The notes under the pieces are model-generated. The model did not search any database, was not told the DNA's origin, and saw nothing but the letters and a program-made list of their open reading frames with translations. This document shows, in pieces, positions 1 to 64,000 of a stretch of DNA of 64,000 nucleotides. The stretch comes from Rudaea cellulosilytica DSM 22992 (GTDB lineage Bacteria; Pseudomonadota; Gammaproteobacteria; Xanthomonadales; Rhodanobacteraceae), in NCBI RefSeq assembly GCF_000378125.1, contig NZ_KB899244.1, positions 62,001 through 126,000 on the forward strand. The letters run 5' to 3'. The position numbers were made by a program, and so were the translations under genes. The first letter of the stretch is position 1. Each line of letters opens with the position of its first letter.

Positions 1-222
1 GGACTGTCACCGCGCGATCGTAGTTTGATCACCGTGGCCAGCCTGATTTCGCTATACCGCACGAATGAGCTGCCATTCCATCTGAAGAAGGCGCTCGACA
101 ACGGCCTGAGCAAGGACGAACTGATTGAAACGATCACGCACCTTGCGTTTTACTCGGGCTGGCCCACCGCGAGTTCTGCCGTGCAGATCGCGCAGCGCAT
201 CTTCGATGAGCGCGCCGCGTAA
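1..222 (+). CDS. carboxymuconolactone decarboxylase family protein (partial, 3' end)
   Basis: The reading frame is open from base 1 to the stop at 220-222, so the start lies outside the window. The visible 73 residues run from GLSPRDRSLITVASLI to the C terminus. They match the family pattern of a helix after an R-[DS]R-x-[LM]-[IV]-T-[VL] segment, then a second helix containing HLAFYSGWPTA. The family (AhpD/CMD fold) includes gamma-carboxymuconolactone decarboxylase and peroxidase-like members. The CxxC pair of AhpD is not in the visible part, so redox activity cannot be judged. It is followed after 49 bp by an alcohol dehydrogenase gene on the same strand and probably heads or belongs to that operon. 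The family call is firm; the reaction is unknown. Confidence 0.85.
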   Translation, partial: GLSPRDRSLITVASLISLYRTNELPFHLKKALDNGLSKDELIETITHLAFYSGWPTASSAVQIAQRIFDERAA

Positions 223-271
223 TTCGATCACTGACCCCACGATTCCCACTTTCAACTGACCGGAGAAAGTT

Positions 272-1309
272 ATGCGCGCAACCGTCATGCATGGCGCGGG
301 CGACGTCCGCATCGAAACTGTTCCCGACGCCTCCATCGTCAATCCTACCGACGCCGTGATCCGTGTCACGCGTGCCTGCATCTGCGGCAGCGATTTGTGG
401 CCATATCAGTCAATGAAGCCGAGCGAAGCTGGGCAACGCATCGGCCATGAGGCAATTGGCGTCGTCGAAGCCATCGGCCGCGATGTGCGCAGCATTAAAG
501 TGGGCGACTTCGTGATCATGCCGTTCGCGTTTTCCGATGGCACCTGCACCTTCTGCCACGAACACTTGTATACCTCGTGCGTACACGGCGGATTCTTCGG
601 CGCTGGTGAAGTCGCTGGCGCGCAGGCCGAAGCGGTACGCGTGCCCTATGCCGACGGAACGCTCTATGCGCTGAAGGTGCACGCCGATGAAACATCGATG
701 GCATCGCTGCTCACGTTGTCCGACGTGATGGGCACCGGCCATCATGCCGCACGCATGGCGCAAGTAGGGCCTGGCAAGATTGCGGCCGTCGTCGGCGACG
801 GCGCCGTCGGGTTGTGCGCTGTGATCGCCGCCAAGCGACTTGGTGCGAAACAAATCATCCTGCTTGGCCGTCATCCGGACCGTATCGCGCTCGGGCGCGC
901 GTTCGGCGTAACCGACGTCGTCAGCGAACGCGGTGAAGAAGCGATCGAGCGCGTAAGAGAACTCACTGGCGGGTTCGGCGCGCACTCGGTGCTTGAGTGC
1001 GTGGGTCATGGTGAATCGGCCAACACGGCGATCCTGATTACACGCCCCGGCGGGCACTTGGGCCGTGTGGGTGTGCCGCAGCAGGAAACTCTGCCGTCAT
1101 CGCTGCCCGCATTCTTCCACAACATCACGATAGGAGGCGGACCAGCACCGGTGCGCGCCTATATCGAAGAACTTCTGCCGGATGTGCTGGAAGGCCGCAT
1201 CGAACCGGGTCGCGTATTCGACCGCGTGACGAATCTCGACGGCGTGCCGCAAGGGTATCGTGACATGAACGATCGCAAGGCGATCAAGGTGATGGTAAAA
1301 CCATCATGA
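272..1309 (+). CDS. zinc-dependent alcohol dehydrogenase family protein
   Basis: A 345-residue medium-chain dehydrogenase/reductase, normal length for the family. The N-terminal GroES-like domain carries the catalytic zinc ligands: Cys38 in CICGSD and the GHE motif at 58-60. The structural-zinc lobe around residues 92-103 has C-x2-C-x2-H-x4-C, so one of the usual four cysteines appears as histidine or shifted. The NAD(P)-binding domain follows, with a VVGDGAVGL glycine motif near residue 170. It should oxidise an alcohol or reduce an aldehyde with NAD(P) in the cytoplasm; the substrate is not evident. The start ATG follows a GGAGAAAG Shine-Dalgarno sequence. The stop overlaps the next gene by 4 bp (ATGA), indicating translational coupling. 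Confidence 0.9.
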   Translation: MRATVMHGAGDVRIETVPDASIVNPTDAVIRVTRACICGSDLWPYQSMKPSEAGQRIGHEAIGVVEAIGRDVRSIKVGDFVIMPFAFSDGTCTFCHEHLYTSCVHGGFFGAGEVAGAQAEAVRVPYADGTLYALKVHADETSMASLLTLSDVMGTGHHAARMAQVGPGKIAAVVGDGAVGLCAVIAAKRLGAKQIILLGRHPDRIALGRAFGVTDVVSERGEEAIERVRELTGGFGAHSVLECVGHGESANTAILITRPGGHLGRVGVPQQETLPSSLPAFFHNITIGGGPAPVRAYIEELLPDVLEGRIEPGRVFDRVTNLDGVPQGYRDMNDRKAIKVMVKPS

Positions 1310-1722
1310 AAGCAGTTGCGGAATCAAACGACGACACTCATGCGCGTGGGCGCTGGTGGATGGACGAACTGAGTCGCCTGGCTGCTGCCGACGATCTCCA
1401 TATTTCTCCGTTACGTGCTGATGGCGTCACCTACGGCACGCCGACGTGGATATGGTCGGTAGTAGTCGACGACGATCTGTATGTGCGTGCCTACCACGGC
1501 ACGCGCTCCCGCTGGTATCGAGCCGCGCTCGCGCAGCGCGCCGGTCGTATCCGCGCCATTGGCACGACATACGAAGTCACATTCGAACCCGTAGCCGGTT
1601 CGAACCAGAGCCGCATCGATGCTGCATATCGGGCGAAATACGGCGACAGTCCTTACCTCGATGCAATGATCGGCGAACAGGCGTGCGCCGCCACCGTCAA
1701 GATAACGCCACGCGCCGAATAG
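1306..1722 (+). CDS. DUF2255 family protein
   Basis: A 138-residue soluble protein with no signal peptide, starting in an ATGA overlap with the alcohol dehydrogenase stop codon. The middle part, with the sequence [21 protein letters not shown] followed by a RWYRAAL segment, is what I recognise as DUF2255. This is a small family often found beside oxidoreductases and cupins in proteobacteria and actinobacteria. Function is not established. The tight coupling to the dehydrogenase suggests a role in the same pathway, but nothing in the sequence gives catalytic residues. The fold resembles the small beta-barrel of flavin-reductase-like or nitroreductase-associated proteins; that similarity is my impression only. 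Confidence 0.75.
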
Positions 1723-1763
1723 TCATTTCATCGGATCGATCTTTTGCATCGGAGGAAACCACA

Positions 1764-2183
1764 ATGGAGTTGAAACGAGCAGGATCACAACCATCCGCGA
1801 AAGGGTCCGCAGAATTTTTCACGGGTAGCGTACGCATCGATCCGCTGAACGCGCCGCCGGCGCCGGCCCGCGTTTCGTGCGCCAGCGTGACTTTCGAGCC
1901 CGGCGCGCGCACGGCGTGGCACAAGCACCCGCTTGGCCAGACCCTGGTTGTGACTTCCGGTTGCGGCTGGACCCAATGTGAAGGCGAGCCGATCGTCGAG
2001 ATCCGTGCCGGTGACGTTATCTGGTGTCCGCCCGGGCACAGGCACTGGCACGGCGCGACGCCAACGACGGCGATGACGCACATCGCGATCCAGGAAGCGC
2101 TCGACGGAAAGAACGTGGAATGGTTGGAGAAGGTCTCCGACGAGCAATACCTCGCAGGTTCGAAACAGGACACGGCGCAGTAA
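1764..2183 (+). CDS. cupin domain-containing protein
   Basis: A 139-residue single-domain cupin. The ATG at 1764 is chosen because GGAGGA lies 8 bases upstream and the cupin starts just after it; the frame is open further upstream but there overlaps the DUF2255 gene out of frame. Cupin motif 1 is visible as [13 protein letters not shown] (two histidines and a glutamine where Glu is common) and motif 2 as [11 protein letters not shown]. Small cupins of this type are annotated near alkylhydroperoxidase and oxidoreductase genes as carboxymuconolactone-decarboxylase-associated or mandelonitrile-lyase-like proteins. The metal site is present; the substrate is unknown. It belongs to the same + strand cassette. 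Confidence 0.85.
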
Positions 2184-2208
2184 TTCAGAAATTCTTGGAA
2201 GGTAAATC

Positions 2209-2844
2209 ATGAAGGTAGGAATTCTCGGATCGAGCGACGTCGCTAAATCCCTGGCCAGTGGCTTTCTCAATGAAGGCCACCAAGTCATGTTGGGCTCGCG
2301 GGCGCCAGAGAAGTTGACGTCCTGGGTGAGCGAAAGCGGCAATAGCGCGTCGCGAGGAACGTTCGCTGAGACCGCGCGATTTGGAGAACTCGTGGTCCTC
2401 GCCGTTCATGGAACCAAATCCGTGGAAGCGATCCAGACGGCCGGTGCGGAAAATTTCAAGGGTAAGGTCGTTATGGACGCTACCAACCCCCTGGAGATGT
2501 CAGAAGGCCTTCCGAAGCTGGTCGGTGGTCTCGGCAGTTCTGCGGGCGAACTCAATCAAAAGGCACTATCTGGCGCCTTTGTCATCAAAGCGTTCAATAC
2601 CGTGGGTAACGCACATTTCTACAAGCCGCAGTTTGCCGGTGGTCCACCGGACATGTTTCTTTGCGGTGACGATGGGAAAGCAAAAGAACAAGTTTCAGCG
2701 ATCTGCAGAGCCTTTGGCTGGAACCCGATCGATGTCGGCGGCATTGCGCTTTCGCATTACCTCGAGGCCACTGCGATGATCTGGATCATCACCGCATTCA
2801 CCGGTGGACACTGGAACCAAGCGTTCAAGCTGCTGAGAAAATAA
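2209..2844 (+). CDS. NADPH-dependent F420 reductase-like oxidoreductase
   Basis: A 211-residue protein with an N-terminal Rossmann fold: MKVGILGSSDVAKSLASGF resembles the GxLGxGxVGxxLA dinucleotide loop, with Ser in place of the third glycine. GSR after the second strand suggests binding of the NADPH 2'-phosphate. A VVMDATNPLE segment near residue 90 and a VIKAFNTVGN segment near residue 125 are family hallmarks. Despite the family name (coenzyme F420-dependent NADP oxidoreductase), most proteobacterial members occur in organisms without F420, so the partner cofactor is unclear. A GGAAGG Shine-Dalgarno lies just ahead of the start. Same cassette as the flanking cupin and isomerase-like genes. 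Confidence 0.82.
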   Translation: MKVGILGSSDVAKSLASGFLNEGHQVMLGSRAPEKLTSWVSESGNSASRGTFAETARFGELVVLAVHGTKSVEAIQTAGAENFKGKVVMDATNPLEMSEGLPKLVGGLGSSAGELNQKALSGAFVIKAFNTVGNAHFYKPQFAGGPPDMFLCGDDGKAKEQVSAICRAFGWNPIDVGGIALSHYLEATAMIWIITAFTGGHWNQAFKLLRK

Positions 2845-2934
2845 CAGCTATCTGAAGTAACGCCGGCAGCGACTGGCGCGCGACATCCCTCTTCACCGTT
2901 TAATCGCAACTCAACTCCAACAGGATATACATCA

Positions 2935-3234
2935 ATGAAACTTCTCTGCCTCGACGTTCCCCAACCCGGCGCCGCGATGGAAAAATACGCGCCACACATG
3001 CAGGCCGAGGTGCGCCACACCTGGAAGGCCTACAAAGGCGGCCTGGTGCGCGACATCTACTTCCGCCAGGACCGTCCCGGTGTCGCTATCATCGCCGAGG
3101 CCGACTCGGTGGAAGCCGCGAAAGCCACGCTAATGGAGTTTCCGCTGGCGAAGGCTGGCCTCATTGGCTGGGACGTCATCCCGCTGGGAGCGTTCGCCAA
3201 CTGGGAACTGCTATTCGCTACGAGCAACGCCTGA
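2935..3234 (+). CDS. muconolactone isomerase / YciI-like dimeric alpha-beta barrel protein
   Basis: A 99-residue protein with no signal peptide, with the alternating strand-helix layout of the dimeric ferredoxin-like barrel (alternating charged helix HMQAEVRHTWKAYKGG, then strand VAIIAEADSVEAAKATLMEF). Members include muconolactone delta-isomerase and YciI-like proteins. The C-terminal strand LIGWDVIPLGAF fits this family. I see no residues that single out a reaction. It is the last gene of the + strand cassette: an 89 bp gap precedes it, and a convergent gene follows. The combination of CMD-like protein, cupin and this protein hints at processing of lactone or aromatic-derived intermediates, but that is inference. 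Confidence 0.65.
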   Translation: MKLLCLDVPQPGAAMEKYAPHMQAEVRHTWKAYKGGLVRDIYFRQDRPGVAIIAEADSVEAAKATLMEFPLAKAGLIGWDVIPLGAFANWELLFATSNA

Positions 3235-3300
3235 CGGACTTCATCAGTGCGAGTGCTGGCCGCTTGTATTCGGCAGTCTCGGAAGATGACTGGCGATGTC

Positions 3301-3329
3301 GGTCTCGCAATACGAGCGAGACCAAAAAA
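3301..3329. repeat. perfect 8-bp inverted repeat with flanking A6 tract between convergent genes
   Basis: GGTCTCGC at 3301-3308 and GCGAGACC at 3316-3323 form an 8-bp perfect stem with a 7-nt loop, followed by AAAAAA at 3324-3329. It lies between the + strand cassette ending at 3234 and aspA ending at 3424 on the - strand. For + strand transcripts the run after the stem is A, not U, and for - strand transcripts the U run precedes the stem. It is therefore not a textbook intrinsic terminator in either direction, though the location suggests a termination or RNA-end role. Confidence 0.5.
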
Positions 3330-3423
3330 TAGCGATTTGTGGCGATATGAAACGGGTAAATGGCCGCGCGCAGATTGATTCGGATCAAATCGGCGTTTCT
3401 TTCACGCCAAGTTCGCGGATCGC

Positions 3424-4821
3424 TCAGGGGCCGTGTGGCCGTGCGAGCTTTTCTGGGCTGAGAATTCCTTCCAGCGCTTCTTGCGTCAGTAATCCGCGTT
3501 GCAGAACGATGTGGCCGACGCCGGCGCCGGTCGCTTGTGCTTCGACTGCCACTTCCGTCGCCGCCACGTAACCAATATGCGGGTTCAACGCCGTGGCGAT
3601 GCCGATGGAGTTTTCGACCTGCTGACGCAAGCGATCCTTGTTCGCTGTTATTTCCACCACGCAATTCTTCGCCAGGGTTTCACAGCCGCGGCGAAGGTGA
3701 GAAAGGCTGCGGAATAGACTCAACGCAATAATCGGCTCGAACGCATTCAACTGCAGCTGTCCCGACTGGGCGGCAAAAGTGATGGTGACATCGTTGCCGA
3801 TGACTTCGAAAGCAATCTGGTTGACGACTTCGGGAATCACCGGATTGATCTTGCCCGGCATGATCGACGAACCCGACTGCCGCGGCGGCAGGTTGATCTC
3901 GCCGAGTCCCGCGCGCGGCCCCGATGCTAGCAGGCGCAGGTCGTTGCAGATCTTGCCGAGCTTCACCGCGACGCGCTTCAACGCGCCGGACAGATGCACG
4001 AACACGCCGCAGTCCTGAGTTGATTCGATCAAATCAGGAGCGGTGATGAGGTCGATGCCGGTCAACTCCGACAGCTTGCGCCGAACGAGGTCTGCGTAAC
4101 CCGGATGCGAGTTGATGCCCGTGCCGATCGCGGTCGCGCCAAGATTGATCTCGCGCAGGAAGGCCATCGCCTCGACAAGGCGCAGCATGTCCTCGTCCAT
4201 CATCACCGCATAGGTACCGAATTCTTGGCCGAGCGTCATCGGCACGGCGTCCTGCAGCTGCGTGCGTCCAACCTTGAGCACGTCGGCGAATTCCTCACGC
4301 TTGGCGAGGAACGCATTGCGCAATTCGGCCATCGCGACGAGCAGCGCCTGTGCCTGCGCCCACGCGGCAAGCTTCAACGCGGTCGGATAGACGTCGTTCG
4401 TGCTCTGGCCAAGGTTGACGTGCTCGTTGGGATGTAGATGACGGAAATCGCCTTTGCTATGCCCCATCCATTCGAGCGCACGGTTGGCGACGACCTCGTT
4501 CGCATTCATGTTCGTCGATGTGCCCGCACCACCTTGGATCACGTCGACGACGAACTGGTCGTGCAGCGCGCCGGCGCGGATCTCGGCACAGGCGCGAACA
4601 ATCGCATCCGTCCGCGGCGCATCGAGCAAACCCAGCTCGTTGTTGGCCAGCGCCGCAGCTTGTTTGATTGCGGCGAGCGCGGCGATCAGCTCAGGGTTGT
4701 GGCCGATACGCTCGCCGCTGATCGGAAAATTTTCGATCGCACGCAGCGTATGCACGCCCCAATAGACATCGGCAGGCACCTCGCGATCGCCGAGCAGATC
4801 GTGTTCGACTCGAAAGGTCAT
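3424..4821 (-). CDS. aspA: aspartate ammonia-lyase
   Basis: A 465-residue member of the aspartase/fumarase superfamily that converts L-aspartate to fumarate and ammonia in the cytoplasm. The N terminus (EHDLLGDREVPAD, then WGVHTLRAIENFPIS) is characteristic of aspartase rather than class II fumarase. The substrate-binding GQSTNDVYPTA segment is at about 138-148. The superfamily signature GSSIMPGKINPV is at 317-328, carrying the catalytic Ser318. The frame stays open upstream into the gabD gene; I start at the ATG at 4819-4821, where homology begins and the protein has normal length. It lies 7 bp after gabD and is the last gene of the long - strand run, where it would channel aspartate nitrogen and carbon to the TCA cycle. 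Confidence 0.93.
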   Translation of the reverse strand: MTFRVEHDLLGDREVPADVYWGVHTLRAIENFPISGERIGHNPELIAALAAIKQAAALANNELGLLDAPRTDAIVRACAEIRAGALHDQFVVDVIQGGAGTSTNMNANEVVANRALEWMGHSKGDFRHLHPNEHVNLGQSTNDVYPTALKLAAWAQAQALLVAMAELRNAFLAKREEFADVLKVGRTQLQDAVPMTLGQEFGTYAVMMDEDMLRLVEAMAFLREINLGATAIGTGINSHPGYADLVRRKLSELTGIDLITAPDLIESTQDCGVFVHLSGALKRVAVKLGKICNDLRLLASGPRAGLGEINLPPRQSGSSIMPGKINPVIPEVVNQIAFEVIGNDVTITFAAQSGQLQLNAFEPIIALSLFRSLSHLRRGCETLAKNCVVEITANKDRLRQQVENSIGIATALNPHIGYVAATEVAVEAQATGAGVGHIVLQRGLLTQEALEGILSPEKLARPHGP

Positions 4822-4828
4822 CGCAGGC

Positions 4829-6301
4829 TCAGTCCAGGCCGCCCTGGCACAGATATTTGATGTGCATGTATTCGTCGATGCCGTAACGCGAGCCTTCGCG
4901 GCCGTAGCCCGACGCCTTGATGCCGCCGAACGGGGCGGCCTCGGCGGCAACGGCGCCCTCGTTGATGCCGATCAGGCCCGACTCGAGCGCTGACGCGAGC
5001 CGCGCAATGCGGCGCACATCGCGCGTGTAGAAATACGCGGCCAGTCCGTATGGCGTGCCGTTGGCTTCGGCCACGACCGCGCCTTCGTCGTTGAAACGGG
5101 ACACGGGCACGACCGGGCCGAACGTTTCTTCGCAGGAACAGTCCATCGTCGCGGTCACTCCGGTCAGCACGGTCGGTTGGAAATAGTTCGGTCCGAGAGC
5201 GGGCAATGGTTCACCGCCGCTAACGACCTGCGCGCCTTTGGACAACGCGTCGCGCACGTGGCGCTCGACCTTTTCCACCGCACGCGCATTGATCAGCGGC
5301 CCGATCTGCGAAACGGGATCGCTCGCCGGGCCGACCTTGAGCGCAGCCACGCGCTTGACCAGGCGCTGCACGAAGTCGTCGTGCACTGCGTCGTGGACGT
5401 AGACGCGGTTCGGACACACGCAGGTCTGTCCGCCATTGCGGAACTTCGACGCCATCAGTCCGTCCACGGCGGCGTCGAGATCGGCGTCCTCGAAAACGAT
5501 GAACGGCGCGTTGCCGCCGAGCTCCAACGACAGCTTCTTCAGCGTATCGGCGCTGGCGCGCGCGAGATGCCGGCCGACCGGCGTGGAGCCGGTGAAGGTC
5601 AGCTTGCGCACGCGCGTATCGGCCAGCCAGACGTCGACGACTTCGGGCGCATGCGCGCGCGAAGCAGTGACGAGGTTGAGCACGCCAGCTGGCACGCCGG
5701 CTTCTTCGGCCAGCTTCGCCAATGCGAGCGCGGTCAGTGGCGTGTCCTCGGCCGGCTTGGCGACCACCGTGCAGCCGGCGGCCAGGGCCGGCGCGATCTT
5801 GCGCGCGATCATCGCCGCCGGAAAATTCCACGGCGAGATCGCGGCGATCACGCCGACCGGTTCCTTCACCGCGAACATCTGCCGTCCGCGCACCGGCGGC
5901 GGGATCACGTCGCCGTAGCTGCGTACCGCCTCGGCGGCGAACCATTCGACGTAGCTGGCGGCGTAGGCGATCTCGCCGATCGCCTCGGCGAGCGGCTTGC
6001 CCTGCTCGCGAGAGATCAGCTTGCCGAGATCTTCCTTGTGTTCGAGCAGCAGCGCATTCCAGCGCGCGAGGATGCGCGAGCGATCACGTGCGGGCACGGC
6101 GCGCCACGCGGGGAACGCCGCGTGGGCGGATTCGAGCGCAGCGCGTGCGTCGTCTGCGCCGCCATCCGGCACGCTCGCGAACGCCCGTGCGAGCGCGGGA
6201 TCCTCGACGTCATAGCGCGCGCCACTGGCAGCCTCGCACCAACGACCGCCGATGAAATGCTTGGAGCGCAACAGATCGTCACGTTGCAAAGTCAGAGACA
6301 T
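4829..6301 (-). CDS. gabD: NAD(P)-dependent succinate-semialdehyde dehydrogenase
   Basis: A 490-residue aldehyde dehydrogenase of the GabD clade, the usual length. Key residues are visible: Asn159 in SPWNF, Lys182 in AKPAEDTP, general base Glu260 in LELGGNAP and nucleophile Cys294 in GGQTCVCPNR. The second cysteine two residues later occurs in GabD-type enzymes. It oxidises succinate semialdehyde, or a similar omega-carboxy aldehyde, to the diacid. It follows the decarboxylating dehydrogenase gene after 82 bp and is almost joined to aspA, so the products of the pathway would be succinate and fumarate. Exact substrate is inferred from family; glutarate semialdehyde is an alternative. Confidence 0.88.
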   Translation of the reverse strand: MSLTLQRDDLLRSKHFIGGRWCEAASGARYDVEDPALARAFASVPDGGADDARAALESAHAAFPAWRAVPARDRSRILARWNALLLEHKEDLGKLISREQGKPLAEAIGEIAYAASYVEWFAAEAVRSYGDVIPPPVRGRQMFAVKEPVGVIAAISPWNFPAAMIARKIAPALAAGCTVVAKPAEDTPLTALALAKLAEEAGVPAGVLNLVTASRAHAPEVVDVWLADTRVRKLTFTGSTPVGRHLARASADTLKKLSLELGGNAPFIVFEDADLDAAVDGLMASKFRNGGQTCVCPNRVYVHDAVHDDFVQRLVKRVAALKVGPASDPVSQIGPLINARAVEKVERHVRDALSKGAQVVSGGEPLPALGPNYFQPTVLTGVTATMDCSCEETFGPVVPVSRFNDEGAVVAEANGTPYGLAAYFYTRDVRRIARLASALESGLIGINEGAVAAEAAPFGGIKASGYGREGSRYGIDEYMHIKYLCQGGLD

Positions 6302-6383
6302 GGTGAATGCCTTAATTGTGAGTCAGTGAAGAATTTCGCTTTGTTCGTCATTCCCACAAAAAGCGGAAATGACACCCCGTTGC

Positions 6384-7469
6384 TCAGCCCGCCGCAACGA
6401 GCCGAGCGATGGCCTCGCCTACTTCGCTCGTGGTTGCATTGCCGCCCAGGTCGGCCGTGCGCGGGCCGTCGCGCAGCACCTGTTCGATCGCGGCGAGGAT
6501 CGCATCATGCGCGGCGCGGCCTGCACCCTGCCCTTTGCCGAGGAAGTCGAGCATCAGCGCGCCCGACCAGACCATCGCGATCGGGTTGGCGATAGCCTTG
6601 CCGGCAATGTCCGGCGCGGACCCGTGCACGGGCTCGAACAGCGAGGGAAACGTACGATCGGGATTGAGATTGGCCGACGGAGCCAGACCGATCGTGCCGG
6701 TCGTCGCCGGGCCGAGATCAGAAAGAATGTCGCCGAACAGATTCGATGCGACGACGACATCAAAGCGACCCGGCTGCAGCACGAAGCGTGCGCACAGAAT
6801 GTCGATGTGCTGCTTGTCCACCGCCACCTGCGGATAGCCGGCGCCGATCGCGTCGGCACGCCCGTCCCACCACGGCATGCTGATCGCGATACCGTTGCTC
6901 TTCGTCGCCACGGTGAGGTGTTTGCGCGGACGCGAATTGGCCAGCTCGAACGCATAACGCAGCACACGATCGGCGCCGAAGCGCGAATACACCGACTCCT
7001 GGATCACGATCTCGCGCTCGGTGCCGGCATACATGATGCCGCCGAGCGAGGTGTACTCGCCTTCGGTGTTCTCGCGCACCACGTAGTAGTCGATGTCGCC
7101 CGGCTTGCGCCCGGCGAGCGGGCACGGCACGCCCTCGAACAGGCGCACCGGCCGCAAGTTGATGTACTGATCGAATTCGCGGCGGAACTTGAGCAGCGAA
7201 CCCCACAATGACACGTGGTCTGGCACTGTCGCCGGCCAGCCGACGGCGCCGAAATACAGCGCATCCATGCCTTGCAGTTGCGCCTTCCAGTCGTCGGGCA
7301 TCATCTGCCCGTGCTGTGCGTAGTAGTCGCAGTGTGCCCAGTCGAAATGGACGAAATCCAAATCGATACCGAAGCGCCGTGCGGCGGCCTGGAGCACGCG
7401 CATCCCCTCGGGCATGACTTCCTTGCCGATGCCATCGCCAGGCAGGAAGGCAATGCGATATTTGCTCAT
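6384..7469 (-). CDS. tartrate dehydrogenase / D-malate-type beta-decarboxylating dehydrogenase
   Basis: A 361-residue protein of the isocitrate/isopropylmalate dehydrogenase superfamily. The N-terminal LPGDGIGKEVMPEGM motif, YYVVRENTEGEYTSLGG segment (residues about 138-154), TKSNGI and the metal-binding SNLFGDILSDLGP segment are all present. The N-terminal half matches the tartrate dehydrogenase/decarboxylase and D-malate dehydrogenase (TtuC, DmlA) branch. The reaction is NAD-dependent oxidation of a 2-hydroxy diacid with loss of CO2, using Mn or Mg. The start ATG overlaps the stop of the ABC ATPase gene by 4 bp, so it is translationally coupled to the importer. Substrate choice among tartrate, D-malate and isopropylmalate-like acids is not resolved. 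Confidence 0.85.
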   Translation of the reverse strand: MSKYRIAFLPGDGIGKEVMPEGMRVLQAAARRFGIDLDFVHFDWAHCDYYAQHGQMMPDDWKAQLQGMDALYFGAVGWPATVPDHVSLWGSLLKFRREFDQYINLRPVRLFEGVPCPLAGRKPGDIDYYVVRENTEGEYTSLGGIMYAGTEREIVIQESVYSRFGADRVLRYAFELANSRPRKHLTVATKSNGIAISMPWWDGRADAIGAGYPQVAVDKQHIDILCARFVLQPGRFDVVVASNLFGDILSDLGPATTGTIGLAPSANLNPDRTFPSLFEPVHGSAPDIAGKAIANPIAMVWSGALMLDFLGKGQGAGRAAHDAILAAIEQVLRDGPRTADLGGNATTSEVGEAIARLVAAG

Positions 7470-9106
7470 GGTACGAAAACTCCTGTGGGCGCGGGCCTGG
7501 CGGCCAGCACTTCGTCAAGCCAGCCGGTGCGCAATTCGGGAACCGAGCGCGCCAGTTGTTCGTAATAGGGATGGTGAGGACCGCGTGCATAGTCTTCGCG
7601 TGCGATCTGCGCGAGCTTGCGCCCGTAGCGCATGACCACGATGGCGTCGCACACCGCACGCACGCTGTGCATGTCGTGGCTGATGAACAGATACGACGCC
7701 TTGACTTCGCGCCGCAACTCGCAAATCAGATCGAGAATGGCCGCGGCGACGACGGGGTCGAGCGCGGAAGTCACTTCGTCGCAGAGGATAAGGTCAGGCT
7801 GCGCGGCGAGCGCCCGCGCAAGGTTCACGCGTTGCTTCTGGCCGCCGGACAAGCCCACGCAGCTGCGCTCTGCGAGCGTCGCCGGCAGTTTGACCAAGTC
7901 GAGTAATTCGGCAACGCGACGCCGACGCGCGTTCGCGTCCATGTCGTGAAAAAAAGCGAGCGGTCGTTCGAGAATCTTCGCCACCGTATGCGCGGGATTG
8001 AGCGCGGTGTCGGCATGCTGGAACACGATCTGCACGCGACGCAGCGTCTCGCGGTCGCGCTGCGCCAGCGTCGCGGGCAATGGATGCCCGCCAAAGCGGA
8101 TCGTGCCGGCAGCGGGCGCGATCAACCCGGCGATGCAGCGCGCCAGCGTCGATTTGCCGGAACCGGATTCGCCGATCACACCGATGGCCTGCCCCGCATA
8201 CAACTGGATCTCGACGTCTTCGAGCACCGGGTGTTCGCACTTGCCGTCGCGCACGCGGCCATAGCCGGCCGACAGTGCGGTGACTTCGAGCAGCGGCATC
8301 GCAGAGGGTTGGGCGGACACGTCCGGCGCGCGCTCGCCGATGCGCGAGGCTGCGAGCAGGCTGCGCGTGTAGTCGTCTGCGGGCGAGGCAAGAATCTGCA
8401 CCGTGCTGGCACATTCGCGCATGCGGCCATGGCGCAGCACGAGAATACTATCCGCCATCTGCGCGACGACGGCGAGATCGTGGCTGACGTAGATCGCGCT
8501 GACGCCACGCTCGCGCATGGCGCGGCGGAATGCGGCGAGCACTTCGACCTGAGTCGTCACATCGAGCGCCGTGGTCGGCTCGTCGAAGATGACGACGTCC
8601 GGATCGGCGATCAGGGCCATCGCCGCCATCAACCTCTGCAACTGGCCGCCGGAAACTTCGTGCGGATAACGCTGACCAATCGTCTCGGCATCCGGCAGCG
8701 CCAGTTCGCGGAACAACGCGATTGCTTTGCGTTCAGCCGCAGCGCGCTCGAGCACGCCGTGCAGCAGCGCGGGTTCGACCACCTGATCGAGAAGCCGCCG
8801 CGAGGGATTGAACGAAGCCGCCGCGCTCTGCGCGATATAGGCGATCTTACGGCCGCGCAGCGCACGCTTGCCCGATTCGGCCAGCGTCAATACATCGACC
8901 TCGCCCACCCGCACACGGCCGCTGGCAATACGGCAGCCGCGACGCGCGTAACCCATCAGCGCAAGCGCGATGGTGGTCTTGCCGGAACCGGATTCACCGA
9001 TCAGTGCCAACACCTGCCCCGGCTCGACCGTGAAGCTGATGTCGTGCACGAGGCCGACGTCGCCCGCGACGATACGCAGGTTCTCCACTTCGATGCGCGC
9101 GCCCAT
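7466..9106 (-). CDS. dipeptide-type ABC transporter, fused double ATP-binding protein
   Basis: A 546-residue protein with two complete nucleotide-binding domains, equivalent to DppD fused to DppF. The first domain has Walker A GESGSGKTT at 37-45, signature VSGGQLQR and Walker B VVIFDEPTTALD. The second has Walker A GESGSGKST, signature LSGGQKQR and Walker B LILCDEVTSALD. Both catalytic glutamates are present. It powers uptake through the two permeases encoded just upstream. The start at 9106 is chosen because the stop of the permease gene shares one base with it (TGATG); the open frame continues upstream but overlaps the permease. Peptides, opines or nickel are typical cargo of the family. 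Confidence 0.92.
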   Translation of the reverse strand: MGARIEVENLRIVAGDVGLVHDISFTVEPGQVLALIGESGSGKTTIALALMGYARRGCRIASGRVRVGEVDVLTLAESGKRALRGRKIAYIAQSAAASFNPSRRLLDQVVEPALLHGVLERAAAERKAIALFRELALPDAETIGQRYPHEVSGGQLQRLMAAMALIADPDVVIFDEPTTALDVTTQVEVLAAFRRAMRERGVSAIYVSHDLAVVAQMADSILVLRHGRMRECASTVQILASPADDYTRSLLAASRIGERAPDVSAQPSAMPLLEVTALSAGYGRVRDGKCEHPVLEDVEIQLYAGQAIGVIGESGSGKSTLARCIAGLIAPAAGTIRFGGHPLPATLAQRDRETLRRVQIVFQHADTALNPAHTVAKILERPLAFFHDMDANARRRRVAELLDLVKLPATLAERSCVGLSGGQKQRVNLARALAAQPDLILCDEVTSALDPVVAAAILDLICELRREVKASYLFISHDMHSVRAVCDAIVVMRYGRKLAQIAREDYARGPHHPYYEQLARSVPELRTGWLDEVLAARPAPTGVFVP

Positions 9107-9978
9107 CAGCGCACCGCCTTGCGCGCATCGCGCCCGGGCAACGCGTCGACGACAAGATTGACCGCCATCGTGAGCGTGGCGATCGCCAGCGCCGGTGCGA
9201 CGACGGCGAGGCCGCCTTCCCACAATGCGCCGAGGTTTTCGCGCACCAGCGTGCCCCAATCCGCCGCGGGCGGCTGCACGCCGAGGCCGAGGAAGCTCAG
9301 GCTGGCGAGCAGCAGCACGACGTAGACGAAACGCAGGCCGAGGTCGACAAGCATCGGCGCCGCAATATTCGGTAGCACCTCATGCAGCATCAGATACCAG
9401 CGCGATTCGCCGCGCGTGCGCGCAACCACCACGTAGTCGAGGGCGGCAACATTCACGGCGAGCGCGCGCGCGATTCGGTACGCGCCGGGCACGTAAATGA
9501 CGGCCGCGGTCGTCACCAGCAGCGGAACGGACGTGCCAAACGCGGCGACCATGATCAGCGCGAACAGCTTGCTCGGAATCGAAATCAGCGTATCCATGCC
9601 GCGGCTCAGCACGGTGTCGAGCCAGCCACCGCTGACCGCGGCGAGCAGCGCGAAACCGGTGCCGACGGCGCTGGCGCCCACCGCGGCGACCAACGCCACG
9701 ACGACGGTGTAGCGTGCGCCGAGAAGCACACGTGCGAGCATGTCGCGACCGAGATAGTCGGCACCGAGCCAGTGCCCGATTTGCGCCGGCGCAAATACCG
9801 GTAATCCGCCGATGTCCTGTGCACCCGCCGATATCCACGACGGGGCCGCAAGTGCGACCAGCAGCCACGCCAGGATGACGAGCAGCCCGAGTGTGCCGGG
9901 CACGCCGAGGCCGAACACGCCCGAGCGGCGGCGTGCAGACGCAGCGGAAGCGGACCGGGCAGGAACCGATGCGTTCAT
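9106..9978 (-). CDS. dipeptide-type ABC transporter permease (DppC-like)
   Basis: A 290-residue inner-membrane permease. After a basic, Ala/Ser-rich N terminus comes a first membrane segment, then the periplasmic region with GHWLGADYLGRDMLARVLLGAR, a DppC hallmark. The BPD permease domain follows with at least five membrane segments. The EAA-type loop for docking to the ATPase is at VARTRGESRWYLMLHEVLPNI. It overlaps the upstream permease gene by 4 bp and the downstream ATPase gene by 1 bp. With the partner permease it forms the membrane channel of the importer in this operon. Confidence 0.92.
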   Translation of the reverse strand: MNASVPARSASAASARRRSGVFGLGVPGTLGLLVILAWLLVALAAPSWISAGAQDIGGLPVFAPAQIGHWLGADYLGRDMLARVLLGARYTVVVALVAAVGASAVGTGFALLAAVSGGWLDTVLSRGMDTLISIPSKLFALIMVAAFGTSVPLLVTTAAVIYVPGAYRIARALAVNVAALDYVVVARTRGESRWYLMLHEVLPNIAAPMLVDLGLRFVYVVLLLASLSFLGLGVQPPAADWGTLVRENLGALWEGGLAVVAPALAIATLTMAVNLVVDALPGRDARKAVR

Positions 9979-10931
9979 CGGGCGTGGCGCAACCGCGGGT
10001 TGGCCAGGATGCCGATCACGTCGGCGATCAGCACGAGCAGCAGATAACCGGCACAGAAGATCATCGTGCAGGTCTGCACCAGCGGCATGTCGCGCTGGCT
10101 GACGCCGTCGACCATCAGCTTGGCGACGCCGGGATAGTGGAAGATCGTCTCGACGATGATCACGCCGCCGAGCAGGTACGACGTGCTCAGGGCAACGGCA
10201 TTGGCGATCGGCCCGATCGCATTCGGCATGGCCTCACGCAGGACGAGGCGCAGCGGCGGCACGCCCTTCAGCCGCGCCATTTCGATGTACGGCGCATCGA
10301 GTTGGTCGGCAAGCGCCGCGCGCGTCATGCGCATCATCTGCGCAACGACCACGCAGCACAGCGTCAGCACCGGCATCACGAATACGCGCGCGGCGCCGGA
10401 CAGCGAATCGATGTCGCTGGCATAGGACAGCGCCGGCAGCCAGCCGAGCTTGACCGAAAGCAGCAGCACGGCGAGCGTGGCGATGAGGAATTCCGGCACC
10501 GAGACGAGCACGACCGCGCCATTGTTGAGCAAGCGATCGAGCCAGCCGCCGCGGAACACTGCCGCGAGCGTGCCGAGCAGCAGTGCGAGCGGCACTGCGA
10601 TCACCGCAGTTACCGCCGCGAGCAGCAGCGAGTTCGGCAAGCGGTTGCCGATCAACTCCATCACCGGCGCATCGCTGACCAGCGAACGACCCGGATTGCC
10701 GGTGACGAGTCCGCCAAGCCAGTGCAGGTAGCGCAACGGCAGCGGTTGATCGAGGCCCATCTGCGTGCGCAGCGCGGCCAGCGTTTCCGGCGTTGCGTCC
10801 TGGCCGAGCAGTTCCTGCGCGGCATCGCCGGGTAGGACCGCGGTGATCAGGAACACGACGACCGACACGAGCAACAGCGAGATCAGCGCGAGCCCGAGAC
10901 GTTGCAGTATCAGACGCAGCAGCGGGCTCAT
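9975..10931 (-). CDS. dipeptide-type ABC transporter permease (DppB-like)
   Basis: A 318-residue inner-membrane permease with about six membrane helices. The N-terminal helix LGLALISLLLVSVVVFLITA is followed by the LPGDAAQELLGQDATPE periplasmic motif typical of DppB. The EAA loop is at EMARLKGVPPLRLVLREAMP. The start at 10931 overlaps the 3' end of the substrate-binding protein gene by 4 bp; a longer open frame upstream runs inside that gene and is not used. Partner of the DppC-like permease. Confidence 0.92.
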   Translation of the reverse strand: MSPLLRLILQRLGLALISLLLVSVVVFLITAVLPGDAAQELLGQDATPETLAALRTQMGLDQPLPLRYLHWLGGLVTGNPGRSLVSDAPVMELIGNRLPNSLLLAAVTAVIAVPLALLLGTLAAVFRGGWLDRLLNNGAVVLVSVPEFLIATLAVLLLSVKLGWLPALSYASDIDSLSGAARVFVMPVLTLCCVVVAQMMRMTRAALADQLDAPYIEMARLKGVPPLRLVLREAMPNAIGPIANAVALSTSYLLGGVIIVETIFHYPGVAKLMVDGVSQRDMPLVQTCTMIFCAGYLLLVLIADVIGILANPRLRHAR

Positions 10932-12544
10932 GCGTCCCACCATACGTGTTCGGCGAACTCGTAGCCCATCAGCCCGCCGACCGGAATCGTCGACAAGCCC
11001 TTCAGACGCGCGTTGTGCGCGTCGAGCGAAGAAAGGAACAGCGGAATCGCCACGCCACCCTTTTCGTGGATCATCATCTGCATGTCGGCGTACATCGCCT
11101 TGCGCTTGGACTCGTCCACTTCGGAACGTGCGGCCACGAGCAACTGGTCGAACTGCGGATCCTTCCAGTGCGCGTCGTTGTTGACCGCACGGGACTCGAA
11201 GAACTCGGTCAATACCGCGTCGGCGTTGGGCCGTGGATTGACATTGCCCCAGCCCACCGCGCTCTTGCCCCAGTAGTGGGACCAATAGCCGTCCGGCGGC
11301 ATGCGTTGCAATTGCAGATTCATGCCGATGCGATTCGCGCTTTGCTGCAGCGCCAGCGTCATCTCGACGCTGAGATTCGCCACGGGCGAGGCGACGACGG
11401 GAATCGGCGTATTGCCCAGGTCGCTGCGCTCGAAGTGATAGCGCGCCTTGTCGAGATCGAGTTCGCGCTGCGGCAGGCCGGCGAAGTAGAAACGGTTGGA
11501 CGGATGGATCGGCTGATCGTTGGCGACGATGGCATTGCCGAGCGCGACCGACTCGGCGATGCGCGCGCGATCGAACAGCAGCTTGATCGCGATGACGAAA
11601 TCCGCGTTGCTGCCGGGCGCCATGTCCTGACGCATCGCGAGATCGCTGTACTGGCCCGACGACTGGCGGAACACGGCGAATCCCGGCGCGCCTTCCACGC
11701 GCCGCACCGAGCGCGGATCGAGCGCGGCGACGAGATCGAGGTCGCCCGACAGCAGCGCGTTGACGCGCGCGCCTTCGTCGCCTAGGCCGGCAAGTTCGAC
11801 CTCGTCCACGTACGGGCGACCTTCGCGCCAGTAATCGCGGTTGCGTACCACGATCGAGCGCAGGCCGCGCTTGAATTCCTTGAGCTTGAACGGGCCGGTG
11901 CCGATTCCAGAGTTGAAGTCGCGCGTGCCGGCGGGAACGATGGCGAATGGGAACGTCGCCAGCGTCGCCGGCAGGTCGGCGTTGGACTGGTGCAGCAGGA
12001 CTTCGACTTCGCCGGGCGCGGACGCGCGCACGCTGTCGATCTGGTCGGCGAGCACTTTTGCGCGCGAAATCGTTGCCGGATCCTTATGCCGCATCAGCGA
12101 GAACACGACGTCCTCCGCGCGCAGCGCGCGACCGTCGTGAAAATGCACGCCGCCGCGCAGCTTGAACGTCCAGCGCTTCGCATCGTCGCTGTCGAAACGC
12201 TCGGCCAGCGCGGGCTGCGGAGCGAGACTGGCATCGAAGCTCGTCAGGCAGTTGTAGAGCATGCGCGAACGCGCATAGTCGGTCTGATTCGAGAGGCGTG
12301 CAGGATCGAGCGTATCGGCGATCGACGAGGCAGCGCTGGCTACGCGCACACGGCCGCCGTAGCGCGGCTGTGCCGCCGCGACGCCTTGCGCAAGCGCGGC
12401 GATGCGATGCGACGCGGCCAGCGCCATGCCGGCACCGGCCAGCATCTTCAACACATCGCGACGCGAAGCGCCGCGCGCGAGCGCATCGAGGACACGACCA
12501 CTGTCGGCCGTTCCGAGAAGATCGCGCAGGCGTGGATCGCTCAT
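10928..12544 (-). CDS. Tat-exported extracellular solute-binding protein, family 5 (DppA/OppA type)
   Basis: A 538-residue periplasmic binding protein. It has a long N-terminal region with a twin-arginine signal (SRRDVLK followed by a hydrophobic LAGAGMALAAS stretch, residues about 27-45), so it is probably exported folded by the Tat system. The SBP family 5 domain follows, with the LDPARLSNQTDYARSRMLYN segment and a TGPFKLKEF motif. Tat export of family-5 binding proteins is known for opine- and peptide-type systems in several proteobacteria. It supplies the ligand specificity of the importer; the ligand itself is unknown. The gene starts 13 bp after the HAD hydrolase gene and overlaps the DppB gene. 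Confidence 0.9.
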   Translation of the reverse strand: MSDPRLRDLLGTADSGRVLDALARGASRRDVLKMLAGAGMALAASHRIAALAQGVAAAQPRYGGRVRVASAASSIADTLDPARLSNQTDYARSRMLYNCLTSFDASLAPQPALAERFDSDDAKRWTFKLRGGVHFHDGRALRAEDVVFSLMRHKDPATISRAKVLADQIDSVRASAPGEVEVLLHQSNADLPATLATFPFAIVPAGTRDFNSGIGTGPFKLKEFKRGLRSIVVRNRDYWREGRPYVDEVELAGLGDEGARVNALLSGDLDLVAALDPRSVRRVEGAPGFAVFRQSSGQYSDLAMRQDMAPGSNADFVIAIKLLFDRARIAESVALGNAIVANDQPIHPSNRFYFAGLPQRELDLDKARYHFERSDLGNTPIPVVASPVANLSVEMTLALQQSANRIGMNLQLQRMPPDGYWSHYWGKSAVGWGNVNPRPNADAVLTEFFESRAVNNDAHWKDPQFDQLLVAARSEVDESKRKAMYADMQMMIHEKGGVAIPLFLSSLDAHNARLKGLSTIPVGGLMGYEFAEHVWWDA

Positions 12545-12557
12545 GCGCCGGCGCCGT

Positions 12558-13223
12558 TTACAGGCCGACGAGCGCGGCCAAACCGCCGGCGTCGGCGATC
12601 TCGGTGTAGCCGTATTCGGGATTGCCGGGGCCATGGCCGCGGTTGATCCAGGCCTTGTCGCGAATGCCGATGTCGAACGCAGTCATCAAGTCGTAGCGCA
12701 GGCTCGAGGACACGTGCAGCATGTCTTCCGGATTGCAGCCGAGCGCATCGATCATATACTCGAACGGGCGCATGCGCGGCTTGTACGCCTGCGCCTGCTC
12801 GGCGGTGTAGACGCGATGGAACGGCACGCCGAGCAACTTCACGTTTTTCAGAATGTCTTTATCGTCGGCGTTGGACAAGATCACGAGCGGAATCTTGTCG
12901 GCGATCTTGGCCAGACCCGCTACGACATCCGGATGCGGCCCCCAGGTCGGCACCGCGTCGCAGATGCGCTGCGCTTCGGCGTCGATGTACTGAAATTTCC
13001 ATTTGCGCGTGAGCCGGCGCAGCGAGTTTTTCAACACGTCGCCGAGCGGCTGCCACGCACCGAGCACTTCGTCGAGACGATAGGCGGTGAAGTCGACGAG
13101 GAATCGCGGCATGTCCTCCGCCTTGACGCGGTCGGCGAAGATCTCGCGCGCCATATCGTTCGGCTTGTAGTTGATCAGCGTGCCGTAGCAGTCGAAGGAG
13201 ATGTACTTGGGCCTGAAGGTCAT
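12558..13223 (-). CDS. HAD family hydrolase, haloacid-dehalogenase type II-like
   Basis: A 221-residue cytoplasmic HAD hydrolase. Motif I is FDCYGTLIN with nucleophile Asp11; motif II is VILSNADD; the motif III lysine is in YKPRMRPFEY; motif IV region reads MLHVSSSLRYDLMTA. The family name is haloacid dehalogenase type II. However, genuine L-2-haloacid dehalogenases have a Ser-Asn-Ala-Trp-Asp arrangement in motif IV, and here the Asn is replaced, so a phosphatase or other HAD activity is more likely. The start at 13223 is chosen over an ATG 69 bp upstream because homology begins there. It lies 13 bp before the binding-protein gene and is part of the same transcription unit. Confidence 0.8.
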   Translation of the reverse strand: MTFRPKYISFDCYGTLINYKPNDMAREIFADRVKAEDMPRFLVDFTAYRLDEVLGAWQPLGDVLKNSLRRLTRKWKFQYIDAEAQRICDAVPTWGPHPDVVAGLAKIADKIPLVILSNADDKDILKNVKLLGVPFHRVYTAEQAQAYKPRMRPFEYMIDALGCNPEDMLHVSSSLRYDLMTAFDIGIRDKAWINRGHGPGNPEYGYTEIADAGGLAALVGL

Positions 13224-13350
13224 CGCAGCGCACCTGTCGCGAGTTGGAATCGGAATTTCTGAGATTGAAGCATGCGCCCAGTCGCGCGTCATCGCGTTGT
13301 CGAGGCCGGCCTCGTCGAAAACTGCGGTTTGGCCCCCTGCGCTCAGCAGA

Positions 13351-14103
13351 TCAAGCTGGCCGGTAGATCGCGTAGACCTTCTTTACGTATTCCCGGCTCT
13401 CCCAACTGCACTGCGCCCCCTGCTCGACGAGGAAGATGTCGCCCTTCTTGAACGTGCCTTCGCGGCCTGCGCCATCCACGAACGTCACGCTGCCAGCCAA
13501 CAGGTACATCAGTTCGAAATGACGGTAAGGCATGGCCAGGCGATGATAGGGAGTCGAATCCCAGGTTCCGCAGACGAATTCGCCATCGGGCGAACGGTAG
13601 TCGCTGTAGTTGCGGCAGCTCGGCGTCGGCCCCACCAGCAACTCGGCTAGCGGTGCGCCGGACGGCGTGAGCTGTGGGCTTCCCTCGACTGGGATCATGG
13701 CCGCCTTGTCGTCCGGGCCGCCGCTGCGACGCAGGAAGATAAGAGTGACCGCCTCATCGGCCGACCAGGCAATGCTCGCGCCACGGGTCAGCACGACACT
13801 GGCGTCAGGCTCCAGCGCTAGCGCACGCCCATCCGCTTCCAGCGTCACCCTGCCCTTGTGCACGATCAGGAATTCATCCGCCGGCATCGAGGCGACCTTA
13901 CCCCAACCTGGCGGCAGCTGCAGCACCCCGACTGTCACCGGTCCTTCCGTCGTGGGAAGCAGGCTGCGGCAGACGAGAAAAGGATCTTCGCCTCCTGCCA
14001 GGGCAACCGGCACTGTCGCTGCTTCGCTGTCCGCAAACGCACGAAGATCGACGAAGGATCGCACCACGGGCGCCGCTTTCGGAACAGGTTGAGGACTGCT
14101 CAT
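13351..14103 (-). CDS. bicupin protein with EutQ/DUF861-like C-terminal domain
   Basis: A 250-residue protein made of two cupin domains. The N-terminal one (residues about 60-125) includes LQLPPGWGKVASMPADEFLIVHKGRVTLEAD. The C-terminal one (about 165-245) includes CGTWDSTPYHRLAMPYRHFELMYLL and ends in WESREYVKKVYAIY. The C-terminal half matches the cupin_3 (DUF861) group found beside FAD-dependent amine or amino-acid oxidases in proteobacteria. No enzyme activity is established for these proteins; roles in binding or converting reactive oxidase products have been suggested. It is read in the same direction as the FAD oxidase 122 bp upstream and the HAD gene 127 bp downstream. Confidence 0.8.
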   Translation of the reverse strand: MSSPQPVPKAAPVVRSFVDLRAFADSEAATVPVALAGGEDPFLVCRSLLPTTEGPVTVGVLQLPPGWGKVASMPADEFLIVHKGRVTLEADGRALALEPDASVVLTRGASIAWSADEAVTLIFLRRSGGPDDKAAMIPVEGSPQLTPSGAPLAELLVGPTPSCRNYSDYRSPDGEFVCGTWDSTPYHRLAMPYRHFELMYLLAGSVTFVDGAGREGTFKKGDIFLVEQGAQCSWESREYVKKVYAIYRPA

Positions 14104-14225
14104 TGCTTGGATTCTCCTCTATGAAATCGGATTCGATCATCAAGATGGTTTTCGACCGAACTCGCCGCTCGTCATTCCTGCCTAGAGCATGCGCGAATGA
14201 CCAGCGAGAGCACGGCGACGCAATA

Positions 14226-15551
14226 TCAAAACTCCGACACCTTGCCCCATTGCGATTTGTCGAAGCGGGACAGGCGGTATTGCGAGGTTTCGGCGATGGG
14301 CTTGCGCCCCAGCACCAAATCGGCGACGAGGTGCCCGGCACCGGGACCAATGCCGAAGCCGTGTCCGGAAAAACCCGCCGCCAGAAGCAGCCCTTTCACG
14401 CCGATATCACCGTCGATCACCGGAATGCCGTCCGGAGTGGAATCGATATAGCCGGCCCATTCCGCCTGCACCGGTACGTTTTGCAATTCCGGCAGCAAGG
14501 CGCGTGCACGTTTCAAGATCAAGTCGAGCGTATTGCGCGAGGGTCGCGGATCGAGGATGCGCATGGCTTCCATCGGTGTCGGACGATCCATCGCCCAGCG
14601 TTGGCGCGTTTCGAAACCGGCTTGCCATGCCTGCAATCCACCCGGGGAAAGTAGCCGCCAGCGTTTGGCGAACATCGGCAGGAAATGTTTCGCGGCGCCA
14701 ATCATGCCCGGAGTGGGATCGACTTTGCCGAAACCGGAAATGGCCAAGGTATGCGCGCCGTCACTGCGACGCGTCACGGAGACGGCCGATGTGTGCAGTG
14801 CCGCGGGCAGCCCTTTTGCACCGGGTGCGACGGACAATATCGAACTGCGTATCGCCGCCTGTGGAAACGCGATGCCGAGCTGACGCAGGAAACTCGCTGC
14901 CCATGCCCCGCCCGACAGGACGACCTGCCGCGTGCGGATGACGCCGCGCTCGGTGATCACGCCACAAACCGAGCCCGCTTGTCGTTCGATGCCGCGCGCG
15001 GCGCAGTTCTGCACGATCATGCCGCCGTGCTTGAGCACGCCCCGTGCGATCGTCGGAGCGGCGCTCGACGGGTCCGCGGTCCCGTCGGTCGGTGACCACA
15101 CGCCGCCCCTCCATGGTTTGCCCGTTGCCGCACCGCGTTCAGTGGCCTCCGCCGCGCTCAGCATGTACGTGACGACGCCTTCGCCGCGGGCGAACTTTCC
15201 CCAGGCCGCCCAGGTTTCGATCTCCTTCTCGTCGTTGGACAGGTAGAGAAGACCGCAACGCGAGAATCCGGGATTTTCACCGATGTCCGCGGCCATCTCC
15301 TCCCATAGCGCAAGGCTTCTGGTAGAAAGCGGCAATTCGCGCGCGTCGCGGTTCTGCTGGCGGCACCAGCCCCAGTTGCGGCTCGATTGTTCCGCGCCGA
15401 CGCGGCCTTTTTCGAGCAGGACGACGCGCTGGCCCGCGCGAGCCAGCCAATAGGCCGTACTCGTTCCGACGATGCCGGCACCGATCACCACGGTATCGGC
15501 ACTGGCCGGCAGCGCATCGGCGGTAACGACGGTCATCAACGGGGGAGACAT
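14226..15551 (-). CDS. FAD-dependent oxidoreductase, D-amino-acid dehydrogenase (DadA)-like, copy 1
   Basis: A 441-residue DAO-superfamily flavoprotein. The FAD-binding GxGxxG motif is VVIGAGIVGTSTAYWLA (about 21-37), followed by the LLEKG acidic strand end and SSRNWGWCRQQNRD. The C-terminal FAD segment is DSTPDGIPVIDG and GHGFGIGPGAGHLVADL. The family oxidises the C-N bond of amino acids or amines to imines. No membrane segment or signal peptide is visible. The start at 15551 has AGGAAAA upstream; an in-frame ATG at 15587 is possible. A paralogue of identical length (441 residues) at 31471-32796 is over three-quarters identical by eye. RidA, upstream in the same run, could hydrolyse the imine product. 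Confidence 0.87.
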   Translation of the reverse strand: MSPPLMTVVTADALPASADTVVIGAGIVGTSTAYWLARAGQRVVLLEKGRVGAEQSSRNWGWCRQQNRDARELPLSTRSLALWEEMAADIGENPGFSRCGLLYLSNDEKEIETWAAWGKFARGEGVVTYMLSAAEATERGAATGKPWRGGVWSPTDGTADPSSAAPTIARGVLKHGGMIVQNCAARGIERQAGSVCGVITERGVIRTRQVVLSGGAWAASFLRQLGIAFPQAAIRSSILSVAPGAKGLPAALHTSAVSVTRRSDGAHTLAISGFGKVDPTPGMIGAAKHFLPMFAKRWRLLSPGGLQAWQAGFETRQRWAMDRPTPMEAMRILDPRPSRNTLDLILKRARALLPELQNVPVQAEWAGYIDSTPDGIPVIDGDIGVKGLLLAAGFSGHGFGIGPGAGHLVADLVLGRKPIAETSQYRLSRFDKSQWGKVSEF

Positions 15552-15817
15552 CGATTTTCCTGTTCTCAACAATCTTGGTTCGCGCATGTTTGGCCGAGCG
15601 CGGCGTGGCTATGGATATCGCGTCGCACAGGGAGTTGCAGTTGCTCTTTCAACCCGAGCCGTGCCGGTGAAACTAAGGGGAAAATGGCGGCATAGGGTTC
15701 TGCATCCGCGCTGCAAATGATGTTGCGCAATTGCGAAGCGGATGACCACGACAGTAAATGCCGCCGCATGCCTCCCTACCGCTGATCTGCCCGAAGTCGG
15801 CCACACGCCTCTCCGCG

Positions 15818-17095
15818 TCAATGCAGCATGTCCTGCAGTTTGTAATAGGCGCCCACGAGCGGAAGAAACCAGGTCGGGCCGAAATGACCTGGAATGGCCG
15901 GCCAGTCGAAGTCCTTCCAGGGGTTCAGAGAGATGTTGCCGTCCATCACTTCGGCCATGACCTTGCCCATATAGGTCGACATCTGGGTGCCGTGCCCGCT
16001 GTACCCCATCGAGTAGAACAGGCCGTCGTGCTCGCCGGCGCGCGGCAGGCGATCGGCAGTCATGTCGACCATGCCGCCCCAGCAATAGTCGATGCGCACG
16101 TTCGTAAGCGAGGGGAAAACTTGCAACATCGAGCGTTGCAGAATCTTGCCGCTCTTGATGTCCGATCGGGCGCCGGACTTGGCAAAGCGGGCACGGCCGC
16201 CGAACAGCAGGCGGTTGTCGGGCGTGACGCGGAAGTAGCTGACGAAGTTCATCGTGTCGGCTGCGTTGCGGCGGCGAGGCAGAAGCCGATCGAGCAGGTC
16301 GATCGGCAGCGGCTCGGTGACGATGAGGAATGCCCCCACCGGCACGATGCGGCGCCGGTAGTACGAGAGCGGACCCACGGCCGAAGTGCCGGTGGCCAGC
16401 AATACCTGGCGCGCGCGGACAACGCCCTGCGGCGTCGACAGCTCGTGCGCATGGCCGTTCAGCCGTTTCAACCCTGTGACCGGCGCCGATTCGTGAATCT
16501 TCACCCCGCGCCGCGTGGCAGCGGTGGCAAGGCCATGGACGAACTTGCCCATGTGCATGGCCGCGCTTTTTTTGAAGATCATGCCGCCGAAATAACGATC
16601 CGAGCCGAGTTCGGAAGCCAGTTCCTGTCGTGAAACCATGTAGGTTTCGGGGTCGGCGCCGCGCGCGAGCATTTCCTGCGAACGCGCCAGCTTGTCGTAG
16701 TGGGCGGGTTTGGCGGCGAGCTTGAGCTTGCCCACGCGATGGAAATCGCAATCGATTCCTTCTTCGCGAATGATGGTTTCGACCGTATCGACTGCCGTGT
16801 CGAAGCTCTGATAAAGCCTTTTCGCCACAGTCTCGCCAAACCGGTTCGCCATGCCGAAGTAATCCTGGGCGAAACCGTTGTTGCACATGCCGCCGTTGCG
16901 GCCCGACGCGCAGCCGCCCACCATTCCCGCTTCCAACAGCATGACGCTCGCACCTTTTTTGGCCAGGGCGATCGAGGCGGACAAGCCAGTGAAACCGCCG
17001 CCGACAACGGCGACGCCGACTTCGCCTTCGACGGGGCCTTTCGCGCCGTCGCTGAAGCGCGGCGCCGTATCCAACCAATAGGGAGTCAGTTTCAT
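15818..17095 (-). CDS. FAD-dependent oxidoreductase, gamma-glutamylputrescine oxidase (PuuB)-like, copy 1
   Basis: A 425-residue DAO-superfamily flavoprotein of a different branch from its neighbour. It starts MKLTPYWLDTAP, typical of the PuuB/OrdL group, then the FAD motif VAVVGGGFTGLSASIALA (about 37-54) and the SGRNGG motif (about 69-74). Near the C terminus YCWGGMVDMTADRLP and YSGHGTQMSTYMG match the group. These enzymes oxidise the amino group of putrescine derivatives or related amines, giving aldehyde, ammonia and H2O2. The start at 17095 is where homology begins; upstream codons in the open frame are ignored. A diverged paralogue (about half identical by eye) lies at 33823-35118. A 266 bp gap separates it from the next oxidase gene. 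Confidence 0.86.
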   Translation of the reverse strand: MKLTPYWLDTAPRFSDGAKGPVEGEVGVAVVGGGFTGLSASIALAKKGASVMLLEAGMVGGCASGRNGGMCNNGFAQDYFGMANRFGETVAKRLYQSFDTAVDTVETIIREEGIDCDFHRVGKLKLAAKPAHYDKLARSQEMLARGADPETYMVSRQELASELGSDRYFGGMIFKKSAAMHMGKFVHGLATAATRRGVKIHESAPVTGLKRLNGHAHELSTPQGVVRARQVLLATGTSAVGPLSYYRRRIVPVGAFLIVTEPLPIDLLDRLLPRRRNAADTMNFVSYFRVTPDNRLLFGGRARFAKSGARSDIKSGKILQRSMLQVFPSLTNVRIDYCWGGMVDMTADRLPRAGEHDGLFYSMGYSGHGTQMSTYMGKVMAEVMDGNISLNPWKDFDWPAIPGHFGPTWFLPLVGAYYKLQDMLH

Positions 17096-17156
17096 GAGGT
17101 TGTTTTTTCGAATCGGATGAAGGTTGCCGAATGCGTCGTCGCGGAATGTTTCATCG

Positions 17157-18062
17157 CTAGCCGAGAGATTGGCTGGCCAGCGCAAACATGCGCGCTGCGG
17201 TTGAAGGATCGGGTCTATGCCCGCGGATCATCGTCGTGACGCTTCCGACCTCGGCAAGGCCGACAGCCGCCAACCACGAAGACAAACCGCTATCGCCCGG
17301 CGTATCGACGCGCAGGAATTCTCCGGCCTTGCGTCGCATGAAGTGAAGTATCAGGGCTTTCGCATCGTCGACGCTTTTTGCTGCGACGGGTCCGATCGTG
17401 TACCCGAGACCGAAGCGGCGGCAGACGGCAAAGCCCTGGATGTTCCCGTTGCGCTCGATTACCGCGGTTGCACCCACCCTGGTGAGTTCCGTGAGCAGCG
17501 ACCGGCGAACGACAGCGGAAGTGCACCGATCGAGTTCGAGTATCGCGCGCAGGTCGAACGGAGCCGCCGGCCTGATGTCGCCGACCTCGCTCATCGAAAC
17601 GGCCGTATCCGCCGACGTCGTTGCCTGATGCTGGTGAACGGTTCCGACACTTTCGAACCCGAGCGCCTCGTAAAGACGGAGCCCTTCCCGTGTGGAATTC
17701 AGCAGGATGGTTCGCTCGCCCATGTCGCGCAGCAGATTCGTCGTCAATGCGCGTCCCAATCCACGGCGCTGCATCGAAGAGGAGACGATGATCATGCCGC
17801 AGGTCGCGAACGCGTCGCCATACGGCCACCACAGGGCCGATGCGACGAGGCGCCCTGCGCATTCCGCGACGATTCCGTGCCCCAGATCCAGCGCAAAGCG
17901 CCAGTCCTCGCTTCGATAAGGCCAGCCCATTTCGGCTGACAGTGCGGTGGCGCGGTCGGCATCGGCATCGCTCATCGCACGCAGCGAAATGGGCCGAATG
18001 GCTGCGATGTCGTCACCCTCCCCGACAATGTTTCCCTGGAAATCGGCGCGCTTCATTTCCAT
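17157..18062 (-). CDS. tandem GNAT-family N-acetyltransferase, copy 1
   Basis: A 301-residue cytoplasmic protein. The first GNAT domain (about 25-145) shows the acetyl-CoA-binding segment VSSSMQRRGLGRAL, variant of the Q/RxxGxG/A motif, and the LYEALGF motif near its end. The second half (about 160-290) is a degenerate GNAT-like domain ending in TMIRGHRP and FALASQSLG. The same two-domain layout and C-terminal tail occur in the paralogue at 35509-36387. The family transfers acetyl from acetyl-CoA to an amine. Placed 3 bp after a membrane acyltransferase-like gene and 61 bp before the PuuB-like oxidase, it may acetylate the pathway substrate or an intermediate; this is inference. Confidence 0.85.
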   Translation of the reverse strand: MEMKRADFQGNIVGEGDDIAAIRPISLRAMSDADADRATALSAEMGWPYRSEDWRFALDLGHGIVAECAGRLVASALWWPYGDAFATCGMIIVSSSMQRRGLGRALTTNLLRDMGERTILLNSTREGLRLYEALGFESVGTVHQHQATTSADTAVSMSEVGDIRPAAPFDLRAILELDRCTSAVVRRSLLTELTRVGATAVIERNGNIQGFAVCRRFGLGYTIGPVAAKSVDDAKALILHFMRRKAGEFLRVDTPGDSGLSSWLAAVGLAEVGSVTTMIRGHRPDPSTAARMFALASQSLG

Positions 18063-18065
18063 GCC

Positions 18066-19268
18066 TCAGAAATACTTCAGCCAGCCAATGTCGCGACGGC
18101 GCTTCTTCAGCCGCGAGAACCAGACCGTCGGAATGTAGAGCGGTACGATCAGTGCGACATACCAGACCAGCACCCAGGCATAGCTGTCGACTCCGAAGGT
18201 CGGCCCGTGATTTGGGCCCCAGATTGCCAGCGCGCTGTGATAAAGGATCCGCAGCAGACTCAGGTGGAAAAGGTAGAAGAACATCGGCGCGCCGCCAAAG
18301 ACCGCCAAAGCAGCAGCGAGGCCCGACCCCTGGATCCGATCGAACAAGACGAGCAACAGCGCACCAAGGCCCAATGTCGGCAGCAGGAACAACAGCGACG
18401 GAGGATATTTGGTCATCGAGATGAAACTGTAGAAGCTACGCAGCGCATCGCCATCGACCACGAACCAGGGCTTGTCGCCGTAGATGTTGAGCGCGCGCAG
18501 CACAACGAAAGCGATCAGCATGCCGCAACCCAGCACGAGCAGACGACGCTGCCGCGTCTTGGGTGCCACGGAAGGCAGAAACCAGGGACCGATGCCATAG
18601 CCGAGCAAGATGACGCCGATCCAGGCCAGGATCGGATAGGTCGTCTTCACCGTCACGCCGAACGGCAACGTGAATGAGCCACGCTGGTGTATTTCCGCCC
18701 ATAGCGGAAACAGGGGATCGCCCGTCTGAAGCTGGATCGGATCGAGCAGGTTGTGGCCGCAGACGATTACCAAACCGATCGCGACAAGCATGTAATGCGG
18801 CAACCGGATGAGTCCTGCCAGCACGATCATGCACACGCCGATGCACCAGATGACCTGGAGCCACAGAGTCAGCGGCGCAAAACCCCAGTAAAGCGGCGAC
18901 AGGAAAAGGACCTCGATCGCCATCAGCAGCAGGCCGCGTTTCAGCAGATACGATGTAGCTTCCCGAAGCGTATGGTTGCTGCGGAACAGAAATACGCCGA
19001 GCCCGGTCAGCGCCACGAAGATCGGGGCGCAAAGGCTCACTGCGAATCGCGCAAGGATCAGCGCAGGCATGGCCGTTCGCGCATCGACAGGATCGGAGAC
19101 CCCGACATAGACAAACCATGTCTCCCGAACATGATCGAGCAGCATGAGGACCATTACGAATCCGCGCAGCGCATCGATCGCGGTCAATCTCATTCGCGTC
19201 TTCGCTTGGTCCGTGGAGGAAGACAGAGTTTTCGCAGGTGCCTGCTGTCGATATGCAACGCTTGCCAT
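18066..19268 (-). CDS. DUF1624 / heparan-alpha-glucosaminide N-acetyltransferase-like membrane protein, copy 1
   Basis: A 400-residue multi-pass inner-membrane protein. After a short cytoplasmic N terminus comes the diagnostic sequence RLTAIDALRGFVMVLMLLDH (about 27-46) followed by VRETW. About ten hydrophobic segments follow, with VCGHNLLD near the middle and FFYLFHLSLLRI near residue 345. DUF1624 belongs with the transmembrane acyltransferase group that includes human HGSNAT, which passes acetyl across a membrane to an amino sugar. The bacterial substrates are not known. A paralogue lies at 23569-24783. The gene is 3 bp from the GNAT gene, so two acetyl-transfer-type proteins are coupled. 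Confidence 0.82.
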   Translation of the reverse strand: MASVAYRQQAPAKTLSSSTDQAKTRMRLTAIDALRGFVMVLMLLDHVRETWFVYVGVSDPVDARTAMPALILARFAVSLCAPIFVALTGLGVFLFRSNHTLREATSYLLKRGLLLMAIEVLFLSPLYWGFAPLTLWLQVIWCIGVCMIVLAGLIRLPHYMLVAIGLVIVCGHNLLDPIQLQTGDPLFPLWAEIHQRGSFTLPFGVTVKTTYPILAWIGVILLGYGIGPWFLPSVAPKTRQRRLLVLGCGMLIAFVVLRALNIYGDKPWFVVDGDALRSFYSFISMTKYPPSLLFLLPTLGLGALLLVLFDRIQGSGLAAALAVFGGAPMFFYLFHLSLLRILYHSALAIWGPNHGPTFGVDSYAWVLVWYVALIVPLYIPTVWFSRLKKRRRDIGWLKYF

Positions 19269-19305
19269 GATTGCTCCCTCACGTGGAGCGGAGTTGCAGT
19301 AAAGG

Positions 19306-19710
19306 TCAGTCGGAATTGCTTGCCGCGATGGCGTCGATTTCGATCAGGCAGCCGTAGTGGAGTTCGGGGACTGGAACCACGGAACGGGCCGGCCGCGCGT
19401 CGCCCAGCGCCGCGGTGTAAATCGCGTTGAACTTCGGCCAGTTTTCGATGCCGACGATATAGGCCGTCACTTTCAGCAGCCGCTGCGGATCGCTGTTCGC
19501 CGCACGCAAGATGGCGAACAGGCTGTCCAGCGCCATCTTCGCTTGCTCTTCAAAGTTGGCGTCGATCTTGTGCGTTCCGTCTGGACTCAGCGGAAGCTGC
19601 CCGGACACATAAATCAAGCCGCCGTGCCGGATCGCCTGCGAATAGTGACCCTTAGGAGTGGGCGCACCCTTCGTCGAAATGCTCTCGATGACTGCCCCAT
19701 CCGCGTCCAT
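19306..19710 (-). CDS. RidA family enamine/imine deaminase
   Basis: A 134-residue RidA/YjgF protein. Family features are GHYSQAIRHGGLIYVSGQLP (about 21-40), the QAKMALDSLFAILRAANSD helix and the ARSVVPVPEL segment holding the conserved substrate-binding arginine. RidA hydrolyses reactive enamine/imine intermediates released by PLP enzymes and amino-acid oxidases, giving keto acids and ammonia. Start: the ATG at 19708-19710 shares a base with the stop of the upstream PLP enzyme (TGATG), preferred over an ATG 24 bases further up. Its position directly after a D-serine dehydratase-like gene and ahead of two FAD oxidases fits a protective role in this pathway. Confidence 0.9.
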   Translation of the reverse strand: MDADGAVIESISTKGAPTPKGHYSQAIRHGGLIYVSGQLPLSPDGTHKIDANFEEQAKMALDSLFAILRAANSDPQRLLKVTAYIVGIENWPKFNAIYTAALGDARPARSVVPVPELHYGCLIEIDAIAASNSD

Positions 19711-20891
19711 CACCAACCTCCGAAACGATGCCATTCTGCTTCGACGATGTCGGATGCACCGCGAACCACGTGATAGCTCCCATGCTGCGCGCCCGTGGCG
19801 CAGGCATGGTTGGGCAGGATGCGCACGCGATCGCCGATCGCGAGATCCGGCAACTTGTCATTCGAACCAGGGCGAAGCGCGATGATGCCGTGCTCCTGGT
19901 TGGCGTCGGCGACGATCAGGTCCGCATACGGATTTCCGGCCATGTCGCACACGACGCCATAGCCGTGATTCACGTCCTGCTTCGAGGTTCCGCGGTCCTG
20001 CGACATTGCCATCCAGCCGGCATCGACGAGGATCCAACCCTTGTCGCGCTGGTGCCCGATCACGGTAGCCAGTACCGACAGAGCAATATCTTCGATGCGG
20101 CACACACCGACGCCGGCCATGAACAGGTCGAAGAATACGAAGACGCCGGCACGCACTTCGGTCACACCCGTGAGGTCGACCGCGTTGTGCGCGGTCGGCG
20201 TGGAACCGACGCTGACGACGGGACAGGCAAACCCCGCTTCACGCAGAACGGCGGCGGCTTCGACCACGCTGCGCCGTTCGACTTCCGCGCATTGCCTGAG
20301 CGCATCGCTGCCGCGCGCGGCATAGCTCGCGCCGGCATGGGTCATCACGCCGCGCAGCTCCGCGCCGTCCGCGAGGCGGCGGCCGATGTCGATCAGGCGG
20401 TCCCTGTCGGTGGGAGCGGCGCCGGAACGATGGCCGTCGCAGTCGATTTCGATCAGCGCCGGAATGCGCACTCCTGCGTTGCGCGATGCGTCCGCTACCG
20501 CCTGCGCCTGCTCCGCCGTATCGAGGATCACGGCGATGTCCACGCCCTGTGCACGCAGCTCGAGAACGCGCGCCAGCTTCGCAGGCGCAATGCCGACGGC
20601 ATAGAGAATATCGCGCACGCCCGCTTCCGCGAACCGGGATGCTTCCTGCAACGTCGAGACGGTCGCGGGTCCGGCAGGCGAGGCCATGACGCGCCGCGCC
20701 ACCTCGACGCACTTGGTCGTTTTCAGATGCGGGCGCAATGAAACGCCGAGGTGATCGAGCCGCGTCCGCAATCGCGCGATGTTGCGCTGCATGCGCTCGG
20801 CATCAAGGATCAGGCAAGGCGTGGCCAGTTCGCCTAGCTTCGACGCACCCGTTGCCGATGCGCGCTGTTCGATGAAAGGTTCTTTGTCCAC
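19710..20891 (-). CDS. D-serine dehydratase / D-threonine aldolase-like PLP enzyme (DSD1 family)
   Basis: A 393-residue fold-type III PLP enzyme. The N-terminal alanine-racemase-type barrel has LATPCLILD and RPHLKTTKC with the PLP lysine at about residue 57. The C-terminal D-serine-dehydratase domain carries the His-x-Cys zinc motif in LPNHACATG (about 355-363). These features define metal-dependent D-threonine aldolase and eukaryotic-type D-serine dehydratase, and the same family includes beta-hydroxyaspartate aldolase. So the substrate is a D- or erythro-configured beta-hydroxy amino acid, identity unresolved. It is the first gene of the long - strand run and is divergent from the LysR gene, with 146 bp between them. 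Confidence 0.85.
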   Translation of the reverse strand: MDKEPFIEQRASATGASKLGELATPCLILDAERMQRNIARLRTRLDHLGVSLRPHLKTTKCVEVARRVMASPAGPATVSTLQEASRFAEAGVRDILYAVGIAPAKLARVLELRAQGVDIAVILDTAEQAQAVADASRNAGVRIPALIEIDCDGHRSGAAPTDRDRLIDIGRRLADGAELRGVMTHAGASYAARGSDALRQCAEVERRSVVEAAAVLREAGFACPVVSVGSTPTAHNAVDLTGVTEVRAGVFVFFDLFMAGVGVCRIEDIALSVLATVIGHQRDKGWILVDAGWMAMSQDRGTSKQDVNHGYGVVCDMAGNPYADLIVADANQEHGIIALRPGSNDKLPDLAIGDRVRILPNHACATGAQHGSYHVVRGASDIVEAEWHRFGGW

Positions 20892-20982
20892 TCACCGTAT
20901 CTCCGTAGCCGTACCGCCTGGGTTTCTCCCGTACCGGTAGCGGGAATCGCACTCGATCAGGATTGGCTTGCATCTTGAGCGA

Positions 20983-20997
20983 TAGTTATGAAGACTA
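20983..20997. promoter_or_regulatory. candidate operator dyad in the lysR / DSD1-like intergenic region
   Basis: TAGT at 20983-20986 and ACTA at 20994-20997 form a short inverted repeat with a 7-bp spacer in an AT-richer patch of the divergent intergenic region (20892-21037). LysR regulators usually bind a T-N11-A dyad in such positions. The half-site spacing here is close, but the outermost T and A are 13 apart, so the match is imperfect. The arms are only 4 bp and could arise by chance; the location is the main argument. Confidence 0.3.
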
Positions 20998-21037
20998 CAA
21001 TTAATCTGAGATGCATATTTTCTTAAGGTATACATTA

Positions 21038-21973
21038 ATGATTACGTCGGAAGATCTGTTGTTCTTCAACGTGGTGGCCAACTCGATGTCGCTTGCGGAA
21101 AGCGCACGCAAACTTGACGTCACACCACCGGCCGTGACCCAACGCTTGCGCGCGTTGGAGAAACGCGTGGGCATGCGCCTCGTCGATCGTTCCGGCCGCG
21201 GGCTGAGCCTCACCGACGAGGGCGCGCTGGTCGCAGCGCACGGCATGGCAGTGGTCGATGCGATCGAAACTCTCTCCGATACGCTGGCGAGCCGCAGGAA
21301 CGCCGTCAGCGGTCACCTGCGTATCGTCGCTCCACACGGTTTCGGTCGTCTGCACGTAGCACCCGTGGTGGATGCCTTCGCCAAGGCGCATCCCGGCGTC
21401 ACGGTCACGCTGGATCTGTCCGACAACCCAGCTGCGGGAATGCTCGAGAGCAGCGACGTCACCGTCCACATCGGGCCGCTTGGTCCGCTGGACCAGATCG
21501 TGACCACGCTCGCTCCCAACCGTCGGATTCTCTGCGCCAGTCCCGAGTATCTGGCCGGGGTTTCCCCTCTCCGTTCACCTGCCGATCTGATGCGGCATCG
21601 CTGCCTCGTCGTGCGCGAGAACGCGGAAGACGTGACGCTTTGGCGGTTCCGCCACGCGTCCCGGGGTCAGACCACTGTACGCATCCATCCCACGATGTCG
21701 AGCAACGACGGCGCCGTCGTGCGCGAATGGGTCATCGCCGGCCAGGGCATCGCGATCCGATCGGAATGGGACGTCGCCGGTGATCTAGCGCGTGGCCGGC
21801 TGAAACAAGTGCTGCCGAGCTGGGAGCCGCCTGCCGCCGCCGTGGTGGCGATGCTGGGGACGCGCCACGGAAGAAGCGCACGGACCACGGCATTCCTGAC
21901 CAGCCTGCGACAGTCACTCACTCCCCCACCGTGGCGGCAGAGAGATTTCGCAGAGCCATCGAGGAAACGCTGA
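21038..21973 (+). CDS. LysR family transcriptional regulator
   Basis: A 311-residue LysR-type regulator. The winged helix-turn-helix is at about 5-64 (FFNVVANSMSLAESARKLDV, then TPPAVTQRLRALEKRVGMRL). The effector domain follows from about residue 90 (HLRIVAPHGFGRLHVAPVVDAFAKAHP). The ATG at 21038 is chosen because AAGG lies 10 bases upstream and the HTH begins at the normal distance; an ATG 27 bases upstream is possible. It is divergent from the 15-gene - strand run, the classic arrangement for a LysR controlling its neighbour, and is most likely the regulator of that run. The inducer is unknown. Confidence 0.92.
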   Translation: MITSEDLLFFNVVANSMSLAESARKLDVTPPAVTQRLRALEKRVGMRLVDRSGRGLSLTDEGALVAAHGMAVVDAIETLSDTLASRRNAVSGHLRIVAPHGFGRLHVAPVVDAFAKAHPGVTVTLDLSDNPAAGMLESSDVTVHIGPLGPLDQIVTTLAPNRRILCASPEYLAGVSPLRSPADLMRHRCLVVRENAEDVTLWRFRHASRGQTTVRIHPTMSSNDGAVVREWVIAGQGIAIRSEWDVAGDLARGRLKQVLPSWEPPAAAVVAMLGTRHGRSARTTAFLTSLRQSLTPPPWRQRDFAEPSRKR

Positions 21974-22094
21974 AAACTCTTTATCAACGCGCTTGCGGCG
22001 ACGGGCGAAGCATGAACAGCGACGCAGCCCGAACGACGCGCGCGCAGTCAAGCCAAGGGGAAATTGTTTTGCTTCGCCTCAAAGGATTGAAGGG

Positions 22095-23552
22095 CTAGCC
22101 GAAACCAAGAATTGCTTTGGTCTCGAGAAACTCGCCGAGTCCGTGCTCGCCGTATTCGCGTCCGTTGCCGGAGCGCTTGTAGCCGCCGAACGGCGCCTGC
22201 GGGTCCCACGCGGGGTGGTTGAGATGGACCTGTCCGCTGCGGATGCGCAACGCGACGGCACGCGCTTGTTCGATATCCGCGCCCTGCACGTGTCCGCCGA
22301 GGCCATAGAGCGTGTCGTTCGCGATCTCGACCGCCTCGTCCACGCTGTCGTAGGGCAGGATGCACAGCACAGGGCCGAAAATTTCTTCCTGCGCGATGCG
22401 CATGGACGTGGTCACTTCAGAGAAGATCGTCGGCCGCGCATAGAAACCACGAGTCAGACCGGCAGGCCGCCCCTGGCCACCGCACAAAAGCTTCGCGCCT
22501 TCGCCGATGCCGACTTCGATCATCATCTGCACGCGCTCATACTGTGCGCGATTGGCGAGCGGCCCAAGTATCGTTTTCTCTTCACGTGGATCGCCGACGA
22601 CAATCGCGCGCGCTGTTGCTGCCGCGATCCGTTCTATTTCATCCAAATGCGCTCTCGGCACGAGCATGCGCGTCGGCGCGCTGCACGACTGGCCGACGTT
22701 GCGGAATGCGGTCATCACGCCGAGCGGAACGACGCGGGCGAAGTCGGCATCGGGCAACAGCACGTTGGGCGACTTGCCGCCGAGTTCCTGGGTCACGCGT
22801 TTGACCGTCGGCGCCGCCGCCTGCGCGACGAGCACGCCGGCGCGGTTCGAGCCGGTGATCGAAATCATATCGACACCCGGATGTGTCGCCATCGCTTCGC
22901 CGACCTCGGGGCCGGTGCCGTTGACCAGGTTGAACACCCCGGCCGGCAAGCCGGCATCGTGCAGCACCTCGGCGAAGAGCAACGCGCTGAGCGGCGACAG
23001 CTCGCTCGGCTTGAGCACGATCGTGCAACCCGCGGCGAGCGCCGGCGCGACCTTGGCGGTGATCTGGTAGAGCGGCCAGTTCCACGGCGTGATCAGCGCG
23101 CAAACGCCGATCGGTTCGCGCACGATGGCCGTCGTGCCCTTCTTCGTCAGGAACGGATAGTCCGCAAGCAGATCGCGCGCGACGCGCACGTGTTCGACGG
23201 CGAGCGGCACCTGCGCGCTGCGCGCGTAGCTTATCGCCGCTCCCATCTCGCGCGAGATCGCCTGCGCGAAAATTTCCGCGCGTTCCAGTATGAGCGTGCG
23301 GATGCGATCGAGGAAAGCAGCACGCTGCTCGACGGGCAGTGCCGAGAAAGCCGGAAACGCGGCGCGTGCCGCGGCGACCGCGCGATCGACATCGCTCGCG
23401 CTGCCTGCGGCGATTTCACCGATCATCGTCTCGCTCGCCGGATCGATGATCGACAGCATGGCACCGTCCACGGAAATCCATTCGCCGTTGATGTAGGCGC
23501 TGCGCCGGATCTGTGGATCCGCGAGAAGCTGGTCGAGCCGGTCTGGCGTCAT
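22095..23552 (-). CDS. NAD(P)-dependent aldehyde dehydrogenase
   Basis: A 485-residue aldehyde dehydrogenase with all key residues: Asn158 in TPWNW, Lys181 in VLKPSELSP, base Glu256 in QELGGKSP and nucleophile Cys290 in GQSCSAPTRM. It ends in the oligomerisation strand FLETKAILGF. The NVGQSCSAPTRMLVP stretch is seen in broad-specificity aldehyde dehydrogenases (AldA/ thnG-like), different from the GabD clade at 4829. Cytoplasmic. It could take the aldehyde released by the PuuB-like oxidase, but it sits outside that run, beyond the LysR gene, 16 bp downstream of a DUF1624 gene with which it forms a two-gene unit. Confidence 0.9.
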   Translation of the reverse strand: MTPDRLDQLLADPQIRRSAYINGEWISVDGAMLSIIDPASETMIGEIAAGSASDVDRAVAAARAAFPAFSALPVEQRAAFLDRIRTLILERAEIFAQAISREMGAAISYARSAQVPLAVEHVRVARDLLADYPFLTKKGTTAIVREPIGVCALITPWNWPLYQITAKVAPALAAGCTIVLKPSELSPLSALLFAEVLHDAGLPAGVFNLVNGTGPEVGEAMATHPGVDMISITGSNRAGVLVAQAAAPTVKRVTQELGGKSPNVLLPDADFARVVPLGVMTAFRNVGQSCSAPTRMLVPRAHLDEIERIAAATARAIVVGDPREEKTILGPLANRAQYERVQMMIEVGIGEGAKLLCGGQGRPAGLTRGFYARPTIFSEVTTSMRIAQEEIFGPVLCILPYDSVDEAVEIANDTLYGLGGHVQGADIEQARAVALRIRSGQVHLNHPAWDPQAPFGGYKRSGNGREYGEHGLGEFLETKAILGFG

Positions 23553-23568
23553 GGTATGCGAGGCGAGA

Positions 23569-24783
23569 TTAGAAATACTTCACCCAGCCGATCGTCGTAC
23601 GGCGCTTGAAATCGCCGAACCACTTTGTCGGGGCGTACAGAACGAACCACAAGGCGATCGTGACCACCCATACCGCCCAGAACTGGTCGGGGCCGACGCC
23701 GAAGCGTTGCACACCGGTCGGGCCGGTTTGATTTGCGCCGAAGATCGCGAGCAGAAGTTTGTAGCCGAAGATCAGCACCGCGAGATGAACGAGGTAGTAG
23801 AACATCGGCGCGCCACCGAACGTCGACAGCACGCGCGTGAATGTGTTGTTCGCCGTATCCAACGTCGCAAGTACGAAGAAGCCGCCGCCGAGCGTCATCA
23901 GCAGGAAGTCGAGCGAGGGCGGATATTTGGTGTAGTTGAGAAAATCCATCAGCGTCTGGATCGGCGTCGCCTGTTGCGTCCACGACGCGTTCTCGCCGTA
24001 GATGTTGAAGCCGCGCAGGATCAGCAGCGCGAGCCAGCAACCGATGCCGAACATCACGAGCAGCTTGCGCCGACGCGCGCCGTCGAAATCGCGCGCGAAT
24101 ATCGGCCCGCTGTACCAGCCGAGCAGGATCACGCCGACCCACGGCAGCGCCGGATAGGTCACGCGCACTTGCGGCATCGTGTCGAACAACACACCACGAT
24201 GCAGGAACATTGTCCACAGTGCGTACAGCGGATGCTCGCGCGGCAGGTCGATGCCGGCGAGCGCGTTGTGTCCGCAGACGATGACGAGGCCGGCCACGAG
24301 CAGCCATTTGCGCGGCAGGCTCGATGTGAACGCCAGCACGACCATCGAAAAGCCGATCGCCCACAGCACCTGCAGCCAGATCACTTTGGGCAGTTCACCC
24401 ACCCAAAGAAAACTCATCAGGGTGATTTCGAGGAAGATCAGCAGCGCGCCGCGCTTGAGCAGGAAGTCGCGCGCCGAGCGTGGCGCCGAATCCGGCGGGT
24501 TGGCATAGAGCCAGGCGCCCAAGCCGGTCAGGAACACAAAAATCGGCGCGCAGAAATGCGCGGCCAGGCGCGTGAAGAACAAGCTCGGCGGGGTGTCGGC
24601 GATGTTCATCGGGTCGGTGACCTGATGATGCAGGTACAGCGTCTCGCGCACGTGGTCCATCATCATGATGCACATGACCAGGCCGCGCAGCGCGTCGATG
24701 GAATAAATGCGCTTGCTGTGCGCCGCGGCGGCGGAGGCGGAGGCGGAGCCGATACCGGAAAGAGATTGGACGCTGCTCGACAT
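23569..24783 (-). CDS. DUF1624 / heparan-alpha-glucosaminide N-acetyltransferase-like membrane protein, copy 2
   Basis: A 404-residue inner-membrane protein with about ten hydrophobic segments, the second DUF1624 member here. It shares with the copy at 18066-19268 the IDALRGLVMCIMMMDHVRET signature, VCGHN motif, a RGFNIYGENASW segment, the TKYPPSL segment and a C-terminal IGWVKYF (IGWLKYF in copy 1). It is about half identical by eye. It follows the TonB receptor terminator, so it probably has its own promoter in the 24784-24818 interval. Enzyme function is unproven; transmembrane acetyl transfer is the family inference. Confidence 0.82.
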   Translation of the reverse strand: MSSSVQSLSGIGSASASAAAAHSKRIYSIDALRGLVMCIMMMDHVRETLYLHHQVTDPMNIADTPPSLFFTRLAAHFCAPIFVFLTGLGAWLYANPPDSAPRSARDFLLKRGALLIFLEITLMSFLWVGELPKVIWLQVLWAIGFSMVVLAFTSSLPRKWLLVAGLVIVCGHNALAGIDLPREHPLYALWTMFLHRGVLFDTMPQVRVTYPALPWVGVILLGWYSGPIFARDFDGARRRKLLVMFGIGCWLALLILRGFNIYGENASWTQQATPIQTLMDFLNYTKYPPSLDFLLMTLGGGFFVLATLDTANNTFTRVLSTFGGAPMFYYLVHLAVLIFGYKLLLAIFGANQTGPTGVQRFGVGPDQFWAVWVVTIALWFVLYAPTKWFGDFKRRTTIGWVKYF

Positions 24784-24818
24784 GTGAGACCCTGCGCGAA
24801 CGGTAAATCTTAGGATGC

Positions 24819-24860
24819 AAAAAACCGGCGGCCCCTACAAAACGCTAGCGCGGCCGCCGG
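24819..24860 (-). terminator. intrinsic terminator downstream of the TonB receptor gene
   Basis: Read on the - strand, CCGGCGGCC (24860-24852) pairs perfectly over 9 bp with GGCCGCCGG (24833-24825) around an 18-nt loop and is followed at once by TTTTTT (24824-24819). This is a textbook Rho-independent terminator 20 bp beyond the receptor stop codon, and separates the receptor gene from the DUF1624-aldehyde dehydrogenase pair. Confidence 0.88.
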
Positions 24861-24879
24861 GTCCCATCCATGCGGCACG

Positions 24880-27123
24880 TCAAAGCGAAAGGCGCGCCGT
24901 CAGTGTGACCTTGCGCTCGGTGCCCGGGAACACCCAGTACTGGCTGTAGGAACTGACGTAGTAAGTCTTGTTGAACAGATTTTGCACGTCGAACGAGAAG
25001 CTGAGTTTCTTGTTAAACTGCCAGGAGCCGAGCAGCGAGGCGACCGTGTAGGACGGCAGCGTGAATAGATCGCTCTGCACGAACGGCGCGACTTCGCCCT
25101 CGCGGCTGCCGGTGTATTGGAAGCCGCCGCCGAATGTCGCGGTGCGGCCGGCGAGTTGGAATTCCTTGATCAGCAGCAGACTGGCAGCGTTCTTCGGCAC
25201 GTCGGCCGTTTGCTTGCCGATCAGGCTGACGCCGGTCAGCGCGGAGTTGTCCTTCGTCACCTTGGCATCGGTATACGCATAGGACGCGGAAACGCGCAGG
25301 CCGGGGACGATCTGTCCGTTGATGTCCAGTTCCACGCCCTTGCTCTCGACCTCGCCGGCGGCGCGGTTGTAGTTGCTCGGATCGAGCGGATCGGGAGTGA
25401 GCACGTTGTTCTTCTTCAGCTTGTACAACGCCAGTGTCGTGGTCAGGCGATTGTCGAAGCTGTCGAGCTTGGCGCCGATCTCGTAGGACTTGCCTTTCTC
25501 CGGAGAGAATGCATGTTGGACGCCGCTGGCGTCCGGACGACTGGCGCCGCTGTTCGGGCGGAAGCTGGTCGCCGTCGTCGCGTAGAGGGCCAGTTCGGGA
25601 ATCGGTTCGTAAACCAGGCCGACGCGCGGACTGGTCGCGCCCAGCGTCTGGCCGATCTGATTGCTGGAGAGGTAATTATTTACCGTCTGCTCGTAGTGAT
25701 CGCGGCGAACGCCTACGAGCGCCTTCCATTTCTCGCCCAGATCGATTTGATCCTGCGCGTAATACGACCACGAGTCCTGAGTCTCGAAGGTATTGATCGA
25801 CGTAGATCCCTTTGGCTTGGGTGCGCCATAGACCGGGTCGAGCAGATTGATGCCGTAGATGCCGCCGGCCGGATTGGCGGCGGTTTGGAAGCGCCAATTA
25901 TTGAATTTGTAGCCATCGACGCCGAACAACAGATTGTGCGTCAGGCTGCCCGTCATCACCTTGCCGAGAACTTCGAAACGGCCGCTGCGATCCAGCGCGT
26001 GATAGCTGCGATCGATCAAACGCCGTCGCAGCGTCTGGCCGTCGCTGAGCAACGCCGAGTACGGCCGAACCTCGGTGCCGGCTCCCTCCATCGAACTCTC
26101 GCGATAGGTCACGCCGGACTGCACCGACCAGTTCTCGTTGAAGTAGTGGGTGAAGAAAACCTGATGCCCCACCGATTTGGTCTCGGTGTTGCCGTCGTTG
26201 GGCTCGCCGTAGAAATTGCTGGTAGGCACCACGTTGAGTTTGCCGTTGACTGCAACCACGCCGCGGTCGAACGGCTGCCTCTGGTTCACGATCTCGGCTT
26301 CATACGAGAGCGTCGTGTCGGGATTGATCATCCACAGGAACGACGGCGTGATCAGCGTGCGCTGGAAATGGATCTGGTCGCGGAAGCTGTCGCCTTCCGA
26401 ATAGGCCGCGTTGAGGCGATAAGCGACGGTCTGTGTGATCGGGCCGGTCAGGTCGATCGCGCTGCGCATCGAATTGAAGCTGCCACCGGAAAGTTCGGCG
26501 CTGAAAGCCGGCAGGAACAACGGCTTCTTGGTCGTGATGTTGACGATGCCGCCGGGCTCGCCGCGGCCGTACAGCGCTGACGACGGGCCTTTGAGGATTT
26601 CGACCGACTGCGTGTCGGCGTTGTCGCGCAGGCCGTTGTAACCGCGGCTCGCGTTGAAGCCGTTGACCATGAAGTCCGAGCCGAAGTTCGGATCGCCGGT
26701 GAAGCCGCGCATCGCATAACTGTCCCACATGCCGCCGAAATTACTCTGCCGCGACGTGCTGCTGGACAGATCGAGCGCGGTGGCGAGACTGGTCGATCCG
26801 GCATCCTTCAAAAGGTCGGCGCCGATGATCTGAATGTTCTGGGGGGTGTCGTGGATCAGCGCTTCCGTCTTGGTCGCGCCGGTCACGCTGAGGTTGCGAT
26901 AGGGGCGCTTCTGGTCGCGCACCTCGACGGTTCCCATCTCCTGCGTCTTGTCCTTGTCGGCGGAAGACTTGGCAGCATCCGGCTGATTCGCGTCGGTATT
27001 GGTGGCGGCACTGGCCGTCGCATCGACGGCTGCGGATTCGGCCGCATCCGCGGCGAAAGCGAGCTGGATGGAGCAAGCCAGGCAGGTGGGAATCAGCAGA
27101 CGAGAAACGGAGCGACGGAGCAT
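24880..27123 (-). CDS. TonB-dependent siderophore-type receptor
   Basis: A 747-residue outer-membrane receptor. A signal peptide (MLRRSVSRLLIPTCLACSIQ, cut near AFA-AD) is followed by an Ala/Asp-rich linker. The plug domain follows, with TPQNIQIIGADLLKD, SYAMRGF and EILKGPSSALYGRGEPGGIV, and then a 22-strand-type beta barrel from about residue 215 to the end. The RGxGEPGGxVN motif is typical of ferric-siderophore receptors (FhuA/FpvA class). The final residue is Leu rather than the common Phe. The start at 27123 is chosen because the signal peptide begins there, with AGGAACC upstream. I saw no clear Fur box in the upstream 200 bp. The cargo could be ferric siderophore or another metal chelate, given the metal-related genes beyond it. 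Confidence 0.9.
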   Translation of the reverse strand: MLRRSVSRLLIPTCLACSIQLAFAADAAESAAVDATASAATNTDANQPDAAKSSADKDKTQEMGTVEVRDQKRPYRNLSVTGATKTEALIHDTPQNIQIIGADLLKDAGSTSLATALDLSSSTSRQSNFGGMWDSYAMRGFTGDPNFGSDFMVNGFNASRGYNGLRDNADTQSVEILKGPSSALYGRGEPGGIVNITTKKPLFLPAFSAELSGGSFNSMRSAIDLTGPITQTVAYRLNAAYSEGDSFRDQIHFQRTLITPSFLWMINPDTTLSYEAEIVNQRQPFDRGVVAVNGKLNVVPTSNFYGEPNDGNTETKSVGHQVFFTHYFNENWSVQSGVTYRESSMEGAGTEVRPYSALLSDGQTLRRRLIDRSYHALDRSGRFEVLGKVMTGSLTHNLLFGVDGYKFNNWRFQTAANPAGGIYGINLLDPVYGAPKPKGSTSINTFETQDSWSYYAQDQIDLGEKWKALVGVRRDHYEQTVNNYLSSNQIGQTLGATSPRVGLVYEPIPELALYATTATSFRPNSGASRPDASGVQHAFSPEKGKSYEIGAKLDSFDNRLTTTLALYKLKKNNVLTPDPLDPSNYNRAAGEVESKGVELDINGQIVPGLRVSASYAYTDAKVTKDNSALTGVSLIGKQTADVPKNAASLLLIKEFQLAGRTATFGGGFQYTGSREGEVAPFVQSDLFTLPSYTVASLLGSWQFNKKLSFSFDVQNLFNKTYYVSSYSQYWVFPGTERKVTLTARLSL

Positions 27124-27628
27124 AGACGGTTCCTGCAACGATTGGGTTGGCATCGGGAAGGGCTTGCAACGCACGATTACATGACTGCCGGAATCTATCG
27201 AGTTGCTCCGGATGTCTTGTGCGAGACATATTGCCGTCATCGGAACGACATTAGCCGCCGTTCCATGCTTCCCCGCCAGTTCATTTCTGCTGTGATTTGC
27301 GCGGCGCCGGTAGATCACGCTGTCGCCTATTGACGTCGAGTTTGTCAGCCGGCGGCTTTCTGTGTGAGGCGCGCAGTTGTCAAACCGGGTGAATCTCTAC
27401 GGTCTTCAGTTGAAGTTCTGCGCAGCGTGCCCTTGCGCGCCGCCGAGCACTCCAGCGAAGCAGGCGTTTCGTCGGAACCGCCCTCGAAAAACAGAATGAT
27501 GTGCGGAAAATAAAGGCCGATGTGCAGGTTGATTTTCTTCTTCACGGCAGCGCTGCCGCCGCCGCTACCGGGGTTATCGCTGTTGATAAACTCGCACCAC
27601 GATTTCGCCAACCGCAATTGAAGCCCCC
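27124..27628. other. 505-bp divergent intergenic region, no gene seen
   Basis: This interval separates the TonB receptor (-) and cytochrome c' (+). Short open frames occur on both strands but none has family resemblance or a ribosome-binding site. It should hold promoters for both genes. I looked for a Fur-type GATAATGATAATCATTATC palindrome and for a cobalamin riboswitch core and saw neither. A GC-rich GGCAGCGCTGCC palindrome is at 27547-27558. Confidence 0.5.
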
Positions 27629-28072
27629 ATGCTCAAATCCCGCCTGCTTCTCGCCGCTTCCGCCCTCACTCTTTCTGTCGCCGCCTTTGGCCACGGCAAG
27701 AAAGACGCTGTCGATTATCGTCAAAGCCTGATGACCATGATCGGCTGGGACTTCGGCCATCTCAGCGACATGGTCAAGGAAAAGAAACCATTCGACGCAA
27801 CGGAATTCTCAATGCGGGCCAACCGTGTCGCCGCCATGAGCGACCAGCTCGGCGAAGGCTTCCCGAAGGACTCGATGCGCCAGGAAAGCTACGCCAAAGC
27901 AGAGATCTGGACGGACTGGGACGACTTCCAGTCCAAAGCCAAGGATTTCACCGCGCAGGCCAAGCTGCTCGCTGACATCGCCAAGGTGAACGACGCGGCA
28001 AAGAACAAAGAGCAGTTCAAGAAGGTCGCGGCGACCTGCAAGGCCTGCCACGACAAATACACCCGGGATTGA
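27629..28072 (+). CDS. cytochrome c' family protein
   Basis: A 147-residue periplasmic c-type cytochrome. The signal peptide is MLKSRLLLAASALTLSVAAF with likely cleavage before HGKKDAVDYRQ. The four-helix body follows, and the single haem motif CKACH is at about 137-141, eleven residues from the C terminus, as in class II cytochromes c (cytochrome c'). These bind NO or CO or pass electrons with a five-coordinate haem. It is convergent with a cytochrome b561 gene, with only 6 bp between stop codons; the two families often work together. The predicted mature protein starts with His-Gly, like several neighbours. Confidence 0.9.
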   Translation: MLKSRLLLAASALTLSVAAFGHGKKDAVDYRQSLMTMIGWDFGHLSDMVKEKKPFDATEFSMRANRVAAMSDQLGEGFPKDSMRQESYAKAEIWTDWDDFQSKAKDFTAQAKLLADIAKVNDAAKNKEQFKKVAATCKACHDKYTRD

Positions 28073-28078
28073 TCGCGC

Positions 28079-28744
28079 CTAATCGCCGAACCGACTCAAC
28101 ACGGCGACGACAGCCGCCACGAGCGCGAACCAGATCAGCGCACGCCAGCTGCTGACGAAACGCAACGGCGCGGACGCGTCGCTCTGTTTGCGCCCCGTGA
28201 TCATCGCGCCGATCAAGTTGTCGCGTTTGAGCAGCCAGTGCAGCAGCACTGCGACGACATGCAATGCGATCAGCGCGAGCAGCACGGTCTCGCCGAGATG
28301 ATGCAGCTTCGTCGCGAACCTGACCGTCGCCGCTGACACCGAACCAACGAACGGCCCTTCCTCGTCGATGTCGTCCGTCGTGAACAGGCCGCTGAGCGCC
28401 TGCACGAGCACGCACACGAGCATCGCGATTACCGACCAGCCGCCGAGCGGATTGTGGCCGAGCTGCGTCTGCGGCTTCTTTGCCATCGCCGCGACGTAAC
28501 GCGCAACGGCTGCCGGGCCGCGCACGAACTCGGCGAAGCGGCTGGTCTGCGAACCGGCGAAGCCCCAGACGATGCGGAATGCGATCAGCGCAATCGTCGC
28601 CCAGCCGAAGCGGGCGTGCCATTGCATCGAAAGAAAGCCGAACTCGGCCGTCGCGAATTGCAGTGCAATCAGCGCGACGAGTGTCCAGTGGAACAGGCGC
28701 GTCGGCAAATCCCACACGCGTGTCGAAGAGGATTGGTCCTGCAT
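28079..28744 (-). CDS. cytochrome b561 domain-containing protein
   Basis: A 221-residue inner-membrane dihaem cytochrome b with four or five membrane helices. Probable haem-ligand histidines are in RLFHWTL (helix 1), MQWHARFGW (helix 2), LHHLGETV and LHVVAVLLHW (later helices). It would pass electrons between the quinone pool and periplasmic carriers such as the convergent cytochrome c'. The start ATG at 28744 has GAGG 8 bases upstream, preferred over a TTG 21 bases further up. A 55-bp gap separates it from the membrane-anchored protein gene upstream on the same strand, so it may be the last gene of the DUF4198-HupE operon. Confidence 0.88.
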   Translation of the reverse strand: MQDQSSSTRVWDLPTRLFHWTLVALIALQFATAEFGFLSMQWHARFGWATIALIAFRIVWGFAGSQTSRFAEFVRGPAAVARYVAAMAKKPQTQLGHNPLGGWSVIAMLVCVLVQALSGLFTTDDIDEEGPFVGSVSAATVRFATKLHHLGETVLLALIALHVVAVLLHWLLKRDNLIGAMITGRKQSDASAPLRFVSSWRALIWFALVAAVVAVLSRFGD

Positions 28745-28799
28745 GTCGTTGTCCTCGCCGGTCAATATACGGCGACAGTTCCGAATTGACTCTGTTGCG

Positions 28800-29408
28800 C
28801 TAGTGCTTCGGCTCGAACAGATCTTCGTAAAAGCCCCAGGTTTTTACTTTCACGGTCAGCGGTACTTCCCCTTGGTTGCGAAAATACCAGCCGTGAGTGC
28901 CTTCGAACGGTGCGGTCAGCGCGCCGCGGTCCTCGCTCAAGCCCTTCTCTTTCCAATACTGGGTGAAGTCGCCGCTAGTGTCGCCTTTCTTCTCGCCGTG
29001 CATGTCGGCCTTGACCGGCGCGCTGGCCGTCCAGGTGTAAATGAAGTGATCGCCCGTCTTCATGTGCGCTTTGATTTCCAAGCCCTCGTGCGGCGCAATC
29101 GTGATCTCCTTTTCGTCGCTGCGGAACGGTGTGGTCTTGACGATGGATTCCTTGGTCTGCGCCGGTACCGCGTAGGCCGCGACTTCCGACGACGACGTCG
29201 CCTTGGGCGTGTCGTCGACAGTGTCCTCGCCTCGCGCCATCTGAGTCAGCCCGATGCGCTTGCCGAGTCCGGTGAGATCGATGCCCCGCTCCGCCGGCAG
29301 GACGAACAACACGAGAATGACGATCGCGACGGCGAAGGCCATCGCCGATACCTTGACGAGGACGGGCGCCGACACCTGATACGGCGTAACCGATGCAATG
29401 CTGCTCAT
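28800..29408 (-). CDS. single-pass membrane-anchored periplasmic protein
   Basis: A 202-residue protein with one membrane segment at about 19-38 (VKVSAMAFAVAIVILVLFVL) and a periplasmic domain. That domain has a hydrophilic linker, then EITIAPHEGLEIKAHMKTGDHFIYTWTA, and a WYFRNQGEVPLTVKVKTWGFYE strand pair near the C terminus. Similar proteins are usually called transmembrane anchor protein and sit next to HupE/UreJ genes. There is no known activity; the beta-rich domain with a final aromatic strand looks like a cupredoxin- or Ig-like fold, which is an impression only. Its start overlaps the HupE gene stop by 4 bp. Confidence 0.75.
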   Translation of the reverse strand: MSSIASVTPYQVSAPVLVKVSAMAFAVAIVILVLFVLPAERGIDLTGLGKRIGLTQMARGEDTVDDTPKATSSSEVAAYAVPAQTKESIVKTTPFRSDEKEITIAPHEGLEIKAHMKTGDHFIYTWTASAPVKADMHGEKKGDTSGDFTQYWKEKGLSEDRGALTAPFEGTHGWYFRNQGEVPLTVKVKTWGFYEDLFEPKH

Positions 29409-30142
29409 GTGGATGTGACCTGTAACAAACCCGACAATTGATAGCCGATAAGAATGAAGCCCGCGCACATCAGTGCGCCGTTGGCGAAGACCGCGCTGCG
29501 GCCGAACGATGTCGTCTGCCGCCAGAACGTCATCGCGATGAGGATCATCGACAGCGCCAGGAACTGGCCGATTTCGACGCCGACATTGAAGCTGATCAGA
29601 TTGCCCAGGAGCCCTTCGCGCGAGAAAGCCAGTTCCTGGATCTTGGTCGCCAGACCGAAGCCATGGAAAAACCCGAAGATGAGGACAGCCGCCTGCGGAT
29701 TGGGCTCGAATCCGAGCAGGCGTTGGAAACCACCCAGATTGTCGAAGCCCTTGTAGACGACCGACAGACCGATGATTGCGTCGACGATGTACGGACTGGC
29801 GTGGAGGTTGAGCAGCACGCCGAGCAGCAGCGTGACCGAGTGGCCCACGGCGAACAGGGTCACGTAGCGCACCACATCCTTCAGCCGGTAGAGGAAGAAG
29901 ATCACCCCGAACAAGAACAGCAGATGATCGTATCCGGTCACCATGTGTTTGGCGCCCAGATACGCATACGGCAGCGCATGCACTCCCGATACCGACTGGA
30001 TGTAGAGCTTGTCCTTGTCGGATACGCCGTGAGCGAACGCCTCCGGCGCTGCCAGGGCGAGCGCGGCCATTACAACGACCGTGCCGAGAATCCAGGCCGC
30101 GCGCGACCAATCCCGCCTCGACGGCGGACACCGGGTGCTCAT
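29405..30142 (-). CDS. HupE/UreJ family membrane protein
   Basis: A 245-residue inner-membrane protein. A first hydrophobic segment (IVLGTVVV-like, about 17-36) ends in PEAFA-HGVSDKDK, a probable signal cleavage, followed by six membrane helices. The family signature GYDHLLFLFGVIFFLYR is at about 69-85 and FGFFHGFGLATKIQE at about 157-171. HupE and UreJ are nickel permeases or secondary metal transporters linked to hydrogenase and urease, neither of which is present here; in other settings the family may move Ni, Co or Cu. The 4-bp overlap with the anchor protein gene and close spacing to two small exported proteins suggest a metal-handling unit. Confidence 0.85.
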   Translation of the reverse strand: MSTRCPPSRRDWSRAAWILGTVVVMAALALAAPEAFAHGVSDKDKLYIQSVSGVHALPYAYLGAKHMVTGYDHLLFLFGVIFFLYRLKDVVRYVTLFAVGHSVTLLLGVLLNLHASPYIVDAIIGLSVVYKGFDNLGGFQRLLGFEPNPQAAVLIFGFFHGFGLATKIQELAFSREGLLGNLISFNVGVEIGQFLALSMILIAMTFWRQTTSFGRSAVFANGALMCAGFILIGYQLSGLLQVTST

Positions 30143-30162
30143 ACGTATCTCCGGAAAGCTGC

Positions 30163-30531
30163 TTACTTCAGCGTGTAGGTCGTGAACGTCTTGCTGCCGT
30201 TCTTGTACTTCACCACGACGCCGACACTCGCTCCCTTCGACAACGTCGTCTGCGCGACGAAGCCGTTGTTCGCCCCCGCGCTCATCGGCACATCGGTCTC
30301 TTTCCCGCCAACGGTGATCACGAGATTCGCGGTCGCGTCCGCAGGCGCGACGGCATCGTCGTCCTCGCTGACGTACAACTCGACGGAAGCTGGCTTCACG
30401 ACGAGTTCGAAAACCGTCTCGCCCGACATCTGCACGATGCCGCCGTGCTGCGGTTTCATGTTGCCGTGGGCGAAGCTCGCCGCGGGAACCAGGGCAAGCA
30501 TCGCGATCAGGGCCAGAGCGAATTTACGCAT
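30163..30531 (-). CDS. small periplasmic protein with N-terminal histidine motif
   Basis: A 122-residue exported protein. The signal peptide MRKFALALIAMLALVPAASF is likely cut so that the mature protein begins at or next to HGNMKPQHGG. The rest is a predicted all-beta domain (ETVFELVVKPASVELYVSED, then VGVVVKYKNGSKTFTTYTL). The HGG-plus-beta pattern recalls the N-terminal domain of CzcB/CusB-type heavy-metal efflux adaptors, suggesting metal binding. No catalytic residues are seen. It lies 20 bp upstream of the HupE gene and 27 bp downstream of the DUF4198 gene in one operon. Function is unknown; a periplasmic metal chaperone is my inference. Confidence 0.7.
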   Translation of the reverse strand: MRKFALALIAMLALVPAASFAHGNMKPQHGGIVQMSGETVFELVVKPASVELYVSEDDDAVAPADATANLVITVGGKETDVPMSAGANNGFVAQTTLSKGASVGVVVKYKNGSKTFTTYTLK

Positions 30532-30558
30532 GGGAATATCTCCGGATTTTCACGACGG

Positions 30559-31305
30559 TCATTCGGGCTTGTGCGGCAGCGCGAACGACAGCGTCGCGCG
30601 ATATTCGATCTTGTCGTACTTCGCCTTGTCGTCGGTGGGACCGACATAGATCGCGGCGAGTACATTCGGACCCTGATTGCGGATATTCACTGTCACCGTA
30701 CCGTCGGCGGCGGTGACTTGCGGCGTCTGATCGGGATCGTTGACGTAGTCGTGCATGATCTGCACGCCGGCCTGCGGTTTGCCGTTGAACAACACCTTGA
30801 ACTTGCCCGGTTTGCCCATCTGATCCGGGATCGGGCCGATCGGCACCAATTGCAAAGTCTGTCCGGCCAGCGCGGGCACCGTCGCCGTCAGCGAATTCAG
30901 GTACACACCGAATTTGTAGTTGTGCTCGACCATGACGGCGTCGGGCATTTCCACGCGCGTTTTCTTGTAGAACTCGCCGTCCTTGGCCCGCGCCCAGACG
31001 CCGTAATCCATCACTGCGGTGACCGCCGTCAGAGGGACCTCGCTGTCGACCGTCACGATGGGGCCGTTGGCCTTGAACGAGACCGGAACCTCTTTCCATG
31101 CCGCGTCGTAGCCTTTCGACGCATTGATCAACGGCAGGCGCTTGACCGCATCCAGATCGTCGGCACCCACGCCGTAGATCAAGGCCAACTGCTTAGAGCG
31201 CTGGGCAAACCAGATCGCATGCGCGGAAGCGTCGACCGATGCGAGCAGAACACATCCCGCCGCGACGGCGGTGATTGCTGAAACGAACAACTTCGAAGCT
31301 TTCAT
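30559..31305 (-). CDS. DUF4198 domain-containing periplasmic protein
   Basis: A 248-residue exported protein. The signal peptide (MKASKLFVSAITAVAAGCVL onward, ending VDASA) is followed by HAIWFAQRSKQLALIYG, the start typical of DUF4198. The family is often encoded with TonB receptors and nickel/cobalt uptake genes and is thought to bind metal. The C-terminal half is Ig-like, with GKFKVLFNGKPQAGVQIMHDY and a final TLSFALPHKPE strand. The start at 31305 is chosen at the signal peptide; the open frame continues upstream without resemblance. It is the first gene of the - strand unit reaching to cytochrome b561. Predicted cleavage would leave His as residue 1 or 2. Confidence 0.82.
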   Translation of the reverse strand: MKASKLFVSAITAVAAGCVLLASVDASAHAIWFAQRSKQLALIYGVGADDLDAVKRLPLINASKGYDAAWKEVPVSFKANGPIVTVDSEVPLTAVTAVMDYGVWARAKDGEFYKKTRVEMPDAVMVEHNYKFGVYLNSLTATVPALAGQTLQLVPIGPIPDQMGKPGKFKVLFNGKPQAGVQIMHDYVNDPDQTPQVTAADGTVTVNIRNQGPNVLAAIYVGPTDDKAKYDKIEYRATLSFALPHKPE

Positions 31306-31470
31306 ACGCCGGCTCTCTGCATGGATTGAACGTATTGGAACGCTAACACGGACATTCCGCCGAAACAGGACGAAAGGCGCGCCGCGCGCAGGCGTTAATA
31401 CGGAATTGCACTGGCGTTTCAGCACAAAACCCAAAGCGCGCGTTCAACCATGACCGCGCGCGGCCAAGCA

Positions 31471-32796
31471 TCAGAACTCCGACACCTTGCCCCATTGCGC
31501 CTGCCCGAAACGCGACAGTCGATACTGCGACACGTCCGTGATCGGCTCGCGGCCAAGCATCAGGTCGGCCACCAGATGACCGGCGCCCGGGCCGATGCCG
31601 AAGCCGTGTCCGGAAAAACCCGCCGCGAGGAACAAACCCTGCAGGCCGATGTTGCCGTCGATCACCGGGACGCCGTCCGGCGTCGAATCGACATAGCTCG
31701 CCCACTCGGCCTGCACTGGCACCTCGCGCAATCCGGGCAGCAGGTTGCGTGCACGTTGCAGCGTCAGGTCCAGCGCCTTGCGCGAAGGACGCGGATCGAG
31801 GATGCGCATCGCTTCCATCGGTGTCGGCCGATCCATCGCCCAACGCTTGCGCGTCTCGAAACCCGCCTGCCACGCCTGCAAGCCTCCGAGGGAAAGCAAG
31901 CGCCAGCGCTTGGCGAACATCGGCACGAAATGCTTCGCGCCATAGATCGCACCCGGCGTGGGGTCGAGCTGGGCGAAACGGGAAATTGCCAGGGTGTAAC
32001 CGCCGTCGGCCCGGCGCGTCACCGAAGCGGCAGATGTGTGCAGCGCCGCTGGAAGGCCGCGCGCACCCGGCGCCACGGACAGAATGGAGCCGCGTACCGA
32101 AGCCTGCGGAAACCCGATGCCCATCTGATACAGGAAACTCGCCGACCAGGCGCCGCCCGACAGAACCACCTGGCGCGTGCGGATCACGCCGCGCTCGGTG
32201 ATGACGCCGCACACGGCTCCCGCCTGCCGCTCGATACCACGCGCGGCGCAGTTCTGAATGACCATGCCGCCGTGTTTGAGTACACCCTTGGCTATCGTGG
32301 GGGCCGCGCGCGAAGGATCCGCGGTTCCGTCGGTCGGCGACCATACGCCGCCTTTCCACGGCTTGCCCGTTGCCGCGCCGCGTTCAGTCGCCTCCGCAGC
32401 GCTCAGCATGTCGGTGACGATTCCCTCGCCGCGAGCGAACTTTCCCCACGCCGCCCAGGTGTCGATCTCCTGCTCGTCGTCGGACAGATACAGCAGGCCG
32501 CAGCGCGAGAACCCCATATCCTCGCCGATGTCCGCAGTCATCTCTTCCCAGAGCGCAAGGCTCTTGGTGGACAGCGGCAATTCGCGCGCGTCGCGATTCT
32601 GCTGACGACACCAGCCCCAGTTGCGACTGGATTGTTCGGCGCCGATCAACCCCTTTTCGAGCAATACGACGCGCCGACCGGCGCGTGCCAGCCAGTACGC
32701 CGCGCTGACTCCGACGATGCCGGCGCCAATCACGACGCAGTCGGCACTCGCCGGCAGGGTATCGGGCGTTTCCATCCTCAACAGAGGCGCAGGCAT
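31471..32796 (-). CDS. FAD-dependent oxidoreductase, DadA-like, copy 2
   Basis: A 441-residue paralogue of the protein at 14226-15551, same length and colinear throughout: FAD motif VVIGAGIVGVSAAYWLA, then SSRNWGWCRQQNRD, FETRKRWAMDRPTPMEAMR in the substrate domain, and the identical last eight residues QWGKVSEF. Differences are conservative and spread along the chain, so both copies look functional. The reaction would be oxidative deamination of an amino acid or amine to an imine. The start at 32796 lies 14 bp beyond the stop of a GhrA-type reductase gene, with which it must be co-transcribed. Unlike copy 1, it has no RidA gene nearby. Confidence 0.87.
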   Translation of the reverse strand: MPAPLLRMETPDTLPASADCVVIGAGIVGVSAAYWLARAGRRVVLLEKGLIGAEQSSRNWGWCRQQNRDARELPLSTKSLALWEEMTADIGEDMGFSRCGLLYLSDDEQEIDTWAAWGKFARGEGIVTDMLSAAEATERGAATGKPWKGGVWSPTDGTADPSRAAPTIAKGVLKHGGMVIQNCAARGIERQAGAVCGVITERGVIRTRQVVLSGGAWSASFLYQMGIGFPQASVRGSILSVAPGARGLPAALHTSAASVTRRADGGYTLAISRFAQLDPTPGAIYGAKHFVPMFAKRWRLLSLGGLQAWQAGFETRKRWAMDRPTPMEAMRILDPRPSRKALDLTLQRARNLLPGLREVPVQAEWASYVDSTPDGVPVIDGNIGLQGLFLAAGFSGHGFGIGPGAGHLVADLMLGREPITDVSQYRLSRFGQAQWGKVSEF

Positions 32797-32810
32797 AAGT
32801 TCTCCAATTC

Positions 32811-33722
32811 CTAATAACCGCGTTCGCGCGCGACCAGGCCCGGAATCGGCCGGCCTTCGCGCACCGCACGAATCACAGCCAGCGCATGCATCGCGCCCTC
32901 GCGCGCATCGGTCTGCGCGGCGACGTGCGGGGTGATGACGATGCGCGGATCGTTCCAGAACGGATGTTCCGCAGGCAGAGGCTCCGGCTCGGTCACATCG
33001 AGAATCGCCGAGGCCAGTTGTCCGTCGTCGAGCGCACGTGCAAGCGCGGTCATGTCGAGATGGCCGCCGCGCCCGGCGTGAACGAGGCGTGCGCCGCGCG
33101 GAAGTTTGCCGAACAGCGCATCGCCGAGAATGCCGCGCGTCCGTTCGGTGAGCGGCAGCAAGCAGACGAGGATGTCGACGCCAGCCAGGAAGACGTCGAG
33201 ATCGTCGGCGGCAAACATCTCGATGTCGTCGACCGTCGCACCGGACAAGCTCCAGCCACGCACGCGAAAGCCAAGCGCGAGAAGGCTGACCGCAGCCAAC
33301 CGCCCGATTCGCCCCATGCCCAAGATGCCGACCGTACGCTTGCCGGTCGCCGCGACACTGCCCGCCTTCCACACACCCTGGCGGGCCTGGGCGATGTACA
33401 TCGGCATGTCCCGGTGCGACATCAGCGTCGCCATCACGACCCAGTCCCGCATCATGGCCTCGAGGCCGGGAGCGATCGTGCGCGACAGAGCAATGCCCTC
33501 GGGCAACGCCGGCAGATGATCGACGCCGGCGCCGACCGAGATGAGGGTCTTGAGCTGGGTGTAGACCGATAAATCTTTCGGCGGATACCAGCAGGCAATG
33601 TGTTCGATCGCAGATGGATCATGTACCGCCTGTTCGCCGACGAGGATGTCCTCGCCGGCTTCGGCAAAGACGCGTGGCCAAATCTTGCCCCGTTCCGGCG
33701 TCGACAGAAGAAGTAGTGTCAT
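32811..33722 (-). CDS. ghrA: glyoxylate/hydroxypyruvate reductase A-type 2-hydroxyacid dehydrogenase
   Basis: A 303-residue D-2-hydroxyacid dehydrogenase. It has the NAD(P)-binding GILGMGRIG motif at about 136-144, with catalytic Arg in VHAGRGGHL, Glu in DVTEPEPLP and His in ITPHVAAQTD. The short N-terminal domain and GAGVDHLP segment match GhrA rather than the longer SerA or GhrB groups. It reduces a 2-keto acid such as glyoxylate or hydroxypyruvate. Sitting between two FAD oxidase genes, it could reduce the keto acid formed after oxidative deamination. That substrate link is inference. Confidence 0.85.
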   Translation of the reverse strand: MTLLLLSTPERGKIWPRVFAEAGEDILVGEQAVHDPSAIEHIACWYPPKDLSVYTQLKTLISVGAGVDHLPALPEGIALSRTIAPGLEAMMRDWVVMATLMSHRDMPMYIAQARQGVWKAGSVAATGKRTVGILGMGRIGRLAAVSLLALGFRVRGWSLSGATVDDIEMFAADDLDVFLAGVDILVCLLPLTERTRGILGDALFGKLPRGARLVHAGRGGHLDMTALARALDDGQLASAILDVTEPEPLPAEHPFWNDPRIVITPHVAAQTDAREGAMHALAVIRAVREGRPIPGLVARERGY

Positions 33723-33822
33723 CGTCGGATCTCCGGCCGTTTTCCCAATGACGGTGTCGTTTCAATCATGAGCAGGCCGCGGCATCCAGCATTCGCAATG
33801 CAGATCGGACGGACTGCCGATC

Positions 33823-35118
33823 TCACGAAAACCGGTCCTTGGCCCGGTAGTACGCACCGACCAAAGGCAGGAACCACGGCGGGCCGAAGTGACCTGGAAT
33901 CGCCGGCCAGGGACGGCCGCCCCAGGGATTCGGCACCGCTTCGCCGGCGATGAGCCGCGCCATGATCTGGCCCATGTGCACCGACATCTGCGTGCCGTGG
34001 CCGCTGTAGCCGGTGCTATACCACACGCCATTGCGCTCGCCGGCCTGCGGCAGGCGGTCGCGCGTCATGTCGACGACGCCGCCCCAGCAGTAGTCGATTT
34101 CGACATCGGCCAACTGCGGAAAAATGCCGAGCATCCCTTCGCGCAAAATCGGCGCGCTGCGCGCATCCGAAGTCGGTGAGGACACGCCGAAATGCGCACG
34201 CCCGCCGAGGATCAAACGATCGTCGTCGGTGAGACGAAAATAATGATGGATATTGGCGACCGTGGTGCATGTGCGCCGTCGAGCGATCAGGCTTTGCGCG
34301 CGCTCGCGCCCGAGCGGCGCGGTGGCGAGGATGAAACTGCCGACCGGCACCATGCGTCGCCGCAGCCAACCGAATTCGCGATAGCTGCCGTGGCGCCCCG
34401 CGCCATTGGCGAGCAGCACCTGGCTGGCGCGCAGTGGGCCGCGCGTCGTGTGCAGGGTCGAAGGCTTGCCGCTGCCGCTACGTTCGATGCGCTCGACGGT
34501 GGATTGCAAAAAAATCTTTCCACCGTGCCGTTCGACCGCGGCGGCGAGGCCGTTGGCGAACCGCCCCATGTGCATCTGCGCGCTGCGTTTGTAGACGAGG
34601 CCGCCGGCGAAACGTTCGCTCGCGATTTCTTCCTCGCGCACGCGTCCGCGATCGAGCAGTTCGATGTCGGCGTCCACGCCGTCGCTGCGCAGGCGCTCGG
34701 CGCTGCGCGCGAGCGCGTCGTAGTGCGCGGGTTTCGTCGCGAGCTTGAGCTTGCCGTTGCGCGCGAAACCGCAGTCGATCGCCTCCTCGCGCACGATTCG
34801 CTCAACAGTGTCGACTGCAGCATCGTAGGCGCCATACCACGCACGCGCCTGTTCGACGCCGACCTTGTCGGCAAGTTCGCCATAGTCATGGGCGAGACCG
34901 TTGTTGACGTGACCGCCGTTGCGCCCCGAGGCCTCGAAGGCAACGCGATCGCCGGCCTCGAGCACCGCAACCTGCGCGCCGCGCGCGGCCAGCGCCAGCG
35001 CGGCCGACAACCCGGTGAAGCCCGCGCCGACGACGGCGACATCTACGGCCGTCGGCCATTCGCCGGCCTGCGGCGCGTAGCGCGGCACGGTGTCCGTCCA
35101 GTACGACTGCAGCTTCAT
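33823..35118 (-). CDS. FAD-dependent oxidoreductase, PuuB-like, copy 2
   Basis: A 431-residue paralogue of 15818-17095. It has MKLQSYWTDTVPRY at the N terminus, the FAD motif VAVVGAGFTGLSAALALA, SGRNGGHVNNGLAHDYG, and the C-terminal YCWGGVVDMTRDRLPQAG, YSGHGTQMSVHMG and IPGHFGPPWFLPLVGAYY blocks. It is roughly half identical to copy 1 by eye, so the two are more diverged than the DadA-like pair. Probable role: oxidation of an amine such as a putrescine derivative. The start at 35118 follows an AAGGTGG ribosome-binding site; the longer frame upstream is not used. It heads a three-gene - strand unit divergent from the GNAT gene. Confidence 0.86.
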   Translation of the reverse strand: MKLQSYWTDTVPRYAPQAGEWPTAVDVAVVGAGFTGLSAALALAARGAQVAVLEAGDRVAFEASGRNGGHVNNGLAHDYGELADKVGVEQARAWYGAYDAAVDTVERIVREEAIDCGFARNGKLKLATKPAHYDALARSAERLRSDGVDADIELLDRGRVREEEIASERFAGGLVYKRSAQMHMGRFANGLAAAVERHGGKIFLQSTVERIERSGSGKPSTLHTTRGPLRASQVLLANGAGRHGSYREFGWLRRRMVPVGSFILATAPLGRERAQSLIARRRTCTTVANIHHYFRLTDDDRLILGGRAHFGVSSPTSDARSAPILREGMLGIFPQLADVEIDYCWGGVVDMTRDRLPQAGERNGVWYSTGYSGHGTQMSVHMGQIMARLIAGEAVPNPWGGRPWPAIPGHFGPPWFLPLVGAYYRAKDRFS

Positions 35119-35508
35119 CGCCCCACCTTCACAGCACCTCGATTCGTGATTCGAAACAGATTGGAACATACGTCCCGATCGACGACATCCGCGAATGACC
35201 GCGCCGACGAGGCGCGCGTGCCTTTTTTGCTCACATCCGCAGCACACCATGCCGCGGGCGCGCGCAGACGATTTGCTCAGAGACGCAGAGCCGTATCGGA
35301 AAATGTCATCCGCATACTAAGCGGCAGTAGTCGGGATTTGCTTCGTTTACTCCCCACTGACGGCGCAGCAAATTCCGCTCCACCCCCCGCTCGCAGCGGA
35401 AGCTGCTGCTTTTTGGTGCAATCAGTAGAGAACAAGATTGCACTGGAGATTGCAGCGTATATTTGCGCCGGAATCGAACCCACACCGTCAGACCGACTTG
35501 TTTTCACA
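35119..35508. other. 390-bp divergent intergenic region with a repeated 8-bp motif
   Basis: No gene is seen here although a + strand frame is open through it. It lies between the PuuB-like copy 2 gene (-) and the second GNAT gene (+) and should contain both promoters. The right third is AT-richer than its surroundings and holds the inverted/direct repeat listed at 35416-35454. Confidence 0.6.
35416..35454. promoter_or_regulatory. candidate operator: GTGCAATC / GATTGCAC / GATTGCA repeat
   Basis: GTGCAATC at 35416-35423 is the exact reverse complement of GATTGCAC at 35436-35443, with 12 bp between. A further GATTGCA at 35448-35454 repeats the second arm in direct orientation, 12 bp start to start. 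Three half-sites, 55 to 93 bp upstream of the GNAT start codon in the divergent promoter region, look like a binding site for a dimeric or oligomeric regulator. The Lrp-type regulator encoded at 38071 is the nearest candidate; this is inference. Confidence 0.55.
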
Positions 35509-36387
35509 ATGAGCACAATACGCAAAACCTCCATACCGACAGAACAAGGCGTCGCATACCGAGCCATGAAATCCAGCGACCTCGATGCGGCTTGGGACCT
35601 GTCGATGGATCAGCACTGGCCACACCGTCCGGGCGACTGGACATTTGCGTTTTCTCTTGGTGAAGGCATCGTCGCCGAAGCCGACGGCCAGCTCGTCGGT
35701 ACGGCAATGCGCTGGCTTTGGGGTAAGACGCATGCCACCGTGGGCTTGGTCATCGTCTCCGAAGTCATGCGCGGGCGGCGCATCGGCAGTGAACTCATGA
35801 ACCGCATCCTCGCGGGCCTGGAAGGCCGCAGCGTCTCGCTGCACGCCACCGAAGTCGGGCGCGGCCTGTACGAACGCCTTGGCTTTGTGCGTACCGGCGA
35901 GATCCGCCAGCACCAGGGCATCGCGGCAAACGCGCCGCTGGTCGCACTCGACGAAGGCTGGCGCCTGCGCCCGTTCGATCGCAGCGACGAGGCGGCTGTC
36001 ATCGACCTCGACGCGCGCGCGCGCGGCTGGTCGCGCAGCAAAATGCTGCGGCGATGGATCGACAGCGCCGAGCGCGTGATGGTCCTCGATCACAGCGGCG
36101 CGCTCGATGGTTATGCCATCCTGCGTCGCTTCGGCCGTGGCGTGGTCGTCGGGCCGGTCATTGCTTCGAACGATATCGGCGCGCGTGCGCTGATCGCTCA
36201 CCTCGTCAGCCTGGCCGCAGGACGTTTCGTGCGCATCGATCTCGATTTCGACTCGGGCCTGACCACTTGGCTCGAAGAACTGCAACTGCACCGCGTCGGC
36301 ACGGTGACCGCGATGACACGCGGCAGCGTGGCCGCCGTTGACGAAGGCCCGCGCCTGTTCGCACTGGCAACGCAGGCGATGGGCTGA
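35509..36387 (+). CDS. tandem GNAT-family N-acetyltransferase, copy 2
   Basis: A 292-residue paralogue of 17157-18062. The first domain has VIVSEVMRGRRIGSELMNRI (acetyl-CoA loop) and GLYERLGFVRTG; the second, degenerate, domain ends in TAMTRGSV and FALATQAMG, matching the tail of copy 1. The long open frame upstream is not coding: the family alignment begins near MSTIRKTSIPTEQGVAYRAM at 35509. Expected activity is acetyl transfer to an amine. It is divergent from the PuuB-like copy 2 operon and is followed after 165 bp by the aminotransferase gene. Confidence 0.84.
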   Translation: MSTIRKTSIPTEQGVAYRAMKSSDLDAAWDLSMDQHWPHRPGDWTFAFSLGEGIVAEADGQLVGTAMRWLWGKTHATVGLVIVSEVMRGRRIGSELMNRILAGLEGRSVSLHATEVGRGLYERLGFVRTGEIRQHQGIAANAPLVALDEGWRLRPFDRSDEAAVIDLDARARGWSRSKMLRRWIDSAERVMVLDHSGALDGYAILRRFGRGVVVGPVIASNDIGARALIAHLVSLAAGRFVRIDLDFDSGLTTWLEELQLHRVGTVTAMTRGSVAAVDEGPRLFALATQAMG

Positions 36388-36552
36388 GCGCGAAACGGTT
36401 CGCATAACGCTACGGTGCCGCAGCTTCAGCGCATCTTCTTCCGGCACAGACGCAACAACGGCATGCGCCGGCGCGAACGACCGCCGCGACGGCATCTAAC
36501 GCGGCGGGCTCGCGCCTAGACTGATTTCCCCTTCGCTATCCGATTCGGCGCC

Positions 36553-37992
36553 ATGCAATCTCTTTCCTCCGTCGCATCCGACGCGGCAGAATCCGCCCAA
36601 TCCACGAACTCCTCCTTGAGCCTGTCTTCGCTGCGCAAGCAGGACCGCGAGCATCTGATCCACCCGGTCTCGGCCTGGCGTGCGCACGAGCACCGCGGCG
36701 TGACCATCCTCGACTCGGGCCACGGCTGCACGCTGCGCGATGCCGACGGCAACGAGTTGCTCGATGTCTTCGCCGGCTTGTGGTGCGTCAATGTCGGCTA
36801 TGGTCAGCAGAGCGTGGTCGATGCCGCGGTCAAGCAGTTGAACAAGCTGCCCTATGCGACGGGATATTTTTCCTTCGGCAGCGAACCGGCGATCCGGCTC
36901 GCCGAAAAGCTTGTGGAGATCAGCCCCGCCTCGCTGCGCCATGTCTATTTCAGCGGCGGCGGTTCGGACGCGGTCGATGCCGCGGTGCGCTTGATCGTGC
37001 AGTACTGGAACAGCGTCGGCCGCCCGCACAAGAAACACTTCATCACGCTCGAGCGCGGCTACCACGGCTCGTCGTCGACCGGCGCGGGCCTGACCGCGCT
37101 GCCCGCGTTCCACCGCGGCTTCGACCTGCCGCTGCCGACGCAGCATTACCTGCCTTCGCCGAATCCGTACCGCAGCGCGAACGGCAATCCGCAGGCGATC
37201 ATCGACGCCTCGGTCGCGGCGCTGCGCGCGAAGGTCGCCGGACTGGGCGCAGACAACGTCGCCGCGTTCTTCTGCGAACCGATCCAGGGCTCCGGCGGCG
37301 TCATCATTCCGCCGAAAGGCTGGCTCAAGGCGATGCAGGATACGGCGCGTGAACTGGATGTCCTGTTCGTCGTCGACGAAGTCATCACCGGTTTCGGCCG
37401 CACCGGCCCGATGTTCGCCTGCGATTCCGAAGGCGTGGAGCCGGACTTGATGACCTTGGCCAAGGGCCTGACTTCGGGTTACATCCCGATGGGTGCGACG
37501 CTGCTTTCGGAAAAGGTCTATGCTGGCATCGCCGACAACACGCCCGCCGGCGCGGTCGTCGGCCACGGCGCCACTTACTCGGGGCATCCAGTCGCTGCAG
37601 CCGTGGCGCTCGAGGTGATTCGATTGTATGAAGGCGGCTTGCTCGAGCACGGCCAAGCAGTGGCGAAACACTTCGCCGCAGCGCTCGATGGCCTCGCCGA
37701 TCATCCGCTCGTCGGCGATGTGCGTTATCGTGGCCTGCTCGCGGCGATCGAACTGGTCAGCGACAAGGCGGCGAAGCGCGGCTTCGATCCGAAACTCGGC
37801 CTCGCCGACAAGATCAGCGCGATCGCCTATGCGAACAAACTGGTGTTCCGCTCGTTCTCCGACCAGATCCTCGGCTTCGCGCCGGCGCTGTGCATTACCG
37901 AGGCGGAGTGCCAGCTGTTCGGTCAGCGCCTGCGCAAGACGCTGGACGAGGTACTGGCGCTGCCTGAAGTGCGCTCCGCAATGGCTGCATGA
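36553..37992 (+). CDS. class III aminotransferase (omega-aminotransferase)
   Basis: A 479-residue fold-type I PLP enzyme. It has DGNELLDVFAGLWCVNVGYG near the N terminus, the YFSGGGSDAVDAAVRL phosphate-binding region, VVDEVITGFGRTG with the PLP-ring aspartate, and LMTLAKGLTSGYIPMGA with the Schiff-base Lys304. It resembles putrescine/beta-alanine-pyruvate type omega-aminotransferases (SpuC, AptA group), which move terminal amino groups of polyamines or omega-amino acids to pyruvate, making aldehydes. Set beside PuuB-like oxidases and with GabD elsewhere in the window, polyamine or omega-amino acid use is plausible. Annotation as aspartate aminotransferase family is equally common. Confidence 0.87.
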   Translation: MQSLSSVASDAAESAQSTNSSLSLSSLRKQDREHLIHPVSAWRAHEHRGVTILDSGHGCTLRDADGNELLDVFAGLWCVNVGYGQQSVVDAAVKQLNKLPYATGYFSFGSEPAIRLAEKLVEISPASLRHVYFSGGGSDAVDAAVRLIVQYWNSVGRPHKKHFITLERGYHGSSSTGAGLTALPAFHRGFDLPLPTQHYLPSPNPYRSANGNPQAIIDASVAALRAKVAGLGADNVAAFFCEPIQGSGGVIIPPKGWLKAMQDTARELDVLFVVDEVITGFGRTGPMFACDSEGVEPDLMTLAKGLTSGYIPMGATLLSEKVYAGIADNTPAGAVVGHGATYSGHPVAAAVALEVIRLYEGGLLEHGQAVAKHFAAALDGLADHPLVGDVRYRGLLAAIELVSDKAAKRGFDPKLGLADKISAIAYANKLVFRSFSDQILGFAPALCITEAECQLFGQRLRKTLDEVLALPEVRSAMAA

Positions 37993-38070
37993 GGCGGCTG
38001 TACAGAAGACATTGACCCGCTGCGTCCGCTTCCACAGAATCCAGAAGGTCCATCCATCCAGGCAATCACC

Positions 38071-38565
38071 GTGGTCACTCCCTTCAAACTAGACCGCATC
38101 GACCTGCGTATCCTGGCCCATCTGCAGAAGAACGGGCGGATCACCAACGTCGAACTCTCCAACGCCGTGTGCCTGTCGCCGAGCCCGTGTCTCGTGCGGG
38201 TCAAGCGGCTGGAACAGGCCGGCTACATCACCAGTTATTCGGCGCAGATCGACCTGGCCAAACTCGGCGACGTCCTTACCGTGTTTACCGAAGTCACCCT
38301 GTCTGATCACCACGCCGAGGATTTCAGCCGCTTCGAGAAGGCGATCCGCCAGGTCGACGAGATCATCGAATGCCACCTGGTCAGCGGCGGCTACGACTAC
38401 CTGCTCAAGTTCGTCGCACGCGGCGTCAACCACTACCAGTCGCTGATGGAAGGGCTGCTCGAACGCAACATCGGCATCGAAAAATATTTCAGCTACATCG
38501 TCATCAAGACGCCCTTCATCAAGAACCACCTGCCGATCGAGCAGTTGTTCAGCCAGCATCTCTAA
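38071..38565 (+). CDS. Lrp/AsnC family transcriptional regulator
   Basis: A 164-residue regulator with GTG start at 38071. The helix-turn-helix is at about 7-55 (DRIDLRILAHLQKNGRITNV and LSPSPCLVRVKRLEQAGYI). The RAM ligand-binding domain follows, with ECHLVSGGYDYLLKFVARGV, the glycine-rich effector motif. Such regulators sense amino acids and control adjacent catabolic operons. It lies 78 bp after the aminotransferase gene and 39 bp before the M20 hydrolase gene, so it is probably co-transcribed. The repeat at 35416-35454 is a candidate target. Confidence 0.9.
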   Translation: MVTPFKLDRIDLRILAHLQKNGRITNVELSNAVCLSPSPCLVRVKRLEQAGYITSYSAQIDLAKLGDVLTVFTEVTLSDHHAEDFSRFEKAIRQVDEIIECHLVSGGYDYLLKFVARGVNHYQSLMEGLLERNIGIEKYFSYIVIKTPFIKNHLPIEQLFSQHL

Positions 38566-38604
38566 TCGGCAGCGCTTCTTTTCGACAACGCCTCGCCATC
38601 CATT

Positions 38605-39789
38605 GTGACCGCCACCCTCACTGCCGTCGCCGACCTGCTTCCCGACCTGCAAACGCTGCGGCGTGATCTGCATGCGCATCCCGAACTTGCATTTGCCGAG
38701 CATCGTACGTCGATCCTAGTCGCCGACACGATGCGGGATCTCGGTCTGGAGGTCGCGACCGGCATCGGCGGCACCGGGGTCGTGGCGACGCTGCGCCACG
38801 GCGGTGGCATGGGCAGCATCGGACTGCGTGCGGACATGGATGCATTGCCTATCGTCGAGACCAGCGGACTTACGTACGCCAGCAAACACCGCGGCGTTCA
38901 TCACGGCTGCGGCCACGACGGCCACACTGCGGCGCTGATCGGCGCCGCGCGTCATCTGGTGCGCACGTGCAATTTCGACGGCACCGTGCACTTCATCTTC
39001 CAACCTGCGGAAGAGGGTCAAGGCGGTGCGGCCGCGATGATTCGTGATGGCTTGTTCGAGCGCTTCCCGTGCGACGAGGTCTACGCGCTGCACAACTGGC
39101 CGGCCTTGCCTCTGGGCTCGGCGCAGACGCGAGCGGGACCGATCATGGCTGCGGCCGATCGTTTCGAGATCGAAATCCATGGTCGCGGCGGACATGCCGC
39201 ATTCCCTCAACTGACGCCCGATGCGATCCTTGCCGCCAGTCATTTGGTGTTGCAGCTGAACACCATCGTTGCGCGCGACATCGATCCGAACGAATCGGCA
39301 GTGCTGTCGGTGACAAAGATCGAGGGCGGCCACGCGCACAACGTACTACCCACAAAAGTCGTCGTCGTCGGCACCGTGCGTAGTTTCAATCCGCAGGTGC
39401 AAGACCGCATCGAGGCGCGCTTGCGCGAAGTCGTTGCGGGCGTCGCTTCTTCCACCGGCACGCGCATGACCATCGATTATCTGCGTTACTACCCCGCCAC
39501 GATCAACAGCCGCGATGAAGCTGCGGTTGCACTGGCTGCCGCCAAAATCGCGGGACTGCATGCAATGGAGGCACCCGCGCCCGCATTCACTTCCGAGGAT
39601 TTCGCTTTCATGCTGCAGGCGCGGCCGGGCGCTTATCTGTGGCTCGGTCAGGGGCGCGCCGATCCGGGAGCGGATGGCGAGCGGCCACTGCATCATCCCA
39701 GTTACGATTTCAACGACGCCGCGCTGCCGTATGCCATCGCCTGGTTCGCGGCATTGGTCGAGCGACAATTGCCCGCCTCCACTCGATGA
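38605..39789 (+). CDS. M20 family metallo-amidohydrolase (hippurate hydrolase / N-acyl amino acid amidohydrolase type)
   Basis: A 394-residue dizinc hydrolase with GTG start at 38605. Metal and catalytic residues are visible: HHGCGHDGH (about 98-106), the catalytic base in FQPAEEGQGG, ALHNWPALPLG, the lid-domain GRGGHAAFPQ and the C-terminal LHHPSYDFND. This is the M20D (IAA-amino acid hydrolase/hippuricase/ N-acetyl-L-amino acid deacetylase) group, which cleaves N-acyl amino acids. In this cluster it could remove the acyl group put on by the GNAT enzyme, or release an amino acid from a conjugate. The final ATGA contains a possible start of the next frame. Confidence 0.88.
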   Translation: MTATLTAVADLLPDLQTLRRDLHAHPELAFAEHRTSILVADTMRDLGLEVATGIGGTGVVATLRHGGGMGSIGLRADMDALPIVETSGLTYASKHRGVHHGCGHDGHTAALIGAARHLVRTCNFDGTVHFIFQPAEEGQGGAAAMIRDGLFERFPCDEVYALHNWPALPLGSAQTRAGPIMAAADRFEIEIHGRGGHAAFPQLTPDAILAASHLVLQLNTIVARDIDPNESAVLSVTKIEGGHAHNVLPTKVVVVGTVRSFNPQVQDRIEARLREVVAGVASSTGTRMTIDYLRYYPATINSRDEAAVALAAAKIAGLHAMEAPAPAFTSEDFAFMLQARPGAYLWLGQGRADPGADGERPLHHPSYDFNDAALPYAIAWFAALVERQLPASTR

Positions 39790-39860
39790 CGGTGGCACAA
39801 ACGATCGTGTTCTCGCGGGAGCGTTTGCTTACTGCGTCCACGCCGACTACCATTTCGACG

Positions 39861-40280
39861 ATGTCCTCCGGCGCTCGCCAGCACTCGCCCTTCTCTGCAC
39901 CGCTTTCTTGCGTATGTGGTTGGCTCGTGGCGTTCTTTGTGGTGATGACCGGCGGGTTCGGCGTCGCCGACTTCGCCAACGACTCGCAGCCCCGTTCGAT
40001 GGTTGTCGCCGCGCAGGCAAGTCCGTCACTGATGGCCATCCCTGCTCCAACGGCGCAAGAACTGGACGAAATCCGCAACCACGGCCACCATCACAGCGGC
40101 AACCCGCTGGAAGATCTGCTTACGTTGGGCCATGCACATTTCGGCTGCCAATGCGCCAGTCTGTCCGTGGACATCTTTGCGCTTGCCGTCGTACCCAACG
40201 CCGCCTTCGTCGTGATGCGCAAACCACAGCGCGAACACGACAGCCCGCCGAACAACCCCTTCCGACCTCCGATCGTTTGA
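39861..40280 (+). CDS. CzcI-like small exported protein at the head of the heavy-metal efflux operon
   Basis: A 139-residue protein starting at ATG 39861. An N-terminal hydrophobic segment (CVCGWLVAFFVVMTGGFGVA) would act as signal or anchor. The periplasmic part has a NHGHHHSG cluster, then GHAHFGCQCASL, and ends with PPNNPFRPPIV. The order (signal, His cluster, His/Cys pair, C-terminal proline tail) resembles CzcI, a small regulatory protein encoded ahead of czcC in Cupriavidus. Sequence similarity is weak and the name is a suggestion. An upstream ATG at 39786, overlapping the M20 stop, would add 25 residues that do not look like a signal peptide. Confidence 0.55.
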   Translation: MSSGARQHSPFSAPLSCVCGWLVAFFVVMTGGFGVADFANDSQPRSMVVAAQASPSLMAIPAPTAQELDEIRNHGHHHSGNPLEDLLTLGHAHFGCQCASLSVDIFALAVVPNAAFVVMRKPQREHDSPPNNPFRPPIV

Positions 40281-40291
40281 TCGACGACGCT

Positions 40292-40313
40292 AGCCGCGCC
40301 TGACGCGGCTTTT
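40292..40313 (+). terminator. terminator-like hairpin between the czcI-like gene and czcC
   Basis: AGCCGCG (40292-40298) pairs with CGCGGCT (40304-40310) over 7 bp with a 5-nt loop and runs into TTTT (40310-40313). It is 12 bp beyond the czcI-like stop. The short U run suggests partial termination, which would make it an attenuator ahead of czcC. A second perfect hairpin follows at 40318-40338. Confidence 0.55.
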
Positions 40314-40317
40314 CGTG

Positions 40318-40338
40318 CTGCACGCCACTGGCGTGCAG
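40318..40338 (+). promoter_or_regulatory. second leader hairpin ahead of czcC
   Basis: CTGCACGCC (40318-40326) and GGCGTGCAG (40330-40338) form a perfect 9-bp stem with a 3-nt ACT loop, 5 nt after the U run of the first hairpin and 18 nt ahead of the GGAGG ribosome-binding site of czcC (40356-40360). No U run follows. It could be an mRNA-stability or processing element or part of an attenuator. Confidence 0.5.
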
Positions 40339-40368
40339 TGGCTTGTCCGTCGATCGGAGGATTCTTCC

Positions 40369-41663
40369 GTGTTTCGTCATTCTTTTCTGGCGCTGGCCCT
40401 CGCGGCCATGACGCCAATCGTGGCTGTTGCCGAAGCGCCACAGCCCGGTAATTCTGCCGTACCGGCAACACCGTCTTCGCTCACGCTCACCGACGCCGTG
40501 GACCGCGTACTCCGCAACAACCCGGCGTTGCAAGCCGCCGTGTATTCGCTGCGCGCTCAGGAGGCGCGACGCGACCAGGCCGCCCTCAAGCCGGCCTGGC
40601 ATGCAACCCTCGAAGCCGAGAATTTTCTCGGCAGCGGCAGCTTGCGCAACGGCCGCGGACTCGAAACGACGTTGCGTCTGGGCACCGTCATCGAGCGCGG
40701 CGACAAGCGCACGCGCCGCATCGATGAATCCGACAGCGAGCGTGCTTTGCTCGTCGCCGACCAGGACGTGGCTCGCCTGGATCTGCTCGCCGAAGTCGCG
40801 CGCCGCTTCATTCACGTCGTTTCGGATCAGGAAAGCATCGCGCTGACCGAGCGTGCGACCGCGCTCGCCCGACGCAGTGTCGAGCTGGTCGAGCAACGCG
40901 TGCGCGCGGCAAAGGCTGGCGATGCCGAACTCGGCAAAACGCGCGTCACGCTGGCGCGCGCGGAGATCGCCGCCGAACACGCAGAGCACGAACTCAAAAG
41001 TTCGCGCATCGCGCTTGCAGCTACCTGGAACGCGCGCGAGGCAGGCTTCGACCGCGTCGACGCTGCGTTCTACACGTTGCCCGAACCGGAATCGTTCGAC
41101 GCGCTGATCGCCGGGCTCGAGCGTAATCCGAACCTCGCCCGCTTCGCCTCCGCGCAGCGCCTCGAAGACGCACGCATCGCCGTCGCTCGCGCCAATCGCA
41201 GCGCCGATATCAGCTTCAATGCCGGCATCCGTCGGGTCGAAGCGCAGAGCGATCAGGCCTTCGTGCTCAGTGTGACCGTGCCGTTCGGCTCCGCCTCGCG
41301 TGCTGCCCCATTCGAACGTGAGGCAGAACAGCGCCGCGAAGCCGTCGACGCCGAAGCGAGCGGCGTGCGCACCGATCTTTACCGCACTTTGTACGCGGTC
41401 TATCAGGAACTGCTGCACGCACGCACCCAGGCCGACACCTTGCGCACGCGCGTGATTCCCGAATCCGAACGCACACTGAAACTCACCGAGCAGGGATTCG
41501 CCGTCGGTCGCTATTCCTATCTCGAACTGGTCGACGCGCAGCAGCAACTGCTGACTGTGCAGCGCGAAGCGATCGATGCCGCGCGCGAATACCACTTGCT
41601 CTACGTCGAGCTCGAACGCCTGGTCGGCCGCAGCGTCGACACCGCCGCCATGGAGAAAAATTC

Positions 41664-41667
<4 letters not shown>
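40369..41667 (+). CDS. czcC: TolC-family outer-membrane channel of a heavy-metal efflux system (CzcC-like)
   Basis: A 432-residue outer-membrane efflux protein. The GTG at 40369 is chosen because GGAGG lies 8 bases upstream and a signal peptide (FRHSFLALALAAMTPIVAVA) begins there; a longer frame starts at 40315 without these. Two OEP repeats follow: LTLTDAVDRVLRNNPALQAAVY in the first and SYLELVDAQQQLLTVQREAI in the second. It forms the outer-membrane tunnel for the CzcB and CzcA proteins encoded next. The stop overlaps the CzcB-like start by 4 bp. Confidence 0.9.
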
Positions 41668-46110
<4,443 letters not shown>

Positions 46111-46119
46111 AAGTCATCG

Positions 46120-47187
46120 ATGTCGGAGAACCTGATGGACGCGTCCCGAGGGGTGCTGTACGCAATCGCCGCCGCCGTTCTGTTCGGCGCCAGCACGCCA
46201 TTCGCCAAAGGGTTGTTGGGCAGCATCGACCCGGTCCTGCTCGCCGGCTTGTTGTACGCGGGATCGGGAATCGGCCTCGGCGTGTGGCTGTTGCTGCGCA
46301 GACTGGCAGGGCCTCGATCGACAGAAGCTGCTTTGCAGAATCGCGACCTGCCCTGGCTCGCCGGTGCCGTAGCGTTCGGCGGCGTTCTCGGGCCGATGCT
46401 GTTGATGCTCGGCCTGCGCAACACGCCGGCGTCATCGGCGTCGCTGTTGCTCAATCTCGAAAGCGTGTTGACGGCGGTGCTGGCGTGGACCGTGTTCCGC
46501 GAGAACGTCGATCGCCGGGTGTTCCTGGGTATGGTCGCGATCGTGGCCGGCGGCGTGGTGCTGTCGTGGCAGCAGCAAACTGCCGCGGGAGTGCCATGGA
46601 GCGCGCTCGCCATCGCCGGCGCCTGCTTGTGCTGGGCGATCGACAACAACCTGACGCGAGTCGTTTCGAGCGGCGACCCGATCCACATCGCGGCGATCAA
46701 AGGCGGCGCGGCCGGCGCGGTCAACATCTGCATCGCCTTGAGTCTCGGCAGTCATTTTCCGGCTGCGAGCGCAGCGCTCGCGGCCGGCGCGATCGGCTTG
46801 GCGGGATACGGCGTCAGCCTGGTCTGTTTCGTGCTCGCCTTGCGCCATCTCGGTACGGCGCGCACCGGCGCGTATTTCTCGACAGCACCATTCGTCGGCG
46901 CCGCTTTATCGCTGCTGTTGTTTGCCGAACGACCCGACCCGGCGTTCTGGATTGCCGGCAGCCTGATGGCGATCGGCATCTGGCTGCACCTGAGCGAACG
47001 CCACGAGCACACGCACGAGCATGAAGCGCTCGAGCACGAGCATCGGCATCGTCACGACGAGCATCACCAACACGGGCACGATTTCCCGTGGGACAGTGAG
47101 GAGCCGCACAGCCATCCGCACAAACACGACGCGGTCGTGCACTCGCATCCGCACTTCCCCGATATCCATCACCGGCACGGCCATTGA
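46120..47187 (+). CDS. DMT (EamA) family transporter with His-rich C-terminal tail
   Basis: A 355-residue inner-membrane protein. Residues about 8-292 form ten membrane helices of two EamA repeats (GVLYAIAAAVLFGASTPFAK at the start, GGVLGPMLLMLGLRNTPAS in the first repeat, SLVCFVLALRHLGTARTGAY in the second). The last 62 residues (about 294-355) hold 23 histidines with Glu, Asp and Pro, an obvious metal-binding tail. It starts 9 bp after czcA and is almost certainly in the same operon, so it likely takes part in metal homeostasis rather than metabolite export. Direction and cargo are unknown. A start at GTG or the ATG at 46132 (MDASRG) is also possible. Confidence 0.88.
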   Translation: MSENLMDASRGVLYAIAAAVLFGASTPFAKGLLGSIDPVLLAGLLYAGSGIGLGVWLLLRRLAGPRSTEAALQNRDLPWLAGAVAFGGVLGPMLLMLGLRNTPASSASLLLNLESVLTAVLAWTVFRENVDRRVFLGMVAIVAGGVVLSWQQQTAAGVPWSALAIAGACLCWAIDNNLTRVVSSGDPIHIAAIKGGAAGAVNICIALSLGSHFPAASAALAAGAIGLAGYGVSLVCFVLALRHLGTARTGAYFSTAPFVGAALSLLLFAERPDPAFWIAGSLMAIGIWLHLSERHEHTHEHEALEHEHRHRHDEHHQHGHDFPWDSEEPHSHPHKHDAVVHSHPHFPDIHHRHGH

Positions 47188-47619
47188 AGCGCACATTCTC
47201 AATTTCCTTGACGGTCGGGTTCGCCTCGCGGCGTGAACGTCGCCGCGGCTGCGCGGCGACAGACGCGAAAGCGGCTGGACAAGTCCAGCAGCGACAAAGC
47301 CAAGGCCATGCCGAACGGGTGGTTGAGCAGCCGGTTCCGCGATCCCGAATTGCCACGTATCCTAGCCGCGGTGACCGCCACCAATCATGCCGCCGTCGAG
47401 GCAGCCCTGACGCGCTGGGCCGATACCTAGGTGTCTGTCGGCCGGTCAACGGCGTGTCTGGCTGATGAGCCGCGACCGTCGGACTGACCCGCGCGGCGGC
47501 CGAGCACCATACGGGGCCCGTGTACGGATAATTGCTCAAGGGGCTATACAAATGTGGCGGGTTTCGGTTAAAATCGGCGGCTGAATTTATTTACAGCCCT
47601 GATAAATACGGAAATTCCC
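47188..47619. other. 432-bp intergenic region ahead of the L36 gene
   Basis: I see no convincing gene here. A 65-codon GTG-initiated frame at 47233-47430 has no ribosome-binding site or family resemblance. The right end (47579-47607) carries the structured leader of the L36 gene described separately. The L36 promoter should be between 47500 and 47575, but no strong -35/-10 pair stands out. Confidence 0.45.
47579..47607 (+). promoter_or_regulatory. structured 5' leader of the L36 gene with two interleaved hairpins
   Basis: GGCTG (47579-47583) can pair with CAGCC (47594-47598), and ATTTAT (47585-47590) can pair with ATAAAT (47602-47607). The left arm of the second stem lies in the loop of the first, so the two are mutually exclusive or form a pseudoknot. 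The element ends 12 nt before the ATG, next to the GGAAA ribosome-binding site at 47610-47614. It may control translation of L36. It does not match a Zur-box consensus. Confidence 0.4.
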
Positions 47620-47745
47620 ATGAAAGTCCTGTCCTCGCTCAAATCCGCCAAGCAGCGTCATCGCGACTGCAAAGTCGTGCGCCGCCGCGGCAAAGTGTTC
47701 GTGATCTGCAAGAGCAACCCGCGTTTCAAGGCGCGTCAGCGCTGA
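47620..47745 (+). CDS. ykgO: 50S ribosomal protein L36, zinc-independent (C-minus) form
   Basis: A 41-residue ribosomal protein reading [20 protein letters not shown] onward and ending [13 protein letters not shown]. It matches YkgO, the alternative L36. The zinc-binding form has a C-x2-C-x12-C-x4-H ribbon; here only Cys17 and Cys30 remain and the other two ligands are replaced, so it should not hold zinc. In Escherichia coli and other bacteria the C-minus paralogues replace zinc-bearing L36 and L31 under zinc limitation. Whether a zinc-bearing L36 exists elsewhere in this genome cannot be seen. It is a single-gene unit with its own strong terminator 34 bp downstream. Confidence 0.95.
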
Positions 47746-47779
47746 GCCGGTCGCTCGGCTTCGCTAGCCGATCGTTGCT

Positions 47780-47814
47780 GTGAAGGCCGCCTTGGGGCGG
47801 CCTTCACGTTTTTG
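47780..47814 (+). terminator. strong intrinsic terminator after L36
   Basis: GTGAAGGCCGCC (47780-47791) pairs perfectly with GGCGGCCTTCAC (47796-47807): a 12-bp stem with a TTGG loop, followed by GTTTTTGG. It lies 34 bp after the L36 stop codon and isolates this gene from the next one on the same strand. Confidence 0.92.
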
Positions 47815-47920
47815 GACCGATCGATTTCCCAACCGCGCCGTTTGCCGTGTGCAATCTTGCAACGGTCATGCTGCCTTGGCACCATCGACTGCGTAGATTC
47901 GCCAACTTGGAGAATGAGCC

Positions 47921-48265
47921 ATGCCGCTGCACCGTTCTTCGCTCGCCGCCGCGTCCGCCCTGCTCGCCCTTGGCGCGCTCGGCAGCGCACACGCCGATAC
48001 CTTGCTGATCGATCGCGTCCAGCAGGAGCGTAGCCACGCCACGCCAGCACGCGGCCTGTCGATGGCGCAGGTCGAAAGACAGTACGGCGCGCCACTGAGC
48101 AAACTGTCGCCGGCCGGCGGCGATTCCCGCTGGCATCCGACGATCAACCGCTGGGCCTACCCGAACTACACCGTGTATTTCGAACGCGACCGGGTAATCG
48201 ACACGGTGATCAATCGCGTTTCGGCGGACGAGATCGGGCCCAAGGGCGCCGCGCCGAACCGATGA
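47921..48265 (+). CDS. small exported protein of unknown function
   Basis: A 114-residue protein with a clear signal peptide (SSLAAASALLALGALGSAHA, cut before DTLLIDRV). The mature part has a helical MAQVERQYGAPLSK segment, then a WHPTINRWAYPNYTVYFERD strand pair and VIDTVIN. The order (motif like VxxxYGxP, then aromatic strands) resembles the small BamE/OmlA fold, in which such proteins scaffold outer-membrane complexes; this is a structural guess. No lipobox cysteine is present. Its stop overlaps the agmatine deiminase start by 4 bp, so it is co-translated with that operon. Confidence 0.75.
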   Translation: MPLHRSSLAAASALLALGALGSAHADTLLIDRVQQERSHATPARGLSMAQVERQYGAPLSKLSPAGGDSRWHPTINRWAYPNYTVYFERDRVIDTVINRVSADEIGPKGAAPNR

Positions 48266-49296
48266 CGCCGTCCATCTTCCGCCTGCCCGCGGAGTGGGAA
48301 GCACAGGATGGCGTACTGCTCGCGTGGCCGCACGCCGAAACTGACTGGGCACCGCGGCTCGAACAGGTTGAAGCCACCTGTGCCGCGCTGATTTCCGCGA
48401 TTTCCCGCCATGAACGCGTCGTGCTCTGCGTCGCCGGCGAGTCCGTCCGGGCGCACGCCGAGCGACAGCTACATATTGCCGGGGCACATGCCGAGAACGT
48501 GCACTTCGTCGCCGTCGAATACGACGACACCTGGTTGCGCGATTCCGGGCCGATCACCCTCGCCGACGGCAAGCGTTTTCGCCTGACCGACTTCCGTTTC
48601 ACCGGTTGGGGGGGCAAGTTCGGCGCGAGTCGCGACGATGCGCTGATCGGCAATCTGATCGTTCGCGACGTATTCGCGCCCGCCGAGCATGCACGCGTCG
48701 ACTGGGCGCTCGAAGGCGGAGCGATTGAATCGGATGGCAAGGGCACGATCCTGACGACCTGGCGCTGCCTGCACCAGCGCCATCCGGAACAGAGCCGCGA
48801 GGAAATGTCGCAACTGCTGCGCGACAAGCTAGCCGCGCAGCGCGTGCTGTGGCTCGAACACGGCTATCTGCAGGGCGACGACACCGACGCACACATCGAC
48901 ACGCTCGCGCGCTTCGCGCCGGACGATGCGATCGTGTTCCAGGCCTGCGACGACGCAAGCGACACCCATTACGGCGAACTCGCGCGCATGCGCGACGAAC
49001 TTGCTGCACTGCGCACGATCGACGGCCGGCCGTATCGCCTGCATGCCCTGCCCTGGGCCAAACCGATTCTCGACGATGGCCGCCGCCTGGCCGCGTCGTA
49101 CGCGAACTATCTGATCGTCGACGGCGCCGTACTGGTGCCGGCCTACGGCGATGCCGCCGATTCGGAAGCTGCGCAAATCATCGGCGCCGCGCATCCGGGT
49201 CGCGAAGTCATACCCATCCCTTGCCGCCCGCTGATCTGGCAGAACGGCAGTCTGCACTGCATGACCATGCAGTTGCCGCGAGGAGTGCTGAAGTGA
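48262..49296 (+). CDS. aguA: agmatine deiminase
   Basis: A 344-residue guanidino-group-modifying enzyme (PPAD fold). It has LLAWPHAETDW at the N terminus, WLRDSGPITL and FTGWGGKFG, LEGGAIESDGKGT with the catalytic Glu region, DDTDAHIDTLARF with the catalytic His, and GSLHCMTMQLP with the nucleophile Cys near the C terminus. It hydrolyses agmatine to N-carbamoylputrescine and ammonia in the cytoplasm. The next gene encodes the second enzyme of the pathway, with start and stop overlapping by 4 bp, which confirms the assignment. Confidence 0.94.
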   Translation: MTPSIFRLPAEWEAQDGVLLAWPHAETDWAPRLEQVEATCAALISAISRHERVVLCVAGESVRAHAERQLHIAGAHAENVHFVAVEYDDTWLRDSGPITLADGKRFRLTDFRFTGWGGKFGASRDDALIGNLIVRDVFAPAEHARVDWALEGGAIESDGKGTILTTWRCLHQRHPEQSREEMSQLLRDKLAAQRVLWLEHGYLQGDDTDAHIDTLARFAPDDAIVFQACDDASDTHYGELARMRDELAALRTIDGRPYRLHALPWAKPILDDGRRLAASYANYLIVDGAVLVPAYGDAADSEAAQIIGAAHPGREVIPIPCRPLIWQNGSLHCMTMQLPRGVLK

Positions 49297-50177
49297 GCAA
49301 GACACTGCGGGTTGCATTGCTGCAGGAAACCGACCGCGGCAGCCGCGAGGCAAATCTCGACGCGATCGAGGCCGGTTTGCGCGAAGCAGCCAAGGCCGGT
49401 GCCGCACTCGTGCTGCTGCAGGAACTGCACAACGGGCCGTATTTCTGCCAGCACGAAAGCGTCGCCGAATTCGATCGCGCCGAACCGATTCCGGGGCCGA
49501 GCACCGAGCGCCTCGGCGCGCTCGCGGCCGAACTCAAGCTCGTCGTCGTCGCTTCGCTATTCGAGCGGCGTGCGGCCGGCCTTTACCACAACACCGCTGT
49601 CGTCTTCGATGCTGCAAAGGATATTTGTGGAAAATACCGCAAAATGCACATCCCAGACGATCCGGCGTTCTACGAAAAGTTCTACTTCACGCCCGGCGAC
49701 CTCGGCTTCGAGCCGATCCAGACCTCGGTCGGCAAGCTCGGCCTGCTCGTCTGCTGGGACCAGTGGTATCCGGAGGGTGCGCGCCTGATGGCGCTGGCCG
49801 GCGCCGACTTGCTGCTCTACCCGACCGCGATCGGCTGGGATCCGGGCGACGACGACGCAGAGAAATCGCGCCAGCGCGACGCCTGGATCACCGTGCAGCG
49901 CGGCCACGCCGTAGCCAACGGCCTGCCGCTGCTCGCCTGCAATCGCACCGGCTTCGAGGCCGCTCCCGACGCCGCGCGCGGAATCCAATTCTGGGGATCG
50001 AGCTTCGTCGCCGGCCCGCAGGGCGAATTCCTCGCGCAGGCATCGACCGACAAACGCGAGTTGCTGATCGTCGACATCGACATGCAGCGCAGCGAAAACG
50101 TGCGTCGCATCTGGCCGTTCCTGCGCGACCGACGCATCGATGCCTATGCGGATCTGCTCAAGCGTTTCCGCGACTGA
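49293..50177 (+). CDS. aguB: N-carbamoylputrescine amidase
   Basis: A 294-residue nitrilase-superfamily enzyme with the Glu-Lys-Cys triad in LLQELHNGPYF, KYRKMHIPDD and LLVCWDQWYPE. The HIPDDPAFYEKFYFTPGD segment is specific to N-carbamoylputrescine amidase. It converts N-carbamoylputrescine to putrescine, CO2 and ammonia. The start is GTG at 49293, overlapping the aguA stop (GTGA), with AGGAG at 49281-49285; a much longer open frame upstream overlaps aguA and is not coding. Together with AguA this gives arginine-derived agmatine to putrescine. Confidence 0.94.
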   Translation: MSKTLRVALLQETDRGSREANLDAIEAGLREAAKAGAALVLLQELHNGPYFCQHESVAEFDRAEPIPGPSTERLGALAAELKLVVVASLFERRAAGLYHNTAVVFDAAKDICGKYRKMHIPDDPAFYEKFYFTPGDLGFEPIQTSVGKLGLLVCWDQWYPEGARLMALAGADLLLYPTAIGWDPGDDDAEKSRQRDAWITVQRGHAVANGLPLLACNRTGFEAAPDAARGIQFWGSSFVAGPQGEFLAQASTDKRELLIVDIDMQRSENVRRIWPFLRDRRIDAYADLLKRFRD

Positions 50178-50216
50178 ACCATTCTTTCGTCGTTTCGGCG
50201 GTTGAAAGCCGCGCGA

Positions 50217-51467
50217 ATGGCGACAAAAAAGCAAGCAATGAACGATCTGGCTTCCCTCACTCCGTCTGTCACCGACCAGCCGCTCGCACGCATTACCCGC
50301 GACGGCGTCGAATACACCCTGCTTGGCACCGCGCACGTCTCGCGCGCCTCAGTCGCTGCCGTGCGCGAACTGATCGAATCGGAAAATTTCGACGCGATCG
50401 CGGTCGAACTCTGCGACACGCGTTACCGCGCGCTGCGTGACCGCGAGGCCTGGCGCAATCTCGATCTGCTGCAGATCATCCGCCAGGGCAAGGCCGGCAT
50501 GGTCGCGGCCAATCTCGCGTTGTCGGCCTATCAGCGCCGCCTCGCCGAGCAATTTGGCATCGAGCCTGGCGCGGAGATGAAGACCGCCGCGGAACTCGCC
50601 GAGGCGCAGCACAAGCCGGTGTGGCTGATCGATCGCGAAGTGGCGACGACGCTCAAGCGCGCCTATCGCAGCGTCGGTTTCCTGCAGCGCTTCGGCCTGC
50701 TCGGCGGTCTCGTGGCGAGTCTGTTCGAGCGCGGCGAAGTCGCCGAGGCCGACATCGAGAAGCTCAAACAGGGCGACATGCTGCAAAGCGCGTTCAGCGA
50801 ATTCGCCGAGCAATCGGAGCCGTTGTTCCGCAGCCTGATCGCCGAGCGCGACAGTTTCATGTCCGCGCGGCTGCGCGAGGAAAGCGCGAAGGCGCAGGTG
50901 CTCGGCGCACCGGTCAAGCGCGTGCTTGCGGTGATCGGCGCCGGGCACCTCGCCGGCATGACCCGCGAAATCGAAGCGCAGCATGACGATCCGGCTACGC
51001 TCACGCAATCGCTCAACGCGTCGCCGCCGGCGTCTTCACTGCCGAAGTGGATCGGTTTCGGCGTGCTCGCCGTCATCATCGGTGCGATCGCCTATACGTT
51101 CACGCGCGGCGCGCACTTCGGCGTCGAGGCGATCAAGGTGTGGGTATTGTTCACCGGAGGATTCGCCGCGCTCGGCGTGCTGCTCGGCGGCGGCCATATT
51201 CTGAGCGCGCTGACCGCATTCGTGGTCGGGCCGCTCAAACCGTTCCGTCCGTTCGTGCCGGTCGGCGCGGTCGCAGCGGCGGTCGAAATGTCCCTACGTC
51301 GGCCGCGCGTAGCCGATTTCGAATCGCTGCGCGACGATGTGATCGACTGGCGCGGCTGGTGGAAGAACCGCGTCTCGCGCACCCTGCTGGTCTTCCTGCT
51401 GGGTAATTTCGGCATGATCCTCGGCGAATACCTCGCCGGTATCCGCATTCTGAGCAAGCTCCTATGA
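50217..51467 (+). CDS. TraB domain-containing membrane protein
   Basis: A 416-residue protein. The N-terminal TraB/PrgY domain (about 20-250) has YTLLGTAHVSRASVAAVREL, AIAVELCDTRYRAL and VLAVIGAGHLAGM, the conserved His/Glu motifs of a metalloprotease-like fold shared with Tiki and pheromone-shutdown protein PrgY. The C-terminal third has about four membrane helices (SLPKWIGFGVLAVIIGAIAY, then VWVLFTGGFAALGVLLGGG, and two more to the end). The function in bacteria is unknown. The start at ATG 50217 lacks a clear ribosome-binding site and 50238 is an alternative. The stop overlaps the DUF349 gene by 4 bp. Confidence 0.85.
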   Translation: MATKKQAMNDLASLTPSVTDQPLARITRDGVEYTLLGTAHVSRASVAAVRELIESENFDAIAVELCDTRYRALRDREAWRNLDLLQIIRQGKAGMVAANLALSAYQRRLAEQFGIEPGAEMKTAAELAEAQHKPVWLIDREVATTLKRAYRSVGFLQRFGLLGGLVASLFERGEVAEADIEKLKQGDMLQSAFSEFAEQSEPLFRSLIAERDSFMSARLREESAKAQVLGAPVKRVLAVIGAGHLAGMTREIEAQHDDPATLTQSLNASPPASSLPKWIGFGVLAVIIGAIAYTFTRGAHFGVEAIKVWVLFTGGFAALGVLLGGGHILSALTAFVVGPLKPFRPFVPVGAVAAAVEMSLRRPRVADFESLRDDVIDWRGWWKNRVSRTLLVFLLGNFGMILGEYLAGIRILSKLL

Positions 51468-53938
51468 ATCTCGCGCGTCTGCTGTTCAAACCCAAGTGGC
51501 AGGACAAGAAGGCCGAGGTGCGCCGCGCTACTGTCGCTTCCGCCGATGATGCCGAACTGATCGCCGCGCTGCCGCAGCTCGTGCGCGCCGATGCCGATGC
51601 AAGCGTGCGCCTGGCCGCGCTCAAGCGCCTCGGCGATTACGAGGCCTGGCGCGAACGCTCGACCGGCGACGCCGATGCCGGGGTGCGCCGCGCGGCCCGC
51701 GATGCTTACCTCGCCCTACTCTGTTCCAACAATGCGCGCGTGCCCGCATTGTCGCGGCGCATTGCCGAACTCGAGACGCTGAGCGCGGACGAACTCGAAC
51801 GGGTTGCCAGCCAAGCGGCCGACCGCGATCTGCGCGCCAGCGCGCTCGCGCAAGCTAGCCGCCCGGCCCTGCTTGCCGAGCGCGCGGTCGCCGATCCTGA
51901 TGGCGCGATCCGCCTCGCAGCGCTCGAACGCGTCGTCGACATTGCGACTCTCGAGCGCATCGCCGAACGCGCGCGCAAAACCGACAAGGCCATCAGCCGG
52001 CGCGCGCGCGAATTGATCGAGGCACGTCGCATTGGCAGCGGCGACGCAACCGCCGTCGCGCAAAAGGCCCGCGTCCTGTGCGAACGCATGGAGGCACTGG
52101 TGCGCGCGCCCAGCGGCGACGACACGGTTTACGATGCGATCGTGCGCGATTGGAATGCGCTGGGCAGCGCGGTGCCGACCCATCTGCTCGCCCGCTATTG
52201 CGGCGCCGATGCGCTCGTGCGGCAGACAAAGATCAACGCTCAGAATCCGGCGCCTCGCGTGACCGCAGCCGACACCAAGGAAGCCGAGCCTGAAGCGCAT
52301 GTCGCCATATCCGCCGCAGCGAGCGCCGAAATGTTGGCATCGCAGGCACGTTTCGACGCTGCGCTCGCGAACGCGGCCAGCGAAGCGCAACGCGAGCGCG
52401 AGCTACGCCGCGCGCATCTGCACGAAATGGAACAGACCCTGCCGCGCTACGCCGCCGCACTCGAAGCCGGCACGGTTTCGGCAGCGCATGCGCTGCATGA
52501 TCGACTGCTCAATCTGGGCGCGATGGTCGTGCCATTGCCGGCTGCACTTGAAGCCAAGCTGGCGCCGCTGCACGCGCATTACGCCGCGCTCAAGCAACAG
52601 CAGACCTGGGCCAACCGGCGGCGGCGCGAGATGCTCTGCGACGACGTCGAGCAACTGGCCCAATCCGGCTTGCATCCCGACGCGCTTGCGCTGCGCGTGC
52701 GCGAGGCGCGAGAGGAATGGCAGCGCCTCGATGCCGCCGAGGGCATTTCCGGCAACGCCGAAGCGGGGCCGACGCGGCGCTTTCACGCCCTCTGCCATCG
52801 CGTGCTGAAGCCAGCGAAGGTGTATTTCGACAAGCGCGACGAGGTGCGCAAGTCGCACGCCGGCGAGATCGACAAACTGCTGCAGGAGACCGCCGCACTA
52901 GCGGATGAGATCGTCGATTGGAAAGCGATCGGACAACTGCGCCAAAAGCTCGGCGATGCGCTGCGTTCGCTCGACGGCGTCGATCCACGCACGCGCACGG
53001 CGCTTGCCAAGCAACTCAAGGCGGCGATCGATCGGCTCGCACTGCGCCTCGACGCACATGCGGATGAAGTCGAAGCGGTCAAGCGACGTTTGATCACGCG
53101 CGCCACGGCCTTGCAGCAGCACAGCGACGGTCGCGCTGTTGCGCGTGACGCGCGTGAACTGCAGGCGCAATGGACCGCGCTGGGCCAGGGTCGCCGCGGC
53201 AGCGACCAGCGCCTCTGGAAAGAATTCCGCGCTGCTCTAGATGCCGCGTTCGGCCAGCTCGACGCAGCACGCAAGCAGCGCGACGAACAGTCGTCGGCGA
53301 CGCGCACGCAGGCAGAAAATCTGCTCGCCGAAATCGAAACCTTGCGCGCCGACGATGCGCACGAGACGAAAGCACAGCTGCGCGACATCGACGCGCGCTG
53401 GCAGGCGCTGGGCTCCCCCGATCGCGCGCTCGAGCAGCGCTATCGCAAAGCGCGCGATGCATTCGAGTCGAGCTTGCAGGGCGCCGCGCGGCGCAAGCGC
53501 CTGGCGCGCTACACCGAAGCACTGGCGAAATACGCGCTGCTACGTGCCGTCGAAACCGGTGCGCAAACAGCGGACGCGGTCCTCGCGCAATGGAACGAGC
53601 GCCCTGCGCCGGCCGAATTCGCAGCCGCGCTCGATGCCCGCTTCGCGCGCGCGACGGCGGCTTCGGCTGTCGAGGAGCAAGACGAAAATCCGGCGCGCGA
53701 CCTGCTCATCGAGCTCGAATTCTTCGCCGGTGTCGAAACGCCGGGCGAAGACCGCCAGCGGCGCATGAACTTCCAGGTGCAGCGCCTGGCCTCGCGCATG
53801 CGCGACCGCAGCGCGGTCACGCCGGAGTCCGAGCTGTCACGGCTGATGCTTGCCTGGTTCGCCCAGGAACCACAGGCCTTCGAAGTCGAAGGCCGTTTCG
53901 TACACGCAGCCACAGCCGCCGTCCAAACGCTGCCTTGA
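51464..53938 (+). CDS. DUF349 domain-containing coiled-coil protein
   Basis: An 824-residue, highly charged, Ala/Arg-rich helical protein without signal peptide. The N-terminal 200 residues look like HEAT-type repeats (VRLAALKRLGDYEAW, then GVRRAARDAYLALL and IRLAALERVVD). The rest has DUF349 repeats, with aromatic-Lys segments such as KVYFDKRDEVRKSH, LWKEFRAALDAAFGQLD and QRYRKARDAFESSL at regular spacing. DUF349 proteins are widespread in bacteria; their molecular function is not settled. It is translationally coupled to the TraB gene. A diverged copy of an internal part (about residues 283-337) is found at 55505-55669. Confidence 0.85.
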   Translation: MNLARLLFKPKWQDKKAEVRRATVASADDAELIAALPQLVRADADASVRLAALKRLGDYEAWRERSTGDADAGVRRAARDAYLALLCSNNARVPALSRRIAELETLSADELERVASQAADRDLRASALAQASRPALLAERAVADPDGAIRLAALERVVDIATLERIAERARKTDKAISRRARELIEARRIGSGDATAVAQKARVLCERMEALVRAPSGDDTVYDAIVRDWNALGSAVPTHLLARYCGADALVRQTKINAQNPAPRVTAADTKEAEPEAHVAISAAASAEMLASQARFDAALANAASEAQRERELRRAHLHEMEQTLPRYAAALEAGTVSAAHALHDRLLNLGAMVVPLPAALEAKLAPLHAHYAALKQQQTWANRRRREMLCDDVEQLAQSGLHPDALALRVREAREEWQRLDAAEGISGNAEAGPTRRFHALCHRVLKPAKVYFDKRDEVRKSHAGEIDKLLQETAALADEIVDWKAIGQLRQKLGDALRSLDGVDPRTRTALAKQLKAAIDRLALRLDAHADEVEAVKRRLITRATALQQHSDGRAVARDARELQAQWTALGQGRRGSDQRLWKEFRAALDAAFGQLDAARKQRDEQSSATRTQAENLLAEIETLRADDAHETKAQLRDIDARWQALGSPDRALEQRYRKARDAFESSLQGAARRKRLARYTEALAKYALLRAVETGAQTADAVLAQWNERPAPAEFAAALDARFARATAASAVEEQDENPARDLLIELEFFAGVETPGEDRQRRMNFQVQRLASRMRDRSAVTPESELSRLMLAWFAQEPQAFEVEGRFVHAATAAVQTLP

Positions 53939-54086
53939 TCGCGTCGGCAGCGGCGACATTTCCCGCGCCTCGAACTTGATGCGGAACGCAACTCCGCAAC
54001 GATGTCGAAAACCTGCGAGGACGGAATCCGCGCCAGCTTTGCCGCGGATGAACCGCGGCTGGTCGAGCGAATTTCTCAGGGAAAAT

Positions 54087-54111
54087 GCCCGCAGTCCGCA
54101 GGACTGCGGGC
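54087..54111. terminator. bidirectional-type hairpin between convergent genes
   Basis: GCCCGCAGTCC (54087-54097) pairs perfectly with GGACTGCGGGC (54101-54111) over 11 bp with a 3-nt loop. Read on the - strand it is followed by ATTTTCCC, a weak U run, 43 bp beyond the stop of the secreted-protein gene. On the + strand no U run follows. It probably terminates the - strand gene. Confidence 0.7.
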
Positions 54112-54154
54112 CAATCGCACCACTGCGGCGAGACTCGCCGGTTCTGCAGCTTGA

Positions 54155-55309
54155 TCAGTTCGACTCGGTGAACTGGATATACGGCGAGGTTCCACCCGTT
54201 CCGGTGCACGGGCCCAGGTTCAAGTTGTTGGTCTCGCCCGTCGTGCCGTAGTTGACGCAGGTCGGCGCGGCCGTGCTGCCATTATTCATGCTGATTTTCA
54301 CCGTGATGGACGATCCGCTGTTGAACGTGGCAGCCGATCCGCCGCCGGCACCGAACAGGTTGAATTCGGAATAGTTCCAACCGCTCGCCAGATTGGTGAC
54401 TCCATCGCTGGCCGAGACGGAGTAGAGCGTGGTTCCGTTGGTCAGGGTAACGGTATCGTTGCCGCTAGCGATGCTGCCCTTAAGCTTGAGGTTCGCGAGA
54501 TTCGAAATCACCTGCACCGAAGCGGGTACGGTCACCGCGTTACTGTTCTTGTAGCATTGACCGCTGTAGTTCGACCAACCCGACGGACACTTCCTTACGC
54601 TGCTGAAATTGCCACTGCTGGTCACCGCGAACAGCCAGTATTGGATGTACACGTAGTATTGCGTGCTGTTCGTGTATTCCGGGGTGTAGAGAAATTGCTC
54701 CCACTGATAGCAACTGGTACCGCTGGGGAGTCTGGCACCCTGGCAAGCAGTCGAATTGCTCGGGAAAAAATACGAATTGAGCTGCAACCCGTACAGATTG
54801 GCTGTGCCCCCGTCATTTTCGCTGGTAACGCCGGTCACGCTGGGGAAAGATCCTTCCGAAGAGGTCAAATAGGATCCGCTCACTTTTGCCGCCCAGGCCG
54901 TGCCGTTGCCCACCGTATTGATGCCGGATTGATTCGTTCCGCCTGCGCTTTCGGCAGTCGTCTCCGGCTCGGTGCCGGTCACCGGGCCGCGACCGACCTG
55001 CTCCGCAAGATGGCTGGGGAATCCTCCCGCGCGGCCGACCGGATATGCAGGCGCCGACGAGCAGGAAACAGCTTCCCACTCCGAGTCGGGGAACGTCGCC
55101 TTGAAGCACCCGCCTTCCGACGCCATTGCGTCGCGTTTCTGGGTCATGCCCTCGCGCCATTCGGCAAACTCTTTGGTCGCCTGAGGCGGATTGATTACTA
55201 CCTGCCCTGGATAGATCTTTTCCTGTGCAACGACGTTTTCGGAACAAAAGGAAGAGCTAATACAGAGCAAAATTGCCGCGGGTAAAGCCAGGGAACGCGT
55301 ACGGAACAT
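54155..55309 (-). CDS. secreted protein of unknown function, Ser/Thr/Asn-rich
   Basis: A 384-residue protein with a signal peptide (MFRTRSLALPAAILLCISSS, cut near CSENVVA). The mature part is rich in Ser, Thr, Asn, Gly and Tyr and has eight or more cysteines outside the signal peptide. A central segment reads SCYQWEQFLYTPEYTNSTQY and YVYIQYWLF. The C-terminal half alternates short strands with TNGTTLYSVSAS and a GAGGGSAATFNSGSSITVKI stretch, which looks beta-rich. Start: ATG at 55309 has GGAGG at 8 nt; the adjacent ATG at 55312 is an alternative. Base composition is visibly less GC-rich than the neighbours, suggesting transfer. I do not recognise the family; an extracellular surface-binding role is possible only by composition. 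Confidence 0.75.
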   Translation of the reverse strand: MFRTRSLALPAAILLCISSSFCSENVVAQEKIYPGQVVINPPQATKEFAEWREGMTQKRDAMASEGGCFKATFPDSEWEAVSCSSAPAYPVGRAGGFPSHLAEQVGRGPVTGTEPETTAESAGGTNQSGINTVGNGTAWAAKVSGSYLTSSEGSFPSVTGVTSENDGGTANLYGLQLNSYFFPSNSTACQGARLPSGTSCYQWEQFLYTPEYTNSTQYYVYIQYWLFAVTSSGNFSSVRKCPSGWSNYSGQCYKNSNAVTVPASVQVISNLANLKLKGSIASGNDTVTLTNGTTLYSVSASDGVTNLASGWNYSEFNLFGAGGGSAATFNSGSSITVKISMNNGSTAAPTCVNYGTTGETNNLNLGPCTGTGGTSPYIQFTESN

Positions 55310-55766
55310 CATGCCTGCCTCCAAGAGTGAATGACCAGTTTCAAGCGCTTCAACGGATGAAAAGCGCGGCGAACAACGCCGCTTCCCCTTTTCCATTTAT
55401 GAAGCCAGTTTTCTCCCTTGGAATTGGACGATATGTTTCGCGCGTTAAATTTCTCTTAACGTCAACGAAGAAATGCGCCTCAGCGAAAATCGGCGCCTGC
55501 GGCGCCGGTCGCAGCGCGCATCGAAATGTTCGCATCGCAGGCGCGTTTCGTCGTAGCGCTGGCGAACGCAGCCAGCGAAGCGCAACGCGAGCGCGAATTG
55601 CGCCGTGCGCATGTGCGCGAAATGGAGCAGACCTTGCCGCCCTATGCTGGCGCTGCCGAGGCGGGAACCGAAACCTTGCCGTGGCAATGGGCTCGAGCAG
55701 CACCTGGTATCGGCCGACATCGAGTGCCGAAAAACGGCCCTGCGACTTGGCGGGCGCGGAGCGATC
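55310..55766. other. 457-bp interval between two - strand genes, holding a gene fragment
   Basis: The left part contains the promoter and ribosome-binding site of the secreted-protein gene read leftward. The middle (55505-55669) is the DUF349 fragment listed separately. The remainder up to the amidohydrolase stop at 55767 shows no further gene or terminator I can support. Confidence 0.5.
55505..55669 (+). pseudogene. fragment of a second DUF349 gene
   Basis: About 165 bp matches the inside of the DUF349 gene (52310-52474) on the same strand. From the ATG at 55526, 48 codons align without gaps to 52331-52474. By my hand count 118 of 144 bases match, and most changes are in third codon positions and silent. 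The protein MFASQARFVVALANAASEAQ corresponds to MLASQARFDAALANAASEAQ. Homology stops abruptly after the 48th codon, and there is no start signal or remaining gene, so it is a relic. The silent-site bias indicates that it diverged as a working gene before being cut. Confidence 0.85.
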
Positions 55767-56981
55767 TCATGGCGTTGCGGACGCGTCGTAGACGACTTTG
55801 CCCCGGCGAATCGTGTAGCGGACGTCTGTCATCGCCCGCGAGCCAAGCGCGATCGGGTCGCCGCCGAGTACGGTGAGATCGCCGTTCATTCCAACCTCAA
55901 CCCGCCCCTCTTGACGGTCGACGCCGAAACGCCGCGCCGGCACGGTGGTCAGCATCGCCAAGACATCTTTCGGACTGAAGCCGGCAAGTTCGAGCTGGCG
56001 GTATTCTTCCCCAACATCGTAGTCGATCAAAAAACCGGTGTCGGTACCGAACATCAGCGCGCCACCCATGTCGTGAAAATGCTTCATCCTCTCGCGAATG
56101 GTCCCGATGTTCGAATCCTTCGAAAAAAGCTTCAGAGTGGGGATGACCGTCATGCGATGCTGAGTCATTTGCCGCAGCAGATCATCGCTCAGGCCGTCGG
56201 TGACCTCGGGTGCATGAGCAAGAACATCGACGCCCGCGGACAGCGCGACTTGCACGCCGGGAAGATTGGTCGCGTGCGAAAAGACCAGTTGGTGATGCGA
56301 ATGGGCCGTGGTCACCGCAGCGTGCGCGATATCAACGGGCATCGGAACGATCTGATTTGGCGCGACGATGGAACCGGTGAAAAGCTTGGAGATATCGCCG
56401 CCTGCCGCGATATTGCGCTGGACTGCTTCCGCAGCTTCGGCCGGCGTTTTCGGCTGCGGCAGGCTCGACAATAATTCCGGCGGGAGGTCACGCACGTAGT
56501 AAGGCAATGCGTTCGGCGGAAACAGGGGCAGACCCGCTGTGTAGATTCGCGGTCCGGTAACCTCCCCCGACTCGATGCGCTGTCGCAGGGCCGTAGTAGC
56601 GTGCGGATCCGATCCGGTGTCGACGACGGTGGCGAACCCGGATCGGGTCAGCATCTCTCGCAGTTGGTTGCTCAATTGGCCGGCGGGGAGCTTCGCCGCA
56701 TCGCCCCACTTGGGTTCCATGAAGTGGACATGGGTGTTCCAGAATCCCGCGAAAGCAGCACACTGCGCGCAACGCAGAATATTCACGTCTGTCGGGACGG
56801 CAATATGGCGTCCGATCGCCGCGATCTTGCCATCGCGAATCAGAATGGTGGCCGCCGAGAGCGGCTTCGCATCGGGCGACGCGTACACTTTGCCGACCTC
56901 GATGACCAACGTCTGCCCTTCCGCCGACGCGCCGAGAAAAAGCATCAGCAGGGAGCCGACGATCACACCGATTGATTTCAT
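55767..56981 (-). CDS. exported amidohydrolase family protein
   Basis: A 404-residue metal-dependent hydrolase of the imidazolonepropionase-like type. The signal peptide is MKSIGVIVGSLLMLFLGASA. The metal site is visible: NTHVHFMEP (HxH), the GGDISKLFTG lysine position, VFSHATN and LAHAPEV histidines and LMFGTDTGF aspartate. The C-terminal beta-sandwich has GMNGDLTVLGGDP. These secreted members hydrolyse cyclic amides, peptides or xenobiotic amide bonds; the substrate is unknown. Start: ATG at 56981 with AGGA 10 bases upstream, preferred over an in-frame TTG 9 bases earlier. It lies 78 bp downstream of the last RND gene on the same strand. Confidence 0.87.
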   Translation of the reverse strand: MKSIGVIVGSLLMLFLGASAEGQTLVIEVGKVYASPDAKPLSAATILIRDGKIAAIGRHIAVPTDVNILRCAQCAAFAGFWNTHVHFMEPKWGDAAKLPAGQLSNQLREMLTRSGFATVVDTGSDPHATTALRQRIESGEVTGPRIYTAGLPLFPPNALPYYVRDLPPELLSSLPQPKTPAEAAEAVQRNIAAGGDISKLFTGSIVAPNQIVPMPVDIAHAAVTTAHSHHQLVFSHATNLPGVQVALSAGVDVLAHAPEVTDGLSDDLLRQMTQHRMTVIPTLKLFSKDSNIGTIRERMKHFHDMGGALMFGTDTGFLIDYDVGEEYRQLELAGFSPKDVLAMLTTVPARRFGVDRQEGRVEVGMNGDLTVLGGDPIALGSRAMTDVRYTIRRGKVVYDASATP

Positions 56982-57059
56982 AACCTGCAAGTCCTGGAAA
57001 CTGTCAAAAATGTGGCGCCACTTGAAGTCAGAGCATCGCGCGACTCGGTGCGCGGTCTT

Positions 57060-60000
57060 TCATGCGGTGCGCAAGCGTCGCGCCCGCACATCGCGTAGCA
57101 CGCGCCTCGCCCATAGGCTCGCATCGTCGAGCAGCGAGTAGATCGTCGGCAGCACGAGCAGGCTGACGATCGTCGAGAAGATCAAGCCCCCCGCGATCGC
57201 GCGCGCCATCGGATAATACGGCGGCCCGTCGCCGCCGATCGACGCGTCGCCGAGACACAGCGGCAGCATGCCGAGGATGGCCGTGCCCATCGTCATCAGG
57301 ATCGGACGCAGGCGGTCGCGCGCACCCCGGATCAGTGCTTCGCGCCTACCCATGCCGTCGTGGCGCAGTTGGTTGATATGCACGATCATGACGATGCCGT
57401 TGTTGACGACGACGCCCATGAGGATCAGCACGCCGATCGACGCCATGACCGAGAAGGTCGTGCCGGTGATCCAGAACAGCCAGAACACGCCGAAGATCGA
57501 GAACACGAACGTCGTCAGGATCGCCGCCGGGTAGATCAGCGATTCGAACATCGCGCACATGACGACATAGACGAGCACGAGCGCGATCAGCGTGTTGAAC
57601 AGCATCGTGCTGCCAGCCTCGTCGTCGCGGTCGAAGTTCTCGCCGAAGCTCCATTTGTACCCGGGCGGCAGGTCCATCTTGCCCATCGCAGCCTGAATCT
57701 CCTTGCGCGCGTCTTCCGGCGTCTTGCCTTCGGCGAAGTTGGCGACGATGGCGAAGCTGGTCTGCCGGTTGCGCCGCTGGATCGTGGCGGCTGCGTTGCG
57801 CGCGTCGACGTCGATCATCGACATCAGCGGCACCTGGGTGCCGTCGGCGCGGCGCAGCTTGTAGTCCGATAGATTGTCGAGGCTCTGCGTGTCGCTGCCG
57901 GAAAAACGCAGCCAGACCGGAACCTGGCCTTCGCCGCCGTGATAGTCCTTGAGGCGGAAGCCGCGCAGAGCGATGCCGATGTACTGCGCGATGTCGCTCG
58001 CCGAGAAGCCCATGGCCTTGGCCTTCTGCCCGTCGACGTGCACGGCGATTTCGCGGTTGCTGCTGTTCTGCTGCGCACGCACGTCGCGCAGGCTCGGCAG
58101 GCTGCTCAGGATCGGAATGACGTTGCTCGCCAATTCACGCAGCTGCGCGCCGGAATCGCCGGTCAGGTTGATGCCGACGCTCGGCTGCTGACTGTTGCTG
58201 CCGCCACCGCCCTCGAAACCGATCACGACCTCGCCGATCGGCACCTTGGGCATGCCTTTGCGGATCGCCTCGACGATCTGAGTCTGATCGGGGGCCTCGT
58301 CGTCGAGGAAGGCTGCCATCTCGCTGTCGCCCTGCTCGTTGTAGAAGACGTAGACGTTCTTGAGATGGAATTCCTTGCGGTGCTCCTCGAGCCAGTGCTC
58401 CAGCGTCGCGTAGCTCTGGCGCATCTGCGCGAGCGGATACAGCGCGTTGAGGTTCATCTGGAAGAAGATCCACTTCGAAGGGCCGCCGCCGTTCATGTTG
58501 ACCTTGGTGTGGCTGATCGGCACGAAGCTCGCGAGCAGCAGCGCGATCAGGCCGAGCATAGTCCAGCGCCGATGCGCCAGCGTCTTCTCGATGAAGCGGC
58601 CGTAGTGATCCTGCGCGGTCGTAATCACGGTCTTGCGGCCGATGAATTTCGGCGGCGGAAGTTTGGCCGAAAGCATCGGCACGAGGCTGACCGCGACCAG
58701 CCACGAAGCCAGATGCGCGATCGCCATCGCCACCGCGACCTGAGTGAGAAAAATGCTCATGCCGTTCTTCTCGCGCAGCACCATCGGCAGGAACACGATG
58801 ATGCTGGCCAACGTGCCCGCGGCGATCGCGATACCGACGATCTGCGTACCCTGTACGGCGCAATACCACGGCTTGTCCGGGTAATGCTCGCGATACTGGT
58901 AGATGCTCTCGACCACGACCACGGCATTGTCGACGAGCATGCCGACCGCGAGCAGCAGGCCCATCATCGACAGGATGTTGAGACTGATCCCGAACATCTG
59001 CATGCAGCCGAGCGTGATGACGAAGCAGATCGGAATCGCCAGCGACACCATCAGCGTCGACGGCCAGTCGCGCAGGAAGAAGAACAGCACGAGTACCGAG
59101 AGCAAGGTACCTTCGAGTCCCGCCTTGCCGAGCTGCTTCAGGCTGTCAGTGACGCCGGCGGCCTGGTCGTTGAACGCGACCAGTTGCAGGTCGTCGATCT
59201 GGCCGGACTGCTTGATGCGATCGATCTCGTCCCAGACGCGGCGGCCGACATCGACCAGATTGGCCGCACGTTCCTTGTACACGCGCAGGATTACCGCCGG
59301 GCGCATGTCGAGATGCAGCTCGTAGTCCGCACGCGCGGGTTTGAACGAGATGTCGGCGATGTCGCTGAGCTTGAGGCCGCGCTCGTTGATCGCGAGCGCG
59401 CGGATATCGTCGATGCTGCGCCATTCGCCGGCCGGCTGCACGTGATAGCGCAGGTCGCCGTCCTTGATCAGGCCGCCCGAGGCGGAAAAATTGGCGGTCG
59501 ACAATTTCTGATAAAGCTCGTCGAGACTGACCGCGGCCGCACCGAGGCGCTCGGCCGAAATCTCGATCTGCACTTCGCGCTGCGAGACGCCTTGCAACTG
59601 CACGCGCGCGACGCCGGGCAGGCGCTCAAGCGGTCGCTTGAGCTTGTGGTCGAGCAGGTCGTAAGCGTTGGTCAGGTTGCGCTCGGAGGAAATCAGCATG
59701 CCGAGCACGGGGCGGTCGCCGGTGCCGAACTTCTCAACCGAGTAGCGCTTCAGGTCGCTCGGCAGCTGGTCGCGGATCGCATCGATCTTGCCGCGTGCCT
59801 CGACCGCCTTGACCGCGGCGTCCTGGCCCCACTTGAACTCGATGAAGATCTGCGCGCCTTCCGGCGTCGAGTTCGAGTTCATGTTCTTGATGCCGGTCAG
59901 CGTCGACAGCGCGTCCTCGACCGGACGCGTGATCGTACGCTCGACCTCGCTCGGCGTCGAACCCGGGTACGGCAGGTCGACGAACATGAAGGGAAACTGG

Positions 60001-60119
60001 ATGTCCGGCATCGCTTCGAGCGGCAAGCGGAACGCGGCGATTAGGCCGACCACGGTCATCGAGACGAAGACCATGATCGCGGTTACCGGCCGTTTCAGGC
60101 TGAGTTCCGCCAGCGTCAT
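57060..60119 (-). CDS. RND efflux permease (HAE-1 type), third in tandem
   Basis: A 1019-residue inner-membrane RND pump with twelve expected membrane helices. It begins MTLAELSLKRPVTAIMVFVS and has porter-domain segments PDIQFPFMFVDLPYPGSTPS and FIEFKWGQDAAVKAVEARGK. In membrane helix 4 the usual Asp-Asp pair is GMLVDNAVVVVES (Asp397, Asn398). In helix 10 the usual relay lysine is replaced in GVVVNNGIVM (Asn906). It is a close paralogue of the next gene upstream. It would export hydrophobic or organic compounds, with an adaptor expected outside the window. 43 bp separate it from the gene upstream. Confidence 0.92.
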   Translation of the reverse strand: MTLAELSLKRPVTAIMVFVSMTVVGLIAAFRLPLEAMPDIQFPFMFVDLPYPGSTPSEVERTITRPVEDALSTLTGIKNMNSNSTPEGAQIFIEFKWGQDAAVKAVEARGKIDAIRDQLPSDLKRYSVEKFGTGDRPVLGMLISSERNLTNAYDLLDHKLKRPLERLPGVARVQLQGVSQREVQIEISAERLGAAAVSLDELYQKLSTANFSASGGLIKDGDLRYHVQPAGEWRSIDDIRALAINERGLKLSDIADISFKPARADYELHLDMRPAVILRVYKERAANLVDVGRRVWDEIDRIKQSGQIDDLQLVAFNDQAAGVTDSLKQLGKAGLEGTLLSVLVLFFFLRDWPSTLMVSLAIPICFVITLGCMQMFGISLNILSMMGLLLAVGMLVDNAVVVVESIYQYREHYPDKPWYCAVQGTQIVGIAIAAGTLASIIVFLPMVLREKNGMSIFLTQVAVAMAIAHLASWLVAVSLVPMLSAKLPPPKFIGRKTVITTAQDHYGRFIEKTLAHRRWTMLGLIALLLASFVPISHTKVNMNGGGPSKWIFFQMNLNALYPLAQMRQSYATLEHWLEEHRKEFHLKNVYVFYNEQGDSEMAAFLDDEAPDQTQIVEAIRKGMPKVPIGEVVIGFEGGGGSNSQQPSVGINLTGDSGAQLRELASNVIPILSSLPSLRDVRAQQNSSNREIAVHVDGQKAKAMGFSASDIAQYIGIALRGFRLKDYHGGEGQVPVWLRFSGSDTQSLDNLSDYKLRRADGTQVPLMSMIDVDARNAAATIQRRNRQTSFAIVANFAEGKTPEDARKEIQAAMGKMDLPPGYKWSFGENFDRDDEAGSTMLFNTLIALVLVYVVMCAMFESLIYPAAILTTFVFSIFGVFWLFWITGTTFSVMASIGVLILMGVVVNNGIVMIVHINQLRHDGMGRREALIRGARDRLRPILMTMGTAILGMLPLCLGDASIGGDGPPYYPMARAIAGGLIFSTIVSLLVLPTIYSLLDDASLWARRVLRDVRARRLRTA

Positions 60120-60162
60120 CTACCCAGCCCCTTCAAAAAATACAACGCGGAACTTGCTTGCT

Positions 60163-63100
60163 TCAGGCGGCGCGCAAGCCCCGCCCGCGACGCGCACGCG
60201 CATCGCGCAGCACACGCTTGGCCCACAGGCTCGCATCGTCGAGCAGCGAATAGATTACCGGCAACACGAGCAGGCTGACTATGGTCGAGAAGATCAGGCC
60301 GCCGGCGATCGCTCGCGCCATCGGATAATACGGCGGGCCGTCGCCGCCGATGCCGGTGCGGCTGATGCATAGCGGCACCATGCCGAGGATCGCCGTGCCC
60401 ATAGTCATCAAGATCGGGCGCAAGCGGTCCTTCGCGCCCTGGATCAAGGCATCGACGCGATCCATGCCCTCATGGCGCAGCTGATTGATGTGCACGATCA
60501 TGACGATGCCGTTGTTGACAACGACACCCATCAGGATCAGCACGCCGATGAAGGCCATGATCGAGAATGTCGTGCCCGTGATCCAGAACAACCAGAACAC
60601 GCCGAAGATCGAGAAGATGAACGTGGTCAGGATCGCCGCCGGGTAGATCAGCGACTCGAACATCGCGCACATCACCACGTACACGAGCACCAGAGCGAGC
60701 ACGAGGTTGAGCAGCATCTTCGCCGCCGCGTTGTCGTCGCGGTCGAAGTTCTGGCCGAAGCTCCATTTGTAGCCTGGCGGCAATTGCACCTTGTTCATCA
60801 CCTTCTCGATCTCGGCGCGCGCTTCGTTCGCGGTCGTGCCGTCGGCGAGATTGGCCTTGATCGACAGCGACGTCTGCCGGTTGCTGCGCTCGATCACCGA
60901 CGAAGCATTGTTCGTCGTCACCTGCACCATCGACATGAGCGGAATCTGGGTGCCGTCAGAGCGACGCAGCTTGTAGTCGGAAAGGCTGTCCAGATCGCTC
61001 GCGTCGGCGCCGCGGAAGCGCATCCAGACCTGCAACTGGTCCTGGCCGCTGTGGTAGTCCTTGAGCTGGCCGCCGCGCAGCGCCACCGAGATGTATTGGG
61101 CCACGTCGTTGGCGGAGAAGCCGTAGGATCGGGCTTTCTCGCGATCGACGCGGACTGCAAGCTCGCGATTGCCGCTGTCCTGATCGGCACGCACGTCGCG
61201 CAGACTCGGCAGCGACTTGATGATCGGAATCACCGTCGCCGACAATTCGCGCAGCACCTGCCCCGAGTCGCCATTCAGGTTGAACTGGATGCTGTTGTCG
61301 TTGCCGCCGTTGCCGTTGAAGTCGAACACGATGTCGCCGATCGGCACTTTCGGCCCTTCCTTGCGGATCTTCTCCATGATCGTCTTGGTGTCGATCTTGC
61401 CGCGATCTTCGTCCTTGAACAGCATAGTGGTGAAGGTGTCGTTGCCGTCTTCGCTGTAACGGCTGTAGATGTTCTTGATGTGGAATTCGTCGCGATGCGC
61501 GTTGAGGTAGTTCTCCACCGTATCGACGGAACGCTTGAGTTCCGCGAGCGGATACAGCGCATTGAGGCGGTAACCAAGGAAAAGCTGGTCGCGATCGCCG
61601 CTCGGAAACATGTCCATCTTTGTATGCGCGGCGGGCAGCACGATGCTGACCACGAGCAGGCCCAGCAGGCCGAGCATCGTCCAGCGCCGATGGCGCAGCG
61701 TGCGCGTGACGAAATTGCCGTAGGCGCTCTGCATGCGCGTCACCAGCGTCTTGCGGCCGATGAATTTCGGCGGCGGCAGCTTCGCCGACAGCATCGGTAC
61801 CAGGCTCACTGCGACCAGCCACGAAGCCAGATGCGCGATCGCCATCGTCACCGCGACCTGGGTCAGGAACACACTGATGTCGTCCTTCTCGCCGAACACC
61901 ATCGGCAGAAACACGATCACGCTGGCGAGCGTGCCCGCGGCGATCGCGACGCCGACGACCTGGGTGCCCTGTACCGCGCAGTACCAGGGTTTGTCAGGGT
62001 ACTTCTCGCGATAGTGATAAATGCTTTCGACGACGACGACCGCGTTATCGACGAGCATGCCGACCGCGAGCAGCAGCCCCATCATCGACAGAATGTTGAG
62101 GGTCATGCCGAAGAACTGCATGCAGCCCATTGTGATGACGAAGCAGATCGGGATCGCAAGCGACACCATCAGCGTCGACGGCCAGTCGCGCAGGAAGAAG
62201 AACAGCACGAGCACCGACAACAACGTGCCCTCGAGTCCGGCCTGGCCGAGTTGGCGCAGGCTCTCGGTGACGTTCTTTGCCTGGTTGCCGAGCGCGTAGA
62301 TCTGGATCCCGCGCATCTCCGGCTGCTCGCGGATGCGCTCGACCTCGGCCATGACGCGGCTGCCGACATCGACGAGGTTCGCGCTGCGCTCCTTCGAAAT
62401 TTCCACCGCCACGGCCGGACGCTGGTCGAGATGGCGCGCATAGGTCAGACGCGAAGGCATCACCTCGACGTTGGCGATATCGGACAGCTTCAAGCCCTTG
62501 TCGTTGATCGCGAGGTCGCGGATTTCCTCAACGCTGCGCCATTCGCCGACCGGCTGCACGTGATAACGCAGCGCGCCTTCCTTGACCAAGCCGCCCGATG
62601 CGGAGAAGTTCGCCGTGTTCAGACGCTGATACAGGTCGTTGAGACCGACGCCGGCGGCAGTCAGGCGATCGGCATCGATCTCGATGCGCACCTCGCGCTG
62701 GGCGACACCCTCGATCTGCACGCGCGCCACGCCCGGCAGGCGTTCGAGCGGTCGCTTCAAGACGCGGTCGAGCAATTCGTAGGCGTTGGTCAGGTCGCGA
62801 TCGGAGGAGATGCGCAATTGCAGTACCGGGCGATCGTTCGAGGCGAACTTGAACACGTTGTAGCGCAACAGGTCGCTCGGCAGGTCGGCGCGGATCGCAT
62901 CGATCTTGCCGCGCGCCTCGACCGCCTTAACCGCCGTGTCCTGTCCCCACTTGAATTGCATCTGGATCTGCACGCCGTCCGCGCGCGTCACCGAATCCAT
63001 GCGCTGGATTCCGGTCAGCGTCGACAGCGCTTCCTCGACCGGTCGCGTCACCGTGCGCTCGACCTCGCTCGGCGTCGAACCCTGATACGGGAGGTCGACG

Positions 63101-63237
63101 ACCATGAACGGAAACTGGATGTCGGGCATCGACTCCAGCGGCAGGCGGAACGCGGCAATCAGCCCGATCACGGTCATCGATACGAACAGCATGATCGCGG
63201 TGACCGGACGCTTGAGGCTCAGTTCGGCAAGGGTCAT
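60163..63237 (-). CDS. RND efflux permease (HAE-1 type), second in tandem
   Basis: A 1024-residue RND pump, colinear with the gene at 57060-60119 and sharing the same termini (MTLAELSLKRPVTAIMLFVS; last part LLDDASLWAKRVLRDARARR). The helix-4 pair is again Asp397-Asn398 and the helix-10 position is Asn908-Asn909. The periplasmic loops differ more (for example YSRYSEDGNDTFTTMLFKDE), where substrate contacts occur, so the two pumps may form a heterotrimer like MdtB-MdtC or have different cargo. The start at 63237 is at the family N terminus; a longer frame upstream overlaps the next gene region. 28 bp follow the RND gene upstream. Confidence 0.92.
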   Translation of the reverse strand: MTLAELSLKRPVTAIMLFVSMTVIGLIAAFRLPLESMPDIQFPFMVVDLPYQGSTPSEVERTVTRPVEEALSTLTGIQRMDSVTRADGVQIQMQFKWGQDTAVKAVEARGKIDAIRADLPSDLLRYNVFKFASNDRPVLQLRISSDRDLTNAYELLDRVLKRPLERLPGVARVQIEGVAQREVRIEIDADRLTAAGVGLNDLYQRLNTANFSASGGLVKEGALRYHVQPVGEWRSVEEIRDLAINDKGLKLSDIANVEVMPSRLTYARHLDQRPAVAVEISKERSANLVDVGSRVMAEVERIREQPEMRGIQIYALGNQAKNVTESLRQLGQAGLEGTLLSVLVLFFFLRDWPSTLMVSLAIPICFVITMGCMQFFGMTLNILSMMGLLLAVGMLVDNAVVVVESIYHYREKYPDKPWYCAVQGTQVVGVAIAAGTLASVIVFLPMVFGEKDDISVFLTQVAVTMAIAHLASWLVAVSLVPMLSAKLPPPKFIGRKTLVTRMQSAYGNFVTRTLRHRRWTMLGLLGLLVVSIVLPAAHTKMDMFPSGDRDQLFLGYRLNALYPLAELKRSVDTVENYLNAHRDEFHIKNIYSRYSEDGNDTFTTMLFKDEDRGKIDTKTIMEKIRKEGPKVPIGDIVFDFNGNGGNDNSIQFNLNGDSGQVLRELSATVIPIIKSLPSLRDVRADQDSGNRELAVRVDREKARSYGFSANDVAQYISVALRGGQLKDYHSGQDQLQVWMRFRGADASDLDSLSDYKLRRSDGTQIPLMSMVQVTTNNASSVIERSNRQTSLSIKANLADGTTANEARAEIEKVMNKVQLPPGYKWSFGQNFDRDDNAAAKMLLNLVLALVLVYVVMCAMFESLIYPAAILTTFIFSIFGVFWLFWITGTTFSIMAFIGVLILMGVVVNNGIVMIVHINQLRHEGMDRVDALIQGAKDRLRPILMTMGTAILGMVPLCISRTGIGGDGPPYYPMARAIAGGLIFSTIVSLLVLPVIYSLLDDASLWAKRVLRDARARRGRGLRAA

Positions 63238-63265
63238 GCGATTCCCCTTCCAGCGGCGTCGGTTT

Positions 63266-64000
63266 TCACGGCGTCGCCCCATGCGGAGCGATCGTCGCCT
63301 CGTCGAGCACGGCCTTGGCTTTGCGCTCGCCACGTTCGCGGTAGACCGCATCGCTGCGGCGGTCGAGCAAGGTATAGACGACCGGGATCACGACCAGGGT
63401 CAGCAAGGTCGACACGGCGAGACCGCCGATCACCGTGATCGCCATAGGCGCGCGCACTTCGGACCCGTCGCCGAGACCAATCGCGAGCGGCAGGAAGCCG
63501 ATCAGCGTACACAGCGTCGTCATCGTGATCGGACGCAGGCGCGATTCCGCGGCCTGGGCGATCGCCTCGGCCTTGGCCACGCCTTCCTCGCGCAGCTGGT
63601 TGACGCGGTCGATCAGCACGATCGCGTTCTTCACCACGATGCCGGCGAGCATGATCAGGCCGATGAACACGACCACGCTGAGCGGCGTCCCGGTCAGCTT
63701 CAGTGCGAGCACCGCGCCGACCAGCGCGAGCGGAATCGAGAACATGATGACGAACGGATGCAGCAGTGATTCGAACTGCGAAGCCATGACGAGGTAGACG
63801 AGGAAGATCGCGAGCGTGAGCGCGAAGATCAGCGAATTGGTCGAGGCATCGAGTTCCTCGCTCTGGCCGCCGATGTGCGTGGTCACGCCGGCGGCGAGCG
63901 GATTGTCGGCGATCAGCTTGCGCACTTCGGCCACGGCGGTGCCGAGATCGCCGTAGTGCAGGTTCGCCGAGACGATGGCGACGCGCTCCTGGCTGATGCG
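63266..64000 (-). CDS. RND efflux permease, C-terminal part (partial, first in tandem)
   Basis: The C-terminal 244 residues of an RND pump whose 5' end lies beyond the right edge; the frame is open to base 64000. It covers the end of the second porter domain, membrane helices 8-12 and the tail. Helix 8 region FALTLAIFLVYLVMASQFES, helix 10 GLIMLAGIVVKNAIVLIDRV (with the standard relay lysine, unlike the two paralogues downstream) and the final helix TLLTLVVIPVVYTLLDRR are clear. A window-interior GTG at 63934 is not a start. It is the most canonical of the three pumps here and is first in the operon. Confidence 0.93.
   Translation of the reverse strand, partial: RISQERVAIVSANLHYGDLGTAVAEVRKLIADNPLAAGVTTHIGGQSEELDASTNSLIFALTLAIFLVYLVMASQFESLLHPFVIMFSIPLALVGAVLALKLTGTPLSVVVFIGLIMLAGIVVKNAIVLIDRVNQLREEGVAKAEAIAQAAESRLRPITMTTLCTLIGFLPLAIGLGDGSEVRAPMAITVIGGLAVSTLLTLVVIPVVYTLLDRRSDAVYRERGERKAKAVLDEATIAPHGATP

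Follow-up and report, generated by a model that had tools for sequence, protein, structure and literature searches.

What compound is consumed by the products of a 15-gene, one-strand catabolic run that lies beside a divergent LysR gene in Rudaea cellulosilytica DSM 22992? A sequence-only reading of the window, by which we mean the whole 64,000-nucleotide stretch that was analysed, had proposed the import and oxidative breakdown of a D-amino acid, opine-like or hydroxy-amino compound.

Extent and conservation of the locus

All 16 genes, the 15-gene run and the LysR gene, are intact open reading frames (ORFs) at the coordinates that this reading had assigned to them. The run descends from 20891 to 3424 with every gene on the minus strand, and its gaps of 266, 122 and 127 bp are exact. 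Neighboring genes overlap by 4 bp at ttc/ATPase, permease 2/permease 1, permease 1/solute-binding protein and dsd1/ridA, and by 1 bp at ATPase/permease 2, when the ATPase and permease 1 starts are taken one codon further in than in the ORF list. The fifteen genes stand as described, but the supposed end of the locus at LysR does not: the conserved locus spans 3.4-39.8 kb, taking in an aldehyde dehydrogenase gene (22095-23552) and others beyond it, and the run is half of it. The genes between 22.1 and 39.8 kb co-occur with the run elsewhere and encode this second aldehyde dehydrogenase, a TonB siderophore receptor, a second DUF1624 protein, HupE/DUF4198 proteins, more oxidases, a GNAT, a class III aminotransferase, an Lrp regulator and an M20 protein. 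The two regulators are:

21011..21973, plus strand: LysR regulator, divergent from the run (PF00126, PF03466)
38071..38565, plus strand: Lrp/AsnC regulator (54/80 best loci; 95% in G357)

With the HAD hydrolase of the run as search anchor, relatives at E<=1e-3 were confirmed in at least 550 stretches of the genome collection, some genomes having more than one, and a sampling of 398 phylum genomes showed the HAD in 28. Counts out of 80 refer to the best 80 of these at least 550 HAD loci. Gene co-occurrence and order are conserved: the complete set of 11 core genes is found in 20 of the 80 and at least nine in 41, and each of the ten besides the anchor recurs at >=40% identity in 41-68. This is beyond chance: 11 long ORFs picked by length from elsewhere in the window appear in 0-1 of the same loci each. 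In genome G357, which represents another family, 24 of the 30 parts given here lie within ~31 kb, among them the LysR gene (85%) beside dsd1. The sequence-only reading had staked its grouping on a conserved neighborhood, and one was found; the genes from 3.4 to 39.8 kb almost certainly form one functional locus. We infer co-transcription of the locus, possibly as several transcription units, since the start of a separately conserved module (HAD-importer-ttc-gabD) coincides with the 127-bp gap.

The HAD hydrolase

12558..13223, minus strand: HAD type II hydrolase, proposed azetidine-2-carboxylate (ring-opening) hydrolase (TIGR01428; 3smv; Foldseek 8hp7)

The HAD family call of the earlier reading was sound, but its key role had been missed: the protein is a haloacid dehalogenase type II member (TIGR01428, 158.8 against a cut-off of 125.4), and among solved proteins its closest kin are azetidine-2-carboxylate hydrolases. 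The best natural PDB sequence is 3smv, an L-azetidine-2-carboxylate hydrolase (86.5 bits, E 1.8e-23), followed by 8hp5 (80.4 bits), which is titled (S)-2-haloacid dehalogenase and is 56% identical to 3smv. Foldseek ranks first 8hp7, a mutant of the 8hp5 enzyme trapped with (2R)-4-amino-2-hydroxybutanoate. Among 52 clade-invariant residues, 28 are common to 3smv and 8hp5, including D11, T15, K148 and D178. The type II fold and catalytic residues are shared with the L-azetidine-2-carboxylate hydrolases (3smv/8ywo, 8hp5-8hp7 and fungal AzhA) at 30-33% identity, and the HAD here differs from them in sitting inside a large importer-oxidase locus. A passage of PMC8016842 describes the Pseudomonas enzyme as periplasmic, whereas inspection of the HAD here revealed no evident leader. 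A second HAD-II is present in 12 of the best 80 loci, and the one tested, in locus L056, is also closest to 3smv/8hp5 (131 and 117 bits, the next scoring 40). Judged by these relatives, the HAD probably opens a ring to yield a (2R)-C4 hydroxy acid.

The next PDB groups are cis-epoxysuccinate hydrolase (46 bits), which also occupies Foldseek ranks 6 and 8-10, and L-DEX (31 bits). An epoxysuccinate-type HAD could supply the tartrate dehydrogenase with the tartrate it needs, hydroxyaspartate being a side input, and the LysR protein is TtdR-like, below cut-off. We consider such a C4-acid route very improbable, as its 46 bits compare with 86 and it leaves the amine oxidases, GNAT and aminotransferase unaccounted for. 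Kinship in both PDB and Foldseek comparisons would also suit a locus that takes up, detoxifies and assimilates free L-azetidine-2-carboxylate. According to PMC8016842, this toxic proline analogue is in Aspergillus a substrate of a HAD hydrolase and also of a GNAT acetyltransferase. A small free amino acid, however, needs no family 5 solute-binding protein importer, TonB receptor or four flavin oxidases, all of which are found in the window, and this explanation is quite unlikely.

C4-acid and semialdehyde enzymes

3424..4821, minus strand: aspartate ammonia-lyase (AspA-like), aspartate to fumarate (NF008909, TIGR00839)
4829..6301, minus strand: semialdehyde dehydrogenase, GabD-like (TIGR01780)
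6384..7469, minus strand: tartrate/D-malate dehydrogenase (decarboxylating), ttc (TIGR02089, 3flk)
22095..23552, minus strand: second aldehyde dehydrogenase, betaine/aminoaldehyde-dehydrogenase-like, below cut-offs (PF00171; 84% in G357, 82% in the G301 cluster)
32811..33722, minus strand: D-2-hydroxyacid dehydrogenase, GhrA-like (PF02826; 50/80 best loci)
36553..37992, plus strand: class III (omega) aminotransferase (PF00202; 49/80 best loci)

A (2R)-4-amino-2-hydroxybutanoate product fits the neighboring aminotransferase, semialdehyde dehydrogenase and tartrate/D-malate dehydrogenase, and more generally a (2R)-hydroxy-C4 product fits the recurrence of the aminotransferase and D-2-hydroxyacid dehydrogenase and the closeness of ttc to a semialdehyde dehydrogenase gene (less than 500 bp in 34 of the best 80 loci). 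The Pseudomonas azetidine-2-carboxylate hydrolase product is said to undergo transamination in a passage of PMC8016842. The tartrate/D-malate dehydrogenase passes its equivalog model (TIGR02089, 529.4 against 470.4), misses PRK08194 (465 against 501), has 3flk as best PDB match (593 bits) and is found in 41 of the best 80 loci. The GabD-like protein, present at >=40% in 46 of them, does not reach the SSADH cut-offs (TIGR01780, 642.4 against 646.35; PRK11241, 632 against 828), and we propose that it is a malic and/or aspartate semialdehyde dehydrogenase. C4 exits had been foreseen and are supported; the exit to succinate is unproven, and the pairing of an SSADH-like gene with ttc suggests a malic semialdehyde route. 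AspA passes its subfamily model (NF008909, 734 against 510), falls 0.1 bit short of the equivalog (TIGR00839, 681.1 against 681.2) and has an ortholog in only one of the best 80 loci.

Oxidases, acyl transfer and imine clean-up

13351..14103, minus strand: EutQ-like bicupin (PF05899 x2; 10/80 best loci at >=40%; best PDB match 3myx, uncharacterised)
14226..15551, minus strand: flavin oxidase 1, L-amino acid deaminase-like (PF01266; 16/80 best loci at >=40%)
31471..32796, minus strand: flavin oxidase 2 (83% identical to flavin oxidase 1)
15818..17095, minus strand: PuuB-like flavin amine oxidase, copy 2 (PF01266)
33823..35118, minus strand: PuuB-like flavin amine oxidase, copy 1 (PF01266; 68/80 best loci)
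17157..18062, minus strand: two-domain GNAT acetyltransferase 1 (PF13508/PF00583 and PF18014)
35509..36387, plus strand: two-domain GNAT acetyltransferase 2 (38% to GNAT 1; 52/80 best loci)
18066..19268, minus strand: DUF1624/HGSNAT membrane acetyltransferase 1 (PF07786)
23569..24783, minus strand: DUF1624/HGSNAT 2 (PF07786)
19306..19713, minus strand: RidA imine/enamine deaminase (PF01042)
19710..20891, minus strand: D-threo-3-hydroxyaspartate dehydratase-like PLP enzyme, dsd1 (3wqc, E 3e-117)
38605..39789, plus strand: M20 aminoacylase/deacetylase (PF01546; 12/80 best loci)

The earlier family calls hold with corrections, those of HAD, GabD and AspA as given above and those of DSD1, DadA and the tandem GNAT as follows. 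By sequence, "DSD1" is nearest to D-threo-3-hydroxyaspartate dehydratase (3wqc, 395 bits) by a wide margin over D-serine dehydratase (194 bits), with 3llx, an unnamed 'predicted aldolase or racemase', between them at 342 bits. The "tandem GNAT" does contain GNAT domains, two of them in one protein and not in separate genes. Flavin oxidase 1 was rejected as the D-amino acid dehydrogenase DadA (NF001933, 96.2 against a cut-off of 383), and its best PDB match is the L-amino acid deaminase 5fjm (178 bits), which weakens the D-amino acid reading. The alanine-racemase fold of the dehydratase, the amine oxidases and the Dpp-like importer would agree with D-amino acid or dipeptide catabolism, as first proposed, but with the HAD and ttc also unaccounted for we give it hardly any credence. 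Importer-coupled oxidative catabolism with acetyl transfer and imine clean-up survives from that proposal, and its opine-like option fits best.

PuuB copy 1 is of the type adjacent to the HAD in other loci; the copy 2 type occurs at 65-70% in loci L011, L059 and L085, adjoining a relative of the second aldehyde dehydrogenase gene in L011 and L085. DUF1624/HGSNAT 2 is the sole match at E<=1e-20 in each of genomes G015, G301 and G357, always in this cluster. The frequencies of GNAT, PuuB type, aminotransferase and M20, with a DoeB-like deacetylase in 4 of the best 80 loci, could reflect an N-acetylated polyamine-type route for putrescine, 2-hydroxyputrescine or diaminobutyrate: GNAT acetylation, PuuB-like oxidase and ALDH, M20/DoeB-like deacetylation, then class III aminotransferase and GabD-like enzyme to succinate/malate. 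Deacetylases are in a minority of loci, however, and the HAD on which the search was anchored, the tartrate/D-malate dehydrogenase and the Opp-type importer have no place in it, making it improbable.

Importer, receptor and DUF4198/HupE module

7466..9106, minus strand: fused double ATPase, Opp/Nik-type importer (PF00005 x2; 55/80 best loci)
9106..9978, minus strand: importer permease 2 (PF00528; 58/80 best loci)
9975..10931, minus strand: importer permease 1 (PF00528, PF19300; 59/80 best loci)
10928..12544, minus strand: family 5 solute-binding protein (SBP), twin-arginine signal (PF00496; 64/80 best loci)
24880..27318, minus strand: TonB-dependent siderophore-type receptor, start uncertain (TIGR01783)
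28800..29408, minus strand: membrane-anchor protein of DUF4198/HupE module (73% in G357)
29405..30142, minus strand: HupE/UreJ_2 membrane protein (PF13795; 80% in G357; 3/80 best loci)
30163..30531, minus strand: small exported protein of the same module (77% in G357; no match in a Pfam search)
30559..31305, minus strand: DUF4198 exported protein (PF10670; 4/80 best loci at >=40%)

Sequence and fold comparison place the importer in the peptide/opine/nickel class, among whose kinds a fold search with the SBP did not discriminate. The RR of the SBP signal is invariant across 28 aligned sequences. The ATPase scores above the NikD and NikE cut-offs, while the SBP (126 against 600) and permeases (163-236 against 300-447, best models) fall below those for Nik/Cnt membership. 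The TonB receptor passes the siderophore-receptor model (TIGR01783, 323.3 against 223.5) and has a single clear ortholog, in-cluster, in each of the three order relatives examined (G015, G301 and G357). HupE, possibly a metal permease, and DUF4198 co-occur with the locus in a few relatives.

Receptor, Opp/Nik-type importer and the D-threo-3-hydroxyaspartate dehydratase-like enzyme would also suit the same chemistry directed at another azetidine- or hydroxyaspartate-containing opine/siderophore (a microbial metallophore, peptide or azetidine natural product) and not at plant nicotianamine; azetidine-2-carboxylate peptides are made by bacteria, according to PMC11794875. This is unlikely, as the wide spread of the HAD suggests an abundant compound and, of the peptidase-type genes noted, M20 occurs in 12 of the best 80 loci.

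Proposed function

Mugineic acids are reported to be readily degraded by soil microbes (PMC7946895). Passages of PMC12364333 and PMC12723747 describe a proline-for-azetidine analogue as resisting or slowing microbial breakdown, and the latter names microbial degradation as a main constraint on how effective phytosiderophores are in monocots. In the open-licence PMC literature we found no paper naming genes for this loss.

We tentatively favor a laterally moving locus whose products take up a plant metallophore, opine-like and containing azetidine, and break it down oxidatively; this substrate may belong to the nicotianamine/mugineic-acid family. Each step of the following route is one that we infer. 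The ligand would enter through the siderophore-type TonB receptor and the Opp/Nik-type ABC importer, and the PuuB-like and deaminase-like flavin oxidases would cut the C-N bonds of its secondary amines and so release azetidine-2-carboxylate along with C4 semialdehydes or amino acids. The HAD would open the strained four-membered ring of azetidine-2-carboxylate to (2R)-4-amino-2-hydroxybutanoate, which the class III aminotransferase would convert to (R)-malic semialdehyde, the GabD-like enzyme to D-malate, and the tartrate/D-malate dehydrogenase to pyruvate and CO2. Aspartate semialdehyde would pass to aspartate and, by AspA, to fumarate, and hydroxylated units through 3-hydroxyaspartate to oxaloacetate. 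Amines would be capped and uncapped by GNAT and M20 proteins, and imines cleared by RidA.

With slightly more reserve, we suggest that the locus could be a wide, laterally exchanged genetic basis on which bacteria consume nicotianamine and the mugineic-acid phytosiderophores. The TonB/ABC systems would capture the metal-ligand, oxidation would cleave it into three C4 units, and the azetidine-ring-opening HAD would carry out the step that the proline-for-azetidine swap blocks. If true, this would assign genes to a process that is known but has had no genetic explanation, in which plant iron chelators are lost to soil microbes, with named candidates in the many genomes counted above, and would gather generic annotations (oxidases, GNATs, haloacid dehalogenase, SSADH) into one pathway. 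It predicts that in locus-bearing bacteria breakdown is much faster for deoxymugineic acid than for the proline analogue.

Comparison with known systems

In Acinetobacter, carnitine is converted through malic semialdehyde to D-malate, and a semialdehyde dehydrogenase adjoins a tartrate/D-malate dehydrogenase as in this locus, whose annotated genes include no carnitine oxygenase. Ectoine/diaminobutyrate catabolism (Doe/Eut) employs a class III aminotransferase, an Lrp-type regulator and a GabD-like dehydrogenase, all of which are also present here, and DoeB-, EutB- and EutC-like genes occur in 4, 10 and 8 of the best 80 HAD loci; the HAD, PuuB oxidases and tartrate dehydrogenase set this locus apart. 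Cnt/Nik opine-metallophore and nickel import resembles it in importer class, TonB siderophore receptor and NikD/NikE-passing ATPase, whereas the permeases and SBP here score below the Nik and Cnt cut-offs, catabolic enzymes dominate and, among the genes listed, no synthesis gene was noticed. The opine catabolic regions of Agrobacterium, with their AgaA, MoaA and AccA importers and opine oxidases, likewise combine a family 5 SBP importer with flavin oxidases, and a 2Fe-2S/FAD oxidase trio in 30-31 of the best 80 HAD loci is one that we take to resemble opine oxidase. To that plan the locus described here adds a HAD hydrolase, a tartrate/D-malate dehydrogenase and a TonB siderophore receptor.

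Gene run and transcription units

Re-reading of the open reading frames in the window (G000:C4:62001-126000, from a genome of 4.34 Mb) bore out the sequence-only reading, which had described a run of 15 genes on the minus strand headed by a divergent LysR gene: all are intact, with positions, overlaps and gaps as described. The family assignments also stand, with some corrections. Scans for sigma-70 promoters (2 vs 4.0) and for terminators (16 vs 14.6) found no excess of either signal. The block consisting of a HAD hydrolase, an ABC importer, the tartrate/D-malate dehydrogenase TTC and a GabD-like semialdehyde dehydrogenase is a conserved unit that begins in the window at the 127-bp gap. The dsd1 gene (D-threo-3-hydroxyaspartate dehydratase-like) and ridA, with an oxidase nearby, were found again in G357, a relative from another family of the same order, where LysR accompanies them, and in the relative loci L085 and L013. 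AspA is seldom near HAD (1 of the best 80 of at least 550 loci, and also L013 and L014). Because these modules are conserved separately and AspA is rare near HAD, the run may comprise several transcription units. A cupin reading frame at 1446-2183 exceeds the equivalog threshold for (R)-mandelonitrile lyase (NF049940, 198 against a cut-off of 140).

Identity of the HAD hydrolase

The bicupin gene was tried as a search anchor and dropped. Counting the window's own genome each time, it has a match in 1 of 147 genomes of the family at E<=1e-20 and in 3 of 299 of the order at E<=1e-15. No annotated HAD lies near it in L005, L008 or L009. Since the bicupin is rare and without HAD neighbors in those three loci, HAD was taken as the anchor.

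HAD (12558-13223, minus strand) belongs by profile match to the haloacid dehalogenase type II family. In a PDB sequence search its nearest solved relative is 3smv, named L-azetidine-2-carboxylate hydrolase (86.5 bits), followed by 8hp5 (80.4 bits), with cis-epoxysuccinate hydrolases at 46. A HAD hydrolase is reported to act on azetidine-2-carboxylate in Aspergillus (PMC8016842). The PDB title of 8hp5 is (S)-2-haloacid dehalogenase; its 56% identity to 3smv and the trapping of (2R)-4-amino-2-hydroxybutanoic acid in its mutant, 8hp7, lead us to class it with the azetidine hydrolases. With the predicted structure of HAD (pLDDT 84.0), Foldseek placed azetidine hydrolases at ranks 1-5 and 7, 8hp7 being first; epoxysuccinate hydrolases followed closely. 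VIA-align on the HAD model did not separate HAD-II enzymes, and fold searches with HAD and with the importer's binding protein (SBP) are non-discriminating taken alone. Residues D11, T15, K148 and D178 are invariant across 25 aligned clade members and common to both azetidine hydrolases; their catalytic roles are presumably those assigned from L-DEX.

Conservation of the locus

The contigs of the genome collection were scanned with a profile from the HAD alignment, which matched at least 595 stretches, of which at least 550 were confirmed at E<=1e-3. The best 80 were retained, so that the counts describe close HAD relatives; flanks reach 20 kb or more in 63 of the 80, and an ortholog is a match of at least 40% identity within them. 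Among these best 80 of at least 550 loci, orthologs of SBP occur in 64, permease 1 in 59, permease 2 in 58 and the ATPase in 55. For the dehydrogenases the counts are GabD-like 46, TTC 41 and GhrA-like 50, and for other genes of the locus's second half they are 68 for the flavin amine oxidase PuuB1, 54 for Lrp, 52 for the acetyltransferase GNAT2 and 49 for the aminotransferase. The sequence-only reading had proposed looking for the same gene order in other genomes, and such a conserved neighborhood was found: all 11 core genes, HAD among them, occur in 20 of the 80, a further 12 loci carry 10 of them, 9 loci carry 9, and the other 39 carry at most 8.

Counting same-strand matched genes in the same best 80 of at least 550, the order SBP-perm1-perm2-ATPase is kept in 56, TTC and GabD lie within 500 bp in 34, and the full order HAD-PuuB-SBP-perm1-perm2-ATPase-TTC-GabD is found in 23. 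The window keeps the HAD-to-GabD order without the PuuB step, PuuB being at 33.8 kb instead. As a control, 11 long reading frames of the window outside the locus each match only 0-1 of the best 80. They are what remains of 19 long frames after setting aside seven that belong to the locus's second half or overlap its genes, mostly antisense, and one (28800-30131) that overlaps the gene for the membrane anchor of the HupE module. This is a conserved catabolic locus, with examples in Acidovorax from duckweed and on plasmids of B. cepacia, Microvirga, R. leguminosarum, Variovorax and Paracoccus.

The partner genes lie at 31.4-39.8 kb of the window: a further deaminase-like oxidase that shares 83% identity with the first, a GhrA-like gene, PuuB1, GNAT2, a class III aminotransferase, Lrp and M20. 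In G357, 24 of the 30 parts of the locus fall inside 101003-132452 of the fetched stretch, with identities to the window that include 94% for HAD, 90% TTC, 95% Lrp, 88% aminotransferase, 87% PuuB1, 85% LysR, 84% the second aldehyde dehydrogenase, 83% dsd1, 80% HupE and 78% DUF1624b. The parts without a match in that stretch are AspA, PuuB2, GNAT1, the first DUF1624, oxidase 2 and the GhrA-like gene. The order relative G301 has 16 of 30 parts, on a stretch that starts at the ATPase, and a 2Fe-2S/FAD trio. In G015, from the window's family, a 28-kb contig carries TonB and DUF1624b between SBP and PuuB-HAD. All three genomes have a single clear TonB ortholog, in the cluster (64-65%, >1000 bits; runner-up <=184 bits), and their sole DUF1624b match is also in the cluster. 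We set aside the name 'pseudopaline receptor CntO' that the PDB gives to the top TonB matches: 8b43, 8rm3 and 8rmi are one sequence under two names, 'Metal-pseudopaline receptor CntO' and 'Ferrioxamine receptor FoxA', probably a naming slip.

Genes for cytochrome b561, HupE/UreJ_2 and DUF4198 lie within the locus at 28079-31305. DUF4198 occurs together with DUF1624 in L060, L064, L070, L077 and G357, and HupE in L064, L070, L077 and G357, a co-occurrence hinting at metal handling. Right after the locus (40315-46110) come genes for an efflux protein of the outer membrane (PF02321), an adaptor of the CusB/HlyD type and a pump of 1065 aa that looks RND/CzcA-like on inspection; their homologs occur in 0, 0 and 1 of the best 80 of at least 550 loci, respectively, and the G301 cluster contains a 33% pump homolog.

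Variant loci carry a second HAD-II gene in 12 of the best 80 of at least 550 (L021, L029, L033, L035, L037, L042, L047, L054, L056, L073, L075 and L078), with an FDVVGTL motif in most; in 6 of these loci the matched gene that follows is M20. That of L056 scores 131 bits to solved azetidine-2-carboxylate hydrolases, nearer than the window's HAD, which was its sole match in the window's genome. The HAD cluster of L013 (R. leguminosarum p3) adjoins genes for homoserine kinase, homoserine dehydrogenase, aspartate ammonia-lyase, a DapA-like protein and a four-carbon acid sugar protein, as if several C4 routes were stacked together on this plasmid. In L013, L014, L083 and L092 a related HAD stands beside an APH-like phosphotransferase and a divergently oriented aminotransferase of class III; this arrangement may represent a kinase/phospholyase version of the pathway.

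Distribution and possible lateral exchange

HAD was found in 2 of 147 family genomes (E<=1e-60) and 28 of 398 phylum genomes, the window's own counted in each. Identities to G357 exceed those to G015 for HAD (94% vs 74%), Lrp (95% vs 77%) and SBP (81% vs 62%), while RpoB (a 1105-residue part) is slightly closer to G015 (84% vs 81%), and this pattern suggests lateral exchange of the locus, although the RpoB difference is small. TonB is about equally distant (65% to each). Judging by RpoB, the host is perhaps one of the Xanthomonadales. Sixteen Klebsiella plasmid records with a HAD relative at E<=1e-20 are among the matches listed. By hand count, about 24 of the 40 plasmid matches listed (339 records in all) have labels that mention plants, nodules, roots or plant food; we make no claim of enrichment in plant habitats, since the count has no control and is dominated by rhizobial records.

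Proposed pathway and substrate

An azetidine-ring-opening branch is a likely part of the locus. Nicotianamine is described as built from three aminocarboxypropyl units, of which one is cyclized to azetidine-2-carboxylate (PMC11794875). Judging from homology and gene context, its secondary amines would be cut oxidatively to give aspartate semialdehyde and azetidine-2-carboxylate, and opening of the azetidine ring would yield a (2R)-C4 hydroxy-amine. This intermediate would be transaminated and oxidized to D-malate, which we take from its family activity to be the expected substrate of TTC. A ligand that chelates metal and resembles an opine would match an importer of the opine/nickel/peptide class and a siderophore-type receptor. 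Four other readings (epoxysuccinate/tartrate, polyamine, D-amino acid, ectoine) were weighed and placed below nicotianamine or mugineic acid.

Soil microorganisms are reported to degrade mugineic acids readily (PMC7946895); searches of the open-licence PMC literature, mostly of titles and abstract openings, found no paper that names bacterial genes for this breakdown. Replacement of azetidine by proline was intended to lower ring strain and biodegradation (PMC12364333, PMC12723747, PMC7946895), and the proline analogue is reported to be degraded much more slowly than citrate (PMC7946895) and described as resistant to microbes (PMC12364333, PMC12723747). Ring strain may, in this difference in microbial loss, act chemically and not enzymatically. 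Deoxymugineic acid already carries a hydroxy-C4 amine as its terminal unit. Our best current reading of the locus takes nicotianamine or mugineic acid as its candidate substrate.
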